Below are positions 1-64,000 of a stretch of DNA of 64,000 bases, one piece after another. The position numbers were made by a program, and so were the translations under genes. The DNA is from Microbacterium sp. zg-Y818 (lineage in GTDB: Bacteria; Actinomycetota; Actinomycetes; Actinomycetales; Microbacteriaceae). The stretch's first letter is position 1; every line of letters begins with the position of its first letter. The notes beneath the pieces were generated by a model. The model worked only from the letters and a program-made list of their open reading frames with translations. It did no database searches and had not been told where the DNA came from. The stretch is from the NCBI RefSeq assembly GCF_030246905.1, contig NZ_CP126741.1:1984001-2048000 (forward strand), written 5' to 3'.

Positions 1-1667
1 CCGCGGGAGCGCGCAGCGTGCAATGCGGCCAGCGTCGCGAAGGCGGCGTTGAACCCACCCATCGGGTCGCCCGGGCCGTTCGGGTTCAGTGGCGGGCGGT
101 CGGCGTACCCGGTACGCGCGCACAGCCCGGAGAACTGCTCGACGGTCTGGGCGTACGCCACCTGATCCCGGCGAGGTCCGGTCAGCCCGTACGCGGGCAT
201 GCGCACCATGACCAGGCGCGGGTTGAGATCCTGCACCGCGGGCCAGTCGAGCCCGGCCTTCTCGAGCACGCGCGGGGCGTAGTTCTCGATGAGTACGTCG
301 CTGGAGCGGATCAACTGATCGGCGAGGGCCTTGCCCTCGGGCTGCGTGAGGTCGAGGGTGACCCCACGCTTGTTGTGGTTGTTCGCCAGGAAGTAGTGGC
401 TCACCTCCCACCATCGCTCGGGGCGCTGCTTCATGCGCAGCGCGCCCATCATTGAGCGAGCGCCGTCCATGCGGCGCGTGGATTCGACCTTGACGACCTC
501 CGCGCCGTAGGCGCCGAGCACCTCGCTGGCGAGCGCCCCCGCCCACCACGACCCGAAGTCCGCGACGCGCACGCCGTCCAGCGACGCGTCGAACCGCGCA
601 GGCCGGGCGGCGAGCCGGAGGTCGACGGCGTCGACGGTCGCGGCTGCGGCACGGCTGCGGCCCGGGCGCTCCCCCGCCAACCGGAACGGCGCCACGGGAT
701 GCACGCCGACACCATCGGGCGCCGGCTGGAAGAACTCGCGCGCCACGACCTGCGGGTCTTCGAGGATCGATCGGCCGTCGTTGACGGGCGCGACCGGCAC
801 GCGGAAGAGGCTAGCCGCCTCGAGGATCTCCTGCACGGTGTGCGTCCGCGTCCACGCCCGCACCATGTCGTTCCACTCGCCGCCGCTGTCGTAGCGGCCC
901 GCGGCGGAGCGGAACCGCTCGTCGGCGAGAAGCTCCGGGCGGTCGATCATCACGAGGAAGTCCTCGAGGTTCTGCGCCGAACCCAGGTTGAACCCCACCC
1001 ACCCGTCACGCGCCGGCTCCACGGAGGGCAGCAGCCGTCGTCGCGCGCGCGGCGTCTCGGGGGTGTCGCCGGACAGCGACGAGCCCACGTCGATGAAGTT
1101 GTTCGTGGCGCAGATCCCGACGGCCAGCAGCGAGCAGTCCGTGACGCTCGCGCGTCCGAGGGTGAGGGCGGCGAGGGAGGCGGTGGCCGCCACGGCGCCC
1201 GCGAGCCACAGCGTCTCGCCGCTGCCGCTGCGCACCGCCGGCCGATCCTCATCGCCGCGCAGGTGCAGTGATCCCGCCTCCGCCTGCAGTGTGAACTCCG
1301 TCCACGGCTCGTGCGCGCGAGGGCCCGTCAATCCACGGGGGGTGATCAGCACGAGGGCACGATCGGCGCCGATGCGGGCGATCTCCTCGGCGGCGGGCGG
1401 CACCGCGCACTCCCACACGACGATGTCCGCACAGGCCGCCAGGTCGGCGAACACCGCGAACGACCCGTCCGCCACCACGCGCTTGCCGGCATCCAGGTAG
1501 CCGCGCAGTTCATCGGACACGTCCTCGGTCCACCATTCGGGGGCGTCCGGTCGCACCACGACGACGTCCGCGCCGGCGTCGACCAACTGACGCCCCGCGA
1601 ACGCCCCGGCGATGCCGCGCGAACGCTCGATCACCACGAGGCCCGCGAGCGGTGCGGACGCGCTCAT
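1..1667 (-). CDS. Two-domain CaiB/BaiF (class III) CoA-transferase, 3' end cut by window edge
   Basis: Class III CoA-transferases move CoA from one acyl-CoA to another acid. The frame runs from an ATG at 1667 to the left edge without a stop, so at least 555 residues are present and the C-terminus is missing. Residues 1-360 form a degenerate first CaiB domain without an Asp at the usual catalytic position. From about residue 365 a classical second domain begins (VRVADFGSWWAG, then AEVVKVEST) and keeps the catalytic-type Asp534 in GDPMGG. The start overlaps the stop of the acyl-CoA dehydrogenase gene at 1664 as ATGA, so it is the last visible gene of the operon that starts at 8614. It resembles the complete protein at 32477-34867. 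The substrate is unknown. Confidence 0.88.
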   Translation of the reverse strand, partial: MSASAPLAGLVVIERSRGIAGAFAGRQLVDAGADVVVVRPDAPEWWTEDVSDELRGYLDAGKRVVADGSFAVFADLAACADIVVWECAVPPAAEEIARIGADRALVLITPRGLTGPRAHEPWTEFTLQAEAGSLHLRGDEDRPAVRSGSGETLWLAGAVAATASLAALTLGRASVTDCSLLAVGICATNNFIDVGSSLSGDTPETPRARRRLLPSVEPARDGWVGFNLGSAQNLEDFLVMIDRPELLADERFRSAAGRYDSGGEWNDMVRAWTRTHTVQEILEAASLFRVPVAPVNDGRSILEDPQVVAREFFQPAPDGVGVHPVAPFRLAGERPGRSRAAAATVDAVDLRLAARPARFDASLDGVRVADFGSWWAGALASEVLGAYGAEVVKVESTRRMDGARSMMGALRMKQRPERWWEVSHYFLANNHNKRGVTLDLTQPEGKALADQLIRSSDVLIENYAPRVLEKAGLDWPAVQDLNPRLVMVRMPAYGLTGPRRDQVAYAQTVEQFSGLCARTGYADRPPLNPNGPGDPMGGFNAAFATLAALHAARSR

Positions 1668-2731
1668 TCGGACGACTCCGGCCAGTCCACGAACCGCTCG
1701 CGGAAGTCGCCGGTGCGCGCCGCCGTCAGCACGGCCCCGCCGAGCTCCCGCAGCAGGTCCCGCGACGCGCCGAAGCGCAGCCGCTGCGCCTTGGTGCGAC
1801 GGTAGAAGTGATGGAGCGGGTACTCCTTGATGAACCCGACGCCGCCATGGAGCTGCACCGCGTTCTTCGACGCGCGCTCCCCCGTCTCGGACGCCTGCCA
1901 CGCAGCCATCAGCGAGGTTCGGATCGCATCGTGGCCGTTGGCGAGGCGCCACAGCCCCGACCACACCAGCAGGGACGTCGCCTCGATGTCCATGCGCATG
2001 TCGGCCGCGCGATGCTGCACGGCCTGGAAGGCACCGATCGGCCGCCCGAACTGGTTGCGGGTCTTCGCGTGCTGCACCGTCAGATCCAGCGACCGGCGTG
2101 CGGCGCCGAGGATGTCGGCCGCGCGCAGCAGCCGATCGACGGCCCGCCACTGCTGCCATTCACCGTCACTCAGTCGCCCGATCACATCCCCGGCGGCGTC
2201 CCCCACCGTCACTTCGTCGGTGCGCTCCGCGTCGAACACCGGCACCGCCTCGATGCGGACGGATGCGGCATCCACCGCGCGCACGACGATCTCCTCGCCG
2301 TCGCGCGTGGCCACGATCAGCACGCTCGCCGCCCCCGCCCATTCCACGAGGCGCGGCAGGGCAGGGCTGCGCGTGAGGTCGACGCAGATGGCGATCGCCC
2401 CCTCGGAGATCTGCCCGAGCAACGGCGACTCGCCGCCGCCGGCGCGGGCCACGAGGTTCGCCGCGGACATGACCGCGCGCAGGGGCGTCGGGACGCCGAA
2501 GTAGCCCACCCGCTCCACGACCAGGCCGAGCTCGACGAGCGTCGACTCGTCATCGGTCTCGACGCCGAGGAATGTCCAGCCCAGCTCGGCGAACAGCGCG
2601 TACAGCCGCTCGTCGTACCCTCGCGCCGACGCCACGGTGGCATCGATGGTGTCGATGCCGGCGTGCTTCTCGAGCGCGGCGTGGGCCGCAGCGACCAGTT
2701 CCTGCTGGATCTCCGACAGACGCGTGTCCAC
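1664..2731 (-). CDS. Acyl-CoA dehydrogenase, smaller (probably non-catalytic) subunit
   Basis: A 355-residue acyl-CoA dehydrogenase-fold protein with a GTG start at 2731 behind an AAGGAG site. The C-terminal half carries the FAD-contacting pattern NQFGRPIGAFQAVQHRAADM and the helix VQLHGGVGFIKEYP. I see neither a catalytic Glu in a YEG-type motif nor one in an LDLER-type motif. It sits 13 bases downstream of the larger dehydrogenase at 2745-3932. That pairing is the gene arrangement of the alpha2beta2 steroid acyl-CoA dehydrogenases (ChsE type), in which only one subunit supplies the base. It probably forms a heteromer with its neighbour and desaturates a bulky CoA ester. The heteromer is inferred; the family is clear. 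Confidence 0.88.
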   Translation of the reverse strand: MDTRLSEIQQELVAAAHAALEKHAGIDTIDATVASARGYDERLYALFAELGWTFLGVETDDESTLVELGLVVERVGYFGVPTPLRAVMSAANLVARAGGGESPLLGQISEGAIAICVDLTRSPALPRLVEWAGAASVLIVATRDGEEIVVRAVDAASVRIEAVPVFDAERTDEVTVGDAAGDVIGRLSDGEWQQWRAVDRLLRAADILGAARRSLDLTVQHAKTRNQFGRPIGAFQAVQHRAADMRMDIEATSLLVWSGLWRLANGHDAIRTSLMAAWQASETGERASKNAVQLHGGVGFIKEYPLHHFYRRTKAQRLRFGASRDLLRELGGAVLTAARTGDFRERFVDWPESSE

Positions 2732-2744
2732 GGGACTCCTTCCG

Positions 2745-3932
2745 TCAGCGGTTGCGCGGCAGCCCGAGGGCGCGCTGCGCGATGATGTCGCGCTGCACCT
2801 CGTTGGTGCCGGCGGCGAATTTGCGGACCGGGGACTCCCGGTAGTCCAACTCGGGAAGCCCGTGCGCCGGAGCGCCGGCGGAACCGACCGAACGCAGGCC
2901 CTGCGGGCCGATGAGGTCGAGCGCCACGCTCGGCAACTCCTGGAACGTCTCCGAACTCCACACCTTGGCCATCGACGCTTCCGACGCCAACGGCTCCTGC
3001 CGGGCGATCAGCGAGGCGACCTGAGCCGACATGAGCCGGACGATCTCGACGCGCGCGGCGAGCATGCCGAGCTCGACCCGCACGAGGTCGTCGTCCGCGG
3101 GGCGGTGGCCCTCGGGATCCGGTTCCTCCGCCCACTGGATGATCTCGTCCAGCTCCCGCACCTGCAGGTTGGCGTTGAGGTTGCGCTCGAGGTCGAGGGA
3201 CAGCGCGATGACGGCCCAGCCGCCGTTCTCATCGCCGACGCGATTGGCCACCGGCACCCGCACGTTGTCCAGGAAGACCTCGTTGGTGCGGTAGTCCGCC
3301 TGCGTGATCATGGGGCGGATGGTGATGCCCGGCGTGTCGATCGGAACGATGAGCAACGTGATGCCGCGGTGACGCGAGTCCGGAGCACCGGTGCGCACGG
3401 CGAGCCAGATGTGAGTGGCGTACTGCGCCCCGGTGGTGTACACCTTCTGTCCGTTGATCACATATTCGTCGCCCTCGAGCACGGCGCGCGTCTGCAGCGC
3501 CGCCAGGTCGGTACCGGCACCCGGCTCGCTGAAGCCGAGGCAGAACTCGATCTCGCCCGCGAGGATGCCACCGAGGTAGCGGCGCTTGTGCTCGTCGGAG
3601 CCCGCGCGCATGAGCGTCGGGCCGATCATCGTGACAGACATCAGCATCTCGGGGAGCTTGCGCCACGACAGTTCTTCGATGACGAGCCACTGCGCCAGGT
3701 AGCCGAGGTCGCGGCCGCCGAACTCCTCCGGCCACGCGATGCCGAGCCATCCGTCGCGGCCCAGCCGCTGGATGAAGCGACGACGCTCGGCGATGTCCTC
3801 CGGCGCCATCGCATGGTCTGGACGCACGAGCGGCGGGACGGCGGGTGTGAAGCCCTCCGCATGCAGGTCGTCGAGATACGCGCGGAACTGCGCAAGCACC
3901 TCGCGCTCGGCCCGTTCGATTCCGAACTCCAT
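2745..3932 (-). CDS. Acyl-CoA dehydrogenase, larger catalytic subunit
   Basis: A 395-residue flavoenzyme with the full acyl-CoA dehydrogenase layout: N-terminal helical domain, middle beta domain with GFSEPGAGTDLAAL and the DEYVINGQKVYTTGA segment, and C-terminal FAD domain ending AAGTNEVQRDIIAQR. The usual C-terminal catalytic Glu is Ala here. Glu249 in SLDLERN occupies the alternative position used by isovaleryl-CoA dehydrogenase and steroid-type enzymes. It lies three bases after the crotonase gene (stop at 3936) and 13 bases before the smaller subunit gene, within one operon. It likely introduces the alpha,beta double bond in a CoA-activated side chain or ring fragment. Natural substrate unknown. 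Confidence 0.92.
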   Translation of the reverse strand: MEFGIERAEREVLAQFRAYLDDLHAEGFTPAVPPLVRPDHAMAPEDIAERRRFIQRLGRDGWLGIAWPEEFGGRDLGYLAQWLVIEELSWRKLPEMLMSVTMIGPTLMRAGSDEHKRRYLGGILAGEIEFCLGFSEPGAGTDLAALQTRAVLEGDEYVINGQKVYTTGAQYATHIWLAVRTGAPDSRHRGITLLIVPIDTPGITIRPMITQADYRTNEVFLDNVRVPVANRVGDENGGWAVIALSLDLERNLNANLQVRELDEIIQWAEEPDPEGHRPADDDLVRVELGMLAARVEIVRLMSAQVASLIARQEPLASEASMAKVWSSETFQELPSVALDLIGPQGLRSVGSAGAPAHGLPELDYRESPVRKFAAGTNEVQRDIIAQRALGLPRNR

Positions 3933-3935
3933 CGG

Positions 3936-4793
3936 TTATCGCCCCTCGTACGCTCGCGGTTCGCGCTTCTCGGCGAACGACGCCGCGGCCTCCGCATGAT
4001 CGGTGGAAAGCATGGTGAGGCTCTCGAGCGCGTAGCCCTCGGAGGCATACTGCGCCACGGCCGCCTTCACCCGGTTGTTGAGCGCGCGCTTGGTCCACCG
4101 GAACGCGAGCGGCGGAAGCGCGGCCATCGCCGCAGCCTGCTCCAGCGCGCGTTCCAGCACCTCGTCGCGCGGGGCCGCCTCGTCGGCCAGGCCCCACTCC
4201 ACGACCTCGTCGCCGAGCAGCAGTCGTCCGGTGAGGACGAGGGAGCGCGCCCGGCGCGCGCCGATGAGCTCGGCCAGGAGCACCGCCTGCGGTGCGACCA
4301 GCCCGCGCTTGACGTGCGGGTCGCCGACCTTGGCGTCGTCCGCCACGACCACGTAGTCGCAGAGCATCGCGATGCGCAGGCCCGCGCCCACCGCATGGCC
4401 GTTGACGGCGGCGATGACGGGCACGTCGACCTCGAGCAACGCCGTCATGAAGTCGGCGGCCCGGTCGACGGGCAGTCGCTTCACCCACGCGGGGTTGGTC
4501 GAGGGGTCCATGCGCTTGGAGCGCTCCCCCATCACCTTGACGTCGCCGCCGGCGGAGAAGACCTTGCCTCGACCGACGATGACGATGGCCCGCACGGTCG
4601 GGTCGTCTCGAACGATCCGGAAGAACCGGAGCAGCTCCGGCGTCATCGCCGTCGTCGGGTTGGGGCGATCCGGGTCGGCGCCGAGCGTCACGATGGCGAT
4701 GCCGTCGTCTACGCCGACCTGGATCGCCTCGAACGCCGGATACTCCGGAACCGGCGAATCCTCGAACACGCGGTCCTCAGACTCACTGGCCAT
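3936..4793 (-). CDS. Crotonase-fold (enoyl-CoA hydratase/isomerase) family protein, lacking both hydratase glutamates
   Basis: 285 residues from ATG 4793, chosen because an AAGGAG site lies 6 bases upstream; an in-frame ATG further upstream lacks one. The oxyanion-hole segment FSAGGDVKVMG and the NGHAVGAGLRIAMLCDY helix place it in the crotonase superfamily. At the two positions where enoyl-CoA hydratase has catalytic Glu, this protein has Arg (GLRIAM) and His (GDPHVKRGL). Simple water addition is therefore unlikely. Isomerase, hydrolase or C-C bond chemistry on a CoA ester is more plausible. It is co-transcribed with the acyl-CoA dehydrogenase pair downstream. Confidence 0.88.
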   Translation of the reverse strand: MASESEDRVFEDSPVPEYPAFEAIQVGVDDGIAIVTLGADPDRPNPTTAMTPELLRFFRIVRDDPTVRAIVIVGRGKVFSAGGDVKVMGERSKRMDPSTNPAWVKRLPVDRAADFMTALLEVDVPVIAAVNGHAVGAGLRIAMLCDYVVVADDAKVGDPHVKRGLVAPQAVLLAELIGARRARSLVLTGRLLLGDEVVEWGLADEAAPRDEVLERALEQAAAMAALPPLAFRWTKRALNNRVKAAVAQYASEGYALESLTMLSTDHAEAAASFAEKREPRAYEGR

Positions 4794-4839
4794 GGGGTGC
4801 TCCTTCATTGGTGCGTGGTGGTGCTGTCGAGCGGGCGGG

Positions 4840-5646
4840 TCAGCGGATGGCTGTTGTCCCGAACAGGGCCGGCTGGGAGACATCCGACACGAACTTGATC
4901 TCGCGGAATGTCACATCGGCCGTTCCGGCGACCGCGGAGACAGGATATGTCGGCACGACACCGCCTCGTCCCCACGCCTCGGACACGAACGCGTCGATGC
5001 GCGGGCGGCCGAGGTCGGCGCTGTGGAAGGTCCAGTCGGCACCCGCCTGCACGAGCTTGGGTCCGAGCGGGGTGTGCGCGATGTTGACGTTGGCATTGAG
5101 GCCGAACGAGGTTCCGTTGGTCGGCCACGGCTCGACCATCCGCACCTTGAGGATCGTCTGACCCTCGTCCTCGACCTCGAGCACCGTCTCGTCCGCCCAG
5201 CGGCGCAGGCTCACGCGGTCGGCGACGCGCAGCCGGTAGCCCCATCCCTCGGCGAGGGCCTTGGCGGCCTCCGCGTTGTCCGTGCGACCCTCGATGAGGA
5301 ACACACGGGGCCGGAAGCCGGCCCGCACGACCAAACGGGTCTCGGCCAGGGTCACCGGGCCCCACGGGGTCTCAGGCAGGTGCAGTCCACGCCACGAGAC
5401 GAAGCTCGGGTTGGTCGGCGCCAGCGCCGGCGGGATCTGCTCCTCGAGCGAGCCCATGGGGATCTCGGCGAAGACCTGGATCAGCTCGGCTCGTTCGAAC
5501 GTGATCGGCTCGACGTCGAGGTTCGGCATCACCGGCGCGTCCGCGAGCAGCAGCTCGGGGTCGAGCTTGCCGAACTCGGCGTAGTCGGCGATGTGCTTGA
5601 TCGTCTCGGAGCTGCCCGTGATCTTGGGCCCAGCGGTCTCCGACAT
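4840..5646 (-). CDS. Acetoacetate decarboxylase-like fold protein
   Basis: 268 residues from ATG 5646 behind AGGAAGG. Family features are the ELIQVFAEIPMGSLEEQIPP start of the beta-cone region, FLIEGRTDNAEAAKALAEGWGY in the middle, and a C-terminus describing a decorated barrel. The lysine-containing GxPK signature that forms the Schiff base in true acetoacetate decarboxylase is not visible where expected (GWGYRLR instead), so decarboxylation should not be assumed. The gene is packed between a luciferase-like monooxygenase (stop 5650) and a crotonase gene. That suggests a role in processing a keto-acid or ring-opened intermediate. Family assignment is moderate, function unknown. Confidence 0.65.
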   Translation of the reverse strand: MSETAGPKITGSSETIKHIADYAEFGKLDPELLLADAPVMPNLDVEPITFERAELIQVFAEIPMGSLEEQIPPALAPTNPSFVSWRGLHLPETPWGPVTLAETRLVVRAGFRPRVFLIEGRTDNAEAAKALAEGWGYRLRVADRVSLRRWADETVLEVEDEGQTILKVRMVEPWPTNGTSFGLNANVNIAHTPLGPKLVQAGADWTFHSADLGRPRIDAFVSEAWGRGGVVPTYPVSAVAGTADVTFREIKFVSDVSQPALFGTTAIR

Positions 5647-5649
5647 GGC

Positions 5650-6771
5650 TTACACCTTCCTCAGGCCCGTGGCGACCGGCGCTGCCAGCTCCCCGGGGGA
5701 CTTGAACTGGGGCATGACGTACTTCGCGAAGTTGCGCAGACTCTCCATGACGTCCTCGTGGGAGAGCACCTCGGATGCCTGGATGACGAAGTTCATGCCA
5801 TCGACGCCGATGGACTCCCAGTGCTTGACGACCTCGATGATGCGGTCGGGCTCGCCGATCGCCAGGCCCTCGGGGATGCCTGTCGCATCACCGGGGCCGA
5901 GCGCCTCCTGGCGGAGCGTCGGCAGGAACCCGCCGATCTGGTACAGCGGCGACGGGTACACCTCCTTCACGGGGACCGTGTGGGCGGTGTTGTGGTTGAA
6001 GGTGTCGAGCATGACGCGTCCGCGCTGGGCCGCCGTCTCGTCCAGGCCGCAGTGCATGAAGTTGACGACGTGAACCTGCTCGTTCACGGCGGGACCGATC
6101 GGTTCGCAGTTCTGGATGCGTCGGCGGTAGTTCTTGATCTTCTCTTCCTGAGCCTTGTAGTTGCCGATGCTCAGACCGAAGACGCCGAGACCGCGGTCGG
6201 CGGCGTCGAACTCGGTGCCGGGGCTGGTCACCGCGACCCACAGGGGCGGGTGCGGATCCTGCAGCGGCTGGGGCACGATGGCGCGCTCGGGCATCTTGAA
6301 GAAGCGCCCGTTGGGGTTCGAGTACGACGGGTCGGTCCACATCTTCGGGAGCGCCCGGACGTACTCGTCCCACGACTGCTTGGTGTCGTGCGGCTCGGCG
6401 GCGTAACCGCCCAGCTCCAGCCACGTGTTCGAGCGGCCGGTGCCGACGTCCAGGCGGCCGTTGGAGATGATGTCGAGTACGGCGGCGCGCTCGGCGATGT
6501 GCGCCGGGTGGTTCACCGGCGGCGTGCACACCACGATGCCGTGGCCGATCCGGATGCGCTTGGTGCGCACCGCGGCAGCGGTGAGGAACACCTCGGGCGC
6601 CGTCGAGAAGGAGTGCGGCGGCGAGAAGTGGTGTTCGACCGCCCACATGTGGTCGAACCCGAGCTCGTCGGCGAGGGTGATCTGGTCGAGGGCGTCGTCA
6701 TAGATCTTCTTGACGTCCTCGCGGGTCGAGCCGGGAGGTCCCCCGAGCTCGAAGAGCAGACCGAACTTCAT
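5650..6771 (-). CDS. LLM-class flavin-dependent oxidoreductase (luciferase-like monooxygenase)
   Basis: 373 residues from ATG 6771 (GAAGG six bases upstream). The TIM-barrel luciferase family is shown by MKFGLLFELGG at the N-terminus, GFDHMWAVEHHFSPP (residues about 37-51), IRIGHGIVVCTPPVNHPAHIAE and the late GVDGMNFVIQASE strand. These enzymes use reduced FMN or F420 for oxygen insertion or hydride transfer. A Baeyer-Villiger-type or ring-hydroxylating step would suit the setting, but the sequence cannot decide. It is in the middle of the operon between an amidohydrolase and the decarboxylase-like gene. No flavin reductase is adjacent. Confidence 0.88.
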   Translation of the reverse strand: MKFGLLFELGGPPGSTREDVKKIYDDALDQITLADELGFDHMWAVEHHFSPPHSFSTAPEVFLTAAAVRTKRIRIGHGIVVCTPPVNHPAHIAERAAVLDIISNGRLDVGTGRSNTWLELGGYAAEPHDTKQSWDEYVRALPKMWTDPSYSNPNGRFFKMPERAIVPQPLQDPHPPLWVAVTSPGTEFDAADRGLGVFGLSIGNYKAQEEKIKNYRRRIQNCEPIGPAVNEQVHVVNFMHCGLDETAAQRGRVMLDTFNHNTAHTVPVKEVYPSPLYQIGGFLPTLRQEALGPGDATGIPEGLAIGEPDRIIEVVKHWESIGVDGMNFVIQASEVLSHEDVMESLRNFAKYVMPQFKSPGELAAPVATGLRKV

Positions 6772-6811
6772 CGGTGGCCTTCTTTCTGTCGATTCAGGAT
6801 GCCGTAGATCA

Positions 6812-7747
6812 TCACTTGCCCGCGCGCTCGTCCTGCGCGTCGAGGATCTTCTTCATGTTGGAGTACATGAACTTCTCGATCACGTCCTCGGGCAGGTCGA
6901 GGTTGCGCGCGTCGGTGACGGCCTTGGTGAGGTTGATCAGCGGGTAGTCGGTCCCGAAGATCACCTTGTCGGCGCCGGGTTGTGCGTGCCAGCGTCCGTT
7001 CATGAACTCCAGCAGCTCTTTGGGATAGCGCTTGGGTGACCAGGCCGACGTGCAGATGTAGAGGTTCTGGTGCTTCGCCGCCAGATGGGTCATCATGCCG
7101 ACCCAAGGGTCGCCGATGTGATGACCGACGACCGTCAGCTCGGGGAAGGCGAGGCAGACATCGTCGAGGTGCAGCGGGTAGTTGGGGTGCGTGGGCCACA
7201 GCGGTCCCGGCATCCCGATGTAGGTGAACACGAACAGGTCGAGCTCGACGCACTTGGCGAACAGCGGGTAGAACCAACGGTCGCTCGGCGGAAGGCCGTA
7301 GGGGCTCGGCAGGATGTGCACCCCGCGGATGCCGTACTTCTCCTTGTGCTCCTCCAGGATGCGCGGGTTCTCCATCACGTCCCAGAATGTGGCGGGTCCC
7401 TGCTTGGGCGGGAGGATCGTGCCGGCGTGCTCGTACTGCCCGGGGAACTGGTTCATGATGTCGACGTGCTCGAGGATGCGGCTGTCGAGTTCGGCGCGGG
7501 TGCTCTGGTAGTACAGCGATGCCTGGAAGATGGCCAGCTCGACGTTGTTGTCCACGAGCTCCTGCCGGCTCTCGGCGGCCGTGGCGGGCTTGGTCACCGG
7601 CTTGTCACCGCCCTGGTCGAAGAAGCGCATGGCGCGGGCTCGCTGCGGGTCCTGGCGCCATGACTCCTGGTCACCGAAGGTGTCGGCGGTGGTCGCCGCC
7701 CAACCCGGGTGATAGAAGGCATCGATGACGGGTCCGTTGTAGGGCAC
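6812..7747 (-). CDS. Amidohydrolase-2 (ACMSD-like) family protein
   Basis: 311 residues from GTG 7747 preceded by GGAG. The protein has the amidohydrolase-2 plan: an early strand VIDAFYHPGW, a central GVHILPSPYGLPP segment, VVGHHIGDPW and a terminal VIFGTDYPLINL with the metal-facing Asp. The first metal motif is incomplete: families such as ACMSD have HxH, here FYH. Members hydrolyse or decarboxylate ring-derived carboxylates. It lies between a crotonase (gap of 12 bases) and the LLM oxidoreductase, so it may act on a product of that flavoenzyme. The reaction is not predictable. Confidence 0.8.
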   Translation of the reverse strand: MPYNGPVIDAFYHPGWAATTADTFGDQESWRQDPQRARAMRFFDQGGDKPVTKPATAAESRQELVDNNVELAIFQASLYYQSTRAELDSRILEHVDIMNQFPGQYEHAGTILPPKQGPATFWDVMENPRILEEHKEKYGIRGVHILPSPYGLPPSDRWFYPLFAKCVELDLFVFTYIGMPGPLWPTHPNYPLHLDDVCLAFPELTVVGHHIGDPWVGMMTHLAAKHQNLYICTSAWSPKRYPKELLEFMNGRWHAQPGADKVIFGTDYPLINLTKAVTDARNLDLPEDVIEKFMYSNMKKILDAQDERAGK

Positions 7748-7759
7748 GTTGTCTCCTGT

Positions 7760-8614
7760 TCAGTGGCTCTTGATCGTGACGTCAGCGTCAGGGTCAGGGT
7801 CGGTCGCCGGCGTGGCCGGCGCGGAAGGTCCCGCCATGACGGCGAGAACTCGGGCGAGGTATTCGCGGTACTCCCCCGACGCGGCGGCGGCGTACTGCTG
7901 GACGCCCTCCGCGCGGACTCCGGAGGTCAGGTCGCCGAGGGCGCTGGCATCCACCAGGTTTTTCACCATGCCGAGCGCTCCCGCGGGAGAATGGCGCAGT
8001 TCGGCGATGAGGTCGTCCACAGTGTCGTCCACCGCGCCGGGCTCGCACACGCGCGCCACCATGCCCCGATGACACGCCTCCTCCGCACCGATCCAGCGTC
8101 CGGTGAAGAGCAGGTCTCGCGCGATCGCGGGGCCGAGCAGTCGGGGAAGCATCACCGTGGTGCCCGCATCCGGCAGGAAGCCGATGCGGGTGAAAGTGAA
8201 GCGCATGCGCGCGTCGCGCTCCATGACGACCATGTCGCTTGCGAGGGCCACCGCTGCGCCGGCACCCACGGCTGCACCGCGGACTCCGGCGATGACGATC
8301 TGAGGCATCGCCCGCAACGTGAGGATCGTTCCGGACATCCGCTGCCAGTAGTCCGTGACGTAGTCGTCGGGTAGGCCGTCGGCGAGTTCGCGCAGGTCGC
8401 CACCGCTGGAGAACACCCCACCGGCGCCACCCAGCACGACGAACCGCAGATCCTGCCTCCCCGCGATCTGCGAGAGCACGAAGGCGAGCTCGTGGTACAT
8501 GGTGCGCGAGACCGCGTTGCGCGTCTGCGGGTCGTCCAGCGTGACGTGGATGGTGTCGCCCGCCGTGCGGACACAGATGCGCTCCGTCCCCACCACGGTC
8601 GTCAACTCGTTCAC
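7760..8614 (-). CDS. Crotonase-fold enoyl-CoA isomerase/hydratase family protein (PaaG-like active site)
   Basis: 284 residues if translation starts at GTG 8614. That start is preferred because a strong promoter (TTGACA, 17 bases, AATGAT) ends only 6 bases upstream, implying a leaderless mRNA that begins at this GTG; a TTG at 8635 would lie inside the promoter. The crotonase signature is GVFSSGGDLRELA and RGAAVGAGAAVALASD. Both hydratase Glu positions are replaced (Ala and Phe), and the PDAGT loop matches isomerases of the PaaG type. It is the first gene of the eight-gene operon running to the left edge. Substrate unknown. Confidence 0.87.
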   Translation of the reverse strand: MNELTTVVGTERICVRTAGDTIHVTLDDPQTRNAVSRTMYHELAFVLSQIAGRQDLRFVVLGGAGGVFSSGGDLRELADGLPDDYVTDYWQRMSGTILTLRAMPQIVIAGVRGAAVGAGAAVALASDMVVMERDARMRFTFTRIGFLPDAGTTVMLPRLLGPAIARDLLFTGRWIGAEEACHRGMVARVCEPGAVDDTVDDLIAELRHSPAGALGMVKNLVDASALGDLTSGVRAEGVQQYAAAASGEYREYLARVLAVMAGPSAPATPATDPDPDADVTIKSH

Positions 8615-8620
8615 GTAGCC

Positions 8621-8649
8621 ATCATTTCTGATCAAACATCAAATGTCAA
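8621..8649 (-). promoter_or_regulatory. Leaderless promoter with embedded TGATC-N3-GATCA-type operator for the 8614 operon
   Basis: On the minus strand TTGACA (8649-8644) and AATGAT (8626-8621) are separated by exactly 17 bases. The 13-base imperfect palindrome TGATG-TTT-GATCA (8641-8629) is centred in that spacer. The -10 box is 6 bases from GTG 8614, the distance expected when the start codon is also the transcription start. The promoter overlaps the stop codon of the ABC ATPase gene (8646). Binding here would block RNA polymerase, so a repressor is the natural reading. Confidence 0.7.
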
Positions 8650-9629
8650 CTATTCAGGACGGGAATCAAGGGGAAATGGCAGGCGACGGAGTGCGTCTCC
8701 GAAACCGGGGTGAGAGCCGGCTCGATCTCCGCACAGATGGGCTGGGCGAGCGGGCAGCGCGTGCGAAACCGGCAACCCGACGGCGGGTTCACCGGCGAGG
8801 GCGGGTCGCCCGCGATCGCCGCCCGGGGCTCCGGCGCGAACGGATCAGGTTCGGGGATCGATTCGAGCAGCGCAAGGGTGTACGGATGCGCGGGCGACGC
8901 GTACAGCGACTCGGAATCGCCGACCTCGACGACCTTGCCGAGATACATCACCATCACGCGATCCGAGATGTTCTTCACCACCGCGAGGTCGTGCGCGATG
9001 AACAGGATCGACAGGTCGAACTCCGCCTGCAGGTCCTCGAGCATGTTCAGGACGGTGGCCCGCAGCGAGACGTCCAGCGAGGACACCGGCTCGTCGCAGA
9101 CCAGCACCTTCGCACCGGCGACCAATGCGCGCGCGATCGCCACCCGCTGGCACTGGCCACCGGACAGCTGCGTGGGCTTGCGGTCTCCGTAGTCGTCGGG
9201 GTTGAGTCCGACCGCCCGCAGCATCTCGTCGGCTCGCACCATTCGTTCCGCACGGGTTCCGCGACGCCAGATGGTCAACGGTTCGGCCACGATCTGCCGC
9301 ACGGTACGGCGCGGGTTCAGGGATGACACCGGATCCTGGAACACCATCTGCAGCTCCGGACGGAGCCGTCTCACCTGCTCGGCGCTCATGGTCGTCAGAT
9401 CGGCGCCTTCGAAGGTCACCGACCCCGACTTCGGAGCGGGGAGCTGGAGCACGGCACGCGCCATGGTGGACTTCCCGCAGCCGGACTCGCCGACGACACC
9501 GAGGGTCTCGCCGGCCTTCAGCTCGAAGCTGACCTGCGACACGGCGTAGACGGTACCCGCGCGGGTCGCGTACTCGACGACGAGGTCCTCTACCGCCAGG
9601 CGCACCTCGGACTTCGAATCCACGCTCAT
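8646..9629 (-). CDS. dppF: Oligopeptide-type ABC importer, ATP-binding subunit (DppF/OppF-like)
   Basis: 327 residues from ATG 9629, which overlaps the upstream ATPase stop as ATGA. Walker A is GESGCGKST, the signature is LSGGQCQRVAIARAL and Walker B ends VLVCDEP. The C-terminal segment GCRFRTRCPLAQPICAEIEP has the spaced cysteines of the OppF/DppF extension. It hydrolyses ATP in the cytoplasm to drive the importer formed with the genes up to 12715. Family 5 importers carry peptides, but also nickel, sugars and other organics; this catabolic setting argues for a degradable organic substrate. Confidence 0.93.
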   Translation of the reverse strand: MSVDSKSEVRLAVEDLVVEYATRAGTVYAVSQVSFELKAGETLGVVGESGCGKSTMARAVLQLPAPKSGSVTFEGADLTTMSAEQVRRLRPELQMVFQDPVSSLNPRRTVRQIVAEPLTIWRRGTRAERMVRADEMLRAVGLNPDDYGDRKPTQLSGGQCQRVAIARALVAGAKVLVCDEPVSSLDVSLRATVLNMLEDLQAEFDLSILFIAHDLAVVKNISDRVMVMYLGKVVEVGDSESLYASPAHPYTLALLESIPEPDPFAPEPRAAIAGDPPSPVNPPSGCRFRTRCPLAQPICAEIEPALTPVSETHSVACHFPLIPVLNS

Positions 9630-10771
9630 GCCGTCTCCTCGATCAGCTGGTGCGCCGCCGCCGCTGCTGCGGCGACGACGGCGGCGTTCTGGGCGGCCAC
9701 TCTGGCCTCGGTTTCCGCGCGCGCGGTCTCGTACTCGGCTGTACCGACCGGGAACCAGCAGCGGTACAGGTGATCGGGGTCGTCCGCACTGGCGACCAGG
9801 GGCGGAGCGCTGGCGCGACAGGTCTCCTGGGCTGCCGGGCACCGCGCAGCGAAGCGGCACCCCGCCGGCGGTGCCGCCAGGTTGGGCGGATGACCCGGGA
9901 TCGCCTTCAGCCGGGTGTGGCTCGGCTCATCGAGCTTCGGCAGCGCGTCCAGCAGCGCCCGGGTGTACGGCATCTTCACGTCTGTGAACAGCGCGCGCGT
10001 GGGCGCGCTCTCCACGATCTGCCCGGCGTACATCACCACGATGTGGTCAGTGCGGGTCGCGACGACTCCGAGATCATGGGTGACCAGGACCATCGTCATC
10101 TGCCGCTCCCGCTGCTGCCGCGCCAACAGATCGAGGATCTGCATCTGCACCGTGACGTCCAGCGCGGTGGTCGGTTCGTCCGCGAACAGCAGGCGGGGAT
10201 TGCCGGAGAGCGCGATCGCGATCCCTACGCGCTGGCGCATGCCGCCGGACATCTGGTGCGGATACACCTTCATGCGCCGCTCGGGCTCCGGAATCCCGAC
10301 GCTGCGCAGCAGTTCCACGCCCCGGGCGCGGGCCTGCTTCTTGGACAGCTTCGGATCGTGCCGGCGCACCGTCTCGACGACCTGGGCACCGATCTTCTTC
10401 ACGGGGTTGAGAGAGGTGAGCGGATCCTGCAGGACCATCGCGATCTCACTGCCCCACATCCGCCGCACCTTCTTGCGCGTCAGCGCGGTGAGCTCGATGC
10501 CGTCGAAGACGATCTCGCCACTGCGCTCGATGCGGGTGCCGGGCGAGACCAGGCCCATGATCGATCGCGCGAGCACCGACTTGCCCGACCCCGACTCCCC
10601 CACCACCCCCAGCGTCTGGCCGAGGCGCGCGGTGATGCTGACGTCGTCGACGGCGGTGACCGGGGCGGACCCGGCGGTGAACACGGTGCTGAGGTGGCGG
10701 ACGTCGAGGATCACGTCTCCCACCGCGGTCGCAGCGGCGGCGGATGCGTCGACACGGATGTCGTTGGTCAT
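9626..10771 (-). CDS. dppD: Oligopeptide-type ABC importer, ATP-binding subunit (DppD/OppD-like)
   Basis: 381 residues from ATG 10771; start and stop both overlap neighbours by four bases. Walker A is GESGSGKSV, the signature MSGGMRQRVGIAIAL, and Walker B LLFADEPTTALD. The C-terminus carries the cysteine-bearing extension GCRFAARCPAAQETC and then an unusually long Ala/Glu-rich tail of about 50 residues. It pairs with the DppF-like subunit as the second ATPase of the heteromeric importer. Confidence 0.93.
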   Translation of the reverse strand: MTNDIRVDASAAAATAVGDVILDVRHLSTVFTAGSAPVTAVDDVSITARLGQTLGVVGESGSGKSVLARSIMGLVSPGTRIERSGEIVFDGIELTALTRKKVRRMWGSEIAMVLQDPLTSLNPVKKIGAQVVETVRRHDPKLSKKQARARGVELLRSVGIPEPERRMKVYPHQMSGGMRQRVGIAIALSGNPRLLFADEPTTALDVTVQMQILDLLARQQRERQMTMVLVTHDLGVVATRTDHIVVMYAGQIVESAPTRALFTDVKMPYTRALLDALPKLDEPSHTRLKAIPGHPPNLAAPPAGCRFAARCPAAQETCRASAPPLVASADDPDHLYRCWFPVGTAEYETARAETEARVAAQNAAVVAAAAAAAHQLIEETA

Positions 10772-11661
10772 AGCGTCACTTCCGTTCGCCCCGCGGTCCG
10801 ACCGCGGAGGTAGTCGCCGATGAAGTTGAAGGACAGCACCGTCAGCAGCAGCACGAGGGAGGGGAACAGCACGATGTACGGCGCGGTGTACAGCAGCGTG
10901 CGGCCGCCGGCGATCATGCTCCCCCAGCTGGCGGTGGGCGGCTGGATGCCGAACCCGAGGAAACTGAGCGAGCCCTCCGCGACCATCACGACCGCGACGA
11001 CGACGAAGGCGTAGGCCAGGATCGACGGCAGCACGTTGGGGAAGACCTCGCGCATCAGCGTCCGCTGCCGACGCGAGCCGAGCACCGTCGCGGCCGTCAC
11101 GAAGTCGCGCTGGGTCCATACGAGGGTGTTGGCACGCGCGAGACGGGTGAACGTCGGAATCATCACCGCGCCCAGGCCGACGATGAGAACCGGTGCACTG
11201 GACCCCCGGATCGCGACAAGGACCATGATGAAGATGAGCGAGGGGAAGGCCAGGACGATGTCGACGAACACGCTGATCACACTGTCGACCCACCCCCGGT
11301 AGTACCCGGCGAGCAGTCCCAGCGCGAGGCCGACCGTGAGCCCGAGCGCCACCGCGACGAAGCCGACCTGCAACGATGCCTGCGCACCCCAGATCAATCG
11401 GGACAGCATGTCGCGACCGAGCTGATCCGTCCCGAGCACGTGACCGGGCATGGGAGGTGCAGCGATGTGTTCGTAGTCCGGGGTGTTCGGGTCCGCCAGC
11501 GGCAGGAGCGGCGCGAAGGTCGCTGCCAGCACGATCAGGGCCGACCATGCCATGGCCACCCAGACCGCGACGGGGACGCGACCGGCGCGCCGTCGCGGCT
11601 TGACAGGGACCAGCACCTCAGCGGCCGGTGCTTCCTCCGCGATCGTCTTGACGTCAGCCAC
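10768..11661 (-). CDS. dppC: Oligopeptide-type ABC importer, permease (DppC-like)
   Basis: 297 residues with an N-terminal cytoplasmic stretch, a first membrane helix at about residues 30-50 and five more helices in the binding-protein-dependent permease domain. The EAA loop reads EGSLSFLGFGIQPPTASWG before the last helices, typical of DppC/OppC. HVLGTDQLGRDMLSRL in the N-terminal half is the usual OppC-N motif. Overlaps the DppB gene by 8 bases and the DppD gene by 4. It forms half of the membrane channel. Confidence 0.93.
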   Translation of the reverse strand: MADVKTIAEEAPAAEVLVPVKPRRRAGRVPVAVWVAMAWSALIVLAATFAPLLPLADPNTPDYEHIAAPPMPGHVLGTDQLGRDMLSRLIWGAQASLQVGFVAVALGLTVGLALGLLAGYYRGWVDSVISVFVDIVLAFPSLIFIMVLVAIRGSSAPVLIVGLGAVMIPTFTRLARANTLVWTQRDFVTAATVLGSRRQRTLMREVFPNVLPSILAYAFVVVAVVMVAEGSLSFLGFGIQPPTASWGSMIAGGRTLLYTAPYIVLFPSLVLLLTVLSFNFIGDYLRGRTAGRTEVTL

Positions 11662-12715
11662 GATCCGCCCTCACTCTCGGGTCCAGCAACAGGTAGAGAA
11701 GATCGATCAGGATGTTCACGAAGACGTAGAACACGGCGATGACCGCGACGATCGCCTGGATCATGATGAAGTCGCGGGCGTTGATCGAGTCGACGAGCAG
11801 GCGCCCGACACCGGGCAGGGCGAAGAGCGTCTCGATGACCACGGCGCTGCCGATGAGGCGCGCGGTGTTGATCCCGGCGAGCGTGACCAGCGAGAAGGAC
11901 GACGGGCGGAACACCTGACGGAAGAGGATGTTCATCGTCGACATCCCCTTCGCCTGCGCCGCCAGCACGAAGTCCTCCTTCATCGTCGCCTGCATGTCTC
12001 CACGCAGCAGCCGCTGGTAGATGCCGGCAGGCTCGAGGGACAGTGCAAGCGCGGGCAGGATCATCGTCGCCAGGTTCGGCCCGAGACCGTCAGTCAGGGG
12101 CACGAACCCGGACGCCGGCAGCCATCCGAGGGTGACCGCGAAGACGAAGACCAGGAACAGCCCGACGACGAAGTGGGGCGCCGAGATGGCCGCGAACGAC
12201 CAGGCGGTCCCGATCCGGTCCACGATCCCGTTGGGACGATAGACCGCCCACACCGCGAGGACGACAGCGGTGACGAGCGCGATGATCTGCACGAGCAGCA
12301 TGAGCTCGACGGAGACGGGCAGGCGCTGCAGGATCGCCTCGCCGACCGGCTGGCCGGTGCGGTAAGAGGTGCCCAGATCGCCCTGCAGCGCGGACATGAC
12401 CCAGTCCAGATAGCGCACCAGCACCGGATCGTCGAGACGGAGTTCGCTGCGCAGCTGCGCGACCTGGTCGGGGCTGGCGTCCTCACCGAGGATGGCCCGC
12501 GCCGGATCGCCGGGCAGGAAGTCGAGCATCAACGACACCAGGAATGTCACGGCGACGAGCACGATCAGCAGGTGACCGAGCTTCTTCGCGGTGAAGCCGA
12601 GCCAGCGCGGAGGAACGTACCGGCGCCTGACGGTGCGCGTGGAGATCGTCACCGTCGGTGGTGGGCCTGATCGCTTGTTGGTGTGCGCAGCGATCGACGG
12701 AGGTTGGGCTGTCAT
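11654..12715 (-). CDS. dppB: Oligopeptide-type ABC importer, permease (DppB-like)
   Basis: 353 residues from ATG 12715, selected because AGAGG lies upstream and the earlier in-frame start is inside the promoter. The N-terminal 45 residues are basic and cytoplasmic. They are followed by a helix (LLIVLVAVTFLVSLMLDFLP), the PGDPAR motif of DppB proteins and five more helices with the permease fold. First gene of a four-gene operon that lacks a substrate-binding protein. Two binding-protein genes with the same operator type are at 29156 and 37901, and this channel is their likely partner. Confidence 0.93.
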   Translation of the reverse strand: MTAQPPSIAAHTNKRSGPPPTVTISTRTVRRRYVPPRWLGFTAKKLGHLLIVLVAVTFLVSLMLDFLPGDPARAILGEDASPDQVAQLRSELRLDDPVLVRYLDWVMSALQGDLGTSYRTGQPVGEAILQRLPVSVELMLLVQIIALVTAVVLAVWAVYRPNGIVDRIGTAWSFAAISAPHFVVGLFLVFVFAVTLGWLPASGFVPLTDGLGPNLATMILPALALSLEPAGIYQRLLRGDMQATMKEDFVLAAQAKGMSTMNILFRQVFRPSSFSLVTLAGINTARLIGSAVVIETLFALPGVGRLLVDSINARDFIMIQAIVAVIAVFYVFVNILIDLLYLLLDPRVRADRG

Positions 12716-12751
12716 CCGTTCGACACCTCTCTGTGCTCGTGGATACCAGAA

Positions 12752-12780
12752 AATATATCTGATCAATCATCGGATGTGAA
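12752..12780 (-). promoter_or_regulatory. Promoter with embedded palindromic operator for the ABC importer operon
   Basis: On the minus strand TTCACA (12780-12775), a 17-base spacer and TATATT (12757-12752) lie 37 bases before ATG 12715. The operator CGATG-ATT-GATCA (12772-12760) is centred exactly in the spacer, as in the promoter at 8621-8649. This repeated geometry implies that one repressor controls both operons. Confidence 0.68.
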
Positions 12781-12872
12781 TGATCATCTGAAAGGAATGC
12801 TCATGTGATCCAATTCGGGAGTCTCCACTGAAATCCGCGCGCTGCGTTGCTAGTGTTCTCAGCGACAACATT

Positions 12873-12885
12873 CGATACCTGATCA
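12873..12885 (+). promoter_or_regulatory. Operator copy in front of the GntR gene
   Basis: CGATA-CCT-GATCA fits the 13-base motif found at other promoters here. It lies 13 bases before ATG 12899 and abuts the AAGGA ribosome-binding site. Occupancy would hinder both elongation and translation initiation, which suggests autoregulation by the GntR protein. I see no clear -35/-10 pair next to it. Confidence 0.5.
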
Positions 12886-12898
12886 AGGAACCGCTCCA

Positions 12899-13585
12899 AT
12901 GGCCAAAAACCATGCACGGCTCGATCGCCCAGCCGCTCGGCCGAAGCTCGCCGACGAGATCGCCGAATCGCTACGCCAGGCGATCCTGCGCGGCGTGTAC
13001 GAGAAGGACGCGAAGCTGGGGATGGAGGAACTCGCCGAGGAACTCGGTGTGAGCATCATGCCCGTGCGCGAGGCCCTGATCGCCCTCAGCAACGAGGGCC
13101 TGGTCACTGCGGAGCCCCGTCGCGGTTTCCGCGCAAACCCGCTGACGCAGGCGGACCTCGACGACATCTTCCAGATCCAGGCGCAGCTGGGGGGCATCCT
13201 GGCCGCGCGTGCAGCCAGCGAGGCCACTGCGGAGGACGTCGAGACGCTGCGCCGCCTGCATGCCGAGCTGGAGGAAGCGAGTCGGCTTCCCGTCGGCGAG
13301 GAACGGTCCGCGCTGCTGGAACAGCTGAACGGGGCTTTCCACCGTCACATCAACAAGATCCCGACGGGCGACCGCCTGCGCTGGTTCTTGCGTCTGACGA
13401 ATCGCTTCGTGCGCCGCGACCTGTTCGACTCGGTGCCCGGCATGACCGAGGGCGCACTGCGCGACCACCCCGCGATCATCGACGCCATCGCCGCCGGCGA
13501 TGCGGACGCTGCCCGCGCACTCATGGAGTCCCACTTCATCCAGGGTTCCGACCTGGTCGGCTACACCCTCCCCGCCGACGACTAG
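12899..13585 (+). CDS. GntR-family transcriptional regulator, FadR/FCD subfamily
   Basis: 228 residues from ATG 12899 (AAGGAA upstream). Residues about 15-80 form a winged helix with LRQAILRGVYEKDAKLGMEE, then VSIMPVREALIALSNEGLV as recognition helix and RRGFRANPL as wing. Residues 90-220 are the all-helical FCD ligand domain, with spaced His/Asp residues (HRHINK, HPAIIDAI, ESHF) typical of a metal-assisted carboxylate pocket. It is divergent from the ABC operon and has the shared palindrome in front. This makes it the leading candidate regulator of the TGATC-N3-GATCA regulon, with an acid or CoA ester as effector. The assignment to the motif is inference. Confidence 0.92.
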   Translation: MAKNHARLDRPAARPKLADEIAESLRQAILRGVYEKDAKLGMEELAEELGVSIMPVREALIALSNEGLVTAEPRRGFRANPLTQADLDDIFQIQAQLGGILAARAASEATAEDVETLRRLHAELEEASRLPVGEERSALLEQLNGAFHRHINKIPTGDRLRWFLRLTNRFVRRDLFDSVPGMTEGALRDHPAIIDAIAAGDADAARALMESHFIQGSDLVGYTLPADD

Positions 13586-13593
13586 CGCCGCCG

Positions 13594-13613
13594 GCGGGCG
13601 GTTAACCGCCCGC
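13594..13613. terminator. Hairpin between convergent GntR and SDR genes
   Basis: A perfect 8-base stem (GCGGGCGG/CCGCCCGC) with a TTAA loop fills the gap between the stop codons at 13585 and 13614. There is no T-tract, as is common in high-GC actinobacteria. It can act in both directions. Confidence 0.6.
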
Positions 13614-14432
13614 TCACCAGGGCCGACCGCCGTTGCAGTGGATGACCGCGCCCGTCGTATAGGACGCGGCATCCGAAGCCAGGTAGAGAACGGCCGCCGA
13701 CACCTCCTCCGGGCTCCCGATGCGTCCCATCGGGATGCCACCGGACTCCACCAGCGCGCGCCCGTAGGCGAACCGCGGCTGGCCGTCTTCGGTGACGATG
13801 CCCGGGCACACCGCGTTGACGCGGATCAGCGGCCCGCATTCTTCCGCGAGGTGGCGCGTCAGCATCCACAGCGCGGCTTTGCTCGACGAATAGGCGGGCA
13901 GCCCGGGGGTGGTGCGGAACGCCGCACCCGAGAGCACGTTGATGACGGATGCCGGCCGACCGGCCGCGATCGACGGTCTCAGGAGGCGTCCGGTCAGCTC
14001 CAACGGTCCGAACAGATTCGTGTCGAACACCTCGCGGAAGATCCCACGGGGGATGTCGAAGGTGTGCAGGTCCCGCGTCGCACCGGTGAGGTGTGCGTTG
14101 TTGACGAGGACATCGACGGTCTCGAACTCCTGCAGCACCGTGTCCGCGATGCGTTCGGGACCGTCGTTCGCCGAGACATCGCCGACGACGGTCGTCACCT
14201 CGCCGGCCGGGACAAGGTCCCGCAACCCCGCTCGCGCGGCGGCGAGCTGCTCCTCCTTGCGCCCCGTGATCACGACGGCGGCGCCCGCCTGCAGCAGCGC
14301 CGCGGCGATCTCCAGCCCGATGTTCTTGGACCCGCCGGAGACCACCGCGACGCGGCCGTCGAGCCGGAACGCGTCCGGCGCTAGCCCTCGCGGCTGGTGA
14401 ATACCGGCGATGCCGGCCGAGATGTCGCTCAC
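13614..14432 (-). CDS. Short-chain dehydrogenase/reductase
   Basis: 272 residues from GTG 14432, whose GTGA overlaps the P450 stop; a longer in-frame extension would run inside the P450 gene. The cofactor motif is slightly unusual, SGGSKNIGLEIA, followed by NNAHLTG, a catalytic YSSSK and NAVCPGIV. C-terminal GAVIHCNGGRPW closes a classical SDR. It likely oxidises or reduces a hydroxyl/keto group made by the upstream P450. The NAD or NADP preference is not clear. Confidence 0.9.
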   Translation of the reverse strand: MSDISAGIAGIHQPRGLAPDAFRLDGRVAVVSGGSKNIGLEIAAALLQAGAAVVITGRKEEQLAAARAGLRDLVPAGEVTTVVGDVSANDGPERIADTVLQEFETVDVLVNNAHLTGATRDLHTFDIPRGIFREVFDTNLFGPLELTGRLLRPSIAAGRPASVINVLSGAAFRTTPGLPAYSSSKAALWMLTRHLAEECGPLIRVNAVCPGIVTEDGQPRFAYGRALVESGGIPMGRIGSPEEVSAAVLYLASDAASYTTGAVIHCNGGRPW

Positions 14433-15634
14433 GCGCCGCTTGCGACGGGCAGGTGCTCGATCGCCTCGGACATCGTCTCCTTCTGGGTCACCGGCTCGCC
14501 GACGACCTTCAGATGCGGGAAGCGGCGGAACAGCGCCGCCAGCGAGGCCTGCAGCTCGAGGCGTGCGAGCGGAGCGCCGAGGCATGCGTGCACACCGTAA
14601 CTCAGGGACAGGTGCGGGTTCTCCTCGCGCGTGACGTCCAGCTCGAGCGGACGCTCGAACACGCTGTCATCGTGGTTCGCGGCGTTGCGGTTGACCATCA
14701 CGACCTCGTCCTTGCGGATCGTGATGTCGCCGATCTCGATGTCCTCGAGTGCCACGAACGGCATGCCGATGTTGCGCACACCACTGCCGACCGACTGGCG
14801 ACCGTGCCGCAGCAGCTCCTCCACGACGGGCACGATGCGCCCGTTGATGTCCTCGAGGAAGTGTTCGAGCTGCGCCGGGTGCCGCAGCAGTGCGAGTGCG
14901 CCGTTGCCGATGAAATTGGCGGTGTTGTCGAACCCGGCCACGAGGATCAGCATGGCGATCGAGATCATCTCGTCCTCGCTGAGCGTCCCTTCGCCCTCCG
15001 GGATGTTGGCGAGGACGGAGAGCAGGTCTCCACCGTCCCCACCTCGCTTGCGGGCGATCTCGGCGCGAAGATACGCGACGCACTCCGCCTCGACGGCCGC
15101 AACTTCCCCCGCACCGAGCCCGGCACCGGTGCCGAACAGCACCTGGTTCCAGCGCAGGAAATCGGCCGCCATCCCGCGGTCCGCACCGAGGACCCTCGTG
15201 AGCGCGAAGATCGGCACCGGGACCGCGTAGTCCTGGACGAGATCGAACTGGGGGCCGCGCTGCTCTATGGCGTCGAGCAGGCGCTCGCACTCCGCCTCGA
15301 TCTCGGACTGCAGGGCCCTGATCTGACGAGGCGCGAACCACTTGCCGACCGAGCGACGCAGCCGCGCATGCTCAGGGTCGTCCTTGAACAGCAGCGTCCG
15401 GGTGAGGTACACGGGAAACTTCGCCTTGTAGGGGATGTCGCCCCGAGTGACCAGCGGCTCCCGCCCGACACGCGGATCGGCGAGCATCTCGCGGGCGAGC
15501 TCATGGCCGAGGACCATCCAGACGTCACCGCCGGTCGGGACGGCGACCCGCGCCAGGGGCGCCTCGTCGAGGATCGCCTTGGCCTGTTCGGTCGTGGTCG
15601 GGGTGTCGTACACGGCTCGCGGGGTCGACATCAT
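14429..15634 (-). CDS. Cytochrome P450 (bacterial class I)
   Basis: 401 residues. The heme-binding loop is SYGVHACLGAPLARLE with Cys351 as thiolate ligand. The I-helix reads LILVAGFDNTANF, so Asn replaces the usual proton-relay Thr that follows the acidic residue. Two consecutive ATGs exist; GGAGAG lies 8 bases before the second. It would receive electrons from the ferredoxin (58498) and the ferredoxin reductase (49496). Its gene lies between a nitronate-monooxygenase-like gene and an SDR. Substrate unknown; hydroxylation of a terpenoid or steroid skeleton would fit. Confidence 0.95.
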   Translation of the reverse strand: MMSTPRAVYDTPTTTEQAKAILDEAPLARVAVPTGGDVWMVLGHELAREMLADPRVGREPLVTRGDIPYKAKFPVYLTRTLLFKDDPEHARLRRSVGKWFAPRQIRALQSEIEAECERLLDAIEQRGPQFDLVQDYAVPVPIFALTRVLGADRGMAADFLRWNQVLFGTGAGLGAGEVAAVEAECVAYLRAEIARKRGGDGGDLLSVLANIPEGEGTLSEDEMISIAMLILVAGFDNTANFIGNGALALLRHPAQLEHFLEDINGRIVPVVEELLRHGRQSVGSGVRNIGMPFVALEDIEIGDITIRKDEVVMVNRNAANHDDSVFERPLELDVTREENPHLSLSYGVHACLGAPLARLELQASLAALFRRFPHLKVVGEPVTQKETMSEAIEHLPVASGA

Positions 15635-15689
15635 CGTCTCTCCTGTCTCGGGGCGACGCAGACGCCGCCGCCATGGTGGGTGTGCGGAT

Positions 15690-16811
15690 TCAGCCCATCA
15701 ATTCGTCGCGCAGCGACGCGAGGCGGTCGAGCGTCTCGGCGTACTCCTCCACGATCTCGAGGATGATCCGGTTGCACGACTTGATGGCGTTCATGCGGGT
15801 GACCCCCTGGCCCACCGGACCACCGACGAGGTCCCACACACCGGCACGCCGGGCGCGGTCGGTGTACTCCGAGTAGAGCATCTGCTGCAACGGCATCGGC
15901 AGGTTGCCCGGGCTGTCCGGCCCGTCCCACGCCTCGGTCCAGGGCGTGCGGATCTGACGGTTGTACTTGCCCGTCTGGGACTTGGAGCGCACGGTGTCAC
16001 TCGAGGTCATCTCGAGCATGTGCTCCTTGACGCGCTGGTCGGTGGACGACTCCTGCGAGGTCAGCCAGATCGACCCCGTCCAGATGCCCTCGGCACCGAG
16101 CGCCATCGCCGCCGCCATCTGCCGACCGGTCGCGATCCCGCCCGCCGCCAGAACGGGTGTCCCATCAGCGGCATCCACAACATCCGGGGTCAGCACCATC
16201 GAACCGATGTCGCCGGTGTGCGCGGCAGCCTCGTACGACTGGGCGATGTAGACGTCGATGCCGGTACCGGCACTCTTGGCGATATGCTCGGGCTTCCCGA
16301 CGAGCGCACCGACTTTGGCGCCCCGCGCATGCGCCCGCTCGATCGTCTCGACCGGAGGAGCACCCAGTCCACTGACGAGGAACGGGATGTCGTGGGCGAA
16401 GACGGCTTCCAGCTGCGCTGCACCATATGACGCGCTCAGCCCTTTCGCTCCGAAGCGGCGTGCCGCGTCGACCGGCATCGGCACCTGGTAGCGGTCCATC
16501 AGCGCTTCCGCGAACGCACGGTGCCCCTCGGGGATGAGCTTGTCCAGATCCGCCACGAGACTCTCGGTATCGGTGAGGCCCTGCTCCCGGTCGGCCGTCT
16601 TCGCGGGCATCACGACGTCCACTCCGAACGGAACGTCGCCGCACTGCTCCTTGAGCCAGGCGATCTCGACGTCGATCTCGTCGGGGGACATCGCCACCAC
16701 GCCGAGCACGCCCATACCGCCGGCTTTGGAGACCGCCGCCACGACGTCACGGCAGTGGCTGAAGGCGAAGATCGGGTACTCGATGCCGAAGTCACGACTG
16801 AGCTTGTTCAT
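15690..16811 (-). CDS. Nitronate monooxygenase-family FMN oxidoreductase
   Basis: 373 residues with the FMN TIM-barrel of the 2-nitropropane dioxygenase family: YPIFAFSHCRDVVAAVSKAGG at the start, FLVSGLGAPPVETIERAHARGAK, then AAHTGDIGSMVLTPDVV and VLAAGGIATGRQMAAAMALGA. The His in HTGD is at the family's base position. In actinobacterial steroid catabolism, members of this family (IpdC type) act as flavin-dependent CoA-ester reductases rather than on nitroalkanes, so a reductase role is plausible here. First gene of a three-gene operon with P450 and SDR. Confidence 0.85.
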   Translation of the reverse strand: MNKLSRDFGIEYPIFAFSHCRDVVAAVSKAGGMGVLGVVAMSPDEIDVEIAWLKEQCGDVPFGVDVVMPAKTADREQGLTDTESLVADLDKLIPEGHRAFAEALMDRYQVPMPVDAARRFGAKGLSASYGAAQLEAVFAHDIPFLVSGLGAPPVETIERAHARGAKVGALVGKPEHIAKSAGTGIDVYIAQSYEAAAHTGDIGSMVLTPDVVDAADGTPVLAAGGIATGRQMAAAMALGAEGIWTGSIWLTSQESSTDQRVKEHMLEMTSSDTVRSKSQTGKYNRQIRTPWTEAWDGPDSPGNLPMPLQQMLYSEYTDRARRAGVWDLVGGPVGQGVTRMNAIKSCNRIILEIVEEYAETLDRLASLRDELMG

Positions 16812-16842
16812 CTACGGGCACATCCTCGGAGAAGGGAAGTTT

Positions 16843-16880
16843 TGATATTCGATCATATTTGTGAATCGTCGCGCATTCAA
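16843..16880 (-). promoter_or_regulatory. Promoter and overlapping palindromic operator for the 16811 operon
   Basis: On the minus strand TTGAAT (16880-16875), 17 bases, then TATGAT (16857-16852). The 13-base motif copy (16855-16843; TGATA-TTC-GATCA on the plus strand) overlaps the -10 box. The mRNA leader would be about 34 bases. Confidence 0.62.
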
Positions 16881-16904
16881 GCTCGGGGATTCGGCCGATC
16901 CGGA

Positions 16905-17705
16905 TCAGCGGCCCTCGAACGCCGGTGTGCGCTTGTCCATGAATGCGGAGGTCGCCTCGCGATGATCGTCGGACAGGAAGGTCACGGCCTCGCTCCACAG
17001 TCCGTGATCGAGCACCAGCTCCACCTTCTGCCGCACGATCCGGTTCAGCGTCGACTTCGTGCCCTGCACGGCCAGCGGCGCAAGACCCGCCAGCTTCTCG
17101 ACCACGGTCCGCGCCTCGTCGTCCACGGTCTCTGCGGCGACTGCGCGATACACCAGGCCCCACTCGGCAGCCAGCGCACCGGTGATGCGCTCGCCCGTGA
17201 GCAGATGGAAGCGCGCGCGGCCGAGGCCCGCCAACAGCGGCCACATGACCGCTCCCCCGTCCCCGGCGACGACGCCGATGTTCACGTGAGTGTCGGCGAG
17301 CACCGCATCCTCCGCGGCGATCACGACGTCCGAGAACAGCGCGATCGTCGCGCCGAGCCCCATCGCGTACCCGCGTACGGCGGCGACGATGGGCTGCGGA
17401 ACAGCCAGCAGCGCATCGACCAGCTCGCGACCGCCCATCACGGCGAGCGCGCGTTCGGCGGGTGTCGGCGGCACCTCGGGCGTCCGGAAGTCAGCGACAT
17501 CCGCCCCCGAGCAGAACGACCGCCCTTCACCGCGGAGCAGCACCACCCGTACGCACTTGTCGGCGCGGGCGCGTTCCAGGGCGGCGACGAACTCGCGGTG
17601 CATCTGCCCGGTGACCGCGTTGTGGCGCGCGGGGCGGTTGAACGAGATCGTCATCACCCCGTCGGCGACGTCGACCAGCACGGGCGAAATCTCGACATCG
17701 GTCAC
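16905..17705 (-). CDS. Crotonase-fold family protein without hydratase glutamates
   Basis: 266 residues from GTG 17705, which overlaps the upstream crotonase stop as GTGA. Family signature: SFCSGADVADF and RGYAMGLGATIALFSD. The two Glu positions of enoyl-CoA hydratase hold Thr (GATIAL) and His (ADTHVNIGVVAGDGG). The DTHVN...GDGG pattern marks a recognisable subgroup of unknown reaction. The carboxy end AFMDKRTPAFEGR is the common crotonase tail. Last gene of the eight-gene side-chain operon. Confidence 0.87.
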   Translation of the reverse strand: MTDVEISPVLVDVADGVMTISFNRPARHNAVTGQMHREFVAALERARADKCVRVVLLRGEGRSFCSGADVADFRTPEVPPTPAERALAVMGGRELVDALLAVPQPIVAAVRGYAMGLGATIALFSDVVIAAEDAVLADTHVNIGVVAGDGGAVMWPLLAGLGRARFHLLTGERITGALAAEWGLVYRAVAAETVDDEARTVVEKLAGLAPLAVQGTKSTLNRIVRQKVELVLDHGLWSEAVTFLSDDHREATSAFMDKRTPAFEGR

Positions 17706-18481
17706 GACTGCTCCTTCTCCGGGGTCTTCGTCCCCATGTTCTCGGCCACACGCGCGCGGGCGGCCGCACGCTCGGGATCGGACACTGCGAGTTGCTGGAG
17801 GTCGACCTCGAGATCGAGGTTCGTGGCCAGCAGGCGCCGACCCTCGACCCACAGCATCCGCTTCGTCAGCCCGTACGCACGCCCCGGAACGGCGGCGAGC
17901 CGCTTCGCGAGGGCAACCGCGGCGGGTAGCGGCTCGTCGACGACAGCCTCGAACACGTCGCGCGCCAGCGCCTCGTCGGCGAGCATGGGTTCGCCACCGG
18001 CCAGCCAGCGGAGGGCGCGGGCATAGCCGAGCACTCGCGCGGCGAGATAGCCCACGCCGGAGTCCGGCACGAGACCGATCGTGGCGAAGGCCGGGACGAG
18101 CTTCGCCGCGGGCGCGGCGATGCGCGCGTCGGCGGCGAGCAGCAGCGCGAGGCCCGCCCCCGCCGCCGGACCGTTGACCGCCGCCACGACCGGCTTCTCC
18201 AGCGCGATCAGGGCGAGCACCATCGGGTGGTAGGTGGCGCGCAGGCTCTCGCGTGCAACATCGCCGGTACGCGCGTCCCGGAGGTCCGCCCCCGCGCAGA
18301 AGCCGCGGCCGGCGCCCGTGAGGACCACGGCGCGCACATCCGACTGTGCGGCGCGAGCGAACACGCGGGTGAGTTCGAGGGAAAGCGCCACCGACAGCGC
18401 GTTCATCGCCGCGGGTCGGTTCAGTGTCACCACGAGCACGCCCTCTTCGAGGCGGGTCAGCACGATGTCCTGCGTCATCAC
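17702..18481 (-). CDS. Crotonase-fold enoyl-CoA isomerase/hydratase family protein (PaaG-like)
   Basis: 259 residues; the gene overlaps both neighbours by four bases. The segments GFCAGADLRDA and NGPAAGAGLALLLAADARI define the crotonase fold. Hydratase Glu positions are Ala and Phe/Ala, and the loop IGLVPDSGVGYL matches PaaG-type isomerases, whose Asp serves as base. It could shift a double bond during side-chain or ring processing. It directly follows the Ltp2-like aldolase gene. Confidence 0.87.
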   Translation of the reverse strand: MMTQDIVLTRLEEGVLVVTLNRPAAMNALSVALSLELTRVFARAAQSDVRAVVLTGAGRGFCAGADLRDARTGDVARESLRATYHPMVLALIALEKPVVAAVNGPAAGAGLALLLAADARIAAPAAKLVPAFATIGLVPDSGVGYLAARVLGYARALRWLAGGEPMLADEALARDVFEAVVDEPLPAAVALAKRLAAVPGRAYGLTKRMLWVEGRRLLATNLDLEVDLQQLAVSDPERAAARARVAENMGTKTPEKEQS

Positions 18482-19635
18482 AGCTCCGAGGAGAGGATCG
18501 CGGTGACCTGGCTCGACAGCTGGCCGCCGTTGCCGTGGGCGAGCGCCGTCGTCGCACCCGCCACCTGACGCTCGCCGGCATCGCCGCGCAGCTGGCGGAC
18601 CGCTTCGATCAGGGCGAAGATGCCGTACATGCCGGGGTGGCAGAACGACAGGCCGCCGCCGTTGGTGTTGACCGGCAGCGCTCCCCCCGGTGCGATCCGT
18701 CCGCCCTCGACGAAGGCACCACCTTCACCCTTCGCGCAGAAGCCGAGATCCTCGAGGAAGAGGATCGGGTTGATCGTGAAGGCGTCATACAGCTCCAGCA
18801 CGTCGATGTCGGCCGGCCGCAGGCCCGCCATCTCGAACGCCCGCCGCCCGGACTCCCGTGCCGAGGTCGTGGTCAGATCCGGCATCTGCGAGATCGAGCG
18901 ATGCGAATGCGCCTCGCCCGCTCCGAGCACGTACACCGGCGCGGTCCCCCGGTCGGTGTACGCATCGGCGCGCGTCATCACGATCGCGCCACCACCGTCG
19001 GTGACCAGGCAGCAGTCCAGCGTCGTGAAGGGCGTCGCGACGACGCGCGCGGACAGCACGTCCTCGACGGTCAACGGGTCGCGTTTGAACGCCTTCGGGT
19101 TCAGCTGCGCCCAGCGCCTCGCCGCAACGGCGACTTCGGCGAGTTGCTCCCGCGTCGTGCCGAACTCGTGCATGTGCCGCGCGGCGGCGAGGGCGTATCC
19201 CGTGACGGGGTGCACCGGGCGGGCCGCCGCCTCATAGCTCGGCAGCTCCGGCGGGTACGGGAGCCGGCCGGGTCGGCGCTGGTCGGTGCGCTGGGTGCTC
19301 CCGTACGCGATGAGGGCGACTTTGCAGGCCCCCGCCTGGAGGGCGAGTGCGGCGTGGTGCACATGGCTCACGAACGAGCTGCCCCCGATCATCGTGCCGT
19401 CGGTGAACGACGGAGCGATGCCGAGATACTCGCCGACATCGAGGTTCGACATCATCCGGCCGCCCACCGCGGTGAACAGCCCGTCGACCTCCGACTTCGC
19501 GATGCCGGCATCGGCGAGCGCGCCCGCCACCGCCTCACCCAGGAGATCGAGCGGGAAACGGTGCGGTCCGACCTCACCGAGTTCGGATTCGGCCACCCCG
19601 CGGATCACGGCGGACCCGCGCAGCGCGTGCGTCAT
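18478..19635 (-). CDS. Ltp2-like thiolase-fold steroid side-chain aldolase
   Basis: 385 residues with the SCP2/lipid-transfer thiolase fold: GVAESELGE, ALADAGIAKSEVDGLF, and a C-terminal half with VLELYDAFTINPILFLED and NTNGGGLSFCHPGMYG. The nucleophilic Cys of true thiolases is missing at the usual place (IGGSSFVSH), and the GHP motif is CHP. Actinobacterial Ltp2 uses this fold for retro-aldol cleavage of a 17-hydroxy C22 steroid CoA ester, releasing propanoyl-CoA, and needs a DUF35 partner. That partner gene is immediately upstream (19632-20027), followed by two MaoC-like genes. Gene order and missing Cys together support the aldolase role. Confidence 0.82.
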   Translation of the reverse strand: MTHALRGSAVIRGVAESELGEVGPHRFPLDLLGEAVAGALADAGIAKSEVDGLFTAVGGRMMSNLDVGEYLGIAPSFTDGTMIGGSSFVSHVHHAALALQAGACKVALIAYGSTQRTDQRRPGRLPYPPELPSYEAAARPVHPVTGYALAAARHMHEFGTTREQLAEVAVAARRWAQLNPKAFKRDPLTVEDVLSARVVATPFTTLDCCLVTDGGGAIVMTRADAYTDRGTAPVYVLGAGEAHSHRSISQMPDLTTTSARESGRRAFEMAGLRPADIDVLELYDAFTINPILFLEDLGFCAKGEGGAFVEGGRIAPGGALPVNTNGGGLSFCHPGMYGIFALIEAVRQLRGDAGERQVAGATTALAHGNGGQLSSQVTAILSSEL

Positions 19636-20027
19636 CGTGGCCCCTCCTCGGCGAAGACGAAGCGGGGCTCGGCCTCGGGGTTGCCCACGTCGACAGCGCC
19701 GCGCACCCGCGAGCCGATCGCGTACGCACCGGCGTCGTCCGTCGCCGAGCCCATGACGCGGAAGCCCTCGTCGAGGTCGACGAGCAGCACATGACGGCCG
19801 CCGCCGTCGCGTGCGGGAAGGTAGGTCGCGGAGTAGACGACCCCGACGCCCGCGCTATCGCGCCATTCGAGCTCCACCGAACCGCAGTGCGGGCACAGCA
19901 CACGGGGGTAGAACACCGCGCGCTCACACGACCAACAGTGCTGGAAGGGGATACGTCCTTCCGCACGACGTGCGGCGAACGTCGCCCAGGGCGCCGGTTC
20001 GGCGGGGACCAGATCGGCCGCGGTCAC
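19632..20027 (-). CDS. DUF35 OB-fold/zinc-ribbon partner of the Ltp2-like aldolase
   Basis: 131 residues. A rubredoxin-like ribbon HCWSCERAVFYPRVLCPHCGS (about residues 35-55) supplies four cysteines for zinc. It is followed by an OB-fold with GVGVVYSATYL and LLVDLDEGFRVMG. In mycobacteria the equivalent DUF35 domain is the C-terminal part of ChsH2 and activates Ltp2. Here it is a separate protein whose gene overlaps the aldolase gene by ATGA. It probably forms the aldolase complex and presents the acyl-CoA. Confidence 0.88.
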   Translation of the reverse strand: MTAADLVPAEPAPWATFAARRAEGRIPFQHCWSCERAVFYPRVLCPHCGSVELEWRDSAGVGVVYSATYLPARDGGGRHVLLVDLDEGFRVMGSATDDAGAYAIGSRVRGAVDVGNPEAEPRFVFAEEGPR

Positions 20028-20419
20028 GGCTGCGTCTCCGCGGTCCCGGTGATCGCGACACGTCGATCACGGCCGTCCGCGGCCGCTTCGACGGTCACGT
20101 CGAACGTCCGACCGGAAGCTGTCCCGGCGTCCGTCTCGCGAACGGTCACGGTCAGGGTGTCGCCCGGCCACACCTGCCCGACGTAGCGCACCGCGAAACG
20201 GCGCAGGGCCAGCGGACCGATCGCTTCGGCAAGTGCGGCGCCGGCGAGCCCGGCGGTGTACAGACCGTGCGCGAAGACCGACGGATACCCGGCTGCACGA
20301 GCGAAGGTCTCGTCGTGATGGATCGGGTTGAAGTCGCCTCCGGCACCGGCGTATCGCACCAGGTCGGTGCGGGTCACCGGCCCGAAGTCCCGCTGGAGGA
20401 CGAGGTCACCGACACTCAT
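20024..20419 (-). CDS. MaoC-type enoyl-CoA hydratase, catalytic subunit (ChsH1-like)
   Basis: 131 residues in a single hot-dog fold from ATG 20419. The hydratase-2 motif YAGAGGDFNPIHHDETFA carries Asp29 and His34, the catalytic pair of ChsH1-type enzymes. A single-domain MaoC of this length needs a partner, and the adjacent gene (20416-20880) encodes one without the motif. It would hydrate the C17-C20 enoyl-CoA produced by the acyl-CoA dehydrogenase pair, giving the substrate for the Ltp2-like aldolase. Both gene ends overlap neighbours by four bases. Confidence 0.88.
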   Translation of the reverse strand: MSVGDLVLQRDFGPVTRTDLVRYAGAGGDFNPIHHDETFARAAGYPSVFAHGLYTAGLAGAALAEAIGPLALRRFAVRYVGQVWPGDTLTVTVRETDAGTASGRTFDVTVEAAADGRDRRVAITGTAETQP

Positions 20420-20880
20420 GCGGCACTCCCCTCGTCGACGGGACCGAACTGGATGATATTCGAGGTGTACCGCTGGACCACCTCGCCGTCGCGTGCGTAA
20501 TCGGTGCGCACACGGATCACGGCCATAGGGCCACGGCTGCCAACCTTCTCGACGACGGACTCGACGGTGGTGACCGCCTCGAGCCGGTCCCCGGCGACGA
20601 TGGGCGACAGGTACTCCCATTCCCCTCCGCCGGCGAGCACGCGCGTGAGATCGAGGCCGAGTGCGGGCGATGATGCCGGGGCGGACCAGTGCGCGCTCGC
20701 CGCGCTGAAGGTCGGCGGAGCGAGGACCCCGGACAGGCCGGCTGCGGCCGCGGCGGCCGGGTCGCGAAAGAGCGGATCCGTCGCCTGCACCGCGCGGGCG
20801 AACTCGGCGACCTTGCCCTCCTCGACGACGAACCGGAACGGCTCCGCGGTCGTGCCGACGAGCTCGCTGAGACGGCTCAC
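20416..20880 (-). CDS. MaoC-N-type hydratase partner subunit (ChsH2 N-domain-like)
   Basis: 154 residues with the N-terminal MaoC/FAS1-dehydratase domain: FRFVVEEGKVAEFARAVQATDPLF, LAPPTFSAAS and the strand pattern EWEYLSPIVAGDRLEA. The Asp/His catalytic motif is absent. This matches the non-catalytic half of the ChsH1-ChsH2 hydratase. Mycobacterial ChsH2 is fused to DUF35; here that part is a separate gene (19632), with the ChsH1-like gene in between. It likely heterodimerises with the 20024 product. Confidence 0.83.
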   Translation of the reverse strand: MSRLSELVGTTAEPFRFVVEEGKVAEFARAVQATDPLFRDPAAAAAAGLSGVLAPPTFSAASAHWSAPASSPALGLDLTRVLAGGGEWEYLSPIVAGDRLEAVTTVESVVEKVGSRGPMAVIRVRTDYARDGEVVQRYTSNIIQFGPVDEGSAA

Positions 20881-22991
20881 GACGTGCTTCCCGTCCGGTC
20901 GAACACGATGAGGGCGTCGGCGGCGACCGCCCGACCCTCGTGGACCCGGACGGGGTTGACATCGATCTCGACGATCTCGGGCGCATCGAGCGCCAGTCGC
21001 CCCACGGCGACCGCGGTCCGCGCCAGCTCATCGAGTTCGGCCTCGTCGAGACCGCGGGCGGCCGATGTGATCCGCCCATCGAGCAGCCCTGCGATCGTCC
21101 GGCGGGCCATCTCGTGCGAGAACGGCGCGTGCAGCAGCACCGCTGCGGCCATGATCTCCACGGCCACGCCCCCGAGCCCCACGGCGACGACCGGGCCGAA
21201 GACGGGATCGCGGCGCATCCCCACGGTGAGCTCGAGCCGGGCGGGCACCATCTCCTGTGCGAGCACGCCGACGACCTCTGCGTGCGGGGCCTTGCGTGCG
21301 ACCTCCGCGAGCATGTCGTCGGTCGCCTGGACCGCGTCAGCGGCCCGCACACCGAGCCGGATCGCACCGTACTCCGTTTTGTGCGGAAGATCGTAGCTCA
21401 TGGCCTTGAGTGCGATCGGACCCGAGATCTCTCCCGCGAAGGCCGCGGCATCCGTCCCGTCGATCGCCAGACGCTCGCGCGTCACCGTGACGCCGTAAGC
21501 GGCCAGGAGCGCCTTGGCATCGTGCTCCAGCATGGTGGGCCGGCCCGCGGCCGGCATCAGCAACCGCGGCAGATCGGTCGGTGCCGCACCCTGCACGCCG
21601 GCATCCTCAAGGGGCGTTCGCTGCGACTGGCGGGCAACCGCCGCGAGCGAGCGCATCAGCCGGTGCGGGTCGAGATAGATCGGCACGCCCGCGGCCTGGA
21701 ACTTGTCCATGTAGCCGGTGGACAGCACGAAGTACGGCTTGTCGGTGGACAGGTACGTCTCGACGATCCGGTCGTTCGAGGCGAACTCGCCCTGCCACGT
21801 CACGACCGCCATGCTGTCGTACGTGTCCAGATCCCGGACCGCATCCAGCACCAAGCCGAACGACTGCGGCGATGCCGTCCCCTGCGCGGTGATGTCGACG
21901 GGATTCTCGATGCTGCCGTAGAACGGCTGGGGCATGACGGCCGTGATCCGCTCCACCGCCTCCGCCGGCGGCGGCGGGACCTCCAGGCCGGAGGAGGCCG
22001 CGGCATCCGTCAGCAGCACGCCGGCGCCGCCGGAAGCGGTGACGATACTCACCGCGCCGCGACGGGCACGCCGGCCGTCCTGGAACGCCAGGCCGAGATC
22101 GATCAGCTCCTCCATCGAGTGGGCGATGTGGATGCCGTACTGCCGGCACACCGCGTCGAGCACATCCGCCGAGCCGGTGACCGAGGCGGTGTGGCTCATC
22201 GCGGCGCGCGCGGCCGCCTCGGTGCGCCCGGCTTTGAGCAGCGCGATCGGCTTGTCGAGCTCGTGGGCGCGGCGTGCGGCTCGGATGAGCGTCTCGGGCT
22301 CCTTGAGCGACTCGCTGAACACGAGCACCGTGCCCACCTCCTCGCGCTCGACCAGGTGCTCGACCGCATGGGCGAGCACAACGCCTGCTTCGTTGCCGGT
22401 GGAGACGAAGTAGCCGAGTCGGATGCCGGCGCGCAGTGACGCGTTCGTCAGATACGACGCGAAGCCGCCGCTCTGCGAGACCAGCGCGACGGGCCCGGGC
22501 TCGGGCAGGGCGACCGCGCCGGACATGGCGAAGTTCGCCATGACACCCTCGTGGAGGTTCATGTAGCCGATGCAGTTCGGGCCGAGGACCCGGATGCCGG
22601 TCTCCTGGACGATGCGGGCGAGCTCGGCCTGACGGGCGATGCCCTCCGGCCCGGACTCCGAGAATCCCGAGCTCAGCAGCGTCACTCCGCCGACGCCCTT
22701 CGTGGCCAGCCGGGCGACGGCGGCAACGGCCTGCTCGGCCGGAACCGCGACGATGGCCATGTCGACGCCGTCCGGCAGCGCATCGACGTCCGCCACCACC
22801 GGCAGCCCGGCGAGGAGGTCGGCGCGGGGGTTCACCGGGTAGATCTCGCCCGCGAAGAGTCGCACGATGTTGTCGAGCAGCTGCGTGCCGATGCGTCCCG
22901 GCTTGTCGGAGGCGCCGACGACGGCGATGGAGCGCGGAGAGAGCAGCCGGGTCAGGTCGGACACGCTGACCGCCATGGCGTCCGCGCTCAT
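20877..22991 (-). CDS. NDP-forming acyl-CoA synthetase (acetate-CoA ligase ADP-forming family)
   Basis: 704 residues. Order of domains: CoA-binding Rossmann (LLSPRSIAVVGASDKPGRIG), two succinyl-CoA-ligase-like domains with VLGPNCIGYMNL and the phospho-histidine loop MSHTASVTGSAD, then an ATP-grasp domain (LAAYGVTVTRERLAIDG to IVEIDVNPVRVHEG). These enzymes form acyl-CoA from acid, CoA and ATP via a phosphohistidine, releasing ADP. Position in the side-chain operon suggests it activates a carboxylated intermediate. It overlaps the SDR gene upstream and the MaoC-N gene downstream by four bases each. Confidence 0.92.
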   Translation of the reverse strand: MSADAMAVSVSDLTRLLSPRSIAVVGASDKPGRIGTQLLDNIVRLFAGEIYPVNPRADLLAGLPVVADVDALPDGVDMAIVAVPAEQAVAAVARLATKGVGGVTLLSSGFSESGPEGIARQAELARIVQETGIRVLGPNCIGYMNLHEGVMANFAMSGAVALPEPGPVALVSQSGGFASYLTNASLRAGIRLGYFVSTGNEAGVVLAHAVEHLVEREEVGTVLVFSESLKEPETLIRAARRAHELDKPIALLKAGRTEAAARAAMSHTASVTGSADVLDAVCRQYGIHIAHSMEELIDLGLAFQDGRRARRGAVSIVTASGGAGVLLTDAAASSGLEVPPPPAEAVERITAVMPQPFYGSIENPVDITAQGTASPQSFGLVLDAVRDLDTYDSMAVVTWQGEFASNDRIVETYLSTDKPYFVLSTGYMDKFQAAGVPIYLDPHRLMRSLAAVARQSQRTPLEDAGVQGAAPTDLPRLLMPAAGRPTMLEHDAKALLAAYGVTVTRERLAIDGTDAAAFAGEISGPIALKAMSYDLPHKTEYGAIRLGVRAADAVQATDDMLAEVARKAPHAEVVGVLAQEMVPARLELTVGMRRDPVFGPVVAVGLGGVAVEIMAAAVLLHAPFSHEMARRTIAGLLDGRITSAARGLDEAELDELARTAVAVGRLALDAPEIVEIDVNPVRVHEGRAVAADALIVFDRTGSTS

Positions 22992-23752
22992 CGGACCATC
23001 ATCGATCCGCCGTCGACCGACAGCACCTGGCCGGTCATGTAGCTCGACGCGGAACTGGCCAGGAACATGTATGCCGGCGCGATCTCCTCGGGCTCGGCGA
23101 AGCGGCGCAACGTGCTCTTGCTGGGATCAGCACCGAACTTGGGATCGGTCATGACCTTCCGCGTCATGTCGGTCAGCGCCGCGGGCGCGACGGCATTGAC
23201 GAGGATGTTGTAGCGCCCCAGCTCCTTGGCGGCGCTGCGCATGAGGCCGAGCATGCCGGACTTCGCCGCCGCGTAGTTGACCTGGCCGATCGATCCGTTC
23301 TGCGCGGTCGACGACGAGGTGAAGATGATCCGGCCGCCACCGGCTTCGATCATGGGCTCGACGACCTCCTTCAGCCAGTAGAACGAGGCGTTGAGGTGGA
23401 CCCCCATCACCTGTTCCCACTCCTCGTCCGTCATCTTGCGGATCATGGCGGGGCGTGTGATGCCGGCATTGCTCACGAGGACGCGAATGGGACCCAGACT
23501 CGCGGTGACGGATGCGACCGCGGCACGCACGCTCTCGCGCTTCGCGACGTCGCAGCCGATCGCCACGGCGCGACCGCCGGCATCCTCGATCTCGCGCACG
23601 ACCGCCTGCGCGGCGCGCTCCTGGACGTCGATCACGGCCACGTGGGCGCCGTGCTCGGCGAAGGCGAGGGCGATCGAGCGGCCGATGCCCTGGGCTGCTC
23701 CGGTGACGGCGACGACAGTGCCCTCGAACTCGGACGGGGACCACGGACTCAT
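22988..23752 (-). CDS. Short-chain dehydrogenase/reductase
   Basis: 254 residues from ATG 23752, preceded by AAAGGAG. Cofactor motif TGAAQGIGRSIA, Asp-containing VIDVQER after beta-2 (NAD preference), SNAG, TSSSTAQNG with the catalytic Ser, NYAAAKSGM with Tyr/Lys and DGGSMMVR at the end. First gene of the eight-gene operon ending at 16905. Likely a 3-hydroxyacyl-CoA or hydroxysteroid dehydrogenase; the sequence does not separate these. Confidence 0.92.
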   Translation of the reverse strand: MSPWSPSEFEGTVVAVTGAAQGIGRSIALAFAEHGAHVAVIDVQERAAQAVVREIEDAGGRAVAIGCDVAKRESVRAAVASVTASLGPIRVLVSNAGITRPAMIRKMTDEEWEQVMGVHLNASFYWLKEVVEPMIEAGGGRIIFTSSSTAQNGSIGQVNYAAAKSGMLGLMRSAAKELGRYNILVNAVAPAALTDMTRKVMTDPKFGADPSKSTLRRFAEPEEIAPAYMFLASSASSYMTGQVLSVDGGSMMVR

Positions 23753-24059
23753 GGGCAGCTCCTTTGATGCTGAATCCGATTCGGAAAGAATCGAGCAGTT
23801 CATTCGTAGCCGTCCACTGCTACAGTGTCAAATACTTGATCAGAAATCTTCTCCGCAATGATGCGTCGAAAATGCCTTTGATCTGGGATTGCTAGACCAA
23901 ACAGTCGGCGACCCCGACCACGGCACTCCGGACGCAGTCCTCAAAACCCGCGGACCGCATCGGCTCGGCCGACGCGGCGAAGCGGGTCCGAGGATGAATC
24001 TGATTCACACATCACCTTTCAGCACACGCACGAATCCAGCACACGCACGAAGGAGTCGC
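23753..24059. other. 307-base divergent intergenic region
   Basis: No coding potential seen. For the minus gene, TTGACA (23831-23826), 17 bases and TACGAA (23808-23803) form a candidate promoter. For the plus gene I cannot assign a convincing -35/-10 pair. The operator copy at 23830-23842 lies between both. A second half-site-like TTTGATCT is at 23877. A GAAGGAG ribosome site precedes ATG 24060. Confidence 0.6.
23803..23842 (-). promoter_or_regulatory. Candidate promoter of the side-chain operon with operator copy
   Basis: Minus-strand TTGACA-17-TACGAA. The motif copy AAATA-CTT-GATCA (23830-23842, plus-strand reading) abuts the -35 box; its right half is perfect and its left half poor. The sequence TTGATCAGAAAT is shared with the promoter at 8621. 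Confidence 0.5.
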
Positions 24060-25097
24060 ATGCAGGCACTCATCGACGAGACGCAGCAGGAGTTCCGGGA
24101 GCTGGCGGACGACATCGCCGCCTCCATCGGGATCACGAACCCGTCCGACATCGACGGCGCCGATCCCCTGGCGGGATGGCGCACACTCCAGTCCGCGGGC
24201 GTCCTCGAGCTGCGCGAGCGCACAGACGGCGCACCGCTGGCCGGCGGCGTCGAGGTCGCACTGCTGTCGCAGGCGCTCGGGGCCGCCCTGTCCCCCGCCC
24301 CGTATCTGGCCGGCGGGGCGCTGGCGGTGGATCTCATCAGCCGCTCCGGCGACGTCAACGGCTGGCTGCCGGGACTGCTCGCCGGCACCGATCACTACAG
24401 CCTGCTGCTGACCCCGGCGTTGGATGCGCTCGGCGGCACCGCCGGCGAACCGGGCGTCCTGTGGGGAGCCTCCCGAGACGCCGGCTTCGCCGTCACCGTG
24501 CTGCGTGGCGATGACGGCGTGATCCGTGTCGCCCGGCGCCCGATCGCCGGCGCGCGCAGGCTCGACTCCATCTCGCTCACCAACGAGCTGTGGGAACCGC
24601 CCGTGGAGGCCGAATGGGAGCCCGGGGGCACACTGTCTCAGGACGACCTCGACCGATTCACCGCACTCGCGCTGACCGGACTCGCCGCCGACACCGCGGG
24701 CGCCCTCCGCGCGGCGCTGACGGGAGTGGTGGAGTACTCGAAGCAGCGAGTCGCCTACGGCGTGCACATCGGATCCTTCCAGGCCGTGCAGCACATCGCC
24801 GCCGAGGCGCACGTGGCCATCGAGGCCATCGCCGCGGCGGTGAACTACGCGGCATGGGCCGTCGACGAACTCGATGCCGATGCAGCTCTGCTCGCGGCAC
24901 GCACCGCGAAGGCCGTCGCCGCGCGCAACGGGCGCCCGACCGCAGAGGCCGTCATGCAGCTCTACGGAGGTATCGGCCAGACCTGGGAGCACATCGCGCA
25001 CTTCTACACGCGCCGCGCCATCTTCGACACCGTCCTGTTCGGCGGCGAGGACGCGCAGCTGCGAGCGATCGCCGACGCACGACTCGGAGGAGAGTGA
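24060..25097 (+). CDS. Acyl-CoA dehydrogenase, smaller (probably non-catalytic) subunit
   Basis: 345 residues from ATG 24060 (GAAGGAG upstream). C-terminal domain includes AYGVHIGSFQAVQHIAAEAH and VMQLYGGIGQTWEHIAHFYTRR. No Glu is seen at either known catalytic position. It is followed one base later by the larger dehydrogenase (25099) and is divergent from the Ltp2/MaoC operon. This mirrors the FadE28-FadE29 (ChsE1-ChsE2) pair encoded next to chsH and ltp2 in mycobacteria, which dehydrogenates the three-carbon steroid side chain. Confidence 0.88.
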   Translation: MQALIDETQQEFRELADDIAASIGITNPSDIDGADPLAGWRTLQSAGVLELRERTDGAPLAGGVEVALLSQALGAALSPAPYLAGGALAVDLISRSGDVNGWLPGLLAGTDHYSLLLTPALDALGGTAGEPGVLWGASRDAGFAVTVLRGDDGVIRVARRPIAGARRLDSISLTNELWEPPVEAEWEPGGTLSQDDLDRFTALALTGLAADTAGALRAALTGVVEYSKQRVAYGVHIGSFQAVQHIAAEAHVAIEAIAAAVNYAAWAVDELDADAALLAARTAKAVAARNGRPTAEAVMQLYGGIGQTWEHIAHFYTRRAIFDTVLFGGEDAQLRAIADARLGGE

Positions 25098-25098
25098 C

Positions 25099-26235
25099 AT
25101 GGATTACCGTGACAGCCCGGAAGAGGCGGAGTACCGCGCGAGACTGCGCGCGTGGCTGGCCGAGAACGTGCCGGCACCGCACAGCGGAGAACGGACCAAC
25201 GCGGAGATCGCCGCAGAACGGCTCGCCTGGCACCGCAAACTCTACGAGGGCGGCTACATCGGGCAGTCCTGGCCGGTCGAGTGGGGCGGCAAAGGCCTCA
25301 GCCCCACGATGGACGCGATCCTCAATGAGGAGAACGGCAACGCCGATGCGCCGTCGCTGCCCGCCATGGTCGGCTACATCGGCCGTGCCCTTCAGATGTT
25401 CGGCAACGACGAGCAGCGCGCTCGCTTCATCCCGCCGACGCTCAGCGGGGAGATCCAGTGGTGCCAGGGGTTCAGTGAACCCGGCGCGGGCTCAGACCTC
25501 GCCTCCCTGACGACGAAGGCCGTCCGAGAGGGCGACGAGTACGTCATCTCGGGCCACAAGATGTGGACCTCCGCCGGCCAGTGGGCGGATTGGTGCCTCG
25601 TATTGGCCCGCACCGACCCTGACGCGCCCAAGCACAAGGGCATCTCGGCGTTCCTGGTTCCGATGGACTCGGTCGGCCTGGTGCTGCAGCCGATCGTCCT
25701 GGCCAACGGCGACCCCGAGACGAGCGAGGTGTTCTACGACGGCGTGCGCGTCCCGGCTTCGGCTCTGGTCGGCCAGGAGGGCGACGGCTGGAAGATCGCC
25801 ATGACGACCGTCGCCTACGAGCGCGGCCCCTCGGATGTCGGCGCGATCTCGACCCTCAACAAGCAACTCGCCCGCCTCGAGCGTCACGCCCAGTCCACCG
25901 GCGCCACCGCCGATCCTCGGGTTCGGCTCGAACTCGCACGGGCGTACGTCCGCGGCGAAGTGGTGCGGCTGATGGCGCTCGAGCAGCTCAGCTCCCGCGC
26001 GACGGGCAAGCTCGTGGGCGAGGAGGGATCGGTCGCGAAGGTCCTGCAGACGGAGGCGAGCCAGGCGCTGGCGCACCTCGCGCTGGAACTCCACGACGCG
26101 GACATCGTGACCGGCCGGGCGCCCGACGTCGTCAGCCAGTACTTCCAGACGCGACCGATGAGCGTCTACGGCGGCTCGGCGCAGATTCAGCGCAACGTCA
26201 TCGCCTCCCGCATCCTCGGCATGCCACGCGCCTGA
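25099..26235 (+). CDS. Acyl-CoA dehydrogenase, larger catalytic subunit (ChsE2/FadE29-like)
   Basis: 378 residues. Segments GFSEPGAGSDLASL, DEYVISGHKMWTSAGQ and FYDGVRVPASALVG belong to the middle domain. C-terminal VYGGSAQIQRNVIASR lacks the usual Glu. Glu241 in VAYERGPS is at the alternative catalytic site, as in heteromeric steroid dehydrogenases. Start codon is one base after the stop of the smaller subunit, so translation is coupled. Probably forms an alpha2beta2 enzyme producing the enoyl-CoA hydrated by the MaoC pair. Confidence 0.92.
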   Translation: MDYRDSPEEAEYRARLRAWLAENVPAPHSGERTNAEIAAERLAWHRKLYEGGYIGQSWPVEWGGKGLSPTMDAILNEENGNADAPSLPAMVGYIGRALQMFGNDEQRARFIPPTLSGEIQWCQGFSEPGAGSDLASLTTKAVREGDEYVISGHKMWTSAGQWADWCLVLARTDPDAPKHKGISAFLVPMDSVGLVLQPIVLANGDPETSEVFYDGVRVPASALVGQEGDGWKIAMTTVAYERGPSDVGAISTLNKQLARLERHAQSTGATADPRVRLELARAYVRGEVVRLMALEQLSSRATGKLVGEEGSVAKVLQTEASQALAHLALELHDADIVTGRAPDVVSQYFQTRPMSVYGGSAQIQRNVIASRILGMPRA

Positions 26236-26248
26236 TCGGAGCATCGAC

Positions 26249-26851
26249 ATCTCCACCCGCACCAGCAGATCCGCCCCGGCCGCCCCCACGACCGGGGCGG
26301 CCCTGGATGCCGCCGCCGAGTTGTTCGTCGAGCATGGCTACCAGGGAACGGCGATGTCCGACATCGCCCGTCACGCGGGCATGAGCGTCGGCACGCTGTA
26401 CAACCGGTTCCCGAGCAAGTCCGACCTGTTCCTGGAAGTGTTCCGCTCGTACGGGCGCCGACAGGGCGAACGGGTGCGCGATGCGATCGCCAGCGCCCGT
26501 AGCGCCGGTGTGGCCGATGACGTCGATCTGTTCGTCGCCGGAACACATGCCTATCTCGTGGGGGCCTTCCGCGAGGCCGCTCTCGGACGCCTGTTCCACA
26601 CCATCGGCACTGCGGAGATCGACGTCTCGTCCATCCGTTCCGGGCAGGAGATCTGGCTGGAGCGGAACGCGCGTCAGCTGGGCCTGGTTCTGGGGACGCC
26701 GCGCGCCGACGCAATCGCCGCCGCCATAACCGGCGCCCTGGGCGGCTGGGTGCGCGGCGTGCAGCTCTGTGACGACGACGTCGACGCCCTGGCCTACATC
26801 GCCGAGGTCGTCGCCGTCGAGCGGAAGATGCTCCGCGCCGTCATGGGCTGA
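26249..26851 (+). CDS. TetR-family regulator with probable non-canonical ATC start
   Basis: The DNA-binding domain is clear: ALDAAAELFVEHGYQGTAMSDIARHAGMSVGTLYNRFPSKSDL, read in two adjoining stretches. The first helix of the domain lies upstream of the only ATG/GTG/TTG candidate (TTG 26321), which would destroy it. No canonical start exists in frame after the previous stop region. ATC 26249 sits 7 bases behind GGAG and would give 200 residues. Alternatives are CTG 26303 or a sequencing error. Co-oriented with the acyl-CoA dehydrogenase pair 13 bases upstream. Its 3' end overlaps the convergent aldehyde dehydrogenase gene by 11 bases. Confidence 0.82.
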   Translation: MSTRTSRSAPAAPTTGAALDAAAELFVEHGYQGTAMSDIARHAGMSVGTLYNRFPSKSDLFLEVFRSYGRRQGERVRDAIASARSAGVADDVDLFVAGTHAYLVGAFREAALGRLFHTIGTAEIDVSSIRSGQEIWLERNARQLGLVLGTPRADAIAAAITGALGGWVRGVQLCDDDVDALAYIAEVVAVERKMLRAVMG

Positions 26852-28298
26852 CGCGGCCCGCAGCGTCGCCGTTCGTGATCGGCAGGTGCACGACCCGCAC
26901 GCGCGTGTATTCGTGCAGACCGAGCAGGCCGTTCTCGACGCCCAGCCCGGAGTGCTTGTGTCCGCCGAAGGGCAGCGAGGGCGACAGTGCGAGGTGCGCG
27001 TTCACCCACACCGTGCCGGCCTCGAGCCGACCGGCGGCCGCGACGGCGGTACCCGCATCCGTGCCCCAGACCGAGGCGCCGAGGCCGTAGTCGCCCGCGT
27101 TCGCGCGCGCGATCGCCTGGTCGAGATCCCGATAGCGGATCACCGGCACCGCCGGCCCGAACTGCTCCTGGGTCTCCAGATCGGTGCCCTCCGGAAGGTC
27201 GGCCACGATCGTCGGCTGGTAGAACCAGCCCGGGCGATCGAGCCGCCGCCCGCCGGCCGCGACGCGCGCTCCGGCTCGAACGGCCGCGTCGACGAAACCC
27301 TCGACGCGATCCCGCTGCGCCCGGTTGGCGAGCGGCCCGAGCCGCACGCCCTCGTCCAAGCCGTTGCCGACGCTCGTCTCGGCGGCGATCGCGGCGAGGG
27401 CCGCCACGAGGTCGTCGTAGACGTCGTCGTGCGCGTAGATGCGCTTGACCGCGGTGCACACCTGACCGTTGTTGGCGAACGCGGCGGTGAACAGCCGCGG
27501 CGCGATGTCGGCGATGTCGGCGTCCGCCAGCACGATAGCCGGGTCGTTGCCGCCCAGCTCGAGGGTGACCCGCTTGAGGTCGTGACCGGCGGCGACGGCG
27601 ACCTTGCGCCCGGTCGCGACCGATCCGGTCATGGTCACCTTGCGGGGAATCGGATGCTGCGACATCGCCGCGCCGAGTTCGTCACCACCCGTGACCACGG
27701 TGAGCACGCCGGCCGGCAGGATGTCGGCGACGAGCTCACCCAGACGCGCGGTCGCCACCGGAGTGAACGGCGAGGGCTTGAGCACCATGGTGTTCCCGGC
27801 CAGCAGCGCGGGCACGAACTTCCACGCCGCCAGCCCCAACGGCACGTTCCACGGGGTGATCGCGGCGATCACGCCGATGGGCTCGCGCCGCAGCTCGACG
27901 ATCTTCTCCTCGGTGCGTTCCAAGACCTCCGGCTCGAGGTCGTACTGCGACATCACGGCGATCCAGCGCTGTGCCACCGCGACCTCTCCCCGCGCGTTCG
28001 CGAGGGGCTTGCCCTGCTCTCGGGTCAGCAGGGCGGCAAGCTCGTCGGCGTGCTCGCCGAGCCTGCGCGACACGGCTTCCAGCAGAGCCACGCGGTCCGC
28101 GTACGGCCGGGCGGCCCACGCGGGCTGTGCGGCGGCGGCCGCCTGGAAGGCGTCGTCCAGATCGGCGGGAGTCGCGTCGGCCACGGTCGCGAAGACGAGG
28201 CCGGTGGCGGGATCCTCCACCTCGATGCGTGCGACGGTGTCGCGGGCGACGCCTGCGATCACGAGCGCCGGTTCGATCAGTCGGGTCACAGCGTCCAT
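26841..28298 (-). CDS. Aldehyde dehydrogenase
   Basis: 485 residues of the NAD(P)-dependent family. AITPWNVPLGLAAWKF leads the cofactor domain, MTGSVATGRKV and LELGGNDPAIV hold the catalytic Glu, and NNGQVCTAVKRIYAH contains the catalytic Cys. C-terminal LPFGGHKHSGLGVENG is typical. It oxidises an aldehyde to an acid. The gene overlaps the SDR gene upstream by 13 bases, suggesting consecutive alcohol-aldehyde-acid oxidation. Substrate unknown. Confidence 0.93.
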   Translation of the reverse strand: MDAVTRLIEPALVIAGVARDTVARIEVEDPATGLVFATVADATPADLDDAFQAAAAAQPAWAARPYADRVALLEAVSRRLGEHADELAALLTREQGKPLANARGEVAVAQRWIAVMSQYDLEPEVLERTEEKIVELRREPIGVIAAITPWNVPLGLAAWKFVPALLAGNTMVLKPSPFTPVATARLGELVADILPAGVLTVVTGGDELGAAMSQHPIPRKVTMTGSVATGRKVAVAAGHDLKRVTLELGGNDPAIVLADADIADIAPRLFTAAFANNGQVCTAVKRIYAHDDVYDDLVAALAAIAAETSVGNGLDEGVRLGPLANRAQRDRVEGFVDAAVRAGARVAAGGRRLDRPGWFYQPTIVADLPEGTDLETQEQFGPAVPVIRYRDLDQAIARANAGDYGLGASVWGTDAGTAVAAAGRLEAGTVWVNAHLALSPSLPFGGHKHSGLGVENGLLGLHEYTRVRVVHLPITNGDAAGRVSP

Positions 28299-29065
28299 TG
28301 CGCGAACTCCGCTCCCGCGAGGTATCCACCGTCCACGACGATGTTCTGGGCATTGATCCGCGATGCGGCGTCACTGAGGACGAATCGCATCACCGCGGTG
28401 ATCTCAGCAGGCGCGATCGGCGCCCCCACGATCTCGTTCATACGGTCTCGGGTGGCGTCGGACATGGCGCCCTCGAACGCGGCACGCAGACGCGTGTCGA
28501 CCAGTCCGGGCCCTACGGAGTTCACACGGATGCCCCGGGTGAACAGCGTCGTCGCCAGCACGCTCGTGTAAGCCCACACGGCCTCCTTGGAGACGCCGTA
28601 GACAGGGCGCTCCCGCACCTCCGCCGCCGTGCGCAGCCACTCGAGCCCGGCTTCGAAGGAGCCCGCGGCGAGCAGCCGCCGGTAGGCGTCGGAACGATCC
28701 CGCCAGCGATGGCCGGCCATGGAGCCGATGCTGAGCACCGCTCCACCATCGCGGATCTTCGACACCAGCGCGTCGGTGAGTGCCCGCAGACCGAGATAGT
28801 TCACCGCGAAGACCGTCTCGTCCGGTGCCGAGCCGCCGGCGGCGACGCCCGCGCAATTCACCAGGGCGTCGAGGGACGCGATCGCGTCAGCCGCGTCCGA
28901 GATGGCGAGCGGGTCCGCCAGGTCGACCCGGATGAAATCATCCACGGCTACCGTCGGGTCGGCGACGTCCAGCGCGATCACTTCCACGCCCTCTCGCCGC
29001 ACCTCGCTGACGAATCGAGCGCCCATCCCCGTGGATGCTCCAGTCACGACATAACGCACGCGCAC
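28286..29065 (-). CDS. Short-chain dehydrogenase, 3-alpha-hydroxysteroid/coniferyl-alcohol dehydrogenase-like
   Basis: 259 residues. TGASTGMGARFV binds the cofactor and VIALDVADPTVAVDDFI marks the compact acidic beta-2 region. VNCAGVA, a long insertion around RDRSDAYRRLLAAGSFEAG, catalytic VYGVSKEAV and NSVGPGLVDTRL follow. The short N-terminus, that insertion and the C-terminal VVDGGYLAGAEFAQ resemble 3-alpha-hydroxysteroid dehydrogenase/carbonyl reductase of Comamonas type. A hydroxysteroid dehydrogenase role is plausible but not certain. First gene of a two-gene unit with the aldehyde dehydrogenase. Confidence 0.85.
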   Translation of the reverse strand: MRVRYVVTGASTGMGARFVSEVRREGVEVIALDVADPTVAVDDFIRVDLADPLAISDAADAIASLDALVNCAGVAAGGSAPDETVFAVNYLGLRALTDALVSKIRDGGAVLSIGSMAGHRWRDRSDAYRRLLAAGSFEAGLEWLRTAAEVRERPVYGVSKEAVWAYTSVLATTLFTRGIRVNSVGPGLVDTRLRAAFEGAMSDATRDRMNEIVGAPIAPAEITAVMRFVLSDAASRINAQNIVVDGGYLAGAEFAQWTL

Positions 29066-29097
29066 TCCGGTCTTCGTCGGTCATTCACTGCGGGTTG

Positions 29098-29150
29098 TGC
29101 CCGCGGGGTGCACAGCAACGCAAAGCGCGGCGCTGCACACCCCGTGGGCA
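29098..29150 (-). terminator. Long hairpin downstream of the binding-protein gene
   Basis: Arms at 29098-29116 and 29132-29150 pair at 16 of 19 positions around a 15-base loop, 5 bases after the stop codon of the gene at 29156. No T-tract follows. A factor-independent terminator or mRNA-stabilising hairpin is likely. Confidence 0.6.
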
Positions 29151-29155
29151 TCAGG

Positions 29156-30733
29156 TCACTGCTCGAGCCACGCGGTGTCGAGGTAGACCATCGTGCTGCC
29201 CATGTAAGGCTGCTCCGGCGTGCCCAGGTGCAGCTTGGTGCTGTGAGCCATCGCAGCGGTGTACGGCGACGTCCAGAACAGGATGGACTTGTCGTGGATG
29301 ATCTTCGTCACGTCCTGCCAGGCCTTGTTCCGATCCTCGAGCGTGAGCTCGTCGCGGGCACGCAGCAGGGCCGCATCGAGGTCGTCGTAGGTGACCATGC
29401 CCCAGTTCGTGCCGCCGGAGTAGTACCGGGTCCACACCGTCGGGAAGCCGGCGGATGCGGTCGAGCCGAAGAAGACCCCGTAGTCACCCGCGGCCTGGCG
29501 CTGAGCGAGCGTCGCGGCGTCCACCGCGGTCACCGTCACGTTGAGGCCGATCTCGTTGAACTGCTGCTGGTAGTAGGTCGCCTGGTCGGTGAGCGTCTGG
29601 AAGTAGACCAACTCCATGTCCGGGCTGCCACCCTCGGCCAGATACTCCTGAACGAGCTCCTGCGCCTTCTCGATGTCCTGCGCGTTCGTCGCCCCCGGGG
29701 CACACGCGGGCGATTCCGGTGCGAAGGGAACGCAGGAGACGTCACCGTCCCACACCTCGGTGCCACCGAACAGCACCTGCGCCGTCACCATGGGGTCCAG
29801 CGCCATCGTCATCGCCTCGCGGACGCGCTGGTCACTGCCCGGCCCCGTCGTGCCGTTGGGCACGAGCGCCTGACCACCGGTCGGCACGGGAATCATGACG
29901 AGGTTCGGCAGGCCGCTCACCGCGTTCCAGGCGTTGCCCTGGACGAGTCCCATGTGCTTGCCGCCGGAGATGAGGTCGTCGGTACGGGTCTGCGGGTCCA
30001 CCATCACCGTGTAGACGATGCCGTCGAGGTAGGGCTTGCCCTCGTCCCAGTAGTCGGGGTTCTTGTTGAGGACGAGCTTGTCATCCGGCGTCCACGACTC
30101 GAAGACGAACGGGCCGGCGCCGACCGGGTTGGCGTTGAACGCGGCGGGGTCGGCGAGCGCCTTGGGCGAGCCGATGAGACTGGCCGGCGATGACCCGGTC
30201 AGCGCGAGGGGGAAGGAGCCACTCGGCGCGGACAGCGTGATGGTGACTTCGTATTCGCCGGTTGCCTCCATCGTGGCGATACCCGACAGCAGCGCCTTCG
30301 CGGTGCTGGTGGAATCGGGGGCGATGTGACGCTCGAGGTTGAAGATGACAGCCTCGGCGTCCAGCGGCTCCCCGTCGGTGAACGTGACGCCTTCGCGCAG
30401 TTCGAGGATCCACACCAGGCCGTCGTCCGAGGTCATCGAAGAGGCGAGCTTCGGGAACACTTCGTCGGTCAGGTCGTCACGCATGAGCAGCGTGTCCATC
30501 ACCTGCGCAGCGCGCTCGACGCCGGTGCCGACGTTCGCGAGCTTCACCGGGTCGAAACCGGGCATCTCGGAGAGCGCGGCGATCTGTGCGATGCCGCCCA
30601 TCTGGATCTCGGCCGTGGCGTTCGCCGCAGGCGCTGCGGAGTTCTCGCTCACGCCGCCGCACCCGCTCAACGTCAGGGCAAACACCGTCGCTGCCGCGGC
30701 CATGACACCGAGACGCATTCGCTTGTTCTTCAT
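29156..30733 (-). CDS. Family 5 ABC substrate-binding lipoprotein
   Basis: 525 residues from ATG 30733 (AAGGA upstream). Basic N-terminus, hydrophobic stretch and lipobox LSGC with Cys25 as lipid attachment site. The SBP_bac_5 fold follows, with DEVFPKLASSM, LELREGVTFTDGEPLDAEAV and NPVGAGPFVFESW. A membrane-anchored receptor on the outer face. The gene stands alone, with its own promoter and hairpin terminator. By eye it is roughly three-quarters identical to the lipoprotein at 37901-39487. The Dpp-like channel at 8646-12715 lacks a receptor and has the same operator type, so it is the likely partner. Confidence 0.93.
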   Translation of the reverse strand: MKNKRMRLGVMAAAATVFALTLSGCGGVSENSAAPAANATAEIQMGGIAQIAALSEMPGFDPVKLANVGTGVERAAQVMDTLLMRDDLTDEVFPKLASSMTSDDGLVWILELREGVTFTDGEPLDAEAVIFNLERHIAPDSTSTAKALLSGIATMEATGEYEVTITLSAPSGSFPLALTGSSPASLIGSPKALADPAAFNANPVGAGPFVFESWTPDDKLVLNKNPDYWDEGKPYLDGIVYTVMVDPQTRTDDLISGGKHMGLVQGNAWNAVSGLPNLVMIPVPTGGQALVPNGTTGPGSDQRVREAMTMALDPMVTAQVLFGGTEVWDGDVSCVPFAPESPACAPGATNAQDIEKAQELVQEYLAEGGSPDMELVYFQTLTDQATYYQQQFNEIGLNVTVTAVDAATLAQRQAAGDYGVFFGSTASAGFPTVWTRYYSGGTNWGMVTYDDLDAALLRARDELTLEDRNKAWQDVTKIIHDKSILFWTSPYTAAMAHSTKLHLGTPEQPYMGSTMVYLDTAWLEQ

Positions 30734-30799
30734 CGAGCATCCTTTCCGCCGCGCATCGTCGCGCGGCGATCCCCGCCGCAACTCCGCGGCTCAGACCCA

Positions 30800-30828
30800 G
30801 TAATACCCGATTTTTGATCAAACGTCAC
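30800..30828 (-). promoter_or_regulatory. Promoter with operator for binding-protein gene 1
   Basis: Minus strand GTGACG (30828-30823), 17 bases, TATTAC (30805-30800). The motif copy TGACG-TTT-GATCA (30827-30815) covers the -35 box and the start of the spacer. The leader to ATG 30733 is about 60 bases. Confidence 0.6.
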
Positions 30829-30909
30829 TAGGTAAGTTGATAAATATCACGTAACGAGGTCGCTGCACCCTTGCTCGGCAGCGGGGCCGTCGCGCCATCC
30901 CTACGTGGA

Positions 30910-31674
30910 TCAGGCCTGTCGCGCGCGTGAACTCACGAACTCGGCGTCTCCGTCGCCGCGCCGGCGCTGTATTTCCAGGCGCATCTCCAGCGCCGCATCC
31001 ACGACCTCGCGTGGCACCGTGGGCGCGATGCCGCGCAGCAGGGCGCGATTGTCGCGGATGACCTCCTGCGGCATCGCGGCGATCTCGCGGGCGACGGACA
31101 GCGCAACGTCGAGCAGCTCTTCGTCCTCGCAGAAGCGATTGACCAGGCCCATGTCATAGGCGCGCTGACCGGACACCTTCATGCCGAGGGCGAGCTCCTG
31201 TGCCGCGGCGCGGCTGAGGTTCATCCAGAAGCCGGTCTGCCAGCCGTGCAGGATGCCGCGCGGCACCTCGGCGATCTGGAACACCGCCGACCGCGCGGCG
31301 ACACTGAAGTCCGCGGCCCGGGTGCCCAGATAGAAGCCGGCACCACCCGCGTAGCCGTTGACCGCGGCCACCACAGGCTTGGCCGAATTGTTCTCCATGA
31401 ACAGATCGGTGTTCGCCGTGGTCGCCTGATCCTGCAGCCGGGCGCCGGCTTCGGCGCCCTCCTTGATGTCCCGCCCCGCGCAGAACCCTCGGCCGGTACC
31501 GGTGAGGACCCCCACTCGGAGGGAGTCGTCCTCGGCGAGGAGGCGGTAGGCACCGCGGAGCTGGCCGAGCATGATCGCGCCCATCGCGTTCATGCGTTCC
31601 GGACGGTTCAGCCGGATCACGGCCACCTCGCCGGATCGTTCGAACTCCACGAAGGTCTCTGTCGCGTCTGTCAT
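30910..31674 (-). CDS. Crotonase-fold enoyl-CoA hydratase/isomerase family protein
   Basis: 254 residues from ATG 31674 (ATGA overlap with the gene upstream). GFCAGRDIKEG and NGYAGGAGFYLGTRAADF define the fold. Only the second hydratase Glu is retained (QIAEVPRGI); the first position is Tyr. One-Glu crotonases are often isomerases or dehydratases. Last gene of the operon that begins with the nitroreductase gene at 35556. Confidence 0.88.
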   Translation of the reverse strand: MTDATETFVEFERSGEVAVIRLNRPERMNAMGAIMLGQLRGAYRLLAEDDSLRVGVLTGTGRGFCAGRDIKEGAEAGARLQDQATTANTDLFMENNSAKPVVAAVNGYAGGAGFYLGTRAADFSVAARSAVFQIAEVPRGILHGWQTGFWMNLSRAAAQELALGMKVSGQRAYDMGLVNRFCEDEELLDVALSVAREIAAMPQEVIRDNRALLRGIAPTVPREVVDAALEMRLEIQRRRGDGDAEFVSSRARQA

Positions 31675-32480
31675 GTCGGGTTCCTTTCGTCGGGGGCCGT
31701 GGGGACCTGAGCGGACGGCCACTGCGCCGCCCGTTTCTCGAGGAAGGCGCGGGCGCCCTCGCGTGCATCGGGTGAACGGACCGCCTCGGTGAGGATCGGC
31801 CGCTGCCGCTGGAAGAACTCCGACTCGGGCCAGTCGGCGCACTCGTCGATGATGCGTTTGGTTGCGGCGACCGCGACCGGCGAGTTGGCGGCGATCGCCT
31901 CGGCCAGGGCATGGGCCGCCTCGAGCGCATCACCGTCGTCCACGACGCGATTGAGCACGCCCCACTCGCCGAGCTCTTGCGCCGTCACGACGGCGCCGGT
32001 GAGCAGCAGCTCCACCGCCCGCGCGCGGGGCGCACGCTGGAGCAACCGGAGGATGCCGCCCCCACCGGCCACCAGCCCCCTGGTCACCTCGGGCAGCATG
32101 AACCGCGCGGATCGGCCGGCCACGATGAGGTCGCAGGCAAGCGCGATCTCGAACCCTCCCCCGGCGGCGAAACCCTCCACCGCGGCGATCAGGGGTTTGG
32201 CCGCGGGCCGCTCGACGATCCCCGCGAACCCACGGCCGGTCACCGGCGACTCGGCCGCGTCACCCAGATTCTTCAGGTCGTTGCCGGCGCAGAACCCCGG
32301 ACCCGCCCCCTGGACGATGCCGACGCTGAGTGACGGATCCGCGTCGAGTTCGTCCAGGGCTGCGTGGATGCCGCGCGCGACGGCGCCGTCGACCGCATTG
32401 CGCACGTTCGGCCGGTTGAGGGTGATCACCAGAATGCGACCGCTCGTTGCGGTCAGCACCACGGGTTCGACGCGGCTCAC
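31671..32480 (-). CDS. Enoyl-CoA hydratase with both catalytic glutamates
   Basis: 269 residues from GTG 32480, overlapping the CoA-transferase stop as GTGA. FCAGNDLKNLG forms the oxyanion hole. GGGFEIALACD and FMLPEVTRGLVAGGG carry both Glu residues of the hydratase mechanism. C-terminal DAREGARAFLEKRAAQW is typical. It can therefore be expected to hydrate an enoyl-CoA. Confidence 0.9.
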   Translation of the reverse strand: MSRVEPVVLTATSGRILVITLNRPNVRNAVDGAVARGIHAALDELDADPSLSVGIVQGAGPGFCAGNDLKNLGDAAESPVTGRGFAGIVERPAAKPLIAAVEGFAAGGGFEIALACDLIVAGRSARFMLPEVTRGLVAGGGGILRLLQRAPRARAVELLLTGAVVTAQELGEWGVLNRVVDDGDALEAAHALAEAIAANSPVAVAATKRIIDECADWPESEFFQRQRPILTEAVRSPDAREGARAFLEKRAAQWPSAQVPTAPDERNPT

Positions 32481-34867
32481 GGAGTCAGCACCTTTCCGTC
32501 CCGCGAGCCCCTGGGCTCGGTCCCGCTCAGGCCCCGCGCTTCGAGCCCATCCACGGCTCCCGGCCCGACATCGAGCCAATCGGCGAGCACGGCCCGCGTG
32601 TCGGCACCCAGAGTCGGCGCCGGGGTGCGTGGCAGCATCCGCGACGTCGAGAGCCGGAAGGGGGCCGACGGGTACGGATGCTCGCCGACGAACGCACGAT
32701 CGGTGTGGTGGAAGAACCCGGACGCCGCAAGGTGGGGATCCGCGAGCACCTCTCGCGCCGACTGCACCGGCGCCGCGGCCACTCCCCCGTCCCGCAGTTC
32801 GGCGACGGCCGTGCGGCGGTCACGCTCGGCGATGAAGCGCGCCAGCGCGTGCGGCGTCGCCGAGCCTGCGACGCGCGCGATCGCCGCCGGATCGGCCGTC
32901 GATACCACCACCCATTCGTCGACACCGGATGCCGGCCAGCACCCCGAGATCGCCGCGCCGGGTACGGAGTTCCCGCGGCGCGGGGGTTCCTGACCTGTCG
33001 CCTGGAACTCCAGCAGGTCGTAGGAGAGATGGTGCGTCATCGCCTCCGCCTGCGCGACCTCGATGTGCTGTCCCTCCCGCGAGTACCGCCCCGCACGGAC
33101 CGCCCCGAGCACCGCCCACGCGGCCACGAGCCCCGCGTTCGGGTCGGCGGGGCTCATCTGGAACACCTGGGGCGGCCCATCGAGGTAGCCCCCACGGCCG
33201 GTGAGTCCCGCCATGGCCTCTGTCACGAGCGCCGTACTGCGGAAGGCGCCCCAGGGTCCGTCCGCACCGAAGCCCGGCATCGACACCGTGACGGCTTGGG
33301 GATTGAGCGCGCGGATCGCGTCGGAGGACAGCCCGAACGACGCCATCACACGGGGTGTGAAGTTCTCGATCACGACGTCGGCGACCGAGGCGAGCCTGCG
33401 GGCGATGTCGCGGCACTCCTGGGAGGTGAGGTCGAGAGTGATGCCGCGTTTGGACTCGTTGACGCTGTTCCACAGCGGCGACGCCTCCCAGAGCCAATCG
33501 GGGTCGTCGACGCCACCGGTGAACATGCGTCGGGCGGTGCGCCACCAGTCGGTCCGCGTCACCGACTCGACCTTGACCACGTCGGCACCGAGGTCGGCCA
33601 GGAGCTCCGTGGCGTAGGGGCCGGCCCACCCCATCGTGAAATCGAGCACCCGCAGACCGCGCAGGGGTGGTTCGGCCGCGGCGGAGGAGTCCGCCGCGGT
33701 ACGCCCGGGTCGGTCGCCGAGTTCCGCGAGCACTTCTGCGGTGTGCTCTCCCCGCGACGGCGCGCGCCGCACGCCGTCGGCAGCCGTGCGCCAGGGCGTG
33801 GCGGAGAGGCGTACCGGCGGCCCTGGCGCGTGCACTCGCCGCGAGGGATAGTCCACGATGTCGAAGAACGCACGGGCCTCGTGCTGCGGCGACGCCAGCA
33901 CCTCCGGGATGCTCAGCACCTCGCCGACGATGTGACCGAGCAGCTGGCACAGCTCCACCAGTTCCCGCTTCTCCCGCGTCGCGACCAGGACGGACAGCGC
34001 CGCCCGGACCTCATCGCCGCGCGCGGCGATGGTCGGGTCGAGGACCCAGGCCGGCACTGCGTCACCGAAGACGGGGAGCCACAGTTCCTCCCAAGCCTGC
34101 AGGGCCGAGCGGGCGACGACGATATGGCCGTCCCGTGTCGCCAGCACCGCCCACGGCTCGGCCGGGTCGTTCGCGCGTCGGGGACGCTCCACACCGGTGT
34201 ACGAGTACGCGACGGTGTCGAAGATCTGCGTGGCGACGGCCACCTCGAGCGCCCGCACGTCCACGTGCTGCCCGCGTCCGCTCCGGTCCCGTGCCAGGAG
34301 CGCCGCCGAGATACCGACGACGGCCGCATTGCCCGTGAGGTAAGCGACTGCGTCCGTCCCCGTCGACATGGGTTCGCGCCCCTGCTCGCCCTGCACCGCC
34401 ATGAGCCCTGCCAGCGCGGCGATGATGATGTCATCCGCCTCGTCCCGCGCGTACGGTCCACGGTCCCCGAACGGGCTCAGCGAGGCATGCACGAGGTGCC
34501 CGTGGCGCGCGGCGATCTCATCGGCTCCGAGCCGCAGTGCGGCGCGCTGCGCCGTGCCTGCGGAGTCGATGAGGACGTCGGATGCGGCGAGCAACCGCTC
34601 GAGCGCATCGGCGCCCCCAGCCGAGTCCGTGTCGAGCAGGACCGATCGTTTGCCGGCATTGCACGCCGCGAAGCCGGTCGTGATCCCGTCACCGAGATCC
34701 GCACCGAGACCGCGGAGCGGGTCGGGCCACCGCACGGTCTCGACCTTCACGACGTCCGCGCCGAGTCCGGCGAACACACGTGCCGCGTAACCGCCGGCGA
34801 TCCCGCTGGAGACGTCCAGGACGCGCAGGCCCTCCCACAGCGACGGCCGAGCGGCCGCACCGCTCAC
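32477..34867 (-). CDS. Fused two-domain CaiB/BaiF CoA-transferase
   Basis: 796 residues, twice the family's usual length. Domain 1 starts LRVLDVSSGIAGGYAARVFA near residue 12 and has Ala at the catalytic Asp position (TDAVAYLTG). Domain 2 starts LRVLDFTMGWAGPYATELLA near residue 400 and keeps the Asp (SPADPNAG). Class III enzymes work as interlocked dimers, so this chain looks like a covalent pseudo-dimer with one active site. Co-transcribed with a nitroreductase (ATGA overlap at 34864) and two crotonases. Acceptor acid unknown. Confidence 0.92.
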   Translation of the reverse strand: MSGAAARPSLWEGLRVLDVSSGIAGGYAARVFAGLGADVVKVETVRWPDPLRGLGADLGDGITTGFAACNAGKRSVLLDTDSAGGADALERLLAASDVLIDSAGTAQRAALRLGADEIAARHGHLVHASLSPFGDRGPYARDEADDIIIAALAGLMAVQGEQGREPMSTGTDAVAYLTGNAAVVGISAALLARDRSGRGQHVDVRALEVAVATQIFDTVAYSYTGVERPRRANDPAEPWAVLATRDGHIVVARSALQAWEELWLPVFGDAVPAWVLDPTIAARGDEVRAALSVLVATREKRELVELCQLLGHIVGEVLSIPEVLASPQHEARAFFDIVDYPSRRVHAPGPPVRLSATPWRTAADGVRRAPSRGEHTAEVLAELGDRPGRTAADSSAAAEPPLRGLRVLDFTMGWAGPYATELLADLGADVVKVESVTRTDWWRTARRMFTGGVDDPDWLWEASPLWNSVNESKRGITLDLTSQECRDIARRLASVADVVIENFTPRVMASFGLSSDAIRALNPQAVTVSMPGFGADGPWGAFRSTALVTEAMAGLTGRGGYLDGPPQVFQMSPADPNAGLVAAWAVLGAVRAGRYSREGQHIEVAQAEAMTHHLSYDLLEFQATGQEPPRRGNSVPGAAISGCWPASGVDEWVVVSTADPAAIARVAGSATPHALARFIAERDRRTAVAELRDGGVAAAPVQSAREVLADPHLAASGFFHHTDRAFVGEHPYPSAPFRLSTSRMLPRTPAPTLGADTRAVLADWLDVGPGAVDGLEARGLSGTEPRGSRDGKVLTP

Positions 34868-35556
34868 GAATGGACCCTCACCGTCTCCTCGAACGTCGCC
34901 CGCTCGGTGCGGAACACGTTCGCCGGGTGGTCGGTGTCCTCGAGCCCCAGGGCGATGCCACAGACCAGGTGGCGGTCCTCGGGGATCCCCAGGACGCTGC
35001 GCACCGCCCGGGGACGAAGGACGACGGCCGCCTGCGCGATCGCGCCGAGGCCGAGGCTCTGCGCCGCATTCAGCACGTTGGCCACGTAAGCGCCGCAGTC
35101 GACGTAACCGTACGAGCCCAGTGCGGCCGGGCTCGAGACGATGGCGACGTGGGGCGCGCCGAAGAACTCGTAGTTCCGCATCATCTGCCGCCCACGGCCG
35201 GCTCGGTCATCACGCTCGATCCCGAGTGCGTTGTACAGCGCGTAGCCCGAGGCGCGTCGCCGGTCGGCATACTCGTTCTCGTAGCTCGCCGGGGGCGGGA
35301 TGTCGCTGCCTCCTGCGGGATTCGCGCACACGTCCTCCAGCAGCGCGTCGGCCAGCCGGCGCGTCGTGACCGGCCCGGTGAGATCCACGTTCCAGGACTG
35401 CGCGTTGCACCAGGAGGCGGTCCGCTGAGCGAGTTCGAACACGCGCTGCAGCGTGGCGGCGGGGACCGGGTCGGGGAGGAAGGCGCGGACGCTGTGACGG
35501 GTGAAGGCGATATCGGCGAACGTGGCCGTACTGACGACAGTGGCAGTGGAGGTCAT
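34864..35556 (-). CDS. Nitroreductase-family FMN oxidoreductase
   Basis: 230 residues. TRHSVRAFLPDPVP is the FMN phosphate-binding start of the fold, AQRTASWCNAQSWNV continues the FMN site, and GYVDCGAYVANVLNAAQSLGLG plus LGIPEDRHLVCGIALG complete it. Members reduce nitro groups, quinones or enones with NAD(P)H. In a CoA-ester operon an ene-reductase or dehydrogenase role is more likely than nitro reduction. ATG 35556 lies 6 bases after the -10 box, so the mRNA is probably leaderless. First gene of the four-gene operon. Confidence 0.87.
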   Translation of the reverse strand: MTSTATVVSTATFADIAFTRHSVRAFLPDPVPAATLQRVFELAQRTASWCNAQSWNVDLTGPVTTRRLADALLEDVCANPAGGSDIPPPASYENEYADRRRASGYALYNALGIERDDRAGRGRQMMRNYEFFGAPHVAIVSSPAALGSYGYVDCGAYVANVLNAAQSLGLGAIAQAAVVLRPRAVRSVLGIPEDRHLVCGIALGLEDTDHPANVFRTERATFEETVRVHS

Positions 35557-35562
35557 GATCCA

Positions 35563-35591
35563 GGTATATGAGATTCAGCAAATACTTGCAA
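35563..35591 (-). promoter_or_regulatory. Probable leaderless promoter of the nitroreductase operon
   Basis: Minus strand TTGCAA (35591-35586), 17 bases, TATACC (35568-35563), then 6 bases to ATG 35556. The region is shared with the divergent MarR-type gene. No good copy of the TGATC-N3-GATCA motif is present. Confidence 0.58.
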
Positions 35592-35611
35592 GCAGGAAGT
35601 AGGGTGGTGCC

Positions 35612-36553
35612 GTGCGCTCGCAGCTCAGACATCCGGTGCTCGACTATTTCCGCATCCTCGAACTCCGGGCACGGAGTACCGCCGTGCGCGATCGGGTCGC
35701 GGGCGAAACAGGACTGCCGCTGACGCCCCTCGACAACGCCGCGTTGGTCGTCGTCGAGCGGGAGCCGCACCTCACGATCTCGCGCCTCGCCGCCGCCACC
35801 GGCGTGAGCGTCGCACGAGCCAGCCGCCAGGTGGCGAGACTCGAGGAGTTCGGTCTGCTCACCCGCACGACCGCTGCGCACGACGCCCGCGCCGCAGTGC
35901 TCTCCCTATCGGCCGCGGGACACGACGTGCGGGGACGATGGGGACAGCGTTGGCCAGCCGACTACGAGGCCGCCATCACGACTCTCGACCCGGTCGCCCG
36001 AGAGGCGCTCTGGACCGGGGTGCCGCGTCTGCACGCAGACCTGGCCCGGCAGCCGGAGCTGCGTGGGCTGGACCCGGGGTCGGCACCCACAGTCGACGCA
36101 CGCGACATCTCCGCCCTGGTGGCGTTCGCACAATGGGCGGCGCCGATCCTCTACCACCCGTCGTACGCCCGCAGCCTGATCGAGCGCAGCAGCACGAACC
36201 TCAGTCCGCAATCACTCTTCGTCCTGCGGATCTGCGCGGGCTCCCCGCAGATGGATATCGGCGATCTCGCCGCAAGCGCGCACATCGACCCCTCGTCGGT
36301 CAGCCGCCATGTGGCGAGACTGGCGGACGACGGGCTCCTCAGCCGTCACACCAACCCCGACGACGGCCGCAGCACCGTCGCGACGGCGACCATCGGCGGC
36401 CGTCACGTGCTCCAGGTCATCGAGTCGCTTGAACTCGCACCGATCGGCCGAGCCATGTCTTCCTGGGAACCGGCGGAGATGAATGCGACTCTGAGCGCCG
36501 TGCGCGCCCTCGCCGACGGACTTTACGCGCAGTTCGCCGCGTCCTCGGCCTGA
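35612..36553 (+). CDS. Tandem (fused) MarR-family transcriptional regulator
   Basis: 313 residues from GTG 35612. Two winged-helix repeats lie in one chain. Residues about 40-110 contain TISRLAAATGVSVARASRQVARLEEFGLL and a wing. Residues about 205-275 contain MDIGDLAASAHIDPSSVSRHVARLADDGLL and the wing DDGRSTVATATIGG. MarR proteins normally work as dimers of about 150 residues, so this appears to be a covalent pseudo-dimer whose two halves can diverge. It is divergent from the nitroreductase operon. A second candidate for the regulator of the local palindrome regulon. Confidence 0.88.
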   Translation: MRSQLRHPVLDYFRILELRARSTAVRDRVAGETGLPLTPLDNAALVVVEREPHLTISRLAAATGVSVARASRQVARLEEFGLLTRTTAAHDARAAVLSLSAAGHDVRGRWGQRWPADYEAAITTLDPVAREALWTGVPRLHADLARQPELRGLDPGSAPTVDARDISALVAFAQWAAPILYHPSYARSLIERSSTNLSPQSLFVLRICAGSPQMDIGDLAASAHIDPSSVSRHVARLADDGLLSRHTNPDDGRSTVATATIGGRHVLQVIESLELAPIGRAMSSWEPAEMNATLSAVRALADGLYAQFAASSA

Positions 36554-36575
36554 GCGCGGCAGGATCCTCGCATCT

Positions 36576-36588
36576 TGATCTTTGATCA
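36576..36588 (+). promoter_or_regulatory. Perfect operator copy upstream of the HtaA-like gene
   Basis: TGATC-TTT-GATCA, a perfect palindrome, 60 bases before GTG 36648 and directly followed by GA and TAGGCT, a TAnnnT-type -10 candidate. The same 13-mer, read on the other strand, occurs at 44787-44799. Confidence 0.62.
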
Positions 36589-36647
36589 GATAGGCTTCTG
36601 GGGCGGATGGGCATTCGGAGCCCGCACCCGCGGGGAGGAGGCGCACC

Positions 36648-37082
36648 GTGGCGTCACTGGAATGGCCCATCCGCCGATCGTTGATCGCCTACGTAGGCGA
36701 CCTCGATGACGGCGAGGTTCTGCTCGCGGGTGGCGCACGGGACTCCCCCGCCGGATACGTCTTCCCGTCCGCCTGCGAGCCCGACGGCGACGTCCTCCGT
36801 TTCGCCGGATCCGTGACCGTGACCGGATATGAGGGCGCGCTGACCCTTCCCATCGTCGATCCCTGGATCGATTCCGAGGAGAGCGGATTCCGCCTCACGA
36901 TCCAAGACCCCGCCGCGCCCGATTCGCGGATCCGCCTCGTCACGATCGCACGGCTCGAACCGCAGCCGGACGGCACCATCCTCGGTCGCGGCGTGGCATT
37001 GGCCTCACCGGGCTCGCTCCTGCTGACCTTCGGCCCCTACGTCGCGGGGACGCCCTTCGACGACCTGCGCATCACCACATGA
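36648..37082 (+). CDS. Single HtaA-like domain protein without signal peptide
   Basis: 144 residues from GTG 36648 (GGAGG upstream). The pattern fits one HtaA domain: LEWPIRRSLIAYVGDL at the start, VLLAGGARDSPAGYVFP, then FAGSVTVTGYEGALTLPIVDP. HtaA domains are known from surface heme-binding proteins of actinobacteria with signal peptide and anchor. This copy has neither and is predicted to be cytoplasmic. Its stop overlaps the crotonase start (ATGA), so it belongs to the catabolic regulon. A role as binding or chaperone protein for a hydrophobic intermediate is speculation. Confidence 0.68.
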   Translation: MASLEWPIRRSLIAYVGDLDDGEVLLAGGARDSPAGYVFPSACEPDGDVLRFAGSVTVTGYEGALTLPIVDPWIDSEESGFRLTIQDPAAPDSRIRLVTIARLEPQPDGTILGRGVALASPGSLLLTFGPYVAGTPFDDLRITT

Positions 37083-37870
37083 CCACCCTCCGCGTGACGT
37101 CGGACGCAGAGCCGGAGCTGCTCGTCGAGGACACCGGCGCCGTGAGGGTCTTGACGCTCAACCGGCCCCGGTCCCTCAACGCGATCTCCCGCTCGCTCGG
37201 CCACGCCCTCATCGAGCAGTTCCTCGCGGCGGATGACGATCCGAACGTGCGGGTCGTCATCTTGACAGGCGCGGGCGACCGTGCGTTCAGCGCCGGCGGA
37301 GATCTCAAAGAGCGCGTGTCGGCCGAAGAGACGCCGGCCGAGCGCGAGCGGTTCGCCCACGATCTCCTGGAACGGCGGCGATCGACGCTCTCGATCGCCG
37401 CCGTCAACGGGCTCGCGTACGGCGGCGGACTGGAACTCGTGCTCAGCTGCGACTTCGCGATCGCGACACCGGATGCCCGTTTCGCTCTCCCCGAAGCCAC
37501 GCGCGGCATCCTCGCGAGCGGCGGCGGGATCGTCCGACTCCCGCAGGTGATCGGCCGCCAGCGGGCTCTGCGCCTCGCGGCGACCGGCGAATCCGTCGAT
37601 GCCGACACCGCGCTCGCGTGGGGCATCGTGTCAGAGGTGGTGCCCGCCGATCGGTTGCGCACTGCGGCGCTCGCGCTGGCGGATCGCCTCACCGCCGGCT
37701 CCCCGCTGGCCGTCGACGCCACACGTCGCATCATGCTCGCCCTCGAGCAGGACCAGGAGGCCTGGGCGCTCAACGCGCAGCTCCGGCGCATCGTCGGCGC
37801 ATCATCGGACGCGCAGGAGGGTCCGCGGGCGTTCGCCGAGAAGCGCCCGCCCCGGTGGACGGGACACTGA
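37079..37870 (+). CDS. Enoyl-CoA hydratase with both catalytic glutamates
   Basis: 263 residues. FSAGGDLKERV is the oxyanion loop. NGLAYGGGLELVLSCDF and FALPEATRGILASGGG contain both Glu of the hydratase mechanism. C-terminal AFAEKRPPRWTGH is typical. Coupled by ATGA to the HtaA-like gene. True hydratase activity is plausible. Confidence 0.9.
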   Translation: MTTLRVTSDAEPELLVEDTGAVRVLTLNRPRSLNAISRSLGHALIEQFLAADDDPNVRVVILTGAGDRAFSAGGDLKERVSAEETPAERERFAHDLLERRRSTLSIAAVNGLAYGGGLELVLSCDFAIATPDARFALPEATRGILASGGGIVRLPQVIGRQRALRLAATGESVDADTALAWGIVSEVVPADRLRTAALALADRLTAGSPLAVDATRRIMLALEQDQEAWALNAQLRRIVGASSDAQEGPRAFAEKRPPRWTGH

Positions 37871-37887
37871 GCGCGGCGAACGGGCCT

Positions 37888-37913
37888 GCTGTCGCTGGAA
37901 TCAGCGCGACAGC
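37888..37913. terminator. Hairpin between convergent crotonase and binding-protein genes
   Basis: An 8-base perfect stem (37888-37895 with 37906-37913) and a 10-base loop bridge the gap between the convergent stops at 37870 and 37901; the second arm lies inside the binding-protein stop region. No T-tract. Confidence 0.45.
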
Positions 37914-39487
37914 CAGGCCTCGTCGAGGTAGACCATCGTGCTGCCTTCCCACGGGTGACCGGTGATACCGAGGTGCAGGTCGCTCGAGTGCGCCATCGCC
38001 ATCTGGTACGGCGCGATCCACAGGAGGACCGCATCGTCGCGGATGATGCTGGCGACCTCCTGCCAGGCCGCGTTCCGGTCGTCCAACTCGACGGCGTCGC
38101 GCGCCTCGAGCAGGGCGGCATCGAGCGCGGGGATCGCCCCGCGGCCCCAGTTCTGCCCGCCGGAGTAGTAACGGCTCCACACGGTCGGGAATCCCGAGGA
38201 CGCCGTCGATCCCTGGAGCAGCTCGTAATCGCCGGCTGCTTGCGCCTGCGTGTGCGTCGCCGTGTCGACCGCCCGCAGGTTGGCGGTGATGCCGATCTGC
38301 GCGAGCTGCGACTGCACGTACTGCGCCTCCGTGGCGAACGACGGGATCGCGTAGTGGACATAGTCGACGACCGGTTCACCGTGCTGGGCGGTGTAGTCCG
38401 CGACCAGCTCCCGGGCCTTCTCGAGGTCTTGCGGGTAGGTCGCCCCCGGGAGGCAGGCCGGGGAGCCGATCGGGACCGGCGTGCAATCCATCGTCCCGTC
38501 CCAGTACTGCGTGCCCCCGAACAGGACGCCGGCCGTCGTCGCACCATCGAAGGCGTACAGCAGCGCTTGACGCAGCCGCTCGTCGGTGAACGGCCCCGTC
38601 GACGAGTTGGGGATCAAGGCTTCTCCGCCGGTGGGGATGGTGGTCAACTCGATCGTGGGGATGCCGCCCACCTGCGTCCAGGATGACCCGGGCACGAGGG
38701 CGAGGTCTGTCCCGCCGGCGATGAGGTCGTCCGTGCGGGTCTGCGGATCCACCCGCACCTGGTACTCGACGCCGTCGAGATAGGGCTTGCCCTCGTCCCA
38801 GTAGTCCTCGTTCCTGGTGAGCGTGAGGGTGTCGTCCCGCACCCACGACTCCAGCACGAAGGCGCCCGCCCCCACCGGATTCGCATTGAAGGTCTCGGGG
38901 TCGGCCAGTGCCGTCGGCGAGCCGATCAAGCTCGCCGGCGACGAACCCGTCAGAGCCAGGGGGAAGGAGCCGCTCGGCTGCGTCAAGGTGATCGTGACCT
39001 CGTACTCATCGGTCGCCGTCATCGTGTCGATCGCTGAGAGCATCGCCTTCGCCGTACTCGTCGAGTCGGGCGCGATGTGGCGCTGCAGGTTGAAGATCAC
39101 CGCTTCGGCATCCAACGCCGTGCCGTCGGTGAACTCCACCCCCTCGCGCAGTTCCAGCACCCAGGTCTGACCGTCGGCGGAGGAGATGCCCTCGGCCAGC
39201 TTGGGGAACACCTCATCGGTCAGCTCGTCGCGATAGAGCAGCGTGTCCATGATGGCTGCGGCGCGCTCGAGCCCCGAACCGACGTTGGTCACCTTGACCG
39301 GGTCGAAGCCCTGCATCTCGGTCAGTGCCGCGATCTGCGCGACGCCGCCGGTCTGGATCTCCGAAGCGCCGGCGCTCGGTTGTCCGGCGCCACCGGCATC
39401 GCCGCCGCTCCCGCAGCCGACGAGCAGGAAGGAGACGACAGCGCAGCCGGCGATGGCGGAAAGGGCAGAACGGCGAGGCTTCAACAT
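37901..39487 (-). CDS. Family 5 ABC substrate-binding lipoprotein (paralogue 2)
   Basis: 528 residues from ATG 39487 (GAGGGAG upstream). Lipobox LVGC with Cys25. The mature part tracks the 29156 protein almost segment by segment (DEVFPKLAEGI, LELREGVEFTDGTALDAEAV, NPVGAGAFVLESW). Differences concentrate in the second half, where ligand specificity is expected (GGEALIPNSSTG, QHGEPVVDYVHY). A surface receptor that probably shares the Dpp-like channel with paralogue 1 and widens its substrate range. Stands alone with an operator copy upstream. Confidence 0.93.
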   Translation of the reverse strand: MLKPRRSALSAIAGCAVVSFLLVGCGSGGDAGGAGQPSAGASEIQTGGVAQIAALTEMQGFDPVKVTNVGSGLERAAAIMDTLLYRDELTDEVFPKLAEGISSADGQTWVLELREGVEFTDGTALDAEAVIFNLQRHIAPDSTSTAKAMLSAIDTMTATDEYEVTITLTQPSGSFPLALTGSSPASLIGSPTALADPETFNANPVGAGAFVLESWVRDDTLTLTRNEDYWDEGKPYLDGVEYQVRVDPQTRTDDLIAGGTDLALVPGSSWTQVGGIPTIELTTIPTGGEALIPNSSTGPFTDERLRQALLYAFDGATTAGVLFGGTQYWDGTMDCTPVPIGSPACLPGATYPQDLEKARELVADYTAQHGEPVVDYVHYAIPSFATEAQYVQSQLAQIGITANLRAVDTATHTQAQAAGDYELLQGSTASSGFPTVWSRYYSGGQNWGRGAIPALDAALLEARDAVELDDRNAAWQEVASIIRDDAVLLWIAPYQMAMAHSSDLHLGITGHPWEGSTMVYLDEAWLSR

Positions 39488-39525
39488 TTGCGCTCCCTCA
39501 GGTATCTGTGAACATCGGCGTTCGC

Positions 39526-39538
39526 AGATCTTTGATCA
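39526..39538 (-). promoter_or_regulatory. Operator copy upstream of binding-protein gene 2
   Basis: AGATC-TTT-GATCA on the plus strand, one mismatch from perfect. On the minus strand a TTGCCG-18-TAACCT candidate promoter ends at 39538, so the operator would begin right after the -10 box. The leader to ATG 39487 is about 45 bases. Confidence 0.55.
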
Positions 39539-39540
39539 GG

Positions 39541-40593
39541 TTAGCGCGGACCGTCGCTCTCCGGCAACGAAGCCAATGAATACAGCTCGAGGGCGCCGTC
39601 GAGCCGTCGGGCGGCGTGGCCCAGCGAGACGAGACGGCGCAGCCGCGCGAGCCCGTCGGCGAACGAGAGGAAGAGCTCATCGCCGTCGAGGTCGGCGAAC
39701 GTCGCGGAGCCGCCACGCCACGGCATTCGAGAGACGATGTCGAAGGCTGTGCGGGGGGTCGAATCGAGGGCGGCTGCGGCCGGTTCGAGCTTCGCCTCTG
39801 CGTAGCGGAGATGATCGTCGATGAGGCGGAGGGGATCCGCCACGACGGGCCCGTGACCGGGCAGGCAGACGGTGATCGCGCCGCCCTCGGCGCGCAGCGA
39901 CTCGATGCCGGCGACGTAGTCCGACAGCGGGTCGGGCGGCGTGAATGCGCGCACGGTCACGTGCGGATTCCCGTGGCCGCGCGGGAGCAGCGCATCGCCG
40001 GAGAACAGCACGCCGGTCGCCCGCTCCAGCAGACAGACGTGACCCGGGGTGTGCCCCGGAGTCTCGATGACCTCCAGCCTGCGGGAGCCCACGCGGATCG
40101 TCTCGTCTCCGGTGAGCCAGCGCGGGCGGGACACGTCGAACTCACGATCCGGCAGCTTCCCCCGCACGATCCGCTGCGCTTCGCCGGTCGGGAAGCCCTG
40201 TGCTTCGTACCAGCGCACTGCGGATGCCTCGTCGGGAAGTCCTTGATATCCCGCAAGTGATTCGACGGTACTCTGCTCGGCCCGGTGCAGGGCCACCGTC
40301 GCGCCGGTCCGGGCCGCGAGCCGATCCGCGTTTCCTGCATGATCGCGGTGCGCATGGGTCAGGACGATTGTCGTGACAGCCGAGGGCGCCACACCTGATG
40401 CCGCGAAGAGGGCGTCCAAGTGAGCACCTTCATCGTGCCACCAGGCCGTATCCACGAGCGCCGCCTCACCCTGGTCCACGATGAGGTACGCGTTGTTGGT
40501 CAGCCGGTAGCGGCCACTGACCACCTCGTTCGTCGCGCGCCAGATCCCCGGCAGCACCTGGGCCACCGGAGACTGCACCGTCGCCTCCGTCAC
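39541..40593 (-). CDS. Metallo-beta-lactamase-fold hydrolase
   Basis: 350 residues from GTG 40593 (GTGA overlap with the synthetase gene). THAHRDHAGN is the HxHxDH metal motif, followed by TPGHTPGHVCLL, FSGDALLP and LPGHGPVV, which supply the other metal ligands. The C-terminal 60 residues add a helical cap ending in a winged-helix-like LRRLVSLGHAARRLDGALE, as in MBL thioesterase/glyoxalase-II relatives. A CoA-thioesterase or lactonase function is possible. Last gene of the 44758-39541 unit. Confidence 0.88.
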   Translation of the reverse strand: MTEATVQSPVAQVLPGIWRATNEVVSGRYRLTNNAYLIVDQGEAALVDTAWWHDEGAHLDALFAASGVAPSAVTTIVLTHAHRDHAGNADRLAARTGATVALHRAEQSTVESLAGYQGLPDEASAVRWYEAQGFPTGEAQRIVRGKLPDREFDVSRPRWLTGDETIRVGSRRLEVIETPGHTPGHVCLLERATGVLFSGDALLPRGHGNPHVTVRAFTPPDPLSDYVAGIESLRAEGGAITVCLPGHGPVVADPLRLIDDHLRYAEAKLEPAAAALDSTPRTAFDIVSRMPWRGGSATFADLDGDELFLSFADGLARLRRLVSLGHAARRLDGALELYSLASLPESDGPR

Positions 40594-42641
40594 GCGTACA
40601 GGTGCACCTTGGCGTCGAGCGAGACAACTCGCCCCGCCGCGTCGATGACGAGCGGGTTCAGGTCGACCGACTCGATCCGGGCGTCGCGCAGCATCAGCTC
40701 CGACAGTGCGTCCAGCACCTCCCGGAACCCCGGATGATCCGCGACGCCGGGCGCGTATCGGGCGAGCGCCACCTCCTGCTGGCGCGGCGAGAGCGGAAGC
40801 AGGCGCAGCCCCACATCCTTGTCCTCCACGCCGGATCCACCCGGTCCGACCGCCAGAAGTGTCTCGCCGTCCGCGCCCCGGGAGAGCCCCACGAAGAACT
40901 CCTCCGAGAAGGCGACACGCTCCGAGAACGTGACGGCCGAGTCGAAGAGCGCACGGAGGTACTCCGTCGCCGCGGCGGCCGCCGCGGCATCCGGTACATG
41001 CGTCAGCACCCCGCCCGCCTTGGCACGGTGCGCCAGGCCCGCCTCGGCCTTCGCGACAAGGGGGTAGCGCGCCGCGGCCAGCGCGGCCGCCGGATCGGCC
41101 TCGCGGTCGACCACCCATTCCTCGGGCCAGGCCAGGGGGACGTCCGCGAGCAGCGCCCGCATCTCGTCCCCCAGCACGACACGAGTGCTCGCCCCGTCGC
41201 GAACAGCCGTGGCGATGGCCGGCATCGGCCCCGCGTCGCCGCGCGCCCAGGTCGACAGCGCCTGCAGCTTCGCGATCGTCTGCCGCATGCCGAGACCGAC
41301 CACGACATCCTCGCCGAGCACCTCCGCCGCCAGCAGGCCGCGGCGATCGATTCCGGTGCCCAGCACGGCGAGCTTGCCGGCCTCCTGGGTGAGCCGCGCA
41401 CCTTCGGTGATCCACGCGTACTGTGCGGTGAGTGCCTTGTCGGGCACATCGAAGATCTGCACCGCGATGTCGATGTTCGGGTCGGCCACAAAGGTCGACA
41501 CCAGCCGGCGGAACTCGTCCGGCGCCCCCAGCAGGCCGGCGCCCATGTCGAACGGGTTCAGCGGCGCGTCGGCATGATCCGCGCCCGCCAGCGCGACCAC
41601 GGTCTCGTGCGTGGGCTGCGGCACCGAGACGTCCGTGCCTGCGACCTCGTCGCTGAACGTGATGCCCAGACCACCGCTGCCGGTGTAGACCCCGACGCGG
41701 CCATCCCCCCAGCGCCGGAAGCCGGCACTCTGCAGGCCCTCCAGGCTCGACGCGAGGTCATCGAGATTCGTGACCAGACTCACTCCGTACTGCTCCGCGA
41801 TGCCGCGCACCAGGCGGAGGGGGGTCGCGATCGCGCCGGTGTGCGAGGCGGCCAGCGCCTGGCCCTGTTCGGATCGCCCGGCGAACTGCATCACCACGGG
41901 CGTGCCGACCTCGGCAGCGCGGCGCGCGAGCGACGCGAACCCGGTGAGCGAGCCGATGCTCTCCACGTACAGACCCAGCGCAGAGACCTCGGCGTCCTCC
42001 AGCAGCACCGTCGCGAGCGTCACGTAGTCCATGACCGCGCCGCCGCCGAGCGTGAAAGCGGAATGCAGCCCGATCCGGCGCTCGATGACGGTGTTCGCCA
42101 TCTGGATCAGCACGGCGCCGGACTGGCTGACCAATGCCACGCGGCCCGGCGTGATCTCGCCGCGCAGCGACCCGTCGAGCACGTTGACTCCGTGCACCGG
42201 CGCGAGGAACCCGATCGACTGTGGACCGAAGAGCGGGATGCCGGTCGTGCGCGACCAGTCCGCGAGACGATCCTGATCGGCGACGTTGCCCTGCTCGGCG
42301 AAGCCGCCGCTGAACACGATCACTCCGCGCGCACCGCGCTCGGCCAGCTCGTCGAGCGTCGACAGCACGATCTCGCGTTTGACCAGCAGCCACACGATCC
42401 CGAGCTCGCCGTCGACATCGGCGAGGGTCGGCGCGACCGGATACCCGTACACGCTGCCGCCACGTGGGTTGACGAGGTTCAGGGCGCCCTGCCAGGGACG
42501 ATCGAACCGCTCGACGGAATCGAGGATCAACCGCGTCGTGCCGGCGGACTCGTTCGCCCCGACGATCGTGATCGCCGGGCTCTCCCACATCCGGGCCAGC
42601 GCCGCATCCCACTGCACCTCAACCACCGTCGCAACCGTCAT
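40590..42641 (-). CDS. NDP-forming acyl-CoA synthetase, second copy
   Basis: 683 residues from ATG 42641 (ATGA overlap with the dehydrogenase gene). Domains in order: CoA-binding (ITIVGANESAGTTRL), ligase domains with LVSQSGAVLIQMA and the phospho-histidine loop ASHTGAIATPLR, then an ATP-grasp domain ending IESVDLNPLVIDAAG. The family's GPN motif reads GPQSIGF, with Gln for Asn. It is only distantly similar to the 20877 enzyme and so probably uses another acid. Operon partners are an acyl-CoA dehydrogenase and a metallo-hydrolase. Confidence 0.9.
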   Translation of the reverse strand: MTVATVVEVQWDAALARMWESPAITIVGANESAGTTRLILDSVERFDRPWQGALNLVNPRGGSVYGYPVAPTLADVDGELGIVWLLVKREIVLSTLDELAERGARGVIVFSGGFAEQGNVADQDRLADWSRTTGIPLFGPQSIGFLAPVHGVNVLDGSLRGEITPGRVALVSQSGAVLIQMANTVIERRIGLHSAFTLGGGAVMDYVTLATVLLEDAEVSALGLYVESIGSLTGFASLARRAAEVGTPVVMQFAGRSEQGQALAASHTGAIATPLRLVRGIAEQYGVSLVTNLDDLASSLEGLQSAGFRRWGDGRVGVYTGSGGLGITFSDEVAGTDVSVPQPTHETVVALAGADHADAPLNPFDMGAGLLGAPDEFRRLVSTFVADPNIDIAVQIFDVPDKALTAQYAWITEGARLTQEAGKLAVLGTGIDRRGLLAAEVLGEDVVVGLGMRQTIAKLQALSTWARGDAGPMPAIATAVRDGASTRVVLGDEMRALLADVPLAWPEEWVVDREADPAAALAAARYPLVAKAEAGLAHRAKAGGVLTHVPDAAAAAAATEYLRALFDSAVTFSERVAFSEEFFVGLSRGADGETLLAVGPGGSGVEDKDVGLRLLPLSPRQQEVALARYAPGVADHPGFREVLDALSELMLRDARIESVDLNPLVIDAAGRVVSLDAKVHLYA

Positions 42642-43783
42642 CGCTGGCCTCCGAACCGCTTCAGGACGTCCTTGCCGACGATCATCTTCTGCAGTTCGAT
42701 GACCCCCTGCCCGACTTCGTAGAACTTGCCCTCCCGGTACAACCGCTCGAGCACCATCTCCTGGGTGAACCCGTACGCACCGCACACCTGCATGGCGAGG
42801 CTCGTCACCTCGCGTGCCATCCGGGCGCAGACGATGCGCGTGGAAGCGGCGATCACCTTGAGATTCGGATCACGGCGGTCCACCGCCTCGGCGGCCGCGT
42901 GAACGACTGCGCGGGCACCGTCGACCTGCGCGGCCATCTCGCCGAGGATCCCCTGGATGGTCGGGAACTTCTCCCCGATCGGCTCGCCCCGGTGCTCGCG
43001 GCCCAGCGCATAGATGGCCGCTTCCTCGAGAGCCCGGCGGCCGATCCCGATGGTGATCGCGCTTGCGCGCACCTTCGCCTCCGACTCGGTCCCGACCATG
43101 ATGTCGAACCCACCGTCCTCCGCGCCCAGCAGCGCGTCCGCGGGAACGCGCACGTCGATCGACACAGGTGCCGTCCCCTGCCCGCCGAACGCGAGCATCT
43201 TGATCGGCGGACCCGGCTGCCAGCCGGGGTCGCTGGTGTCGACGAGGAACGCACCCAGCCGCCGCTCACTCGTCTTGGCGAACACGAGCGCGACATCTGC
43301 ATACGGCGCGAACGACGTGAACATCTTCGAGCCGGTGATAACCCAATCGTCGCCGTCGCGCCGCGCCCACGTCCGGATCTGCTGCGGGTCCGAGCCGGTC
43401 TGCGGCTCGGTGAAGGACCAGGCGCCCAGCATCCCGCCACTTATGAGGCCGGCGCCCCACCGCGCCTTCTGCTCGGGCGTGCCGAAGCGGTCGATCGCGG
43501 TCGCCACCTGCACCGTCGGCCCTGAGTACAGGGCGGCGCACGCGCCGTGACTGGCCACTTCCTCGATCCCTTCGACGTAGGCGCGGAACGATCCGTCGTG
43601 TCCGGCCTCCTCGTCGACGAAGGGCATGGTCGGCAGGCCGAGTTCGCACAACAGGTCCCACAGTTCGCGGGAGAACTCCTGGGTGCGGTCGACCTGGGTG
43701 GCGAGGTCGCGGATGCGCTCTCGACCGACCTCGCGCAGGATGTCGAGCAGATCGGGGTCGAGCGGACGGGATTCGACGGTCAC
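42638..43783 (-). CDS. Acyl-CoA dehydrogenase with canonical catalytic Glu
   Basis: 381 residues from GTG 43783. GAWSFTEPQTGSDPQQI and DDWVITGSKMFTSFA mark the middle domain. The C-terminal KFYEVGQGVIELQKMIVGKD keeps Glu at the standard catalytic position, so unlike the two paired enzymes it can act as an ordinary homotetramer. LAMQVCGAYGFTQEMVLERLYRE is the FAD-domain helix. It is 24 bases downstream of the cyclase gene and overlaps the synthetase gene by four bases, consistent with activation followed by dehydrogenation. Confidence 0.92.
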   Translation of the reverse strand: MTVESRPLDPDLLDILREVGRERIRDLATQVDRTQEFSRELWDLLCELGLPTMPFVDEEAGHDGSFRAYVEGIEEVASHGACAALYSGPTVQVATAIDRFGTPEQKARWGAGLISGGMLGAWSFTEPQTGSDPQQIRTWARRDGDDWVITGSKMFTSFAPYADVALVFAKTSERRLGAFLVDTSDPGWQPGPPIKMLAFGGQGTAPVSIDVRVPADALLGAEDGGFDIMVGTESEAKVRASAITIGIGRRALEEAAIYALGREHRGEPIGEKFPTIQGILGEMAAQVDGARAVVHAAAEAVDRRDPNLKVIAASTRIVCARMAREVTSLAMQVCGAYGFTQEMVLERLYREGKFYEVGQGVIELQKMIVGKDVLKRFGGQR

Positions 43784-43807
43784 GGAGGGCCTTCGTGTCG
43801 GGCCGTG

Positions 43808-44758
43808 TCAGAGCACGGCGACGGGAGATATGGGGCTGCCGGTGCCACCACGCAAGCGCAGCGGCAGGGCGATGAAGAGGAAGGATGCTGCGCCTCGACG
43901 GCTGAGTTCTTCCAGGTCGAGGAACTCCAGCAGGTAGATCCCGCAATCGCGGATGAGGAACTGATGCACCGGGCACACCGTGCCGGGAGCCCACGGGATC
44001 ACCTCGACGCCGCTGTTGTCGGCGCCGACGAGCGTGACGTCGCGACGGGCGAGGTACTCGGACGCATCCAGCCCGATACCCGGGCGATCGCCGTGGTACT
44101 CCACGCCCTCCTCGCGGTACGCACTGATCCAGCCGGTGCGGATCAGCACGGCGTCCCCCGGCTGGAGCGAGACTCCCTGCGCCTCGAGGGTCGCGTCGAT
44201 GTCCGCCCCGGTGACCTCGTACCCGGGTTCGAGCCGCGTGACACCGAAATGGCGTGGGAGGTCCACCAGCACCCCACGGGAGACGAGTGGCGGCGCCTTG
44301 TCGATCCCGAGCTTGCGCAGGCCGCCGGAGCGCACCTCGGTCTGGGGGTACCCGTTGTAGAGCGTGTCGTCGTACCAGACGTGGCCCAGCGCGTCGAGGT
44401 GCGTGGTGCCTCCGTGCACAGCGAGGCTCACGTGATCGGTCGCGGACTGGAAGCCGCTCGGTGCGGTCATGCCGGCGAGGAAATCGCCGGCATCGCGCAT
44501 CATGAAGTGCTGCGGGGCAGCTCCGTTCCGCGGCGCGTCGCGGTCGCCGATCACCTGTCCGAGGGGGACGATCTCGCCGGTCTGCGCGAGGGCCAGCGCG
44601 GCGAGCACTGCGGCGGGGGTCGAGTGGTTCGCGGCGCCGCGCTGATCGTCGGCCCCCCACCGGCCCCAATTGCTGAAGTCCGGGCGGGGCGGGGTGTCGC
44701 CGTCGGCCGAGCGCGGCGTGAACTGCGACGTACTCACGAACGGATCCCTTCGTTCCAC
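43808..44758 (-). CDS. Cyclase-family metal hydrolase (kynurenine formamidase-like)
   Basis: 316 residues from GTG 44758, with an alternative GTG at 44737 that also has a ribosome site. SLAVHGGTTHLDALGHVWYD is the metal motif of the cyclase family (HxGTHxDxxxH). GRWGADDQRGAAN near the N-terminus and LVGADNSGVEVIPW in the second half are characteristic of the longer subgroup. Members hydrolyse amides or lactone-like rings. Opening of a lactone formed by one of the luciferase-like enzymes is an attractive but unproven role. First gene of the unit ending at 39541. Confidence 0.87.
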   Translation of the reverse strand: MERRDPFVSTSQFTPRSADGDTPPRPDFSNWGRWGADDQRGAANHSTPAAVLAALALAQTGEIVPLGQVIGDRDAPRNGAAPQHFMMRDAGDFLAGMTAPSGFQSATDHVSLAVHGGTTHLDALGHVWYDDTLYNGYPQTEVRSGGLRKLGIDKAPPLVSRGVLVDLPRHFGVTRLEPGYEVTGADIDATLEAQGVSLQPGDAVLIRTGWISAYREEGVEYHGDRPGIGLDASEYLARRDVTLVGADNSGVEVIPWAPGTVCPVHQFLIRDCGIYLLEFLDLEELSRRGAASFLFIALPLRLRGGTGSPISPVAVL

Positions 44759-44784
44759 ATTGAACCTCTGCTACGACCATACAA

Positions 44785-44799
44785 TATGATCAAAGATCA
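44785..44799. promoter_or_regulatory. Perfect operator between divergent cyclase and P450 operons
   Basis: TGATC-AAA-GATCA at 44787-44799, a perfect palindrome. For the plus genes TATGAT (44785-44790) with TTGAAC 19 bases before overlaps it. For the minus gene the site lies just upstream of a TATTGT/TTGTAT -10 candidate. One bound regulator would control both directions. Confidence 0.65.
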
Positions 44800-44819
44800 A
44801 GTGTAGCGAAGGAGCTGCC

Positions 44820-45122
44820 ATGGACATCGTTGTCGACACCGCCGGGGTTCGCATCGCCGATCCCGAGACACTCTCCTCATTCTCAGTGCTCAGCGCGCTG
44901 CCCCCGTCGGAGATCGACGCCGCGCTGCGCGCTGCGGACCTCGGACACGTCCGGGACGGCCACGCATGGGTCTCGGCCGACGCGCTGGAGTCACGCGCTG
45001 CGGCACTGGTCTCGGACCCGGAGTGGCCGGCCCTGTACCGGGGAATGATCGACTTCGCCGTCTCCCACGGCTGGTGGGATGCGGAGCAGGCACTCATCCG
45101 CGCACACCTCCGCTCTATCTGA
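44820..45122 (+). CDS. Small protein of unknown function
   Basis: 100 residues from ATG 44820 with a strong AAGGAG site 5 bases before it. I do not recognise a family. The chain is mostly helical in appearance, without signal peptide, membrane segment or cysteine pair. It has LSALPPSEIDAALRAADLG in the middle and a Trp-rich end (VSHGWWDAEQALIRAHL). It is the first gene of a regulated operon with a P450, a SnoaL-like protein and a luciferase-like enzyme, so it may be an accessory subunit of one of these. Codon use matches its neighbours. Confidence 0.75.
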   Translation: MDIVVDTAGVRIADPETLSSFSVLSALPPSEIDAALRAADLGHVRDGHAWVSADALESRAAALVSDPEWPALYRGMIDFAVSHGWWDAEQALIRAHLRSI

Positions 45123-45160
45123 CATCACCGCCACCGCCTCAACCCCGAAAGGCAGACCGC

Positions 45161-46393
45161 ATGTCCGCACCTGCGTCAGTCGATCCGTCCGTCGAGTACC
45201 CCTTCGCGGCACGTCCCGCCGCCGAGGCCGTCGCTCAATTCCACCGGGTCGCCGCCGATCGGCCGATGACGCGCGTCACCATGCCGTTCGGCGGTGACGT
45301 CTGGGTGGTCCACCGCAATGCCGCGGCGCGCGAGGTCCTGGCCGACGCCCGCTTCGTCCGCGAGCCGTTCCGGACCGGCCGGCGGGAGGTGCCGTACTTC
45401 GTGCAGTTCCCGGCGTTCCTGAAGAGCACAATCCAGTTCGAGGACCCGCCGCACCACACCAAGCTCCGCAGGCTCGTGCAACGGGCGATCTCCCCCGCCG
45501 CCGTCAAAGCCATGCGCGAGTCGGCCACGGCCTTCGCGGACGAACTGCTGGAAGCGATGGCGGCCAAGGGCAACCGCGCGAATCTCGTCACCGAGTACGC
45601 CCTGGCCCTGCCGATCCAGATGCTCGCGACCCTGCTCGGGGTGCCGGCCGCCGATCATCGCAGATTCGAACGGTGGGCCTCCTCGACGCTGGCCGTCGCC
45701 GGCGCCGCGCCCGAGGACATCGCCCGGGACATGGCCGATCTCCACGCCTACCTCACCGACCTCATCGCCCTTCGCCGGACGGATCCGCGCGATGACCTCA
45801 TCTCGAGCCTCGCGGGCGCGCGGGACAAGGACGAGACCCTCGCGGACGACGAGATCCTGACGATCGCCATGCTGCTGCTCGTGGCCGGCTTCGACAACAC
45901 CGCGAACTTCATCACTATCGGGGTCTCCTCGCTCCTGCACCACCCTGACCAGCTCGCCGCATTCCGCGAAGACCCCGCCGGCCTCGCCGCGCCCGCCGTG
46001 GAGGAGATCCTCCGTCACGGCCGGTTCTCGCTCGGCACACCCGTTGCGGGCATCGGCGGCCTGGTGCCTTTCGTCGCCACCGAACCGGTGGAGGTCGATG
46101 GTGTTCTCATCGCCGAGGGCGAGGCCGTCCTGGTCGATCCGGCGTCCGTGAACCACGACGGCGTGGCGACCGAACACGACGAGCGACTCGACATCACCCG
46201 CGAACAGAACGCGCACCTGACCCTCAGCTACGGCCTGCATCACTGTCTGGGCGCACCGCTGGCACGAATGGAGATGCAGGTCGCCCTCGCGCGGCTGTTC
46301 ACCCGCTTCCCGGATCTGGCGCTCGATGGCGACCCCGTCGTCAATGAGAACCACCTCAGCCGGCCGATCGTCGAGCTCAACGTGACCTGGTGA
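45161..46393 (+). CDS. Cytochrome P450 (bacterial class I)
   Basis: 410 residues from ATG 45161 (AAAGG upstream); an earlier in-frame start would overlap the small-protein gene. Heme loop SYGLHHCLGAPLARMEM with Cys362. The I-helix LLLVAGFDNTANF has Asn in place of the proton-relay Thr. A typical soluble bacterial P450 needing ferredoxin. It is encoded with a SnoaL-like and a luciferase-like protein, GTGA-coupled to the former. Substrate unknown. Confidence 0.95.
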   Translation: MSAPASVDPSVEYPFAARPAAEAVAQFHRVAADRPMTRVTMPFGGDVWVVHRNAAAREVLADARFVREPFRTGRREVPYFVQFPAFLKSTIQFEDPPHHTKLRRLVQRAISPAAVKAMRESATAFADELLEAMAAKGNRANLVTEYALALPIQMLATLLGVPAADHRRFERWASSTLAVAGAAPEDIARDMADLHAYLTDLIALRRTDPRDDLISSLAGARDKDETLADDEILTIAMLLLVAGFDNTANFITIGVSSLLHHPDQLAAFREDPAGLAAPAVEEILRHGRFSLGTPVAGIGGLVPFVATEPVEVDGVLIAEGEAVLVDPASVNHDGVATEHDERLDITREQNAHLTLSYGLHHCLGAPLARMEMQVALARLFTRFPDLALDGDPVVNENHLSRPIVELNVTW

Positions 46394-46947
46394 AGGCGAT
46401 GCCGCACGCCGACGACGAACACGTCGCGCTGGCGACGCTGGTCGACCGGGCGCGGATCACCGACGTCATCGCGCGCTACTGCCGCGGCGTCGACCGGCGC
46501 GACTTCGCCCTCGTGCGCTCCTGCTACCACGATGACGCCATCGATCACCACACCGGGTTCACGGGTCCTGTCGACGAGTACATCGAATGGATCCGCGTCG
46601 GGCTCCGGCGATTCCCGATGACCCAGCACCTGATCGGCCAACAGCTCATCGAGTTGCACGGCGATGTCGCACGGTGCGAGACGTACGGCATGGCCTCGCA
46701 CTGGTCAGACGGTGGCGACGCCGCGCCCGCGGATCTCGTCACCGGCTTCCGCTACGTCGATCGCATGGAGCGACGCGCGGGGCGCTGGGCGATCGCGGAA
46801 CGCTACGCCATCCGGGATTGGACTCGGGTGGACGGGGTGCTGGTCGATCGGCCCGCCGAGGGAAGACGCAGTCACCCATCCGGGGCGGACGATCTCTACA
46901 CGCTGGCGGGCTTCCCCACTCCGCTCGCACACGGAGGACAAGCATGA
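46390..46947 (+). CDS. SnoaL-like (NTF2-fold) protein
   Basis: 185 residues from GTG 46390, overlapping the P450 stop. LVDRARITDVIARYCRGVDRRDFALVRSCYHDDAIDHHTGF is the classic SnoaL_4 opening, read in two adjoining stretches. RFPMTQHLIGQQLIEL and GFRYVDRMERRAGRWAIAERYAIRDW complete the cone fold. Such proteins serve as isomerases, dehydratases or cyclases with His/Asp pairs. Its ATGA overlap with the luciferase-like gene suggests it processes that enzyme's product or substrate. Reaction unknown. Confidence 0.85.
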   Translation: MKAMPHADDEHVALATLVDRARITDVIARYCRGVDRRDFALVRSCYHDDAIDHHTGFTGPVDEYIEWIRVGLRRFPMTQHLIGQQLIELHGDVARCETYGMASHWSDGGDAAPADLVTGFRYVDRMERRAGRWAIAERYAIRDWTRVDGVLVDRPAEGRRSHPSGADDLYTLAGFPTPLAHGGQA

Positions 46948-47876
46948 AATTCGACGTCATGATGCCGGGGACCAACCACATTCCGGGGATGTACGAGTGG
47001 GCCCATCAGCTCGCTCCCGGCGACCAGCGCCGCATCCTGCAGTGCATCGATCGGGGACGGTTCCACGCAATCCTCGTCTCCGAACACCTCGCCATGCCTT
47101 CGTTCGAGGTCCCGCGGCTCGGCCCCTACTGGCACGACGCCCTGACCACGATGTCGTTCATCGCCGGGGTAACCGAGCGCGTGATGATCGACAGCTGCCT
47201 GCTGGTCCTGCCCTACCACCACCCGCTCCGGTTCTCGAAGGCGATCGGAACCCTGGACGCGCTCAGCGGCGGCCGGGTCTCGCTGTCGCTCGGTGTCGGC
47301 CACGCCGAACAGGAGTTCGCGGCGCTCGGGGTCGACTTCGCGGCGCGCGGCCGCATCACCGATGAGGCCCTGGCCGCGCTCATGGAGCTGTGGACGGCAG
47401 CGGAACCCGTGCACGAGGGCGAGTTCTTCCACATCTCCGGTCTCGCCGTCGAACCGAAGCCGGACCCCCGGCCGCGGATCTCGATCGGCGGCAACTCGCG
47501 ACCGGCATTGCGTCGCGCCGCGCGCTGGGATGGCTGGCAGCCCAACCCCCTGAGTACCCCGCTCGACGCGCTGCCCGCCATGATCGCGTACATAGAGGAG
47601 CATCGGGATGCCGCGCGGGCGACATACCCCTTCGAGGTGAACTGGCTGGGCGCGCCGGAGGGCCTGGATCTTCCCGACGGGTTCCGCCGCGCGGACCCCG
47701 CCACCCTGCGCTCCTTCCGCGACCGCGCCATCGAGGCCTACACCGAGGTGTTCCCCGCCATCGGCGTACACCGCGCGGCGGTCCCCCGACCGGCGACGAT
47801 CGCGTCGACCGACGAGTTCCTCGCCTACCTGGAGTGGTTCGACGCCGAGATCATCGAAGCGGTCGGCGCGGGGTAG
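46944..47876 (+). CDS. LLM-class luciferase-like oxidoreductase
   Basis: 310 residues from ATG 46944 (GGAGG upstream). The TIM barrel is seen in GRFHAILVSEHLAMPSFE, VMIDSCLLVLPYHHPLRFSKAI, GGRVSLSLGVGHAEQEFAALG and RPRISIGGNSRPALRRAARWDGW. The GVGHAEQEF loop and the GG-S/N-S-P motif are common in F420- or FMN-dependent actinobacterial members. Likely an oxygenase or dehydrogenase acting after the P450. Not closely related to the LLM enzyme at 5650. Last gene of the four-gene operon, followed by a strong terminator hairpin. Confidence 0.88.
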   Translation: MKFDVMMPGTNHIPGMYEWAHQLAPGDQRRILQCIDRGRFHAILVSEHLAMPSFEVPRLGPYWHDALTTMSFIAGVTERVMIDSCLLVLPYHHPLRFSKAIGTLDALSGGRVSLSLGVGHAEQEFAALGVDFAARGRITDEALAALMELWTAAEPVHEGEFFHISGLAVEPKPDPRPRISIGGNSRPALRRAARWDGWQPNPLSTPLDALPAMIAYIEEHRDAARATYPFEVNWLGAPEGLDLPDGFRRADPATLRSFRDRAIEAYTEVFPAIGVHRAAVPRPATIASTDEFLAYLEWFDAEIIEAVGAG

Positions 47877-47885
47877 GCGCGGGCG

Positions 47886-47927
47886 ACGGACAGGGCCGCC
47901 CGCGCCCTCGCCGGCGGCCCTGTCCGT
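47886..47927. terminator. Strong bidirectional terminator hairpin
   Basis: A perfect 15-base GC-rich stem (47886-47900 with 47913-47927) and a 12-base loop lie between the convergent stop codons at 47876 and 47941. No T-tract. The best terminator candidate of the window. Confidence 0.8.
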
Positions 47928-47940
47928 GCATCCCGGTGGG

Positions 47941-49440
47941 TCACTGCATCGTCGGAATGACGAAACTCGCGCCCTCCTTGATCCCCGACTGCCAGCGGCT
48001 GGTCACGGTCTTGGTCTTCGTGTAGAAGCGGAATGCATCGGGACCGTGCTGGTTGAGGTCTCCGAAACCCGACTTCTTCCATCCTCCGAAGGTGTGGTAC
48101 GCGATCGGCACCGGGATCGGCACGTTGACCCCGACCATGCCGACGTTCACACGGGCGGTGAAGTCGCGGGCGGTGTCACCGTCCCGGGTGAAGATCGCCA
48201 CGCCGTTGCCGAACTCATGGTCGCTGGCCATCGCCAGTGCCTGCTCGTAGTCGTCCGCGCGGGCGATGACGAGAACGGGACCGAAGACCTCTTCGCGGTA
48301 GATCGTCATGTCGGTGGTGACGTGATCGAACAGGGTCGGGCCGAGGTAGAAGCCGTTCTCGTGGCCGGGAACCACGTACCCGCGTCCGTCCGCGAGCAGA
48401 GTCGCTCCCTCGTCGATTCCCTGCTGGATGTATCCGCTCACCCGCTCCACCGCCTCCCGTGTCACCAGTGGACCGTAATCGACGTCGGGGGCCAGCGCCG
48501 GCCCGATTCGGAGTTCTTTCACCCGCTCGGCGAGCTTCGCCGCCAGGGCATCCGCGGTTGCCGCGCCGACCGGCACCGCGACGGAGATCGCCATGCACCG
48601 CTCACCGGCGGATCCGTAACCGGCGCCGATCAGGGCGTCCGCGACCTGATCGAGGTCGGCGTCCGGCATCACGATCATGTGATTCTTGGCTCCACCGAAG
48701 CACTGGGCGCGCTTGCCCTGCTGAGCAGCCGACGTGTAGATGTAGTGCGCGATCGGAGTGGAGCCGACGAATCCGACAGCCTTGATCCGGTCGTCCTCGA
48801 GGAGCGCGTCGACGGCCTCCTTGTCCCCGTTGACGACATTCAGCACGCCGGCCGGCAGACCGGCTTCGAGGAAGAGCTCGGCGATCCTCAGCGGCACGGA
48901 GGGGTCCCGCTCACTGGGCTTCAGGATGAACGCGTTGCCCGCGGCCAACGCGGGTCCCGCCTTCCACAGCGGGATCATCGCGGGGAAGTTGAACGGCGTG
49001 ATCCCCGCCACCACGCCGAGCGGCTGCCGCATCGAGTACACGTCGATGCCGGTACCGGCTCCGCTGGTGTACTCCCCCTTCAGCAGGTGCGGCGCGCCGA
49101 TGCAGAATTCGATCACCTCGACGCCGCGCTGAATGTCACCCTTGGCGTCGTCGATCGTCTTGCCATGCTCGCTGGAGAGGAGGCGGGCCAGCTCCTCGGT
49201 GTCGCGCTTGACCAGATCCGCGAACCGCATGAGCACCCGCGCGCGACGCTGCGGGTTCGCCGCCCCCCACTCGATCTGGGCACGTTCGGCATCGGCCACG
49301 GCGGCGCGGACCTCGTCGGCACTGGCCAGCGGGACGCGCGCCTGCACCTGGCCGCTGCTGGGGTCGAAGACATCCGCGAATCGACCGGATGTGCCTTCGA
49401 CGTGGCGGCCGCCGATGAAATGCGTGAGTTCACGGACCAT
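47941..49440 (-). CDS. mmsA: Methylmalonate-semialdehyde dehydrogenase (CoA-acylating)
   Basis: 499 residues from ATG 49440 (GGAGAG upstream). Strong family features: VAGITPFNFPAMIPLWK, VGSTPIAHYIY, CFGGAKNHMIVMPDAD where ordinary aldehyde dehydrogenases have a catalytic Glu, and GSAGERCMAIS with the catalytic Cys. The missing Glu marks the CoA-dependent MmsA group, which converts (methyl)malonate semialdehyde to propanoyl- or acetyl-CoA. In this island it could finish degradation of C3 fragments. It follows the ferredoxin reductase gene by 55 bases. Confidence 0.92.
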   Translation of the reverse strand: MVRELTHFIGGRHVEGTSGRFADVFDPSSGQVQARVPLASADEVRAAVADAERAQIEWGAANPQRRARVLMRFADLVKRDTEELARLLSSEHGKTIDDAKGDIQRGVEVIEFCIGAPHLLKGEYTSGAGTGIDVYSMRQPLGVVAGITPFNFPAMIPLWKAGPALAAGNAFILKPSERDPSVPLRIAELFLEAGLPAGVLNVVNGDKEAVDALLEDDRIKAVGFVGSTPIAHYIYTSAAQQGKRAQCFGGAKNHMIVMPDADLDQVADALIGAGYGSAGERCMAISVAVPVGAATADALAAKLAERVKELRIGPALAPDVDYGPLVTREAVERVSGYIQQGIDEGATLLADGRGYVVPGHENGFYLGPTLFDHVTTDMTIYREEVFGPVLVIARADDYEQALAMASDHEFGNGVAIFTRDGDTARDFTARVNVGMVGVNVPIPVPIAYHTFGGWKKSGFGDLNQHGPDAFRFYTKTKTVTSRWQSGIKEGASFVIPTMQ

Positions 49441-49495
49441 GGGTGGTCTCTCCGTATCCGACCGGCTCGCGGTCAATTGTCGTGGTGATGGTCGT

Positions 49496-50776
49496 TCAGA
49501 CGCTCACCGCGTCGCGCAGCACGACGGCGAGCTTGTGGGATGTGTCGACGAGCAGACGCGGATCCACGCGGACGTCACCGGCGAGCGCTCGACGTACGGC
49601 CGCGAAATCCGCCGGTGAGTTGACGCAGTCGGCGGCGATGAGTCGCCCCTGCCGCAGGTAGAGGAATGACACGCGGTCCGTCGCGGGGTCACCGCGCACG
49701 ATGACCTGATCGTGGCCGCTGGACAGGCCCGCGATCTGCAGTTTGAGGTCACCCTGATCCGACCAGAACCAGGGGACGCTGCGGTACGGCACGGGGGTGC
49801 CGAGGATCGTCCGGGCGGCATGGTTCGCCTGCTCGACCGCGTTGTTCACGCTCTCGAGGCGCACCCGCGTGAGGGCCGGATCAACGGGATAGGGGCTGGG
49901 CAGGTTCGCGCAATCGCCGATGGCGATCGTCCAGCCGTCGGAGGCGAGCGAGTGGTCGTCGACGACGATGCCGTTGTCGATGAGCAGGCCGAGCTGCTCG
50001 GCGAGTTCCACCCGGGGCGCGACGCCGACACCGAGGGCGACGAGTTGTGCCGGGACGAACGACCCGTCGGCCATCTCGACACCGGCGACCTCCCCGTCCT
50101 CGCAGGTGCGGATGCCGGTGATGCGTGCACTCAGCACCACGTCGATGCCGCGGCGCCGGGTGGCGTCGAGGTAGTAGGCGCTCGTCTCGGCACCGACCGC
50201 GCGGCCCATCAATTGCGGGGCGGCCTCGAGCACGGTCACGCGGCGCCCGAGTTTGCGCGCGCTGGCGGCGACCTCCAGCCCGATGAAGCCGCCGCCGATC
50301 ACGACGACGTCCTGGGCGACGGTGAGCCGCTCCCCCAGGCGCACCGAGTCGTCCGCATCGCGGAGAGTCACGACTCCGTCGGCATCGGCTCCGGGGATCG
50401 GGAGTCGGCGCGGCGATGCCCCCACGGCGAGGACCAGGCGATCACAGGTGATCGTCCGCCCCGATGCGGTCTGCGCGACCCCGCCGATCGCCGTGCGGCG
50501 GACCGCCAAGACAGGTTCGCCGGGGAGGACTCGGATGTCGCTCTCCGAGAAGAACTCGGAGGATCTGAATTCGAGTCCGCCGAACGTCTCGTCCCCGAGC
50601 AGATAGCTCTTCGACAGCGGCGGACGGCTGTAAGGCAGATGCGGTTCATCCCCCACGATGGTGATCGGCTGGGAGTACTCCGCCTCACGCAGTGTCGTCG
50701 CCAGTTGGACGGCGGCTTGGCCGCCGCCCACGATCAGCACCCCCGTGTCGAAGTCGGCGTCCACGTCATGCGCCAT
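49496..50776 (-). CDS. NAD(P)H-dependent ferredoxin reductase (putidaredoxin-reductase type)
   Basis: 426 residues. Two dinucleotide folds: VLIVGGGQAAVQLATTLR for FAD (residues 13-30) and VVIGGGFIGLEVAASARKLG for NAD(P)H. LPYSRPPLSKSYL and the C-terminal WFWSDQGDLKLQIAG are typical of the BphA4/PdR family, as is the FAD-contacting GDCANLPSPY. It would reduce the 2Fe-2S ferredoxin (58498), which serves the three P450s. The only such reductase in the window, so it is probably shared. Overlaps the ligase gene by 11 bases. Confidence 0.93.
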   Translation of the reverse strand: MAHDVDADFDTGVLIVGGGQAAVQLATTLREAEYSQPITIVGDEPHLPYSRPPLSKSYLLGDETFGGLEFRSSEFFSESDIRVLPGEPVLAVRRTAIGGVAQTASGRTITCDRLVLAVGASPRRLPIPGADADGVVTLRDADDSVRLGERLTVAQDVVVIGGGFIGLEVAASARKLGRRVTVLEAAPQLMGRAVGAETSAYYLDATRRRGIDVVLSARITGIRTCEDGEVAGVEMADGSFVPAQLVALGVGVAPRVELAEQLGLLIDNGIVVDDHSLASDGWTIAIGDCANLPSPYPVDPALTRVRLESVNNAVEQANHAARTILGTPVPYRSVPWFWSDQGDLKLQIAGLSSGHDQVIVRGDPATDRVSFLYLRQGRLIAADCVNSPADFAAVRRALAGDVRVDPRLLVDTSHKLAVVLRDAVSV

Positions 50777-52277
50777 GCTGCGCCTCCATCAGTTCGGTCT
50801 TCAGCACGCGCCTCAGCAGCTTGCCCGTCTCGTTGTACGGGAGCGCCTCGCGGAACAGCACGCGCTCGGGGACCCGCGTGCTGCGCAGCTGCGCACCCAC
50901 CCAGCTCTTGAGCTCCGCCTCGGTGACGGAGTACCCGGGCGCGGCCACGACCGCGGCGACCGCGATCTCACCCCACTGGTCGTCCTGCACACCTACCACG
51001 GCCGCCTCCGCCACTGCGGCGTGCGCGGTGAGCACCTCCTCGATCTCTCCCGGCGACAGGTTCTCCCCGCCGCGCACGATCACGTCGTCGAGGCGCCCGT
51101 CCACGAACACATAGCCGTCCGCGTCGATCCACCCGGCGTCGTTGGTGTGGAACCAGCCGTCCTCATCGGTCACGGAGGAGTGCGAGTACTCTCCGGAGAC
51201 CTGGGGTCCGCGCACCCACAGTTCGCCGCGCTCGTCCGGCCCGAGGACGCGACCGGCAGGGTCGCAGGCGATGAGCTCGACGGACGGCAACGCGCGCCCG
51301 ACCGAACCGAGGCGTCGGCGCACGGCGGGGTCGTCCGACGCGATCGCCTGCCGATGGTCCTCGGGACCGAGCACCGCGATCGACGAAGTCGTCTCGGTGA
51401 GTCCGTAGCCGTTGACGAAGTCGACGTGCGGCAGCAGGTCCAGCGCGGGCGCGACGACGCTCAGCGGCATCCTCCCCCCGCCGTACGAGAGGTTGCGCAG
51501 GTCCGGCAGGGTCTGGCCGGTCTGCGCGAGCACCTCGACGATGCGCGCGAGCATGGTGGGCACGACCATCGCATGGGTGATCCGCTGCTCCCGGGCGACG
51601 CGCACCCACTCGGCTGCGTCGAAGTTCGGAAGGTAGACGATGCGGCGGCCGCTGTAGAGCGCGGTGAGCATGCCCGCCACACCCGCGATGTGGTAGGGCG
51701 GCACGGCCACCAGTTGCGCCTCGTCGGGAGGCGAGGAGAGGAAGTCGACCGACGACAGCACGTAGGAGGTCAGGTGGCGATGCCGGAGGATGGCGACCTT
51801 GGGCTTGCCGGTCGTGCCGCTGGTGTGCAGGAGCACGGCGGGGGCTTCGTCGTCGTCCGGCGCAGCGGCGTCGAACGATGCGCTGTCGTGGATGGCGGCA
51901 CGGAACCCCCGAGCGTCGACCGGAACGATCTCCCGCCCGGCCACGTCGGCCCCGAGGGCGAGGACGCTTGCCTCGGCCACCAGCAGAGCGGGGCTCTGGT
52001 CTCGCAGGATATCGCCCAGGGGGCCGGTGGCGAGCCGGTAGCTCACCGGCACGAACGGGGTACCGGCCAGCGCCGCGCCGAAGAGCGCGATCGGGTATGC
52101 CTCCGACGCGACGGTGACGTACACGAGGGGAAGCGCACCCTCCGCGTGGAGGCGTCCGGCCGCTCGGCGCGCCTCATCGCGAAGGGCCGCATAGGTCAGT
52201 CCCACGGTGCGGTCCCCCACGATCACGCGTTCGGGGTCGGTGTCCGCGAGCATGTCCAGCAGCATGAACACGTTCAT
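50766..52277 (-). CDS. AMP-forming acyl-CoA ligase
   Basis: 503 residues from ATG 52277 (GAAGGAG six bases before). The P-loop-like motif is LLHTSGTTGKPKVAI, then GYGLTETTSS, GWFHTNDAGWIDADGYV, VDGRLDDVIVRGGENLSP and the catalytic-lysine end YNETGKLLRRVLK. It activates a carboxylic acid through an acyl-adenylate. In an island with steroid signatures a FadD17/FadD19-like substrate (side-chain or ring carboxylate) is plausible. Confidence 0.93.
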   Translation of the reverse strand: MNVFMLLDMLADTDPERVIVGDRTVGLTYAALRDEARRAAGRLHAEGALPLVYVTVASEAYPIALFGAALAGTPFVPVSYRLATGPLGDILRDQSPALLVAEASVLALGADVAGREIVPVDARGFRAAIHDSASFDAAAPDDDEAPAVLLHTSGTTGKPKVAILRHRHLTSYVLSSVDFLSSPPDEAQLVAVPPYHIAGVAGMLTALYSGRRIVYLPNFDAAEWVRVAREQRITHAMVVPTMLARIVEVLAQTGQTLPDLRNLSYGGGRMPLSVVAPALDLLPHVDFVNGYGLTETTSSIAVLGPEDHRQAIASDDPAVRRRLGSVGRALPSVELIACDPAGRVLGPDERGELWVRGPQVSGEYSHSSVTDEDGWFHTNDAGWIDADGYVFVDGRLDDVIVRGGENLSPGEIEEVLTAHAAVAEAAVVGVQDDQWGEIAVAAVVAAPGYSVTEAELKSWVGAQLRSTRVPERVLFREALPYNETGKLLRRVLKTELMEAQHGA

Positions 52278-52352
52278 CCGCATCTCCTTCTCGACCGTGA
52301 GCGGGGGGGGTGATCGACCCGCGCCGTCGTCGGGTCCATCAAACAATATCAT

Positions 52353-53765
52353 TTATCGAATATCGCCACTAAGCGATTTCCGCATCTCCTCCAGGGGCGC
52401 GTCGACGCCGTTGATCATCACGCGGTGCGGAGACAGCGGCGATCGATCGACGCGAACGGTCCGCTCGAGGTCGTCGTCGACCACGATCAGATCGGCTGCG
52501 TCGCCGACCCTCGGTACGACGCCCAGTGCGCACACCGCCTCATTCCAGGAGAGACGCTGCGCCGGGATGACCGTCGCCCCGGACGCGCTGCGCCGATCCA
52601 CCGCACTTCTCAGCCACCGAGCGGGATCGAGCGGCCCGTACGGCGCGTCGCTGGAGAACCGCGAACGGACGCCGGCGTCGCGCAGCTCGCGCAACGGGTA
52701 CAGCGACGGCTGATCGACGGGGTCGACGTCGCGCAGGTAGCCGTCACCGCGTGCGGACAGGAACCCCGGCTGCGTGACCACCTCGATCCGCATCGTCGCC
52801 AGTCGGGCGATCACGCTCGGCGGCAGAACCGATCCGTGCTCGATGCGGTCCCCTCGACGCGTGCCCGCCAGTTCCCAGGCCAGCACCAGCAGGTGCGCAC
52901 TGGCGGCCGTGACGCAGTGCACCGCGACCGGGCGGCCCGCGTCATGGATGCGGGCGATGTCGCCCGCGAGCGTGTCCAGCTCAGGGAGTGCGGCCTCGTC
53001 GAGCACGATCTTGAACGCCCCGACCTGCACACGGGGCTCCTCCACTCTCCAGCCGAGGGGCGCGCCGAGGAGCGTGACACGCTGCGGCAGATCGCCTCGG
53101 CGAACCGCGTCCGTCAGCAGCGCCAGCGACGACGCATCCAGGTCGGGGGTCGCGTCCGTGACGGATGTGACACCGTGACGGAGCAGTCGCGCGCCGACGG
53201 CCGCGAGGTCCGGTGCACGCCGAGGCATTCGCTCGCCGAGCCACGCGTCCGCCCGCCAGATCCGCCCGGTGGGCTCACCGCGGGCATCACGTTCGATCCC
53301 CTCGTGATCGAGCGGCCCGAGGCGTCCCAGCGCCGCGCTGTTGAGCATCCACACCATCCCGGTGCGGTGCTGCACGCGCACCGGAACGTCGGGGCGCAGC
53401 GCGTCCAGCGCACGCGCGTCCAGATCGCCCGTGAAGGATTCGTGCGCTCCGGTCACTCGGAGCCACCCGTCCGCGCCGACCGCGTGCGCCCGAACCGCAT
53501 CGCGCCACTGTGCTCGGGACATGTCCGCGGGGCAGACCAGCGATGCCGCCGCCGCGGCCATGGCGAACAGATGAAGGTGCCGATCGTGGATCCCGGCCAG
53601 CACACGCTGCCGGCCTGCGGCATCGGAAGCGCCTCGGCCGCGGTCGGGGCGCGCGGGCGAGACGCGGACGATGCGGCCGTCCCGGATGTCGGCATCGACG
53701 GGCTGCTGCGAGAACGGACCCCACATCACGCCGAGAAGCCGGGCGTCACCGCCGCCCACCGTCAC
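52353..53765 (-). CDS. Amidohydrolase family 3 (YtcJ-like) protein
   Basis: 470 residues from GTG 53765 (GTGA overlap with the CoA-transferase gene). LAGIHDRHLHLFAMA carries the HxH metal pair, RPVAVHCVTAASAHLL the next ligand, and RSRFSSDAPYGPLDPARWLR the late Asp. The C-terminal strand VVDDDLERTVRVDR belongs to the composite beta domain. These enzymes hydrolyse amides or lactam-like bonds. An amide-conjugated substrate such as an amino-acid conjugate would explain it, but this is speculative. Confidence 0.85.
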   Translation of the reverse strand: MTVGGGDARLLGVMWGPFSQQPVDADIRDGRIVRVSPARPDRGRGASDAAGRQRVLAGIHDRHLHLFAMAAAAASLVCPADMSRAQWRDAVRAHAVGADGWLRVTGAHESFTGDLDARALDALRPDVPVRVQHRTGMVWMLNSAALGRLGPLDHEGIERDARGEPTGRIWRADAWLGERMPRRAPDLAAVGARLLRHGVTSVTDATPDLDASSLALLTDAVRRGDLPQRVTLLGAPLGWRVEEPRVQVGAFKIVLDEAALPELDTLAGDIARIHDAGRPVAVHCVTAASAHLLVLAWELAGTRRGDRIEHGSVLPPSVIARLATMRIEVVTQPGFLSARGDGYLRDVDPVDQPSLYPLRELRDAGVRSRFSSDAPYGPLDPARWLRSAVDRRSASGATVIPAQRLSWNEAVCALGVVPRVGDAADLIVVDDDLERTVRVDRSPLSPHRVMINGVDAPLEEMRKSLSGDIR

Positions 53766-54967
53766 CGCGCCGCCTCCGCAGAGGGCTGCCTGGTGGGGCC
53801 GCGGAACGCATCCGATCCGAGCGTCGCCGCCACGATCGCGGTCATCGAGCAGTCCCACAGGACACCGCCGTCCGTGGCCGATGCCGCCAATGCGGCGGCG
53901 GTGAGCCCGGTGAGCGGGTCGGCGATCGCATCTCCGACGAACACGGGGCCGCCGGCGTCATCGGTGGCGAGCAGCCCCGCGGCGGCCGCGACATCGTCAC
54001 CGAATCCCACCCGGGCACTCCCCCGCCCCGCCGCGGTGATCGACACCCACGTCCCGCCGCGCTGCGCGTGGGCCTCGGCATCGAGGCCCCACGCCCGCAG
54101 GGCACGTGGACGCGACGCTTCGATGACGATGTCGGCAGCCCCGACGAGGTCACGCAGCATCGCCCGGTCGCTCGTGGCATCCGGGTCGACGACGCGCAGG
54201 TCATGCCCCGCGTGCAGTTCGGCATGCAATCGCGGATCGCCCCGGCGCGATCCGTCCGGACGCGTGGCCGACTCGATCGTGGTGACCTGGGCACCCGCTC
54301 TGCCCAGCAGCCACGCGGCCAGTGGCCCCGCCCACATGGCGCTGAAGTCGACGACGCGCAACCCCGCGACCGGCCTCGCCACCCGTCCCCGCACTTCGGC
54401 CGGCACCCCCCGGAGCGCGGAGGGCTCCGCAGCGTCCTGCCACGGGGCGGGGCGCACCGGAGCGCCGGTGATGCCCAGCGTTTCGAACACCTCGGAGATC
54501 TCGTCGGCATCCCGTTGCGCAGCCCACGTCGCGATCGCATCCCAGGGCACGACGGGTTCCGCGATGGTGGTGCCGACGGCGGCGGCGAGCAGCCAGGCGT
54601 CGTCCTCGCGGGCGGCGCTCACCACGATCCATCCGTCTCGATGGGGAATCAGCCGGCTGCTCCCGCCCGCCGACGTCCGCCCCGCCCGTCGGAGCGCGCG
54701 ATGGCGACTGCGTTGGCCGAACAGGCGTGCACCCTCGGATGCGACGGCCACGCCGCCGAGGGCCGCCGATTCGGCGACGCGCCGGGCCAGCTCATCCGCC
54801 ACAATGGGCGCGGTGCCCGGCGGCAGCAAAGCCGGCCCGTCGGCGTGGCCGGTGAGATGGGCGACACCGGTGCTCGCCCACGCCGTGGCAAGGTCGACGA
54901 AGCGGCCCTCGATCTCGTGCGCACCGGCCTCGGCGGGGCCGGCGGCCTCCGTCGACATGCCTACCAT
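53762..54967 (-). CDS. CaiB/BaiF CoA-transferase with apparently permuted halves
   Basis: 401 residues from ATG 54967; GTG 54976 and ATG 54958 are alternatives and no start has an ideal ribosome site. The first 180 residues correspond to the middle and small domains of the family (GVAHLTGHADGPALLPPGT, then HRDGWIVVSAAREDDAWLL). Only then comes the normal N-terminal start LRVVDFSAMWAGPLAAWLLG with AQVTTIESATRPDG, and near the end the catalytic-type Asp in IADPLTGLTAA. It looks like the central part of a two-domain enzyme, or a circular permutation. Divergent from the crotonase gene at 55000. Confidence 0.82.
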   Translation of the reverse strand: MVGMSTEAAGPAEAGAHEIEGRFVDLATAWASTGVAHLTGHADGPALLPPGTAPIVADELARRVAESAALGGVAVASEGARLFGQRSRHRALRRAGRTSAGGSSRLIPHRDGWIVVSAAREDDAWLLAAAVGTTIAEPVVPWDAIATWAAQRDADEISEVFETLGITGAPVRPAPWQDAAEPSALRGVPAEVRGRVARPVAGLRVVDFSAMWAGPLAAWLLGRAGAQVTTIESATRPDGSRRGDPRLHAELHAGHDLRVVDPDATSDRAMLRDLVGAADIVIEASRPRALRAWGLDAEAHAQRGGTWVSITAAGRGSARVGFGDDVAAAAGLLATDDAGGPVFVGDAIADPLTGLTAAALAASATDGGVLWDCSMTAIVAATLGSDAFRGPTRQPSAEAAR

Positions 54968-54999
54968 CGTAGACACCGGCCTTCAACAAGAGGAGCAAC

Positions 55000-56022
55000 A
55001 TGTCGCCCACCGTGCAGGAGGCCGCCGATGTGCTGGCGGACCGGCTGGTTCCGGCGGCGCCGCTCGCCTTCCCGGCGACCGCGATGTGGATCGACGATGA
55101 CACCGAAGTCCCCGCCGCCGCGGCATCCCTGCGCGCACGCCGGCGCATCGTCATCGGCGTCTTGCGGGGATCGACCTCCCCGGCCGCCGACGTCGTCGCG
55201 GCGTGCGACCTCATCCTCGCGGGCGAGGACGGACACCCGTCGTCGGTCCCCGCGAGCGACCTCTCGGCCGAAGTGGATCGCGTGTTCACCGCCATCGGCC
55301 GCAATCCGTACGCGGCGGTGGTGCTGGCCGATGTGCTGCGGGCGGCCGAGTCGGCTCCGGTGATCGACGCCCTCCACGTGGAGTCGCTCGCCTACTCGGC
55401 GCTGCTCGCGGGATCCGAGTTCCGCGCCTGGCTCGACGCCCGCGCTGCACGCACCGCGGTCGTCCCCGACCGCGCGCCCGTGCGCGTCGAACGCAGCGCC
55501 GCGGATCTGCATCTCGTGTTCGACCATCCCGAGCGCCGCAACGCCTACTCGGCGGCGATGCGCGACGCGCTCGTGGACGCCCTGAGTCTCGCCGAGGCCG
55601 ATGACACGATCACTCGCGTCCTGATCTCCGGCGAAGGACCGTCGTTCTGCGCGGGCGGGGATCTCACCGAGTTCGGGACGAATCCCGACGGCGCCCAGAG
55701 CCACCTGCTGCGCACCCGCGGCGGCGCCGGGGCGCTCATGCACCGGCTGGCAGCGCAGGTCCAGGTCACGGTGCACGGCTCCTGCATCGGCGCAGGCATC
55801 GAGTTGCCCGCCTTCGCCTCGACGCTGCGCGTGCGCGGCGAGGCCACGTTCCGTCTGCCCGAGGTGCACATGGGCCTCATCCCCGGCGCCGGCGGAACCG
55901 TCAGCATCCCGCGCCGCATCGGACGCCACCGCGCCTACTGGCTCGCGGTGACGGGGGCCGCGATCAACGCCTCGACGGCGCTGGAGTGGGGCCTGGTCGA
56001 CGCCGTCGACCCCGAGGGATAG
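55000..56022 (+). CDS. Enoyl-CoA hydratase/isomerase with N-terminal extension
   Basis: 340 residues. The first 165 residues are an extension unlike the crotonase fold, with RRRIVIGVLRGSTSPAADVV, IGRNPYAAVVLADVLRAAES and ESLAYSALLAGSEFRAWLDAR. The crotonase part follows with SFCAGGDLTEFG, GSCIGAGIELPAFAS and FRLPEVHMGLIPGAGG, retaining both hydratase Glu. It ends soon after the core (ALEWGLVDAVDPEG), without the usual C-terminal helices, which may be replaced by the extension. Transcribed alone, divergent from the 54967 operon. GAGG in the leader serves as ribosome site. Confidence 0.85.
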   Translation: MSPTVQEAADVLADRLVPAAPLAFPATAMWIDDDTEVPAAAASLRARRRIVIGVLRGSTSPAADVVAACDLILAGEDGHPSSVPASDLSAEVDRVFTAIGRNPYAAVVLADVLRAAESAPVIDALHVESLAYSALLAGSEFRAWLDARAARTAVVPDRAPVRVERSAADLHLVFDHPERRNAYSAAMRDALVDALSLAEADDTITRVLISGEGPSFCAGGDLTEFGTNPDGAQSHLLRTRGGAGALMHRLAAQVQVTVHGSCIGAGIELPAFASTLRVRGEATFRLPEVHMGLIPGAGGTVSIPRRIGRHRAYWLAVTGAAINASTALEWGLVDAVDPEG

Positions 56023-56090
56023 GACCTGCACGGCCTGTCAGCCCTGTCGTACCCGTGCGTCGCGCAGACCTGCGGAGAGGGAGACCTCTG

Positions 56091-57650
56091 TCATGCGGGT
56101 GCGGCGACCCCCGCGAGATGACGCGCAGCGCGGTAACCCCACACCATGCCGGTGCCGATGGGCGCGCCAGGGCCGGGATAGATCGCCCCTGTGACGTTCG
56201 CGGCGGTGTTGCCCGCGGCGTAGAGGCCGGCGATCGGCGTGCCGTCGGCGCGCACGACGCGAGCATCCTCGTCGATCCGCAGCCCGCCCTTGGTGCCGAG
56301 GTCGCCCAGCACGATCTGCACGGCGTACAGCGGGGGCTGATCCAGCGGATGCAGCGCACGGGCGCGGTCGAAGCGCACGAAGAAGAGATCGTACGGATCC
56401 TCGGCGCGGTGGAACTCGGTGTCGACGCCGGCGGCCGCGTCCGCGTCATAGCGCTCGAGGGTCGCGACGAGCGCGTCAGCCGGCACCCCGATGAGCTCGG
56501 CCAATTCCGCCGCGGAATCCGCGCTCACCCACAGGCCTGCTTCCCGGAACGCCTGCTCGTCGGGCGACGGCTGCATGAACGACGGCGGGATCTGGTGACG
56601 GGAGTCCAGGATCCACCACACCCGCTGATACCCGCCCCGTTCCTCGTAGTACGCCTTGAGCGCATGGCCCATCCGGTCGTACGGCTGCAGCTCGTTCGCG
56701 AATCGCTTGCCGTCGGGGCCGACGAAAATGCCGTCTTGCAGGCCGACGGCGAAGGCGGAGTGCCCGTTCGGGAAGAGCACCGCCGGCATCCACCAGGCCT
56801 CGTCGAGCAGGTCGCTATCCGCGCCCAGGTCCATGCCCGCGGTGATCATCTCACCGGTGTTGACCCCGACCGGCCCGGCCGTCCAGTCGCTGCCGGGGAT
56901 GTCGTGGCGCTCTCGTCGGGCATCGGCATCGGCCTCGAATCCGCCGGCCGCGAGGATGACACCGCGTCGAGCACGGATGCGGCGGGCGCCTTCCGGCGAA
57001 TCGACGACCACACCCGTGACCTCACCGTCTGCCTCGATGATGCCGGTGACGGGCGAGGTGCGGCGCAGGTCGACGGTGTCGAGGTCGGCGAGGGCGCGCA
57101 GGAAGCGTCCGATGAGCGCCTGGCCGCCGACGAGGGTGGTGGCCGGGTGACCGTCCAGGATGCCGAAGGTGTCCACGGCGACGGTGGCGCGCAGGTGGTC
57201 GACGGCCTCCCCCAGGTCTGCACGCTCCACAGGTGCCGGGAAGAGGCCGCGGCCGAGATCGAATCGGCCGCGCCCCGGGAAGTAGTCGGGGAACGGTGTG
57301 TGGATGAACCTCAGCCACTGGCTCGTGTCGGTGAGGAATCGCACGAGCTCGGGCCCGGTCTCCACGTACGTGCGCTGCAGATGCTCCGGTGTACGCCCGT
57401 CCACCAGCACCGTGAGGTACTCAAGCCCCAGCTCGACGGAGTCTTCGACGCCCGCCTCGCGGACGATGTGGTTGCCCGGCAGCCAGATCCCGGCCCCGGA
57501 GTACGCCGTGGTGCCGCCGAAGGCCGCGCTCTTCTCGAGGACGACCACGTCGAGCCCGGACCGCCCCGCCGTGTACGCCGCGCTCAGCCCGGCTGCGCCG
57601 GATCCGACGACGACGACATCGGCTTCGTCATCCCACTCGTGTGACGTCAT
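56091..57650 (-). CDS. 3-ketosteroid-delta1-dehydrogenase-like FAD oxidoreductase
   Basis: 519 residues from ATG 57650 (ATGA overlap with the isomerase gene). VVVVGSGAAGLSAAYTAG binds FAD (Gly16, 18, 21), followed by VLEKSAAFGGTTAYSGAGIW. The C-terminus reads LYAAGNTAANVTGAIYPGPG, and Tyr491 and Gly495 match the catalytic YxGxG of KstD. This family introduces the 1,2-double bond into ring A of 3-ketosteroids; related members are delta4-dehydrogenases and fumarate-reductase-like enzymes. The overlap with a ketosteroid isomerase gene supports a ring-A function. Confidence 0.85.
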   Translation of the reverse strand: MTSHEWDDEADVVVVGSGAAGLSAAYTAGRSGLDVVVLEKSAAFGGTTAYSGAGIWLPGNHIVREAGVEDSVELGLEYLTVLVDGRTPEHLQRTYVETGPELVRFLTDTSQWLRFIHTPFPDYFPGRGRFDLGRGLFPAPVERADLGEAVDHLRATVAVDTFGILDGHPATTLVGGQALIGRFLRALADLDTVDLRRTSPVTGIIEADGEVTGVVVDSPEGARRIRARRGVILAAGGFEADADARRERHDIPGSDWTAGPVGVNTGEMITAGMDLGADSDLLDEAWWMPAVLFPNGHSAFAVGLQDGIFVGPDGKRFANELQPYDRMGHALKAYYEERGGYQRVWWILDSRHQIPPSFMQPSPDEQAFREAGLWVSADSAAELAELIGVPADALVATLERYDADAAAGVDTEFHRAEDPYDLFFVRFDRARALHPLDQPPLYAVQIVLGDLGTKGGLRIDEDARVVRADGTPIAGLYAAGNTAANVTGAIYPGPGAPIGTGMVWGYRAARHLAGVAAPA

Positions 57651-58078
57651 TGCGCTCCCTCGTCCTGCTCGTTCTGCTCGTTCTGCTCGTTCTCTACAAT
57701 GCGGAGGTCCTCGTTCGACCACACGGCACGCATCGAGGTGATCCTGCCTTCGGCGTCGAAGGTCATCACGTCGACGGGTGAGGTCGTGATGCACCGTCCC
57801 GGCACGAGGACATCGACGTCGAACCCGAAGACCGCCATGTCACCGGCGGCATGGAAATCACGCAGGTGCGTGCGTCTGGTCAACACGGCCAGTGGCCGAT
57901 AGAAGTCCGTGATCGCCGCGCGCCCCACATGGGGCGACGAGCCTGCCGGGTCCTCGACGGTGGCGTCGGGGGCATAGAGGTCGGCGATCTGATCGGGCGT
58001 CCCGTCGGCGACGGCCGCGAGGTATCGCTCGACGACGTCGCGCATCTGCGCCCGGGTGGGAAAGGTGGTGTCGGTCAT
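57647..58078 (-). CDS. ksi: Delta5-3-ketosteroid isomerase
   Basis: 143 residues from ATG 58078; ATG 58096 adds six residues and neither has a ribosome site, so the start is open. The alignment with known steroid delta-isomerases is strong in memory: VVERYLAAVADGTPDQIADLY, then ATVEDPAGSSPHVGRAAITDFY. The three catalytic residues are present: Tyr19 (oxyanion), Asp43 (proton shuttle) and Asp103 in PVDVMTF. It moves the 5,6-double bond to 4,5 conjugation. The acidic tail carries three NEQ repeats. Overlaps the KstD-like gene by four bases. Confidence 0.88.
   Translation of the reverse strand: MTDTTFPTRAQMRDVVERYLAAVADGTPDQIADLYAPDATVEDPAGSSPHVGRAAITDFYRPLAVLTRRTHLRDFHAAGDMAVFGFDVDVLVPGRCITTSPVDVMTFDAEGRITSMRAVWSNEDLRIVENEQNEQNEQDEGAQ
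57665..57691 (-). repeat. Three 9-base tandem repeats in the isomerase tail
   Basis: CTGCTCGTT repeated exactly three times on the plus strand, encoding NEQ-NEQ-NEQ at the C-terminus of the isomerase. Being in frame, copy number can change without disrupting the reading frame. Confidence 0.85.
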
Positions 58079-58101
58079 GGGCTCGGTCGCCGGCATGCCG
58101 A

Positions 58102-58152
58102 ACGCGTGGGAGCGCTGGCCCGGGATACCCCGCGGTCAGCGCTCCCGTGCGT
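58102..58152 (-). terminator. Hairpin between mini-domain gene and ksi
   Basis: Arms 58102-58117 and 58137-58152 pair at 14 of 16 positions (10 inner pairs perfect) around a 19-base loop, immediately after the stop codon at 58153. It would end transcription from the ferredoxin/mini-domain side before ksi. The ksi promoter was not identified. Confidence 0.65.
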
Positions 58153-58371
58153 TCACAGCGCGGCGAGTCGCTCCTGCAGCCCGGTGATCTGCTCATCGCT
58201 GAGCTGGCCACCGGAGAGCTTGATGATCTGCAGGACGGGCATACCCATCGCCATCTTGATCATCGGGTGCTTGCGCAGATCGGGAACGACCTCGTCGAAG
58301 ATCGCCTCCGCTTCGGGGTCCTTCAGGATGTCGCCGAGCTTGGTTTTGGCGAGGTCGTACTTTCCGGCCAT
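58153..58371 (-). CDS. Stand-alone mini-domain protein (domain usually at C-termini of larger enzymes)
   Basis: 72 residues from ATG 58371 with CAGGA upstream. The pattern KLGDILKDPEAEAIFDEVVP, then MGMPVLQIIKLSGGQLSDEQ, resembles a small helical domain that I know as an appendage of larger proteins such as glycoside hydrolase family 3 enzymes. Here it is a free protein. The gene at 62707-63027 has the same pattern. A TetR-type palindrome lies 87-106 bases upstream. Function unknown; a small interaction or dimerisation module is a guess. Confidence 0.72.
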   Translation of the reverse strand: MAGKYDLAKTKLGDILKDPEAEAIFDEVVPDLRKHPMIKMAMGMPVLQIIKLSGGQLSDEQITGLQERLAAL

Positions 58372-58457
58372 GTCTGGTCCTGCCTTCACATCGTCGTTGA
58401 TGCGCCCCTGCGGATGCAGGGACGTTGTGCCGGGCCTCCGCGGCCCGACGGTCTTGC

Positions 58458-58477
58458 ATCGCAACGGGTGTTGCGAT
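58458..58477. promoter_or_regulatory. TetR-type operator, copy 1
   Basis: ATCGCAAC-GGGT-GTTGCGAT: 8-base perfect arms and a 4-base centre, in the 126-base gap between the ferredoxin stop (58498) and the mini-domain start (58371). The core GCAAC-N4-GTTGC also occurs beside the TetR gene at 62150. Confidence 0.7.
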
Positions 58478-58497
58478 TCACTCCGGAGTTCCGGAAG

Positions 58498-58818
58498 TCA
58501 GAGCTGGGTCGGCGGGATCGTGACGCGGATGGTCTGACCCTCGCCGACCTTCACCTGGCAGGACAGGCGCGAGCAGTCCAGGCGATCCGCCGCTGTGGTG
58601 TCGAGCATGTCGTCCTCGAAGTCGGCGAGCGGACCGCAATCCGCGAGATCCGTTTCATCGACGTAGACGTGACACGTCGCGCACGACAGCGTGCCCCCGC
58701 ACTGAGCGAGGATGCCGCGGACGCCGTTCTTCGTCGCCAGCTGCATCACCGACTGACCCGCCTCGGCCTCCAGCTCGCGCACCGTGCCGTCCGGCTGCGT
58801 GTAGACGACGCTTCCCAT
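58498..58818 (-). CDS. [2Fe-2S] ferredoxin, adrenodoxin/putidaredoxin type
   Basis: 106 residues from ATG 58818 (GAAGGG upstream). QCGGTLSCATCHVYV and SRLSCQVKV supply the cluster ligands Cys40, Cys46, Cys49 and Cys87, with the spacing of putidaredoxin and adrenodoxin. It shuttles electrons from the reductase at 49496 to the P450s. Located 19 bases after the P450 stop (58838), it is co-transcribed with that P450. The only ferredoxin in the window. Confidence 0.95.
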   Translation of the reverse strand: MGSVVYTQPDGTVRELEAEAGQSVMQLATKNGVRGILAQCGGTLSCATCHVYVDETDLADCGPLADFEDDMLDTTAADRLDCSRLSCQVKVGEGQTIRVTIPPTQL

Positions 58819-58837
58819 TGGTTTCCCTTCCGCGGCC

Positions 58838-60052
58838 CTACCAGGCCACGGGGAGGTCCGTGACCGGAATGGTGAGCACATGCATGTTGCGCACGATCTC
58901 GCCGTTCAGCCGGAGTGTCGGCAGACGACGGAACAGTTCCGCGATGCCGACCTGCATCTCCATGCGCGCCAGGGGTGCCCCGAGGCAGCTGTGGATGCCG
59001 TAGCTGAGCATCATCTGCGGGCTGTCCTCTCGCAGAATATCAAATATCTGCGAATCCTTGAACGCCGCCGGGTCGTGGTTGACGCTGGCCGGGTCGACGT
59101 AGACCGCCTCCCCCGCCTTCACCAGCACCCCGTCGAGGTCGACGTCCTCGGTCGCCACCATGGCCACCGTGCCCATTCCTCCGGCCATCGGGGAGCCGAC
59201 CTCGAACATCGCGTGCCGCAGGATCTCCTCGACCGCCGGGGCGATGCGGCCGTCGAGGTCTTCGAGGAGCCGCTCACGCTGGTCACCGTTGCGCAGCAGC
59301 GCCGACACACCGGCGGCCAGGAAGCCGGCCGTGTTGTCGAAGCCCGCCACCAGGAGGATCATCGCGATCGGCATGATCTCGGCATCCGTCAGGGTGTCGT
59401 CCTTGTCCCGCGCGTTGGCCAGCGAGGACAGCAGATCCTCACGGGGATCCTCCCGGCGAGCCGCGATCAGGTCGAGAAGATAGCTGTACAGCTCCATCCC
59501 CGTCGCCAGAACCTCGTCCTCGGGCGTGTCCAGCGAGAGGACCGTGGTCGCCCAGAGGATGAACTTCGGCTGGTCCTCCACGGGAACGCCGATGAACTCG
59601 CTGAGCACGCGGATGGGCAGCGGGGTCGCATAGTCTTCGGCGAGGTTCGCGGTGTCGCCCTTGGCGATCATGTCGTCGATGAGCTCGTTCGCAATCTCGG
59701 CGGTGCGCTCGCGCAGCGCTTGCACGCGCCGCGGCGAGATGGCCACCTGGACGAGGCGGCGTAGCTTCTTGTGCTCATCGCCGTCCGCGAACTGGAGCGT
59801 GTCGAGCAGGAACTCCGGGAACTCGAACGCCGCCGGCACGGTCCGCTCGCGCCGGGCGAAGGGACCGCGCACGAATCGCGGATCGGTGAGCACCTGCTGC
59901 GCGACGCCGTAGCGGTGGATCGCCCATGCTTCGTCGCCGTACTGCATGGCCACGCGCGTGAGCGGACGGTCGACGGCGATGCGCTGCTGGTGGGCGACGG
60001 CCTCCGGCGCGGGTCGGAGATCGAACGGGTACTCGGTCAGGCTGTCAGACAT
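58838..60052 (-). CDS. Cytochrome P450 (bacterial class I)
   Basis: 404 residues from ATG 60052 (GGAGG 7 bases upstream); an earlier in-frame start lacks a ribosome site. Heme loop SYGIHSCLGAPLARMEM with Cys356. The I-helix ILLVAGFDNTAGF again has Asn at the proton-relay position. By eye it is closer to the 45161 P450 (both open with EYPF and share DPASVNHD) than to the 14429 one. Directly followed by its ferredoxin gene. Probably hydroxylates the ring system or side chain of the island's substrate. Confidence 0.95.
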   Translation of the reverse strand: MSDSLTEYPFDLRPAPEAVAHQQRIAVDRPLTRVAMQYGDEAWAIHRYGVAQQVLTDPRFVRGPFARRERTVPAAFEFPEFLLDTLQFADGDEHKKLRRLVQVAISPRRVQALRERTAEIANELIDDMIAKGDTANLAEDYATPLPIRVLSEFIGVPVEDQPKFILWATTVLSLDTPEDEVLATGMELYSYLLDLIAARREDPREDLLSSLANARDKDDTLTDAEIMPIAMILLVAGFDNTAGFLAAGVSALLRNGDQRERLLEDLDGRIAPAVEEILRHAMFEVGSPMAGGMGTVAMVATEDVDLDGVLVKAGEAVYVDPASVNHDPAAFKDSQIFDILREDSPQMMLSYGIHSCLGAPLARMEMQVGIAELFRRLPTLRLNGEIVRNMHVLTIPVTDLPVAW

Positions 60053-60099
60053 CGGTGTCCTCCGGTCGGGTGCGGATGAGGGTGAGGCTGCGCCGACGG

Positions 60100-60990
60100 T
60101 CACTCGGGCAGCTCGACCAACTGCGGGAAGTTCAGATCGAGGTCCATGATCTGGTCGATCTGCGCAGCGATGTCCTCGACCGTCTGGTCCTGCTGCACAA
60201 TGCCCATCGCCTGTGTGAACACCTGGCGGGCAACCGAACCGCCCGCGGTGAAGACGATCTCACCGGTGATCCCCTGCGCGTCGGGGTGGGCGAGGTAGGC
60301 CACCGCGGGCGAGATCTGCTCCGGCAGCACGGCCTCCTTCATCCACTGGATGACGTCCTCGGGGATCGATCCGCTGGTCGCATCGAGCATGCGGGTGGCG
60401 GCGCCGGGTGAGATCGCATTCGACGTGATGCCGTGAGGCGCCCCCTCGATGGCGAGCGTCCGCGTCAGCGACACCAGCGCACCCTTGGAACCGCCGTAGG
60501 CCAGCAGCCCCGATACGCCGAGGAACGCGGGCGAGATCGTGTTGATGACGCGCCCGGAGCCCGACTTCTTGAGGTGCTCCCAGGCCGCCTGCGTGACGAG
60601 GAAGGGGCCGAAGTAGTGGACGTCGAGGTACTTCTGCAGATCAGCGGTCGTCGTCTCCTCGAAGGATGCCTGCGCGACGATGCCGGCGTTGTTGATGACG
60701 ACGTCGACACCACCGAAGGCCTCCACTGCGGCATGGACGATCGCCTGCGCGCCCTCCGCTGTCGTGACGTCGGCACGGACGGCGACAGCCGAGCCCCCGG
60801 CATCCGTGATCTCCTTCGCGACATCCGTGGCGGGGTCATCGCCCGCCACGCCGCCGTCGATTCCGGACCCCAGGTCCGCGACGACGACGTTGGCTCCTCG
60901 GGATGCGAACAGGAGGGCGTGTGCGCGGCCGATGCCGCGGCCGGCGCCGGTGATGATGATGTTCCGGCCGGTGAAGTCGAGCTCGGTCAT
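60100..60990 (-). CDS. Short-chain dehydrogenase, MFE-2/17-beta-HSD4-like
   Basis: 296 residues from ATG 60990; GTG 61002 is an alternative. TGAGRGIGRAHALLFASRGA, an insertion with GDDPATDVAKEITDAGGSAV, NNAGIV, AYGGSKGALV and NAISPGAATRM. The insertion after VVADLGS and the C-terminal 60-residue extension resemble the dehydrogenase domain of multifunctional enzyme 2 and 17-beta-hydroxysteroid dehydrogenase 4. Likely oxidises a 3-hydroxyacyl-CoA or a 17-hydroxysteroid. Lies 47 bases upstream of the P450 gene. Confidence 0.9.
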   Translation of the reverse strand: MTELDFTGRNIIITGAGRGIGRAHALLFASRGANVVVADLGSGIDGGVAGDDPATDVAKEITDAGGSAVAVRADVTTAEGAQAIVHAAVEAFGGVDVVINNAGIVAQASFEETTTADLQKYLDVHYFGPFLVTQAAWEHLKKSGSGRVINTISPAFLGVSGLLAYGGSKGALVSLTRTLAIEGAPHGITSNAISPGAATRMLDATSGSIPEDVIQWMKEAVLPEQISPAVAYLAHPDAQGITGEIVFTAGGSVARQVFTQAMGIVQQDQTVEDIAAQIDQIMDLDLNFPQLVELPE

Positions 60991-61033
60991 GGTTGTTCCC
61001 ACACTCTCGGGTCAGTTGATGGTCGGGTGGGGC

Positions 61034-61969
61034 TCACGGCAGGGCCGTGCCGGCGCCGACCGGAACCTGGACGGTCCAGATCGTGCCCTCGGCCTCTGCG
61101 ACGGACTTCTCACCGTCCATCACCTCCTGGCCGGCCGTGATGTACAGGGTGCGACGGTCCGGACCACCCAGCGCGCAGGCGACCCCGATGCCGTCCTCCC
61201 ATGGCAGCCGCACGACGTAGTCCATGACGCCCGCGGCCGTGATGTGCACGATGTGCTCGGAGCCCGGCAGTCCGTACCAGACGCCGCCCAGCTCGTCGAC
61301 GGCGATGCCGTCGGGACCGACGCCGGGAGAGATCGGCGGCGTGGCGGCGAGGACCCGTCGGTTGACGGCTTCTCCGGCGTCGTCGAGGTCGAATGCGGAG
61401 ATCTTCACTCCGAAGTTCTCCGCGGTGATGACGGTCTTCCCATCCGCGGTGATGCCGATCCCGTTGGCTGCGCCGAAGTCGCCGGCCGATTCGAGGACGC
61501 GCGCCGATCCGTCCGGCTCGATGACGATGATCGGGGAGTCCTCAGGCAGCTCTCCGGCCCAGAGGTCGAAGCCCATCTGGGTGACGTAGGCGCGTCCCCG
61601 ACCGTCGACGACCATGTCGTTGATCGGGCTGCGGGCGATCTCGCGCAGGTCCGCGTAGACATCGAGCGATTCGCCGTCCCACACGAGCACGACCTTCTCG
61701 TCCATCGAGTTGATCAGCAGGCGACCGTCCGGCAGCCAGCCGGTGCCGATGGTCACGAGTCTCACGCCGTCGAGCGTCTCGCGGGTGGTGGCGTCCACGA
61801 CCGTCTCGATCGATCCGTCGTCGCCGATGCGGACGACGCGGCCGGCGTACATGTCGGAAACGTGAAGCGCGCCGTCGTGCCAGCGGGGGGCTTCGGGCCA
61901 GCTGAGGCCCCCGGAAACGAGCTGTGTCGCGGGCAGAACCTCAGCCCCGTCGAACGGTCCATCGGCCAT
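61034..61969 (-). CDS. SMP-30/gluconolactonase-family lactonase-like protein
   Basis: 311 residues from ATG 61969 with AAGGAGG upstream. Six-bladed propeller pattern: LSWPEAPRWHDGALHVSDM supplies the metal Glu, GAANGIGITADG the Asn and GPDGIAVDELGGVWYG the Asp of the family's metal site. A sugar lactonase in some relatives. Here, in an operon with SDR, P450 and ferredoxin, hydrolysis of a lactone derived from the ring system would fit. First gene after the TetR operator, divergent from the TetR gene. Confidence 0.87.
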   Translation of the reverse strand: MADGPFDGAEVLPATQLVSGGLSWPEAPRWHDGALHVSDMYAGRVVRIGDDGSIETVVDATTRETLDGVRLVTIGTGWLPDGRLLINSMDEKVVLVWDGESLDVYADLREIARSPINDMVVDGRGRAYVTQMGFDLWAGELPEDSPIIVIEPDGSARVLESAGDFGAANGIGITADGKTVITAENFGVKISAFDLDDAGEAVNRRVLAATPPISPGVGPDGIAVDELGGVWYGLPGSEHIVHITAAGVMDYVVRLPWEDGIGVACALGGPDRRTLYITAGQEVMDGEKSVAEAEGTIWTVQVPVGAGTALP

Positions 61970-62006
61970 CTGGCTATTCCTCCTTGAATAGTCGAACTTG
62001 CTTCTC

Positions 62007-62034
62007 GCAACGAGCGTTTAGCAACGGTCGTTGC
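62007..62034. promoter_or_regulatory. Tandem TetR-type operators between the SMP-30 and TetR genes
   Basis: A perfect palindrome GCAACG-GT-CGTTGC (62021-62034) is preceded by a degenerate copy GCAACG-AG-CGTT (62007-62018), 14 bases centre to centre. The outer arms TCGCAACGA and TCGTTGCGA are also exact inverted repeats. The geometry is typical for a TetR protein that controls its own divergent promoter region. Confidence 0.75.
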
Positions 62035-62149
62035 GACTGTAGGACCGCTAGGCCCCGGTGTCAAGCAATGAGATACGGCGCGGGCGCGCAACGGGGTCCG
62101 GGGACGCCGTGTATTGTTCCTCGTGCCCGATGACCGCCGAGGGGGATGT

Positions 62150-62761
62150 GTGGCCCGCACACCGAGACCTGCCACGCTTGAGCAGGCGCGTGCGGTCGTC
62201 GACGCGGCCGCGCGATTGTTCGCACAGCGCGGCTACCACGGCACGTCGATGCGGAACATCGCAGAGGAATTCTCGCTGAATCCGGGCAGCCTCTACCTGT
62301 ACATCCGCTCGAAGGAGCAGCTTCTCCAGTCGATCTGCGAGTTCGTCCTGGACCTGCTCGAACGCAACCTCGACGATGTCGAATCGCTGGGAACCGACAG
62401 CCTGACGGCGTTGCGCCTTATCGCCCGTGGGGAGTTGGGCGTCCACGTCGAGCACCGCGACTGGTACCTGGTCTACGAGACGGAGTACCGCCACCTCACC
62501 GGCGACGCGCTGGAACGTGTGCTGCGGGGTCGGCGCGCGCTGGACGAGCGACTGCAGAAGATCCTGCGCGACGGAGAAGCCCAGGGCGTGCTGCGCCCGC
62601 TCGCCCCGCAGCCGATCGCGAGTGCGGCGTTCAGCGAGAACCTGCACCGCGTGTACGAACGCGTCGGGTCGACCGGGGGCATCTCGGTCGCCCAGTTCGC
62701 GGACACCTACACCGACGTGGTGCTGGACGGCTGGCGGCCGAGGGCGGCCGACGCCCAGTGA
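62150..62761 (+). CDS. TetR-family transcriptional regulator
   Basis: 203 residues from GTG 62150 (GAGGGGG upstream). ARAVVDAAARLFAQRGYHGT, then MRNIAEEFSLNPGSLYLYIRSKEQLL, forms a complete TetR DNA-binding domain. The C-terminal region (LERVLRGRRALDERLQKIL) resembles the KstR2/CoA-ester-sensing group only loosely. The adjacent GCAAC-N4-GTTGC operators differ from the mycobacterial KstR (AAC-N2-GTT) box. Likely represses the SMP-30/SDR/P450/ferredoxin genes and itself. Its 3' end overlaps the convergent mini-domain gene by 55 bases. Confidence 0.92.
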   Translation: MARTPRPATLEQARAVVDAAARLFAQRGYHGTSMRNIAEEFSLNPGSLYLYIRSKEQLLQSICEFVLDLLERNLDDVESLGTDSLTALRLIARGELGVHVEHRDWYLVYETEYRHLTGDALERVLRGRRALDERLQKILRDGEAQGVLRPLAPQPIASAAFSENLHRVYERVGSTGGISVAQFADTYTDVVLDGWRPRAADAQ

Positions 62762-63027
62762 GTGTGCGCCCCCCAGTCCTCGGACACTAGGTTCTCCCGC
62801 GCGCGGCCCGCGAGCTCGTCGACAGGTTGTAGGGGACCACCCACCATCGCAGCGACCGACCGGATCGTGAACCCGGACAGCGGTCTGAGTGCGTCCAGCG
62901 ACAGCCCTGCCGTCGCGAGCGCGGCGGCCAGAGTCGCTCTCCCCTGCGGCTCGATCAACCAGTCTCGCACCGTCATGTCGGCGGTGAGCCCCTGGGCCCC
63001 CTGGTCGTTCGCGAGCGCGTCGTCCAT
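62707..63027 (-). CDS. Small mini-domain protein, second copy
   Basis: 106 residues from ATG 63027 with an excellent GAGGAG site 7 bases before it. MTVRDWLIEPQGRATLAAAL, then LSGFTIRSVAAMVGGPLQP, follows the same helical pattern as the 58153 protein (short helix with D-x-L, residues around Pro, then a G/P-rich hinge). Residues after 75 are low in similarity and unassigned. The convergent 55-base overlap with the TetR gene means its last 18 codons are also TetR coding. Lies downstream of the aldolase gene (stop 63173) and may be co-transcribed. Function unknown. Confidence 0.68.
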   Translation of the reverse strand: MDDALANDQGAQGLTADMTVRDWLIEPQGRATLAAALATAGLSLDALRPLSGFTIRSVAAMVGGPLQPVDELAGRARENLVSEDWGAHTHWASAALGRQPSSTTSV

Positions 63028-63172
63028 CACCCAGCTCCTCTCGGATGCCGTCCCCAGCGGACGCTCCGGTCTTCTTCGACCTCTCAGCCGCACCCGCGGG
63101 CGGGCTGATGCGGGACATGCTACCCCGCACCAGCACCCCTTGGCGCGTTTTCACGTCGAGCCCCGGTCGTTT

Positions 63173-64000
63173 CTATCCGGCGACGGGCTCGAGGCGGCTC
63201 TGCGCGAGGTTCGCCGCGATCTCGATCAGCTGATCCTCCTGGCCGCCCACCAGTCGGCGTCGACCTGCCTCACGGAGCACAAGTGCCCCCGGCACCCCGT
63301 AGCGCGCCGCCTGGCGCTCGGCATGCTTGAGGAAGCTCGAGTACACCCCGGCGTACCCCATCGTGAGCGCGAGGCGGTCCAGGCGGCAGTCCTCGTCCAT
63401 GATCGGCCGGACGACGTCCTCAGCCACGTCCATCATCGCGATCGGGTCGACACCCGTTCGGTAGCCCAGCCGTTCCGCGACGATCGCGAGCGCCTCCGTG
63501 GGCGTGTTCCCCGCGCCTGCGCCCAACCGTCGGGTGCACGCGTCGATCTGCACCGCGCCGGACCGGATTGCGATCACCGAGTTCGCCACCGCGAGGGCGA
63601 GGTTCTCGTGCCCATGGAAGCCGACCTGAGCGTCGCCGCCCAACTCCGCGACGAGAGCGCCGACCCGGTCCCCCACTTCATCGAGCACGAGCGCTCCGGC
63701 GGAATCGACGACATAGACGCACTGACATCCGGCATCCGCCATGATCCGCGCCTGCGCCGCGAGCACCTCGGGCGTGACACTGTGGGACATCATCAGGAAC
63801 CCGACCGTCTCAAGTCCCAGGCTGCGAGCCATGCCGAAGTGCTGGATCGACACGTCGGCCTCCGTCGCGTGGGTCGCGATGCGGCAGACCCCGGCCCCAC
63901 GATCCGCGGCGGCCTGGATGTGATCCTTCGTTCCCAGCCCGGGGAGCATGAGGAAGGCGATCTTCGCCTGCTGCGCGGTGTCGACGGCGACGCCGATGAG
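63173..64000 (-). CDS. hsaF: 4-hydroxy-2-oxovalerate aldolase (HsaF/DmpG type), 5' end outside window
   Basis: At least 275 residues; the N-terminus lies beyond the right edge. The DRE-TIM-type barrel shows [33 protein letters not shown], the metal-binding [14 protein letters not shown], and [19 protein letters not shown]-terminal [17 protein letters not shown] is the communication domain. It cleaves 4-hydroxy-2-oxo acids to pyruvate and an aldehyde, which a partner dehydrogenase converts to acyl-CoA; that gene is expected just outside the window. In steroid degradation this is HsaF, acting on the ring A/B fragment. Confidence 0.93.

Follow-up and report, generated by a model that had tools for sequence, protein, structure and literature searches.

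The window, a 64,000-nucleotide stretch of the Microbacterium sp. zg-Y818 genome, contains genes for an ABC importer, binding proteins, P450 enzymes and acyl-CoA metabolism, together with nine copies of a 13-base motif that had been read as TGATC-N3-GATCA (Table 1). Hsa-, Ksh- and KstD-type genes adjoin the site region, which suggests that the island serves a steroid-type catabolism. A direct check of the letters found all nine 13-mers at the coordinates given in the original prediction. Two copies, at 36576 and 44787, are perfect as claimed; one mismatch is found at 8629, 16843 and 39526, two at 12760, 12873 and 30815, and three at 23830. The TGATC arm is kept in all nine sites of the alignment, whose consensus is TGATCAAAnATCA. 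With a simple GC3-based gene caller, all nine fall in gene-start gaps, as had been described, and none within a gene, and the expected copy at the start of the GntR gene is indeed present. The sole gene overlap, at 8629 and 12760, involves a mechanically extended TTG start. Some of the sites have counterparts elsewhere: TGATCAAACATCA from site 8623..8640 recurs in the genomes G216 and G058, and G216 also holds counterparts of the site before the GntR gene and of the weak site at 52353, the latter with an equal score.

Table 1. Candidate regulators and predicted sites in the window
Feature	Position	Strand	Context
GntR/FCD (VanR-type) regulator	12899..13585	+	228 aa; helix VSIMPVREAL; proposed repressor for all sites
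TetR protein	26321..26851	+	rejected as common regulator
Tandem-MarR protein	35612..36553	+	rejected as common regulator
Candidate operator CATTTCTGATCAAACATC	8623..8640		5' of a catabolic gene run on the minus strand (8635 to 1664)
Candidate operator TATATCTGATCAATCATC	12754..12771		5' of ABC importer genes on the minus strand (12766 to 8646)
Candidate operator GATACCTGATCAAGGAAC	12874..12891		putative autoregulatory site, 7 bases before GntR start codon
Candidate operator TGATCGAATATCA (minus-strand reading)	16843..16855	-	overlaps -10 of genes 15690-16811 and P450 14429-15634
Candidate operator AATACTTGATCAGAAATC	23831..23848		gap between minus-strand side-chain genes (22988-23803 to about 17.7 kb) and plus-strand acyl-CoA dehydrogenase genes (from 23889)
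Candidate operator GATTTTTGATCAAACGTC	30809..30826		5' of SBP_bac_5 binding protein 29156-30781
Perfect 13-mer	36576..36588	-	palindrome 36577-36594 with 2 mismatches; 5' of 36648 (+)
Candidate operator TGATCAAAGATCT	39526..39538	-	5' of SBP_bac_5 binding protein 37901-39487
Perfect 13-mer	44787..44799	+	between cyclase/acyl-CoA dehydrogenase genes 43808-44758 (-) and P450 44966 (+)
Weak candidate site TTATCGAATATCG	52353..52365	+	score 15.7; abuts AMP-ligase 50766-52352 (-) on its upstream side

The nine sites are genuine and exceed chance. A matrix built from them reaches a score of at least 16 at 12 window positions, namely the nine sites and three overlapping partners, compared with a mean of 0.63 and a maximum of 2 in 30 first-order Markov simulations. 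Fourteen control stretches of the same genome (280 kb) yielded five positions at this threshold and none at 18 or above, and the leave-one-out scores of the sites ranged from 14.2 to 24.6. Since the matrix was built from the sites themselves, sequence outside the window provides the stronger tests: a perfect copy at 2057328, 9.3 kb past its end, another strong copy at 2066658, and the clustering in other genomes described below. Of the eight genome matches, at up to one mismatch, to TGATCAAAVATCA, a consensus derived from the window sites, seven lie inside one 65-kb stretch; two of the seven overlap, and the perfect copy at 2057328 is among them. The loose TGATC-N3-GATCA motif is not specific on its own. 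It occurs at 80 places in the genome at up to one mismatch (about 108 per Mb in the island versus 23 per Mb elsewhere) and was dropped as a genome-wide search motif for being too loose; the specificity resides in the fuller consensus. The idea of a single regulon is supported, but the proposed extent of 36 kb was too small: in window coordinates, the set probably begins at -9.5 kb and extends to +82.7 kb or further.

The dyad and spacing originally proposed are probably wrong. The 13-mer appears to cover the core and a single arm of a longer palindrome, probably GATnTYTGATCARAnATC, centred on TGATCA. All eight genome matches to the palindrome GATNTYTGATCARANATC at up to three mismatches lie in the island (1992623-2066676), and the reversed control gave no genome match at this setting. 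Six of the matches are in the window, where 0.16 would be expected. We consider it unlikely, though worth weighing, that the 13-mer itself is the operator, with one dimer on TGATC-N3-GATCA and further dimers recruited through GATC/ATC elements every 7 bp. The invariance of TGATC across the nine sites would fit this arrangement, as would the 7-bp spacing of ATC elements in some sites (e.g. G059 8612-8638), and the accessible part of a study on NanR offers a precedent in which three dimers bind (GGTATA)3 (PMC8012715). In 11 sites from the window's genome, symmetry is 61% under both dyad models. In contrast, 24 sites from other genomes are more symmetric about TGATCA (65%) than about the 13-mer centre (52%), even though they had been picked with the 13-mer matrix. 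These 24 sites were hand-picked at scores of at least 15.9, leaving out overlapping partners and the lone like-scoring sites at G217 2058364 and 2089386 and G059 35430. Distant homologues are preceded by perfect TGATCA-centred palindromes that lack the outer GATC, e.g. ATATTTGATCAAATAT, which also argues against the 13-mer as operator, and the third element, GTCAA, can be read as a -35 box on the opposite strand. A -10 element may contribute to the left-arm signal.

Among the candidate regulators, the GntR/FCD protein encoded at 12899 is the likeliest to act on the predicted sites. It belongs to the FCD subfamily of the GntR family, with an N-terminal GntR winged helix-turn-helix (PF00392, 3.7e-18) and a C-terminal FCD domain (PF07729, 7.9e-17). 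The best PDB fold matches to its AlphaFold2 model (pLDDT 89.7) are GntR-family regulators, Atu1419 included. Residues N144, H148, H190 and H212 are invariant across 40 homologues; we take the D/N, H, H, H pattern to be that of the FCD metal/carboxylate pocket. The fold allows a small carboxylate as candidate inducer besides a CoA ester. An assignment to FadR proper, the acyl-CoA-responsive type, was rejected: the protein has an FCD domain and not the FadR-type ligand domain, FadR entries rank below VanR-type structures, and the operator here is not TGGT-N3-ACCA. The GT...AC boxes that are usual for, but do not define, FCD-subfamily operators are absent from the site alignment, which has a TGATCA core instead.

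When five candidate regulators were compared across seven related loci, only the GntR protein was found in all seven, which supports its original nomination. In four other genomes (92-47% identity), strict sites, meaning 13-mer matches with no more than one mismatch, are clustered around the homologous gene. Near the GntR gene lie 8 of 10 matches in G216 (binomial p 5e-10 at a distance chosen for each genome; 5e-10 at a uniform 75 kb), whose island is nearly the same as that of the window and is not independent, 2 of 3 in G217 (3e-4; 4e-3), 3 of 6 in G058 (8e-7; 4e-5) and 5 of 8 in G059 (6e-10; 2e-6). The link fades with distance, since only 1 of 7 strict matches lies near the gene in G061 (42% identity) and none of 4 in G060 (41%), which has looser ones only (16.6-17.0). 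Of the two GntR copies in Thermocatellispora, one has a strong site about 65 bp upstream, and the other is immediately preceded by a weaker site (score 14.5). Relatives with the helices SATP, SSTP and STTP showed no site cluster; no score of at least 14 occurred in G209 (40 kb) or in G134 and G144 (20 kb each), and L072 had one score of 14-16. The plasmids encode no GntR homologue at 1e-20. Sites, clustering and co-inheritance with this GntR gene are computed observations.

It is quite improbable that another regulator of the island binds the sites instead. The candidates are the tandem MarR named in the original prediction, the TetR protein at 26321, which that prediction did not mention, a second TetR (62114), and, outside the window, an ArsR (+72952-73308) and an IclR (about +66.0-66.8 kb). 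A perfect site does lie 19 bases before the ArsR start codon, and both the tandem MarR (32%) and the IclR (46%) have a homologue in G058. But none of these rivals has a match in G217 or G059, two site-rich loci that retain the GntR gene, and the tandem MarR, both TetRs and ArsR were rejected as common regulator on this ground. The tandem MarR, with homologues in G216 (73%) and a partial 97-residue match in G061, is also without a match in G060 and G209.

The placement of the sites points to probable repression at the promoter. Two had been described as lying in a 17-base spacer and others as touching a -10 or -35 box; an overlap with promoter elements holds for three. Site 8623..8640 lies between TTGACA (8644-8649) and AATGAT (8621-8626), and site 12754..12771 between TTCACA (12775-12780) and TATATT (12752-12757), the first spacer, like the second, being 17 bp; site 16843..16855 overlaps the -10 box TATGAT (16852-16857). 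The other six lack a good promoter match: a sigma70-like scan gave weak matches at 23830 and 44787 and none at 12873, 30815, 36576 and 39526. A role of the sites as promoter elements, for instance for an alternative sigma factor, or as activator sites is barely credible: GTCAA (TTGAC on the other strand) does tend to recur with a constant spacing to the core (T18 in 15 of 24 sites), but the sites occur in both orientations relative to the genes, three overlap the -10 or spacer instead of standing upstream, and palindromic sites accompany the GntR gene across genomes.

Taken together, we regard it as highly likely that a single repressor, the GntR/FCD protein at 12899, uses the sites as operators, binding a TGA|TCA palindrome and being released by a metabolite; for this regulon we infer binding, repression, inducer and substrate alike. 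A dimer would occupy the imperfect 16-18-bp palindrome within or next to the core promoters of the repressor gene itself, of the Opp-type importer and its binding proteins, and of the genes for the side chain, P450s and CoA esters, all of which it would shut. Release would come from a pathway metabolite that binds the FCD domain, so that the 75-90 kb island would be switched on as one steroid-type catabolic regulon. If so, a large importer-linked island of this type, in Microbacterium as well as in Thermocatellispora, would gain an assigned master repressor and an operator that can be searched for.

In the recognition helix, Ile53 aligns opposite Arg45 of Atu1419. The DNA-reading part thus lacks the arginine used by studied relatives, and the protein probably recognises a different DNA word. 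We give an even chance to a broader proposal, that FCD regulators with VSxMPVREA, x being a residue other than Arg, make up a separate operator class present in several phyla, that loss of the arginine goes with GATC-centred palindromes (ATnTnnGATCnnAnAT), and that the window regulator has spread its operator over the whole island. Such palindromes are frequent before the own genes of Arg-less relatives from several phyla; set 1 includes the window protein along with close relatives of it. Against the proposal, the result in the replication set was not significant at the set-1 threshold (4/19 versus 3/35, p 0.19), nor was the comparison of non-Arg with Arg helices (7/41 versus 0/13, p 0.13). 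A control core, CATG, matched 2/43 and 2/19 Arg-less SxMP regions at up to one mismatch. Loci with unreadable helices were dropped (L041 and L057 from set 1; L218, L231 and L242 from set 2), as was one duplicate upstream sequence of set 2; L187 and L217, the loci of the query itself, are not part of set 2. If the proposal holds, a single helix position (Ile53/Arg45) may decide between GT/AC and GATC operators and add to a GntR recognition code.

For steroid-type islands, TetR-type KstR regulators would be expected. The KstR and KstR2 regulons of actinobacterial sterol catabolism likewise have many operators over a large steroid-type region, but KstR is a TetR protein, whereas the candidate here is a GntR/FCD protein. 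The KstR-type motif TnnAACnnGTTnnA has no match in the window (0.06 expected), and a KstR-type regulon was rejected. In the part of the literature covered, with subscription papers and RegPrecise outside the search, we found no such GntR operator in print. Searches there for GATCAAAGATC with GntR and for GntR-family control of steroid catabolism in Microbacterium found nothing; TTGATCAA with GntR, and TGATC with GntR and FCD, gave nothing related as judged by title, and a narrow combined query on the recognition helix returned no report.

As far as the accessible text of a GntR survey goes (PMC4494728), FadR-subfamily operators follow TKGT-N2/3-ACMA, the correlation analysis was limited to motifs fitting the GntR consensus, and exceptions include BioR (TTATMKATAA). 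Palindromes at metabolic-gene promoters are a shared trait, but the window sites lack GT...AC boxes. DhdR, the D-2-hydroxyglutarate repressor, is also GntR-type, and its DNA complex 9jpj is among the fold matches of our model. According to the available part of its description (PMC8651671), it binds a 13-bp palindrome, GTTATCAGATAAC, with ATC/GAT half-sites at dhdR-d2hgdh; dyad and spacing differ from the window sites, and the two TGATCA strings in that text are mutated oligonucleotides. A further close parallel is Atu1419 of Agrobacterium fabrum (VanR group, FCD subfamily), which has the same architecture and fold. In the part of the report available (PMC7797058), it acts as a repressor of catabolic genes and is autorepressed, like the role proposed here, from palindromes that, as in the window, cover the -10 box or occupy the -35/-10 spacer. 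The operator there is ATGTATACAT, whose G3 is read by Arg45; the G3A change eliminates binding. The window protein has Ile53 in place of this arginine, and its predicted operator is centred on TGATCA, without GT/AC.

All nine 13-mers of the TGATC-N3-GATCA operator in the original prediction are present at their claimed coordinates, and every one lies in a gene-start gap according to a simple gene caller. Aligned in the same orientation they give the consensus TGATCAAAnATCA, with TGATC conserved in 9/9 copies, A6 and A7 in 8/9, A10 in 8, T11 in 9 and C12 in 8, while position 9 is A in none of the nine. A matrix built from these sites scored 16 or more at 12 positions in the window (the nine sites and three overlapping partners), as against a mean of 0.63 (maximum 2) in 30 simulated windows and 5 positions in 280 kb of control stretches from the same genome, where none reached 18. 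The predicted palindrome occurred 286 times with up to three mismatches (211, sd 14, in shuffles) and 80 times in the genome, a single contig of 3,234,984 bases, with at most one; the density of the latter was 4–5 times higher in the catabolic island than outside. The fuller consensus TGATCAAAVATCA, itself derived from the window's own sites, had 8 genome matches with at most one mismatch, 7 of them within 1992629-2057340. Outside the deriving set, we found a perfect copy 9.3 kb beyond the end of the window, at genome position 2057328, and a strong double site at 2066658/2066665. The operator sites form a real regulon. A weak match within a P450 gene (ATATCAAATATCT, 59037-59049), which is present in the related genome G216 as well, probably reflects coding constraint.

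The sites had also been placed in or against promoter boxes. A promoter scan bore this out for three of them (see table); the other six had weak matches (23830, 44787) or no promoter (12873, 30815, 36576, 39526). The palindrome of the GntR gene at 12899 ends 7 bases ahead of its ATG.

Operator sites at promoters and genes just past the window (bare coordinates are those of the window; L019 is a neighbouring stretch of the same genome)
Feature	Coordinates	Position	Evidence
Site	8629	inside 17-bp spacer, TTGACA/AATGAT	promoter scan
Site	12760	inside 17-bp spacer, TTCACA/TATATT	promoter scan
Site	16843	overlaps -10 of TTGAAT-17-TATGAT	promoter scan
HsaA-, HsaD-, hydratase-, acetaldehyde-dehydrogenase-type genes, extradiol dioxygenase, KshA, IclR	L019:219-7501	just past window	
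KshA	within L019:219-7501	just past window	PF19298, 3e-88
IclR regulator	L019:2034-2795		
KstD-like flavoprotein	mechanical start 73057, probably too early	just past window	
ArsR gene	72952-73308	divergent from KstD-like flavoprotein	
Third SBP_bac_5 binding protein	L019:11037-12626	just outside window	

The window itself encodes an Opp-type importer, two SBP_bac_5 proteins, P450s, acyl-CoA dehydrogenases, hydratases, CoA transferases and a thiolase with a ChsH2-like partner. From this gene content the island is read as a predicted steroid-type catabolic region; NCBIfam scores of the neighbouring catabolic genes are below the NCBI cut-offs, acetaldehyde dehydrogenase excepted. G216 has most of the island, and G217 and Thermocatellispora each have parts of it. 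The perfect site at genome 2057328-2057340 (window +73328) lies between the divergent ArsR and KstD-like genes. The IclR regulator may separately control its part of L019 (219-7501). On the neighbouring stretch L018, a score-18 site upstream of a second cyclase gene is accompanied by several ATC/GTCAA elements at 7-bp spacing (genome 1974504-1974547), an arrangement also seen in G216. The gene after the perfect 36576 site (36648-37082) matches HtaA (PF04213, 2.7e-9), a domain of the haem-uptake type, which is odd for this pathway.

The operator is probably longer than the 13-mer. At four of the nine sites a pair of 13-mers overlaps and has TGATCA in common (8622/8629, 12753/12760, 23830/23837, 30808/30815; matrix scores 13.8 to 25.4). 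The 24 sites that the 13-mer matrix selected in five other genomes were 65% complementary over eight pairs when centred on TGA|TCA and 52% when centred on the middle of the 13-mer; the 11 sites of this genome gave a tie (61% for both centres). With up to three mismatches, the palindrome GATNTYTGATCARANATC occurs 8 times in the genome, always within 1992623-2066676, and its reversed control has no match; 6 fall in the window (0.16 expected). In other genomes at this threshold, matches inside or close to the island or the GntR locus numbered 9/14 in G216, 6/10 in G217 and 5/9 in G059, and at least 4 of 20 in G058 among the matches listed; 0/10 lay within 20 kb of the 43% GntR homologue in G209.

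The GntR/FCD protein encoded at 12899 is most likely the repressor of these sites, a prediction based on site clusters beside its homologues, its presence in all seven loci sets (tblastn, five candidate regulators), the absence of four rivals from G217 and G059 and the different helices of other family members. Its nearest homologue (92% identity) is in Microbacterium sp. Root166, and 6/366 same-genus genomes, this one included, carry a homologue at ≤1e-30. Strict whole-genome matches cluster beside the homologue in G216 (92%; 8/10), G058 (Thermocatellispora tengchongensis, 72%; 3/6), G217 (54%; 2/3) and G059 (47%; 5/8), with 1/7 near the gene in G061 (42%) and 0/4 in G060 (41%). No cluster was found at 37–43% homologues with other helices (SATP in G209, SSTP in G134 and G144, STTP in L072). 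T. tengchongensis has two GntR copies (72 and 67% identity) 20 kb apart in one island (L169-L172), with a strong site just upstream of one and a weaker site just upstream of the other. Four other FCD-type genes in the window's genome have the helices SATP, SATP, SRVP and SPTP, read from three stretches among nine further FCD-type matches (a fourth stretch gave no readable helix).

For the IclR gene outside the window, a comparison made without the corresponding G216 stretch gave a match of 46% in G058 and no match in either G217 or G059. TetR 26321, TetR 62114, ArsR and the tandem MarR were rejected as shared regulator, since tblastn found none of them in G217 or G059. Hence, of the two regulators originally proposed, the GntR/FCD protein is retained and the tandem MarR is not. 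TetR 26321-26851, inside the island and missing from the original list, has a full-length match in G216 only and partial ones in G058 (51 residues) and G209 (47 residues).

Among 75 distant loci meant as controls, we counted 34 sites vs 3.2 expected from permuted matrices, with 50/75 loci having none. GATC-centred palindromes were seen upstream of GntR genes in Pseudooceanicola, Alloyangia, Sinorhizobium, Jannaschia, one Anaerolineales and one Acidobacteriota genome; in eight genomes selected because each has such a palindrome, whole-genome counts of ATNTNTGATCANANAT (at most one mismatch) were 1, 1, 2, 2, 4, 6, 7 and 7. In set 1 (115 upstream regions), which gave rise to a helix rule and includes the window GntR and near kin, such palindromes with at most one mismatch preceded 25/43 genes with an Arg-less SxMP helix vs 2/72 others (p 1e-11; p values here ignore phylogenetic dependence). 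The rule was not confirmed in the 54 new regions of set 2 at the same threshold (4/19 vs 3/35, p 0.19). The control core CATG occurred in 2/43 and 2/19 Arg-less SxMP regions, respectively. Perfect GATC-centred palindromes (8 in set 1, 3 in set 2) were all in the Arg-less SxMP class (set 2: 3/19 vs 0/35, p 0.039, post hoc), and none of the 169 regions contained a perfect copy of any of seven other palindromic cores. In set 2, exact TNGTN2ACNA was found at 5/13 Arg genes vs 0/41 others (p 4e-4, post hoc); in set 1 the figures were 6/53 vs 3/62 (p 0.17). A link between helix residue and operator type is suggestive but unproven.

Among the structural matches of the AlphaFold2 model of the GntR protein (pLDDT 89.7), VanR-type FCD structures rank above FadR. 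PMC7797058 describes Arg45 of Atu1419 as reading the essential G of the operator ATGTATACAT, and FadR Arg45 is also listed as an Arg-G specific contact in PMC4494728. A profile alignment with Atu1419 (entry 6z74) sets Ile53 of the GntR protein opposite this G-reading Arg45 (PMC7797058), and the operator departs from the GntR norm.
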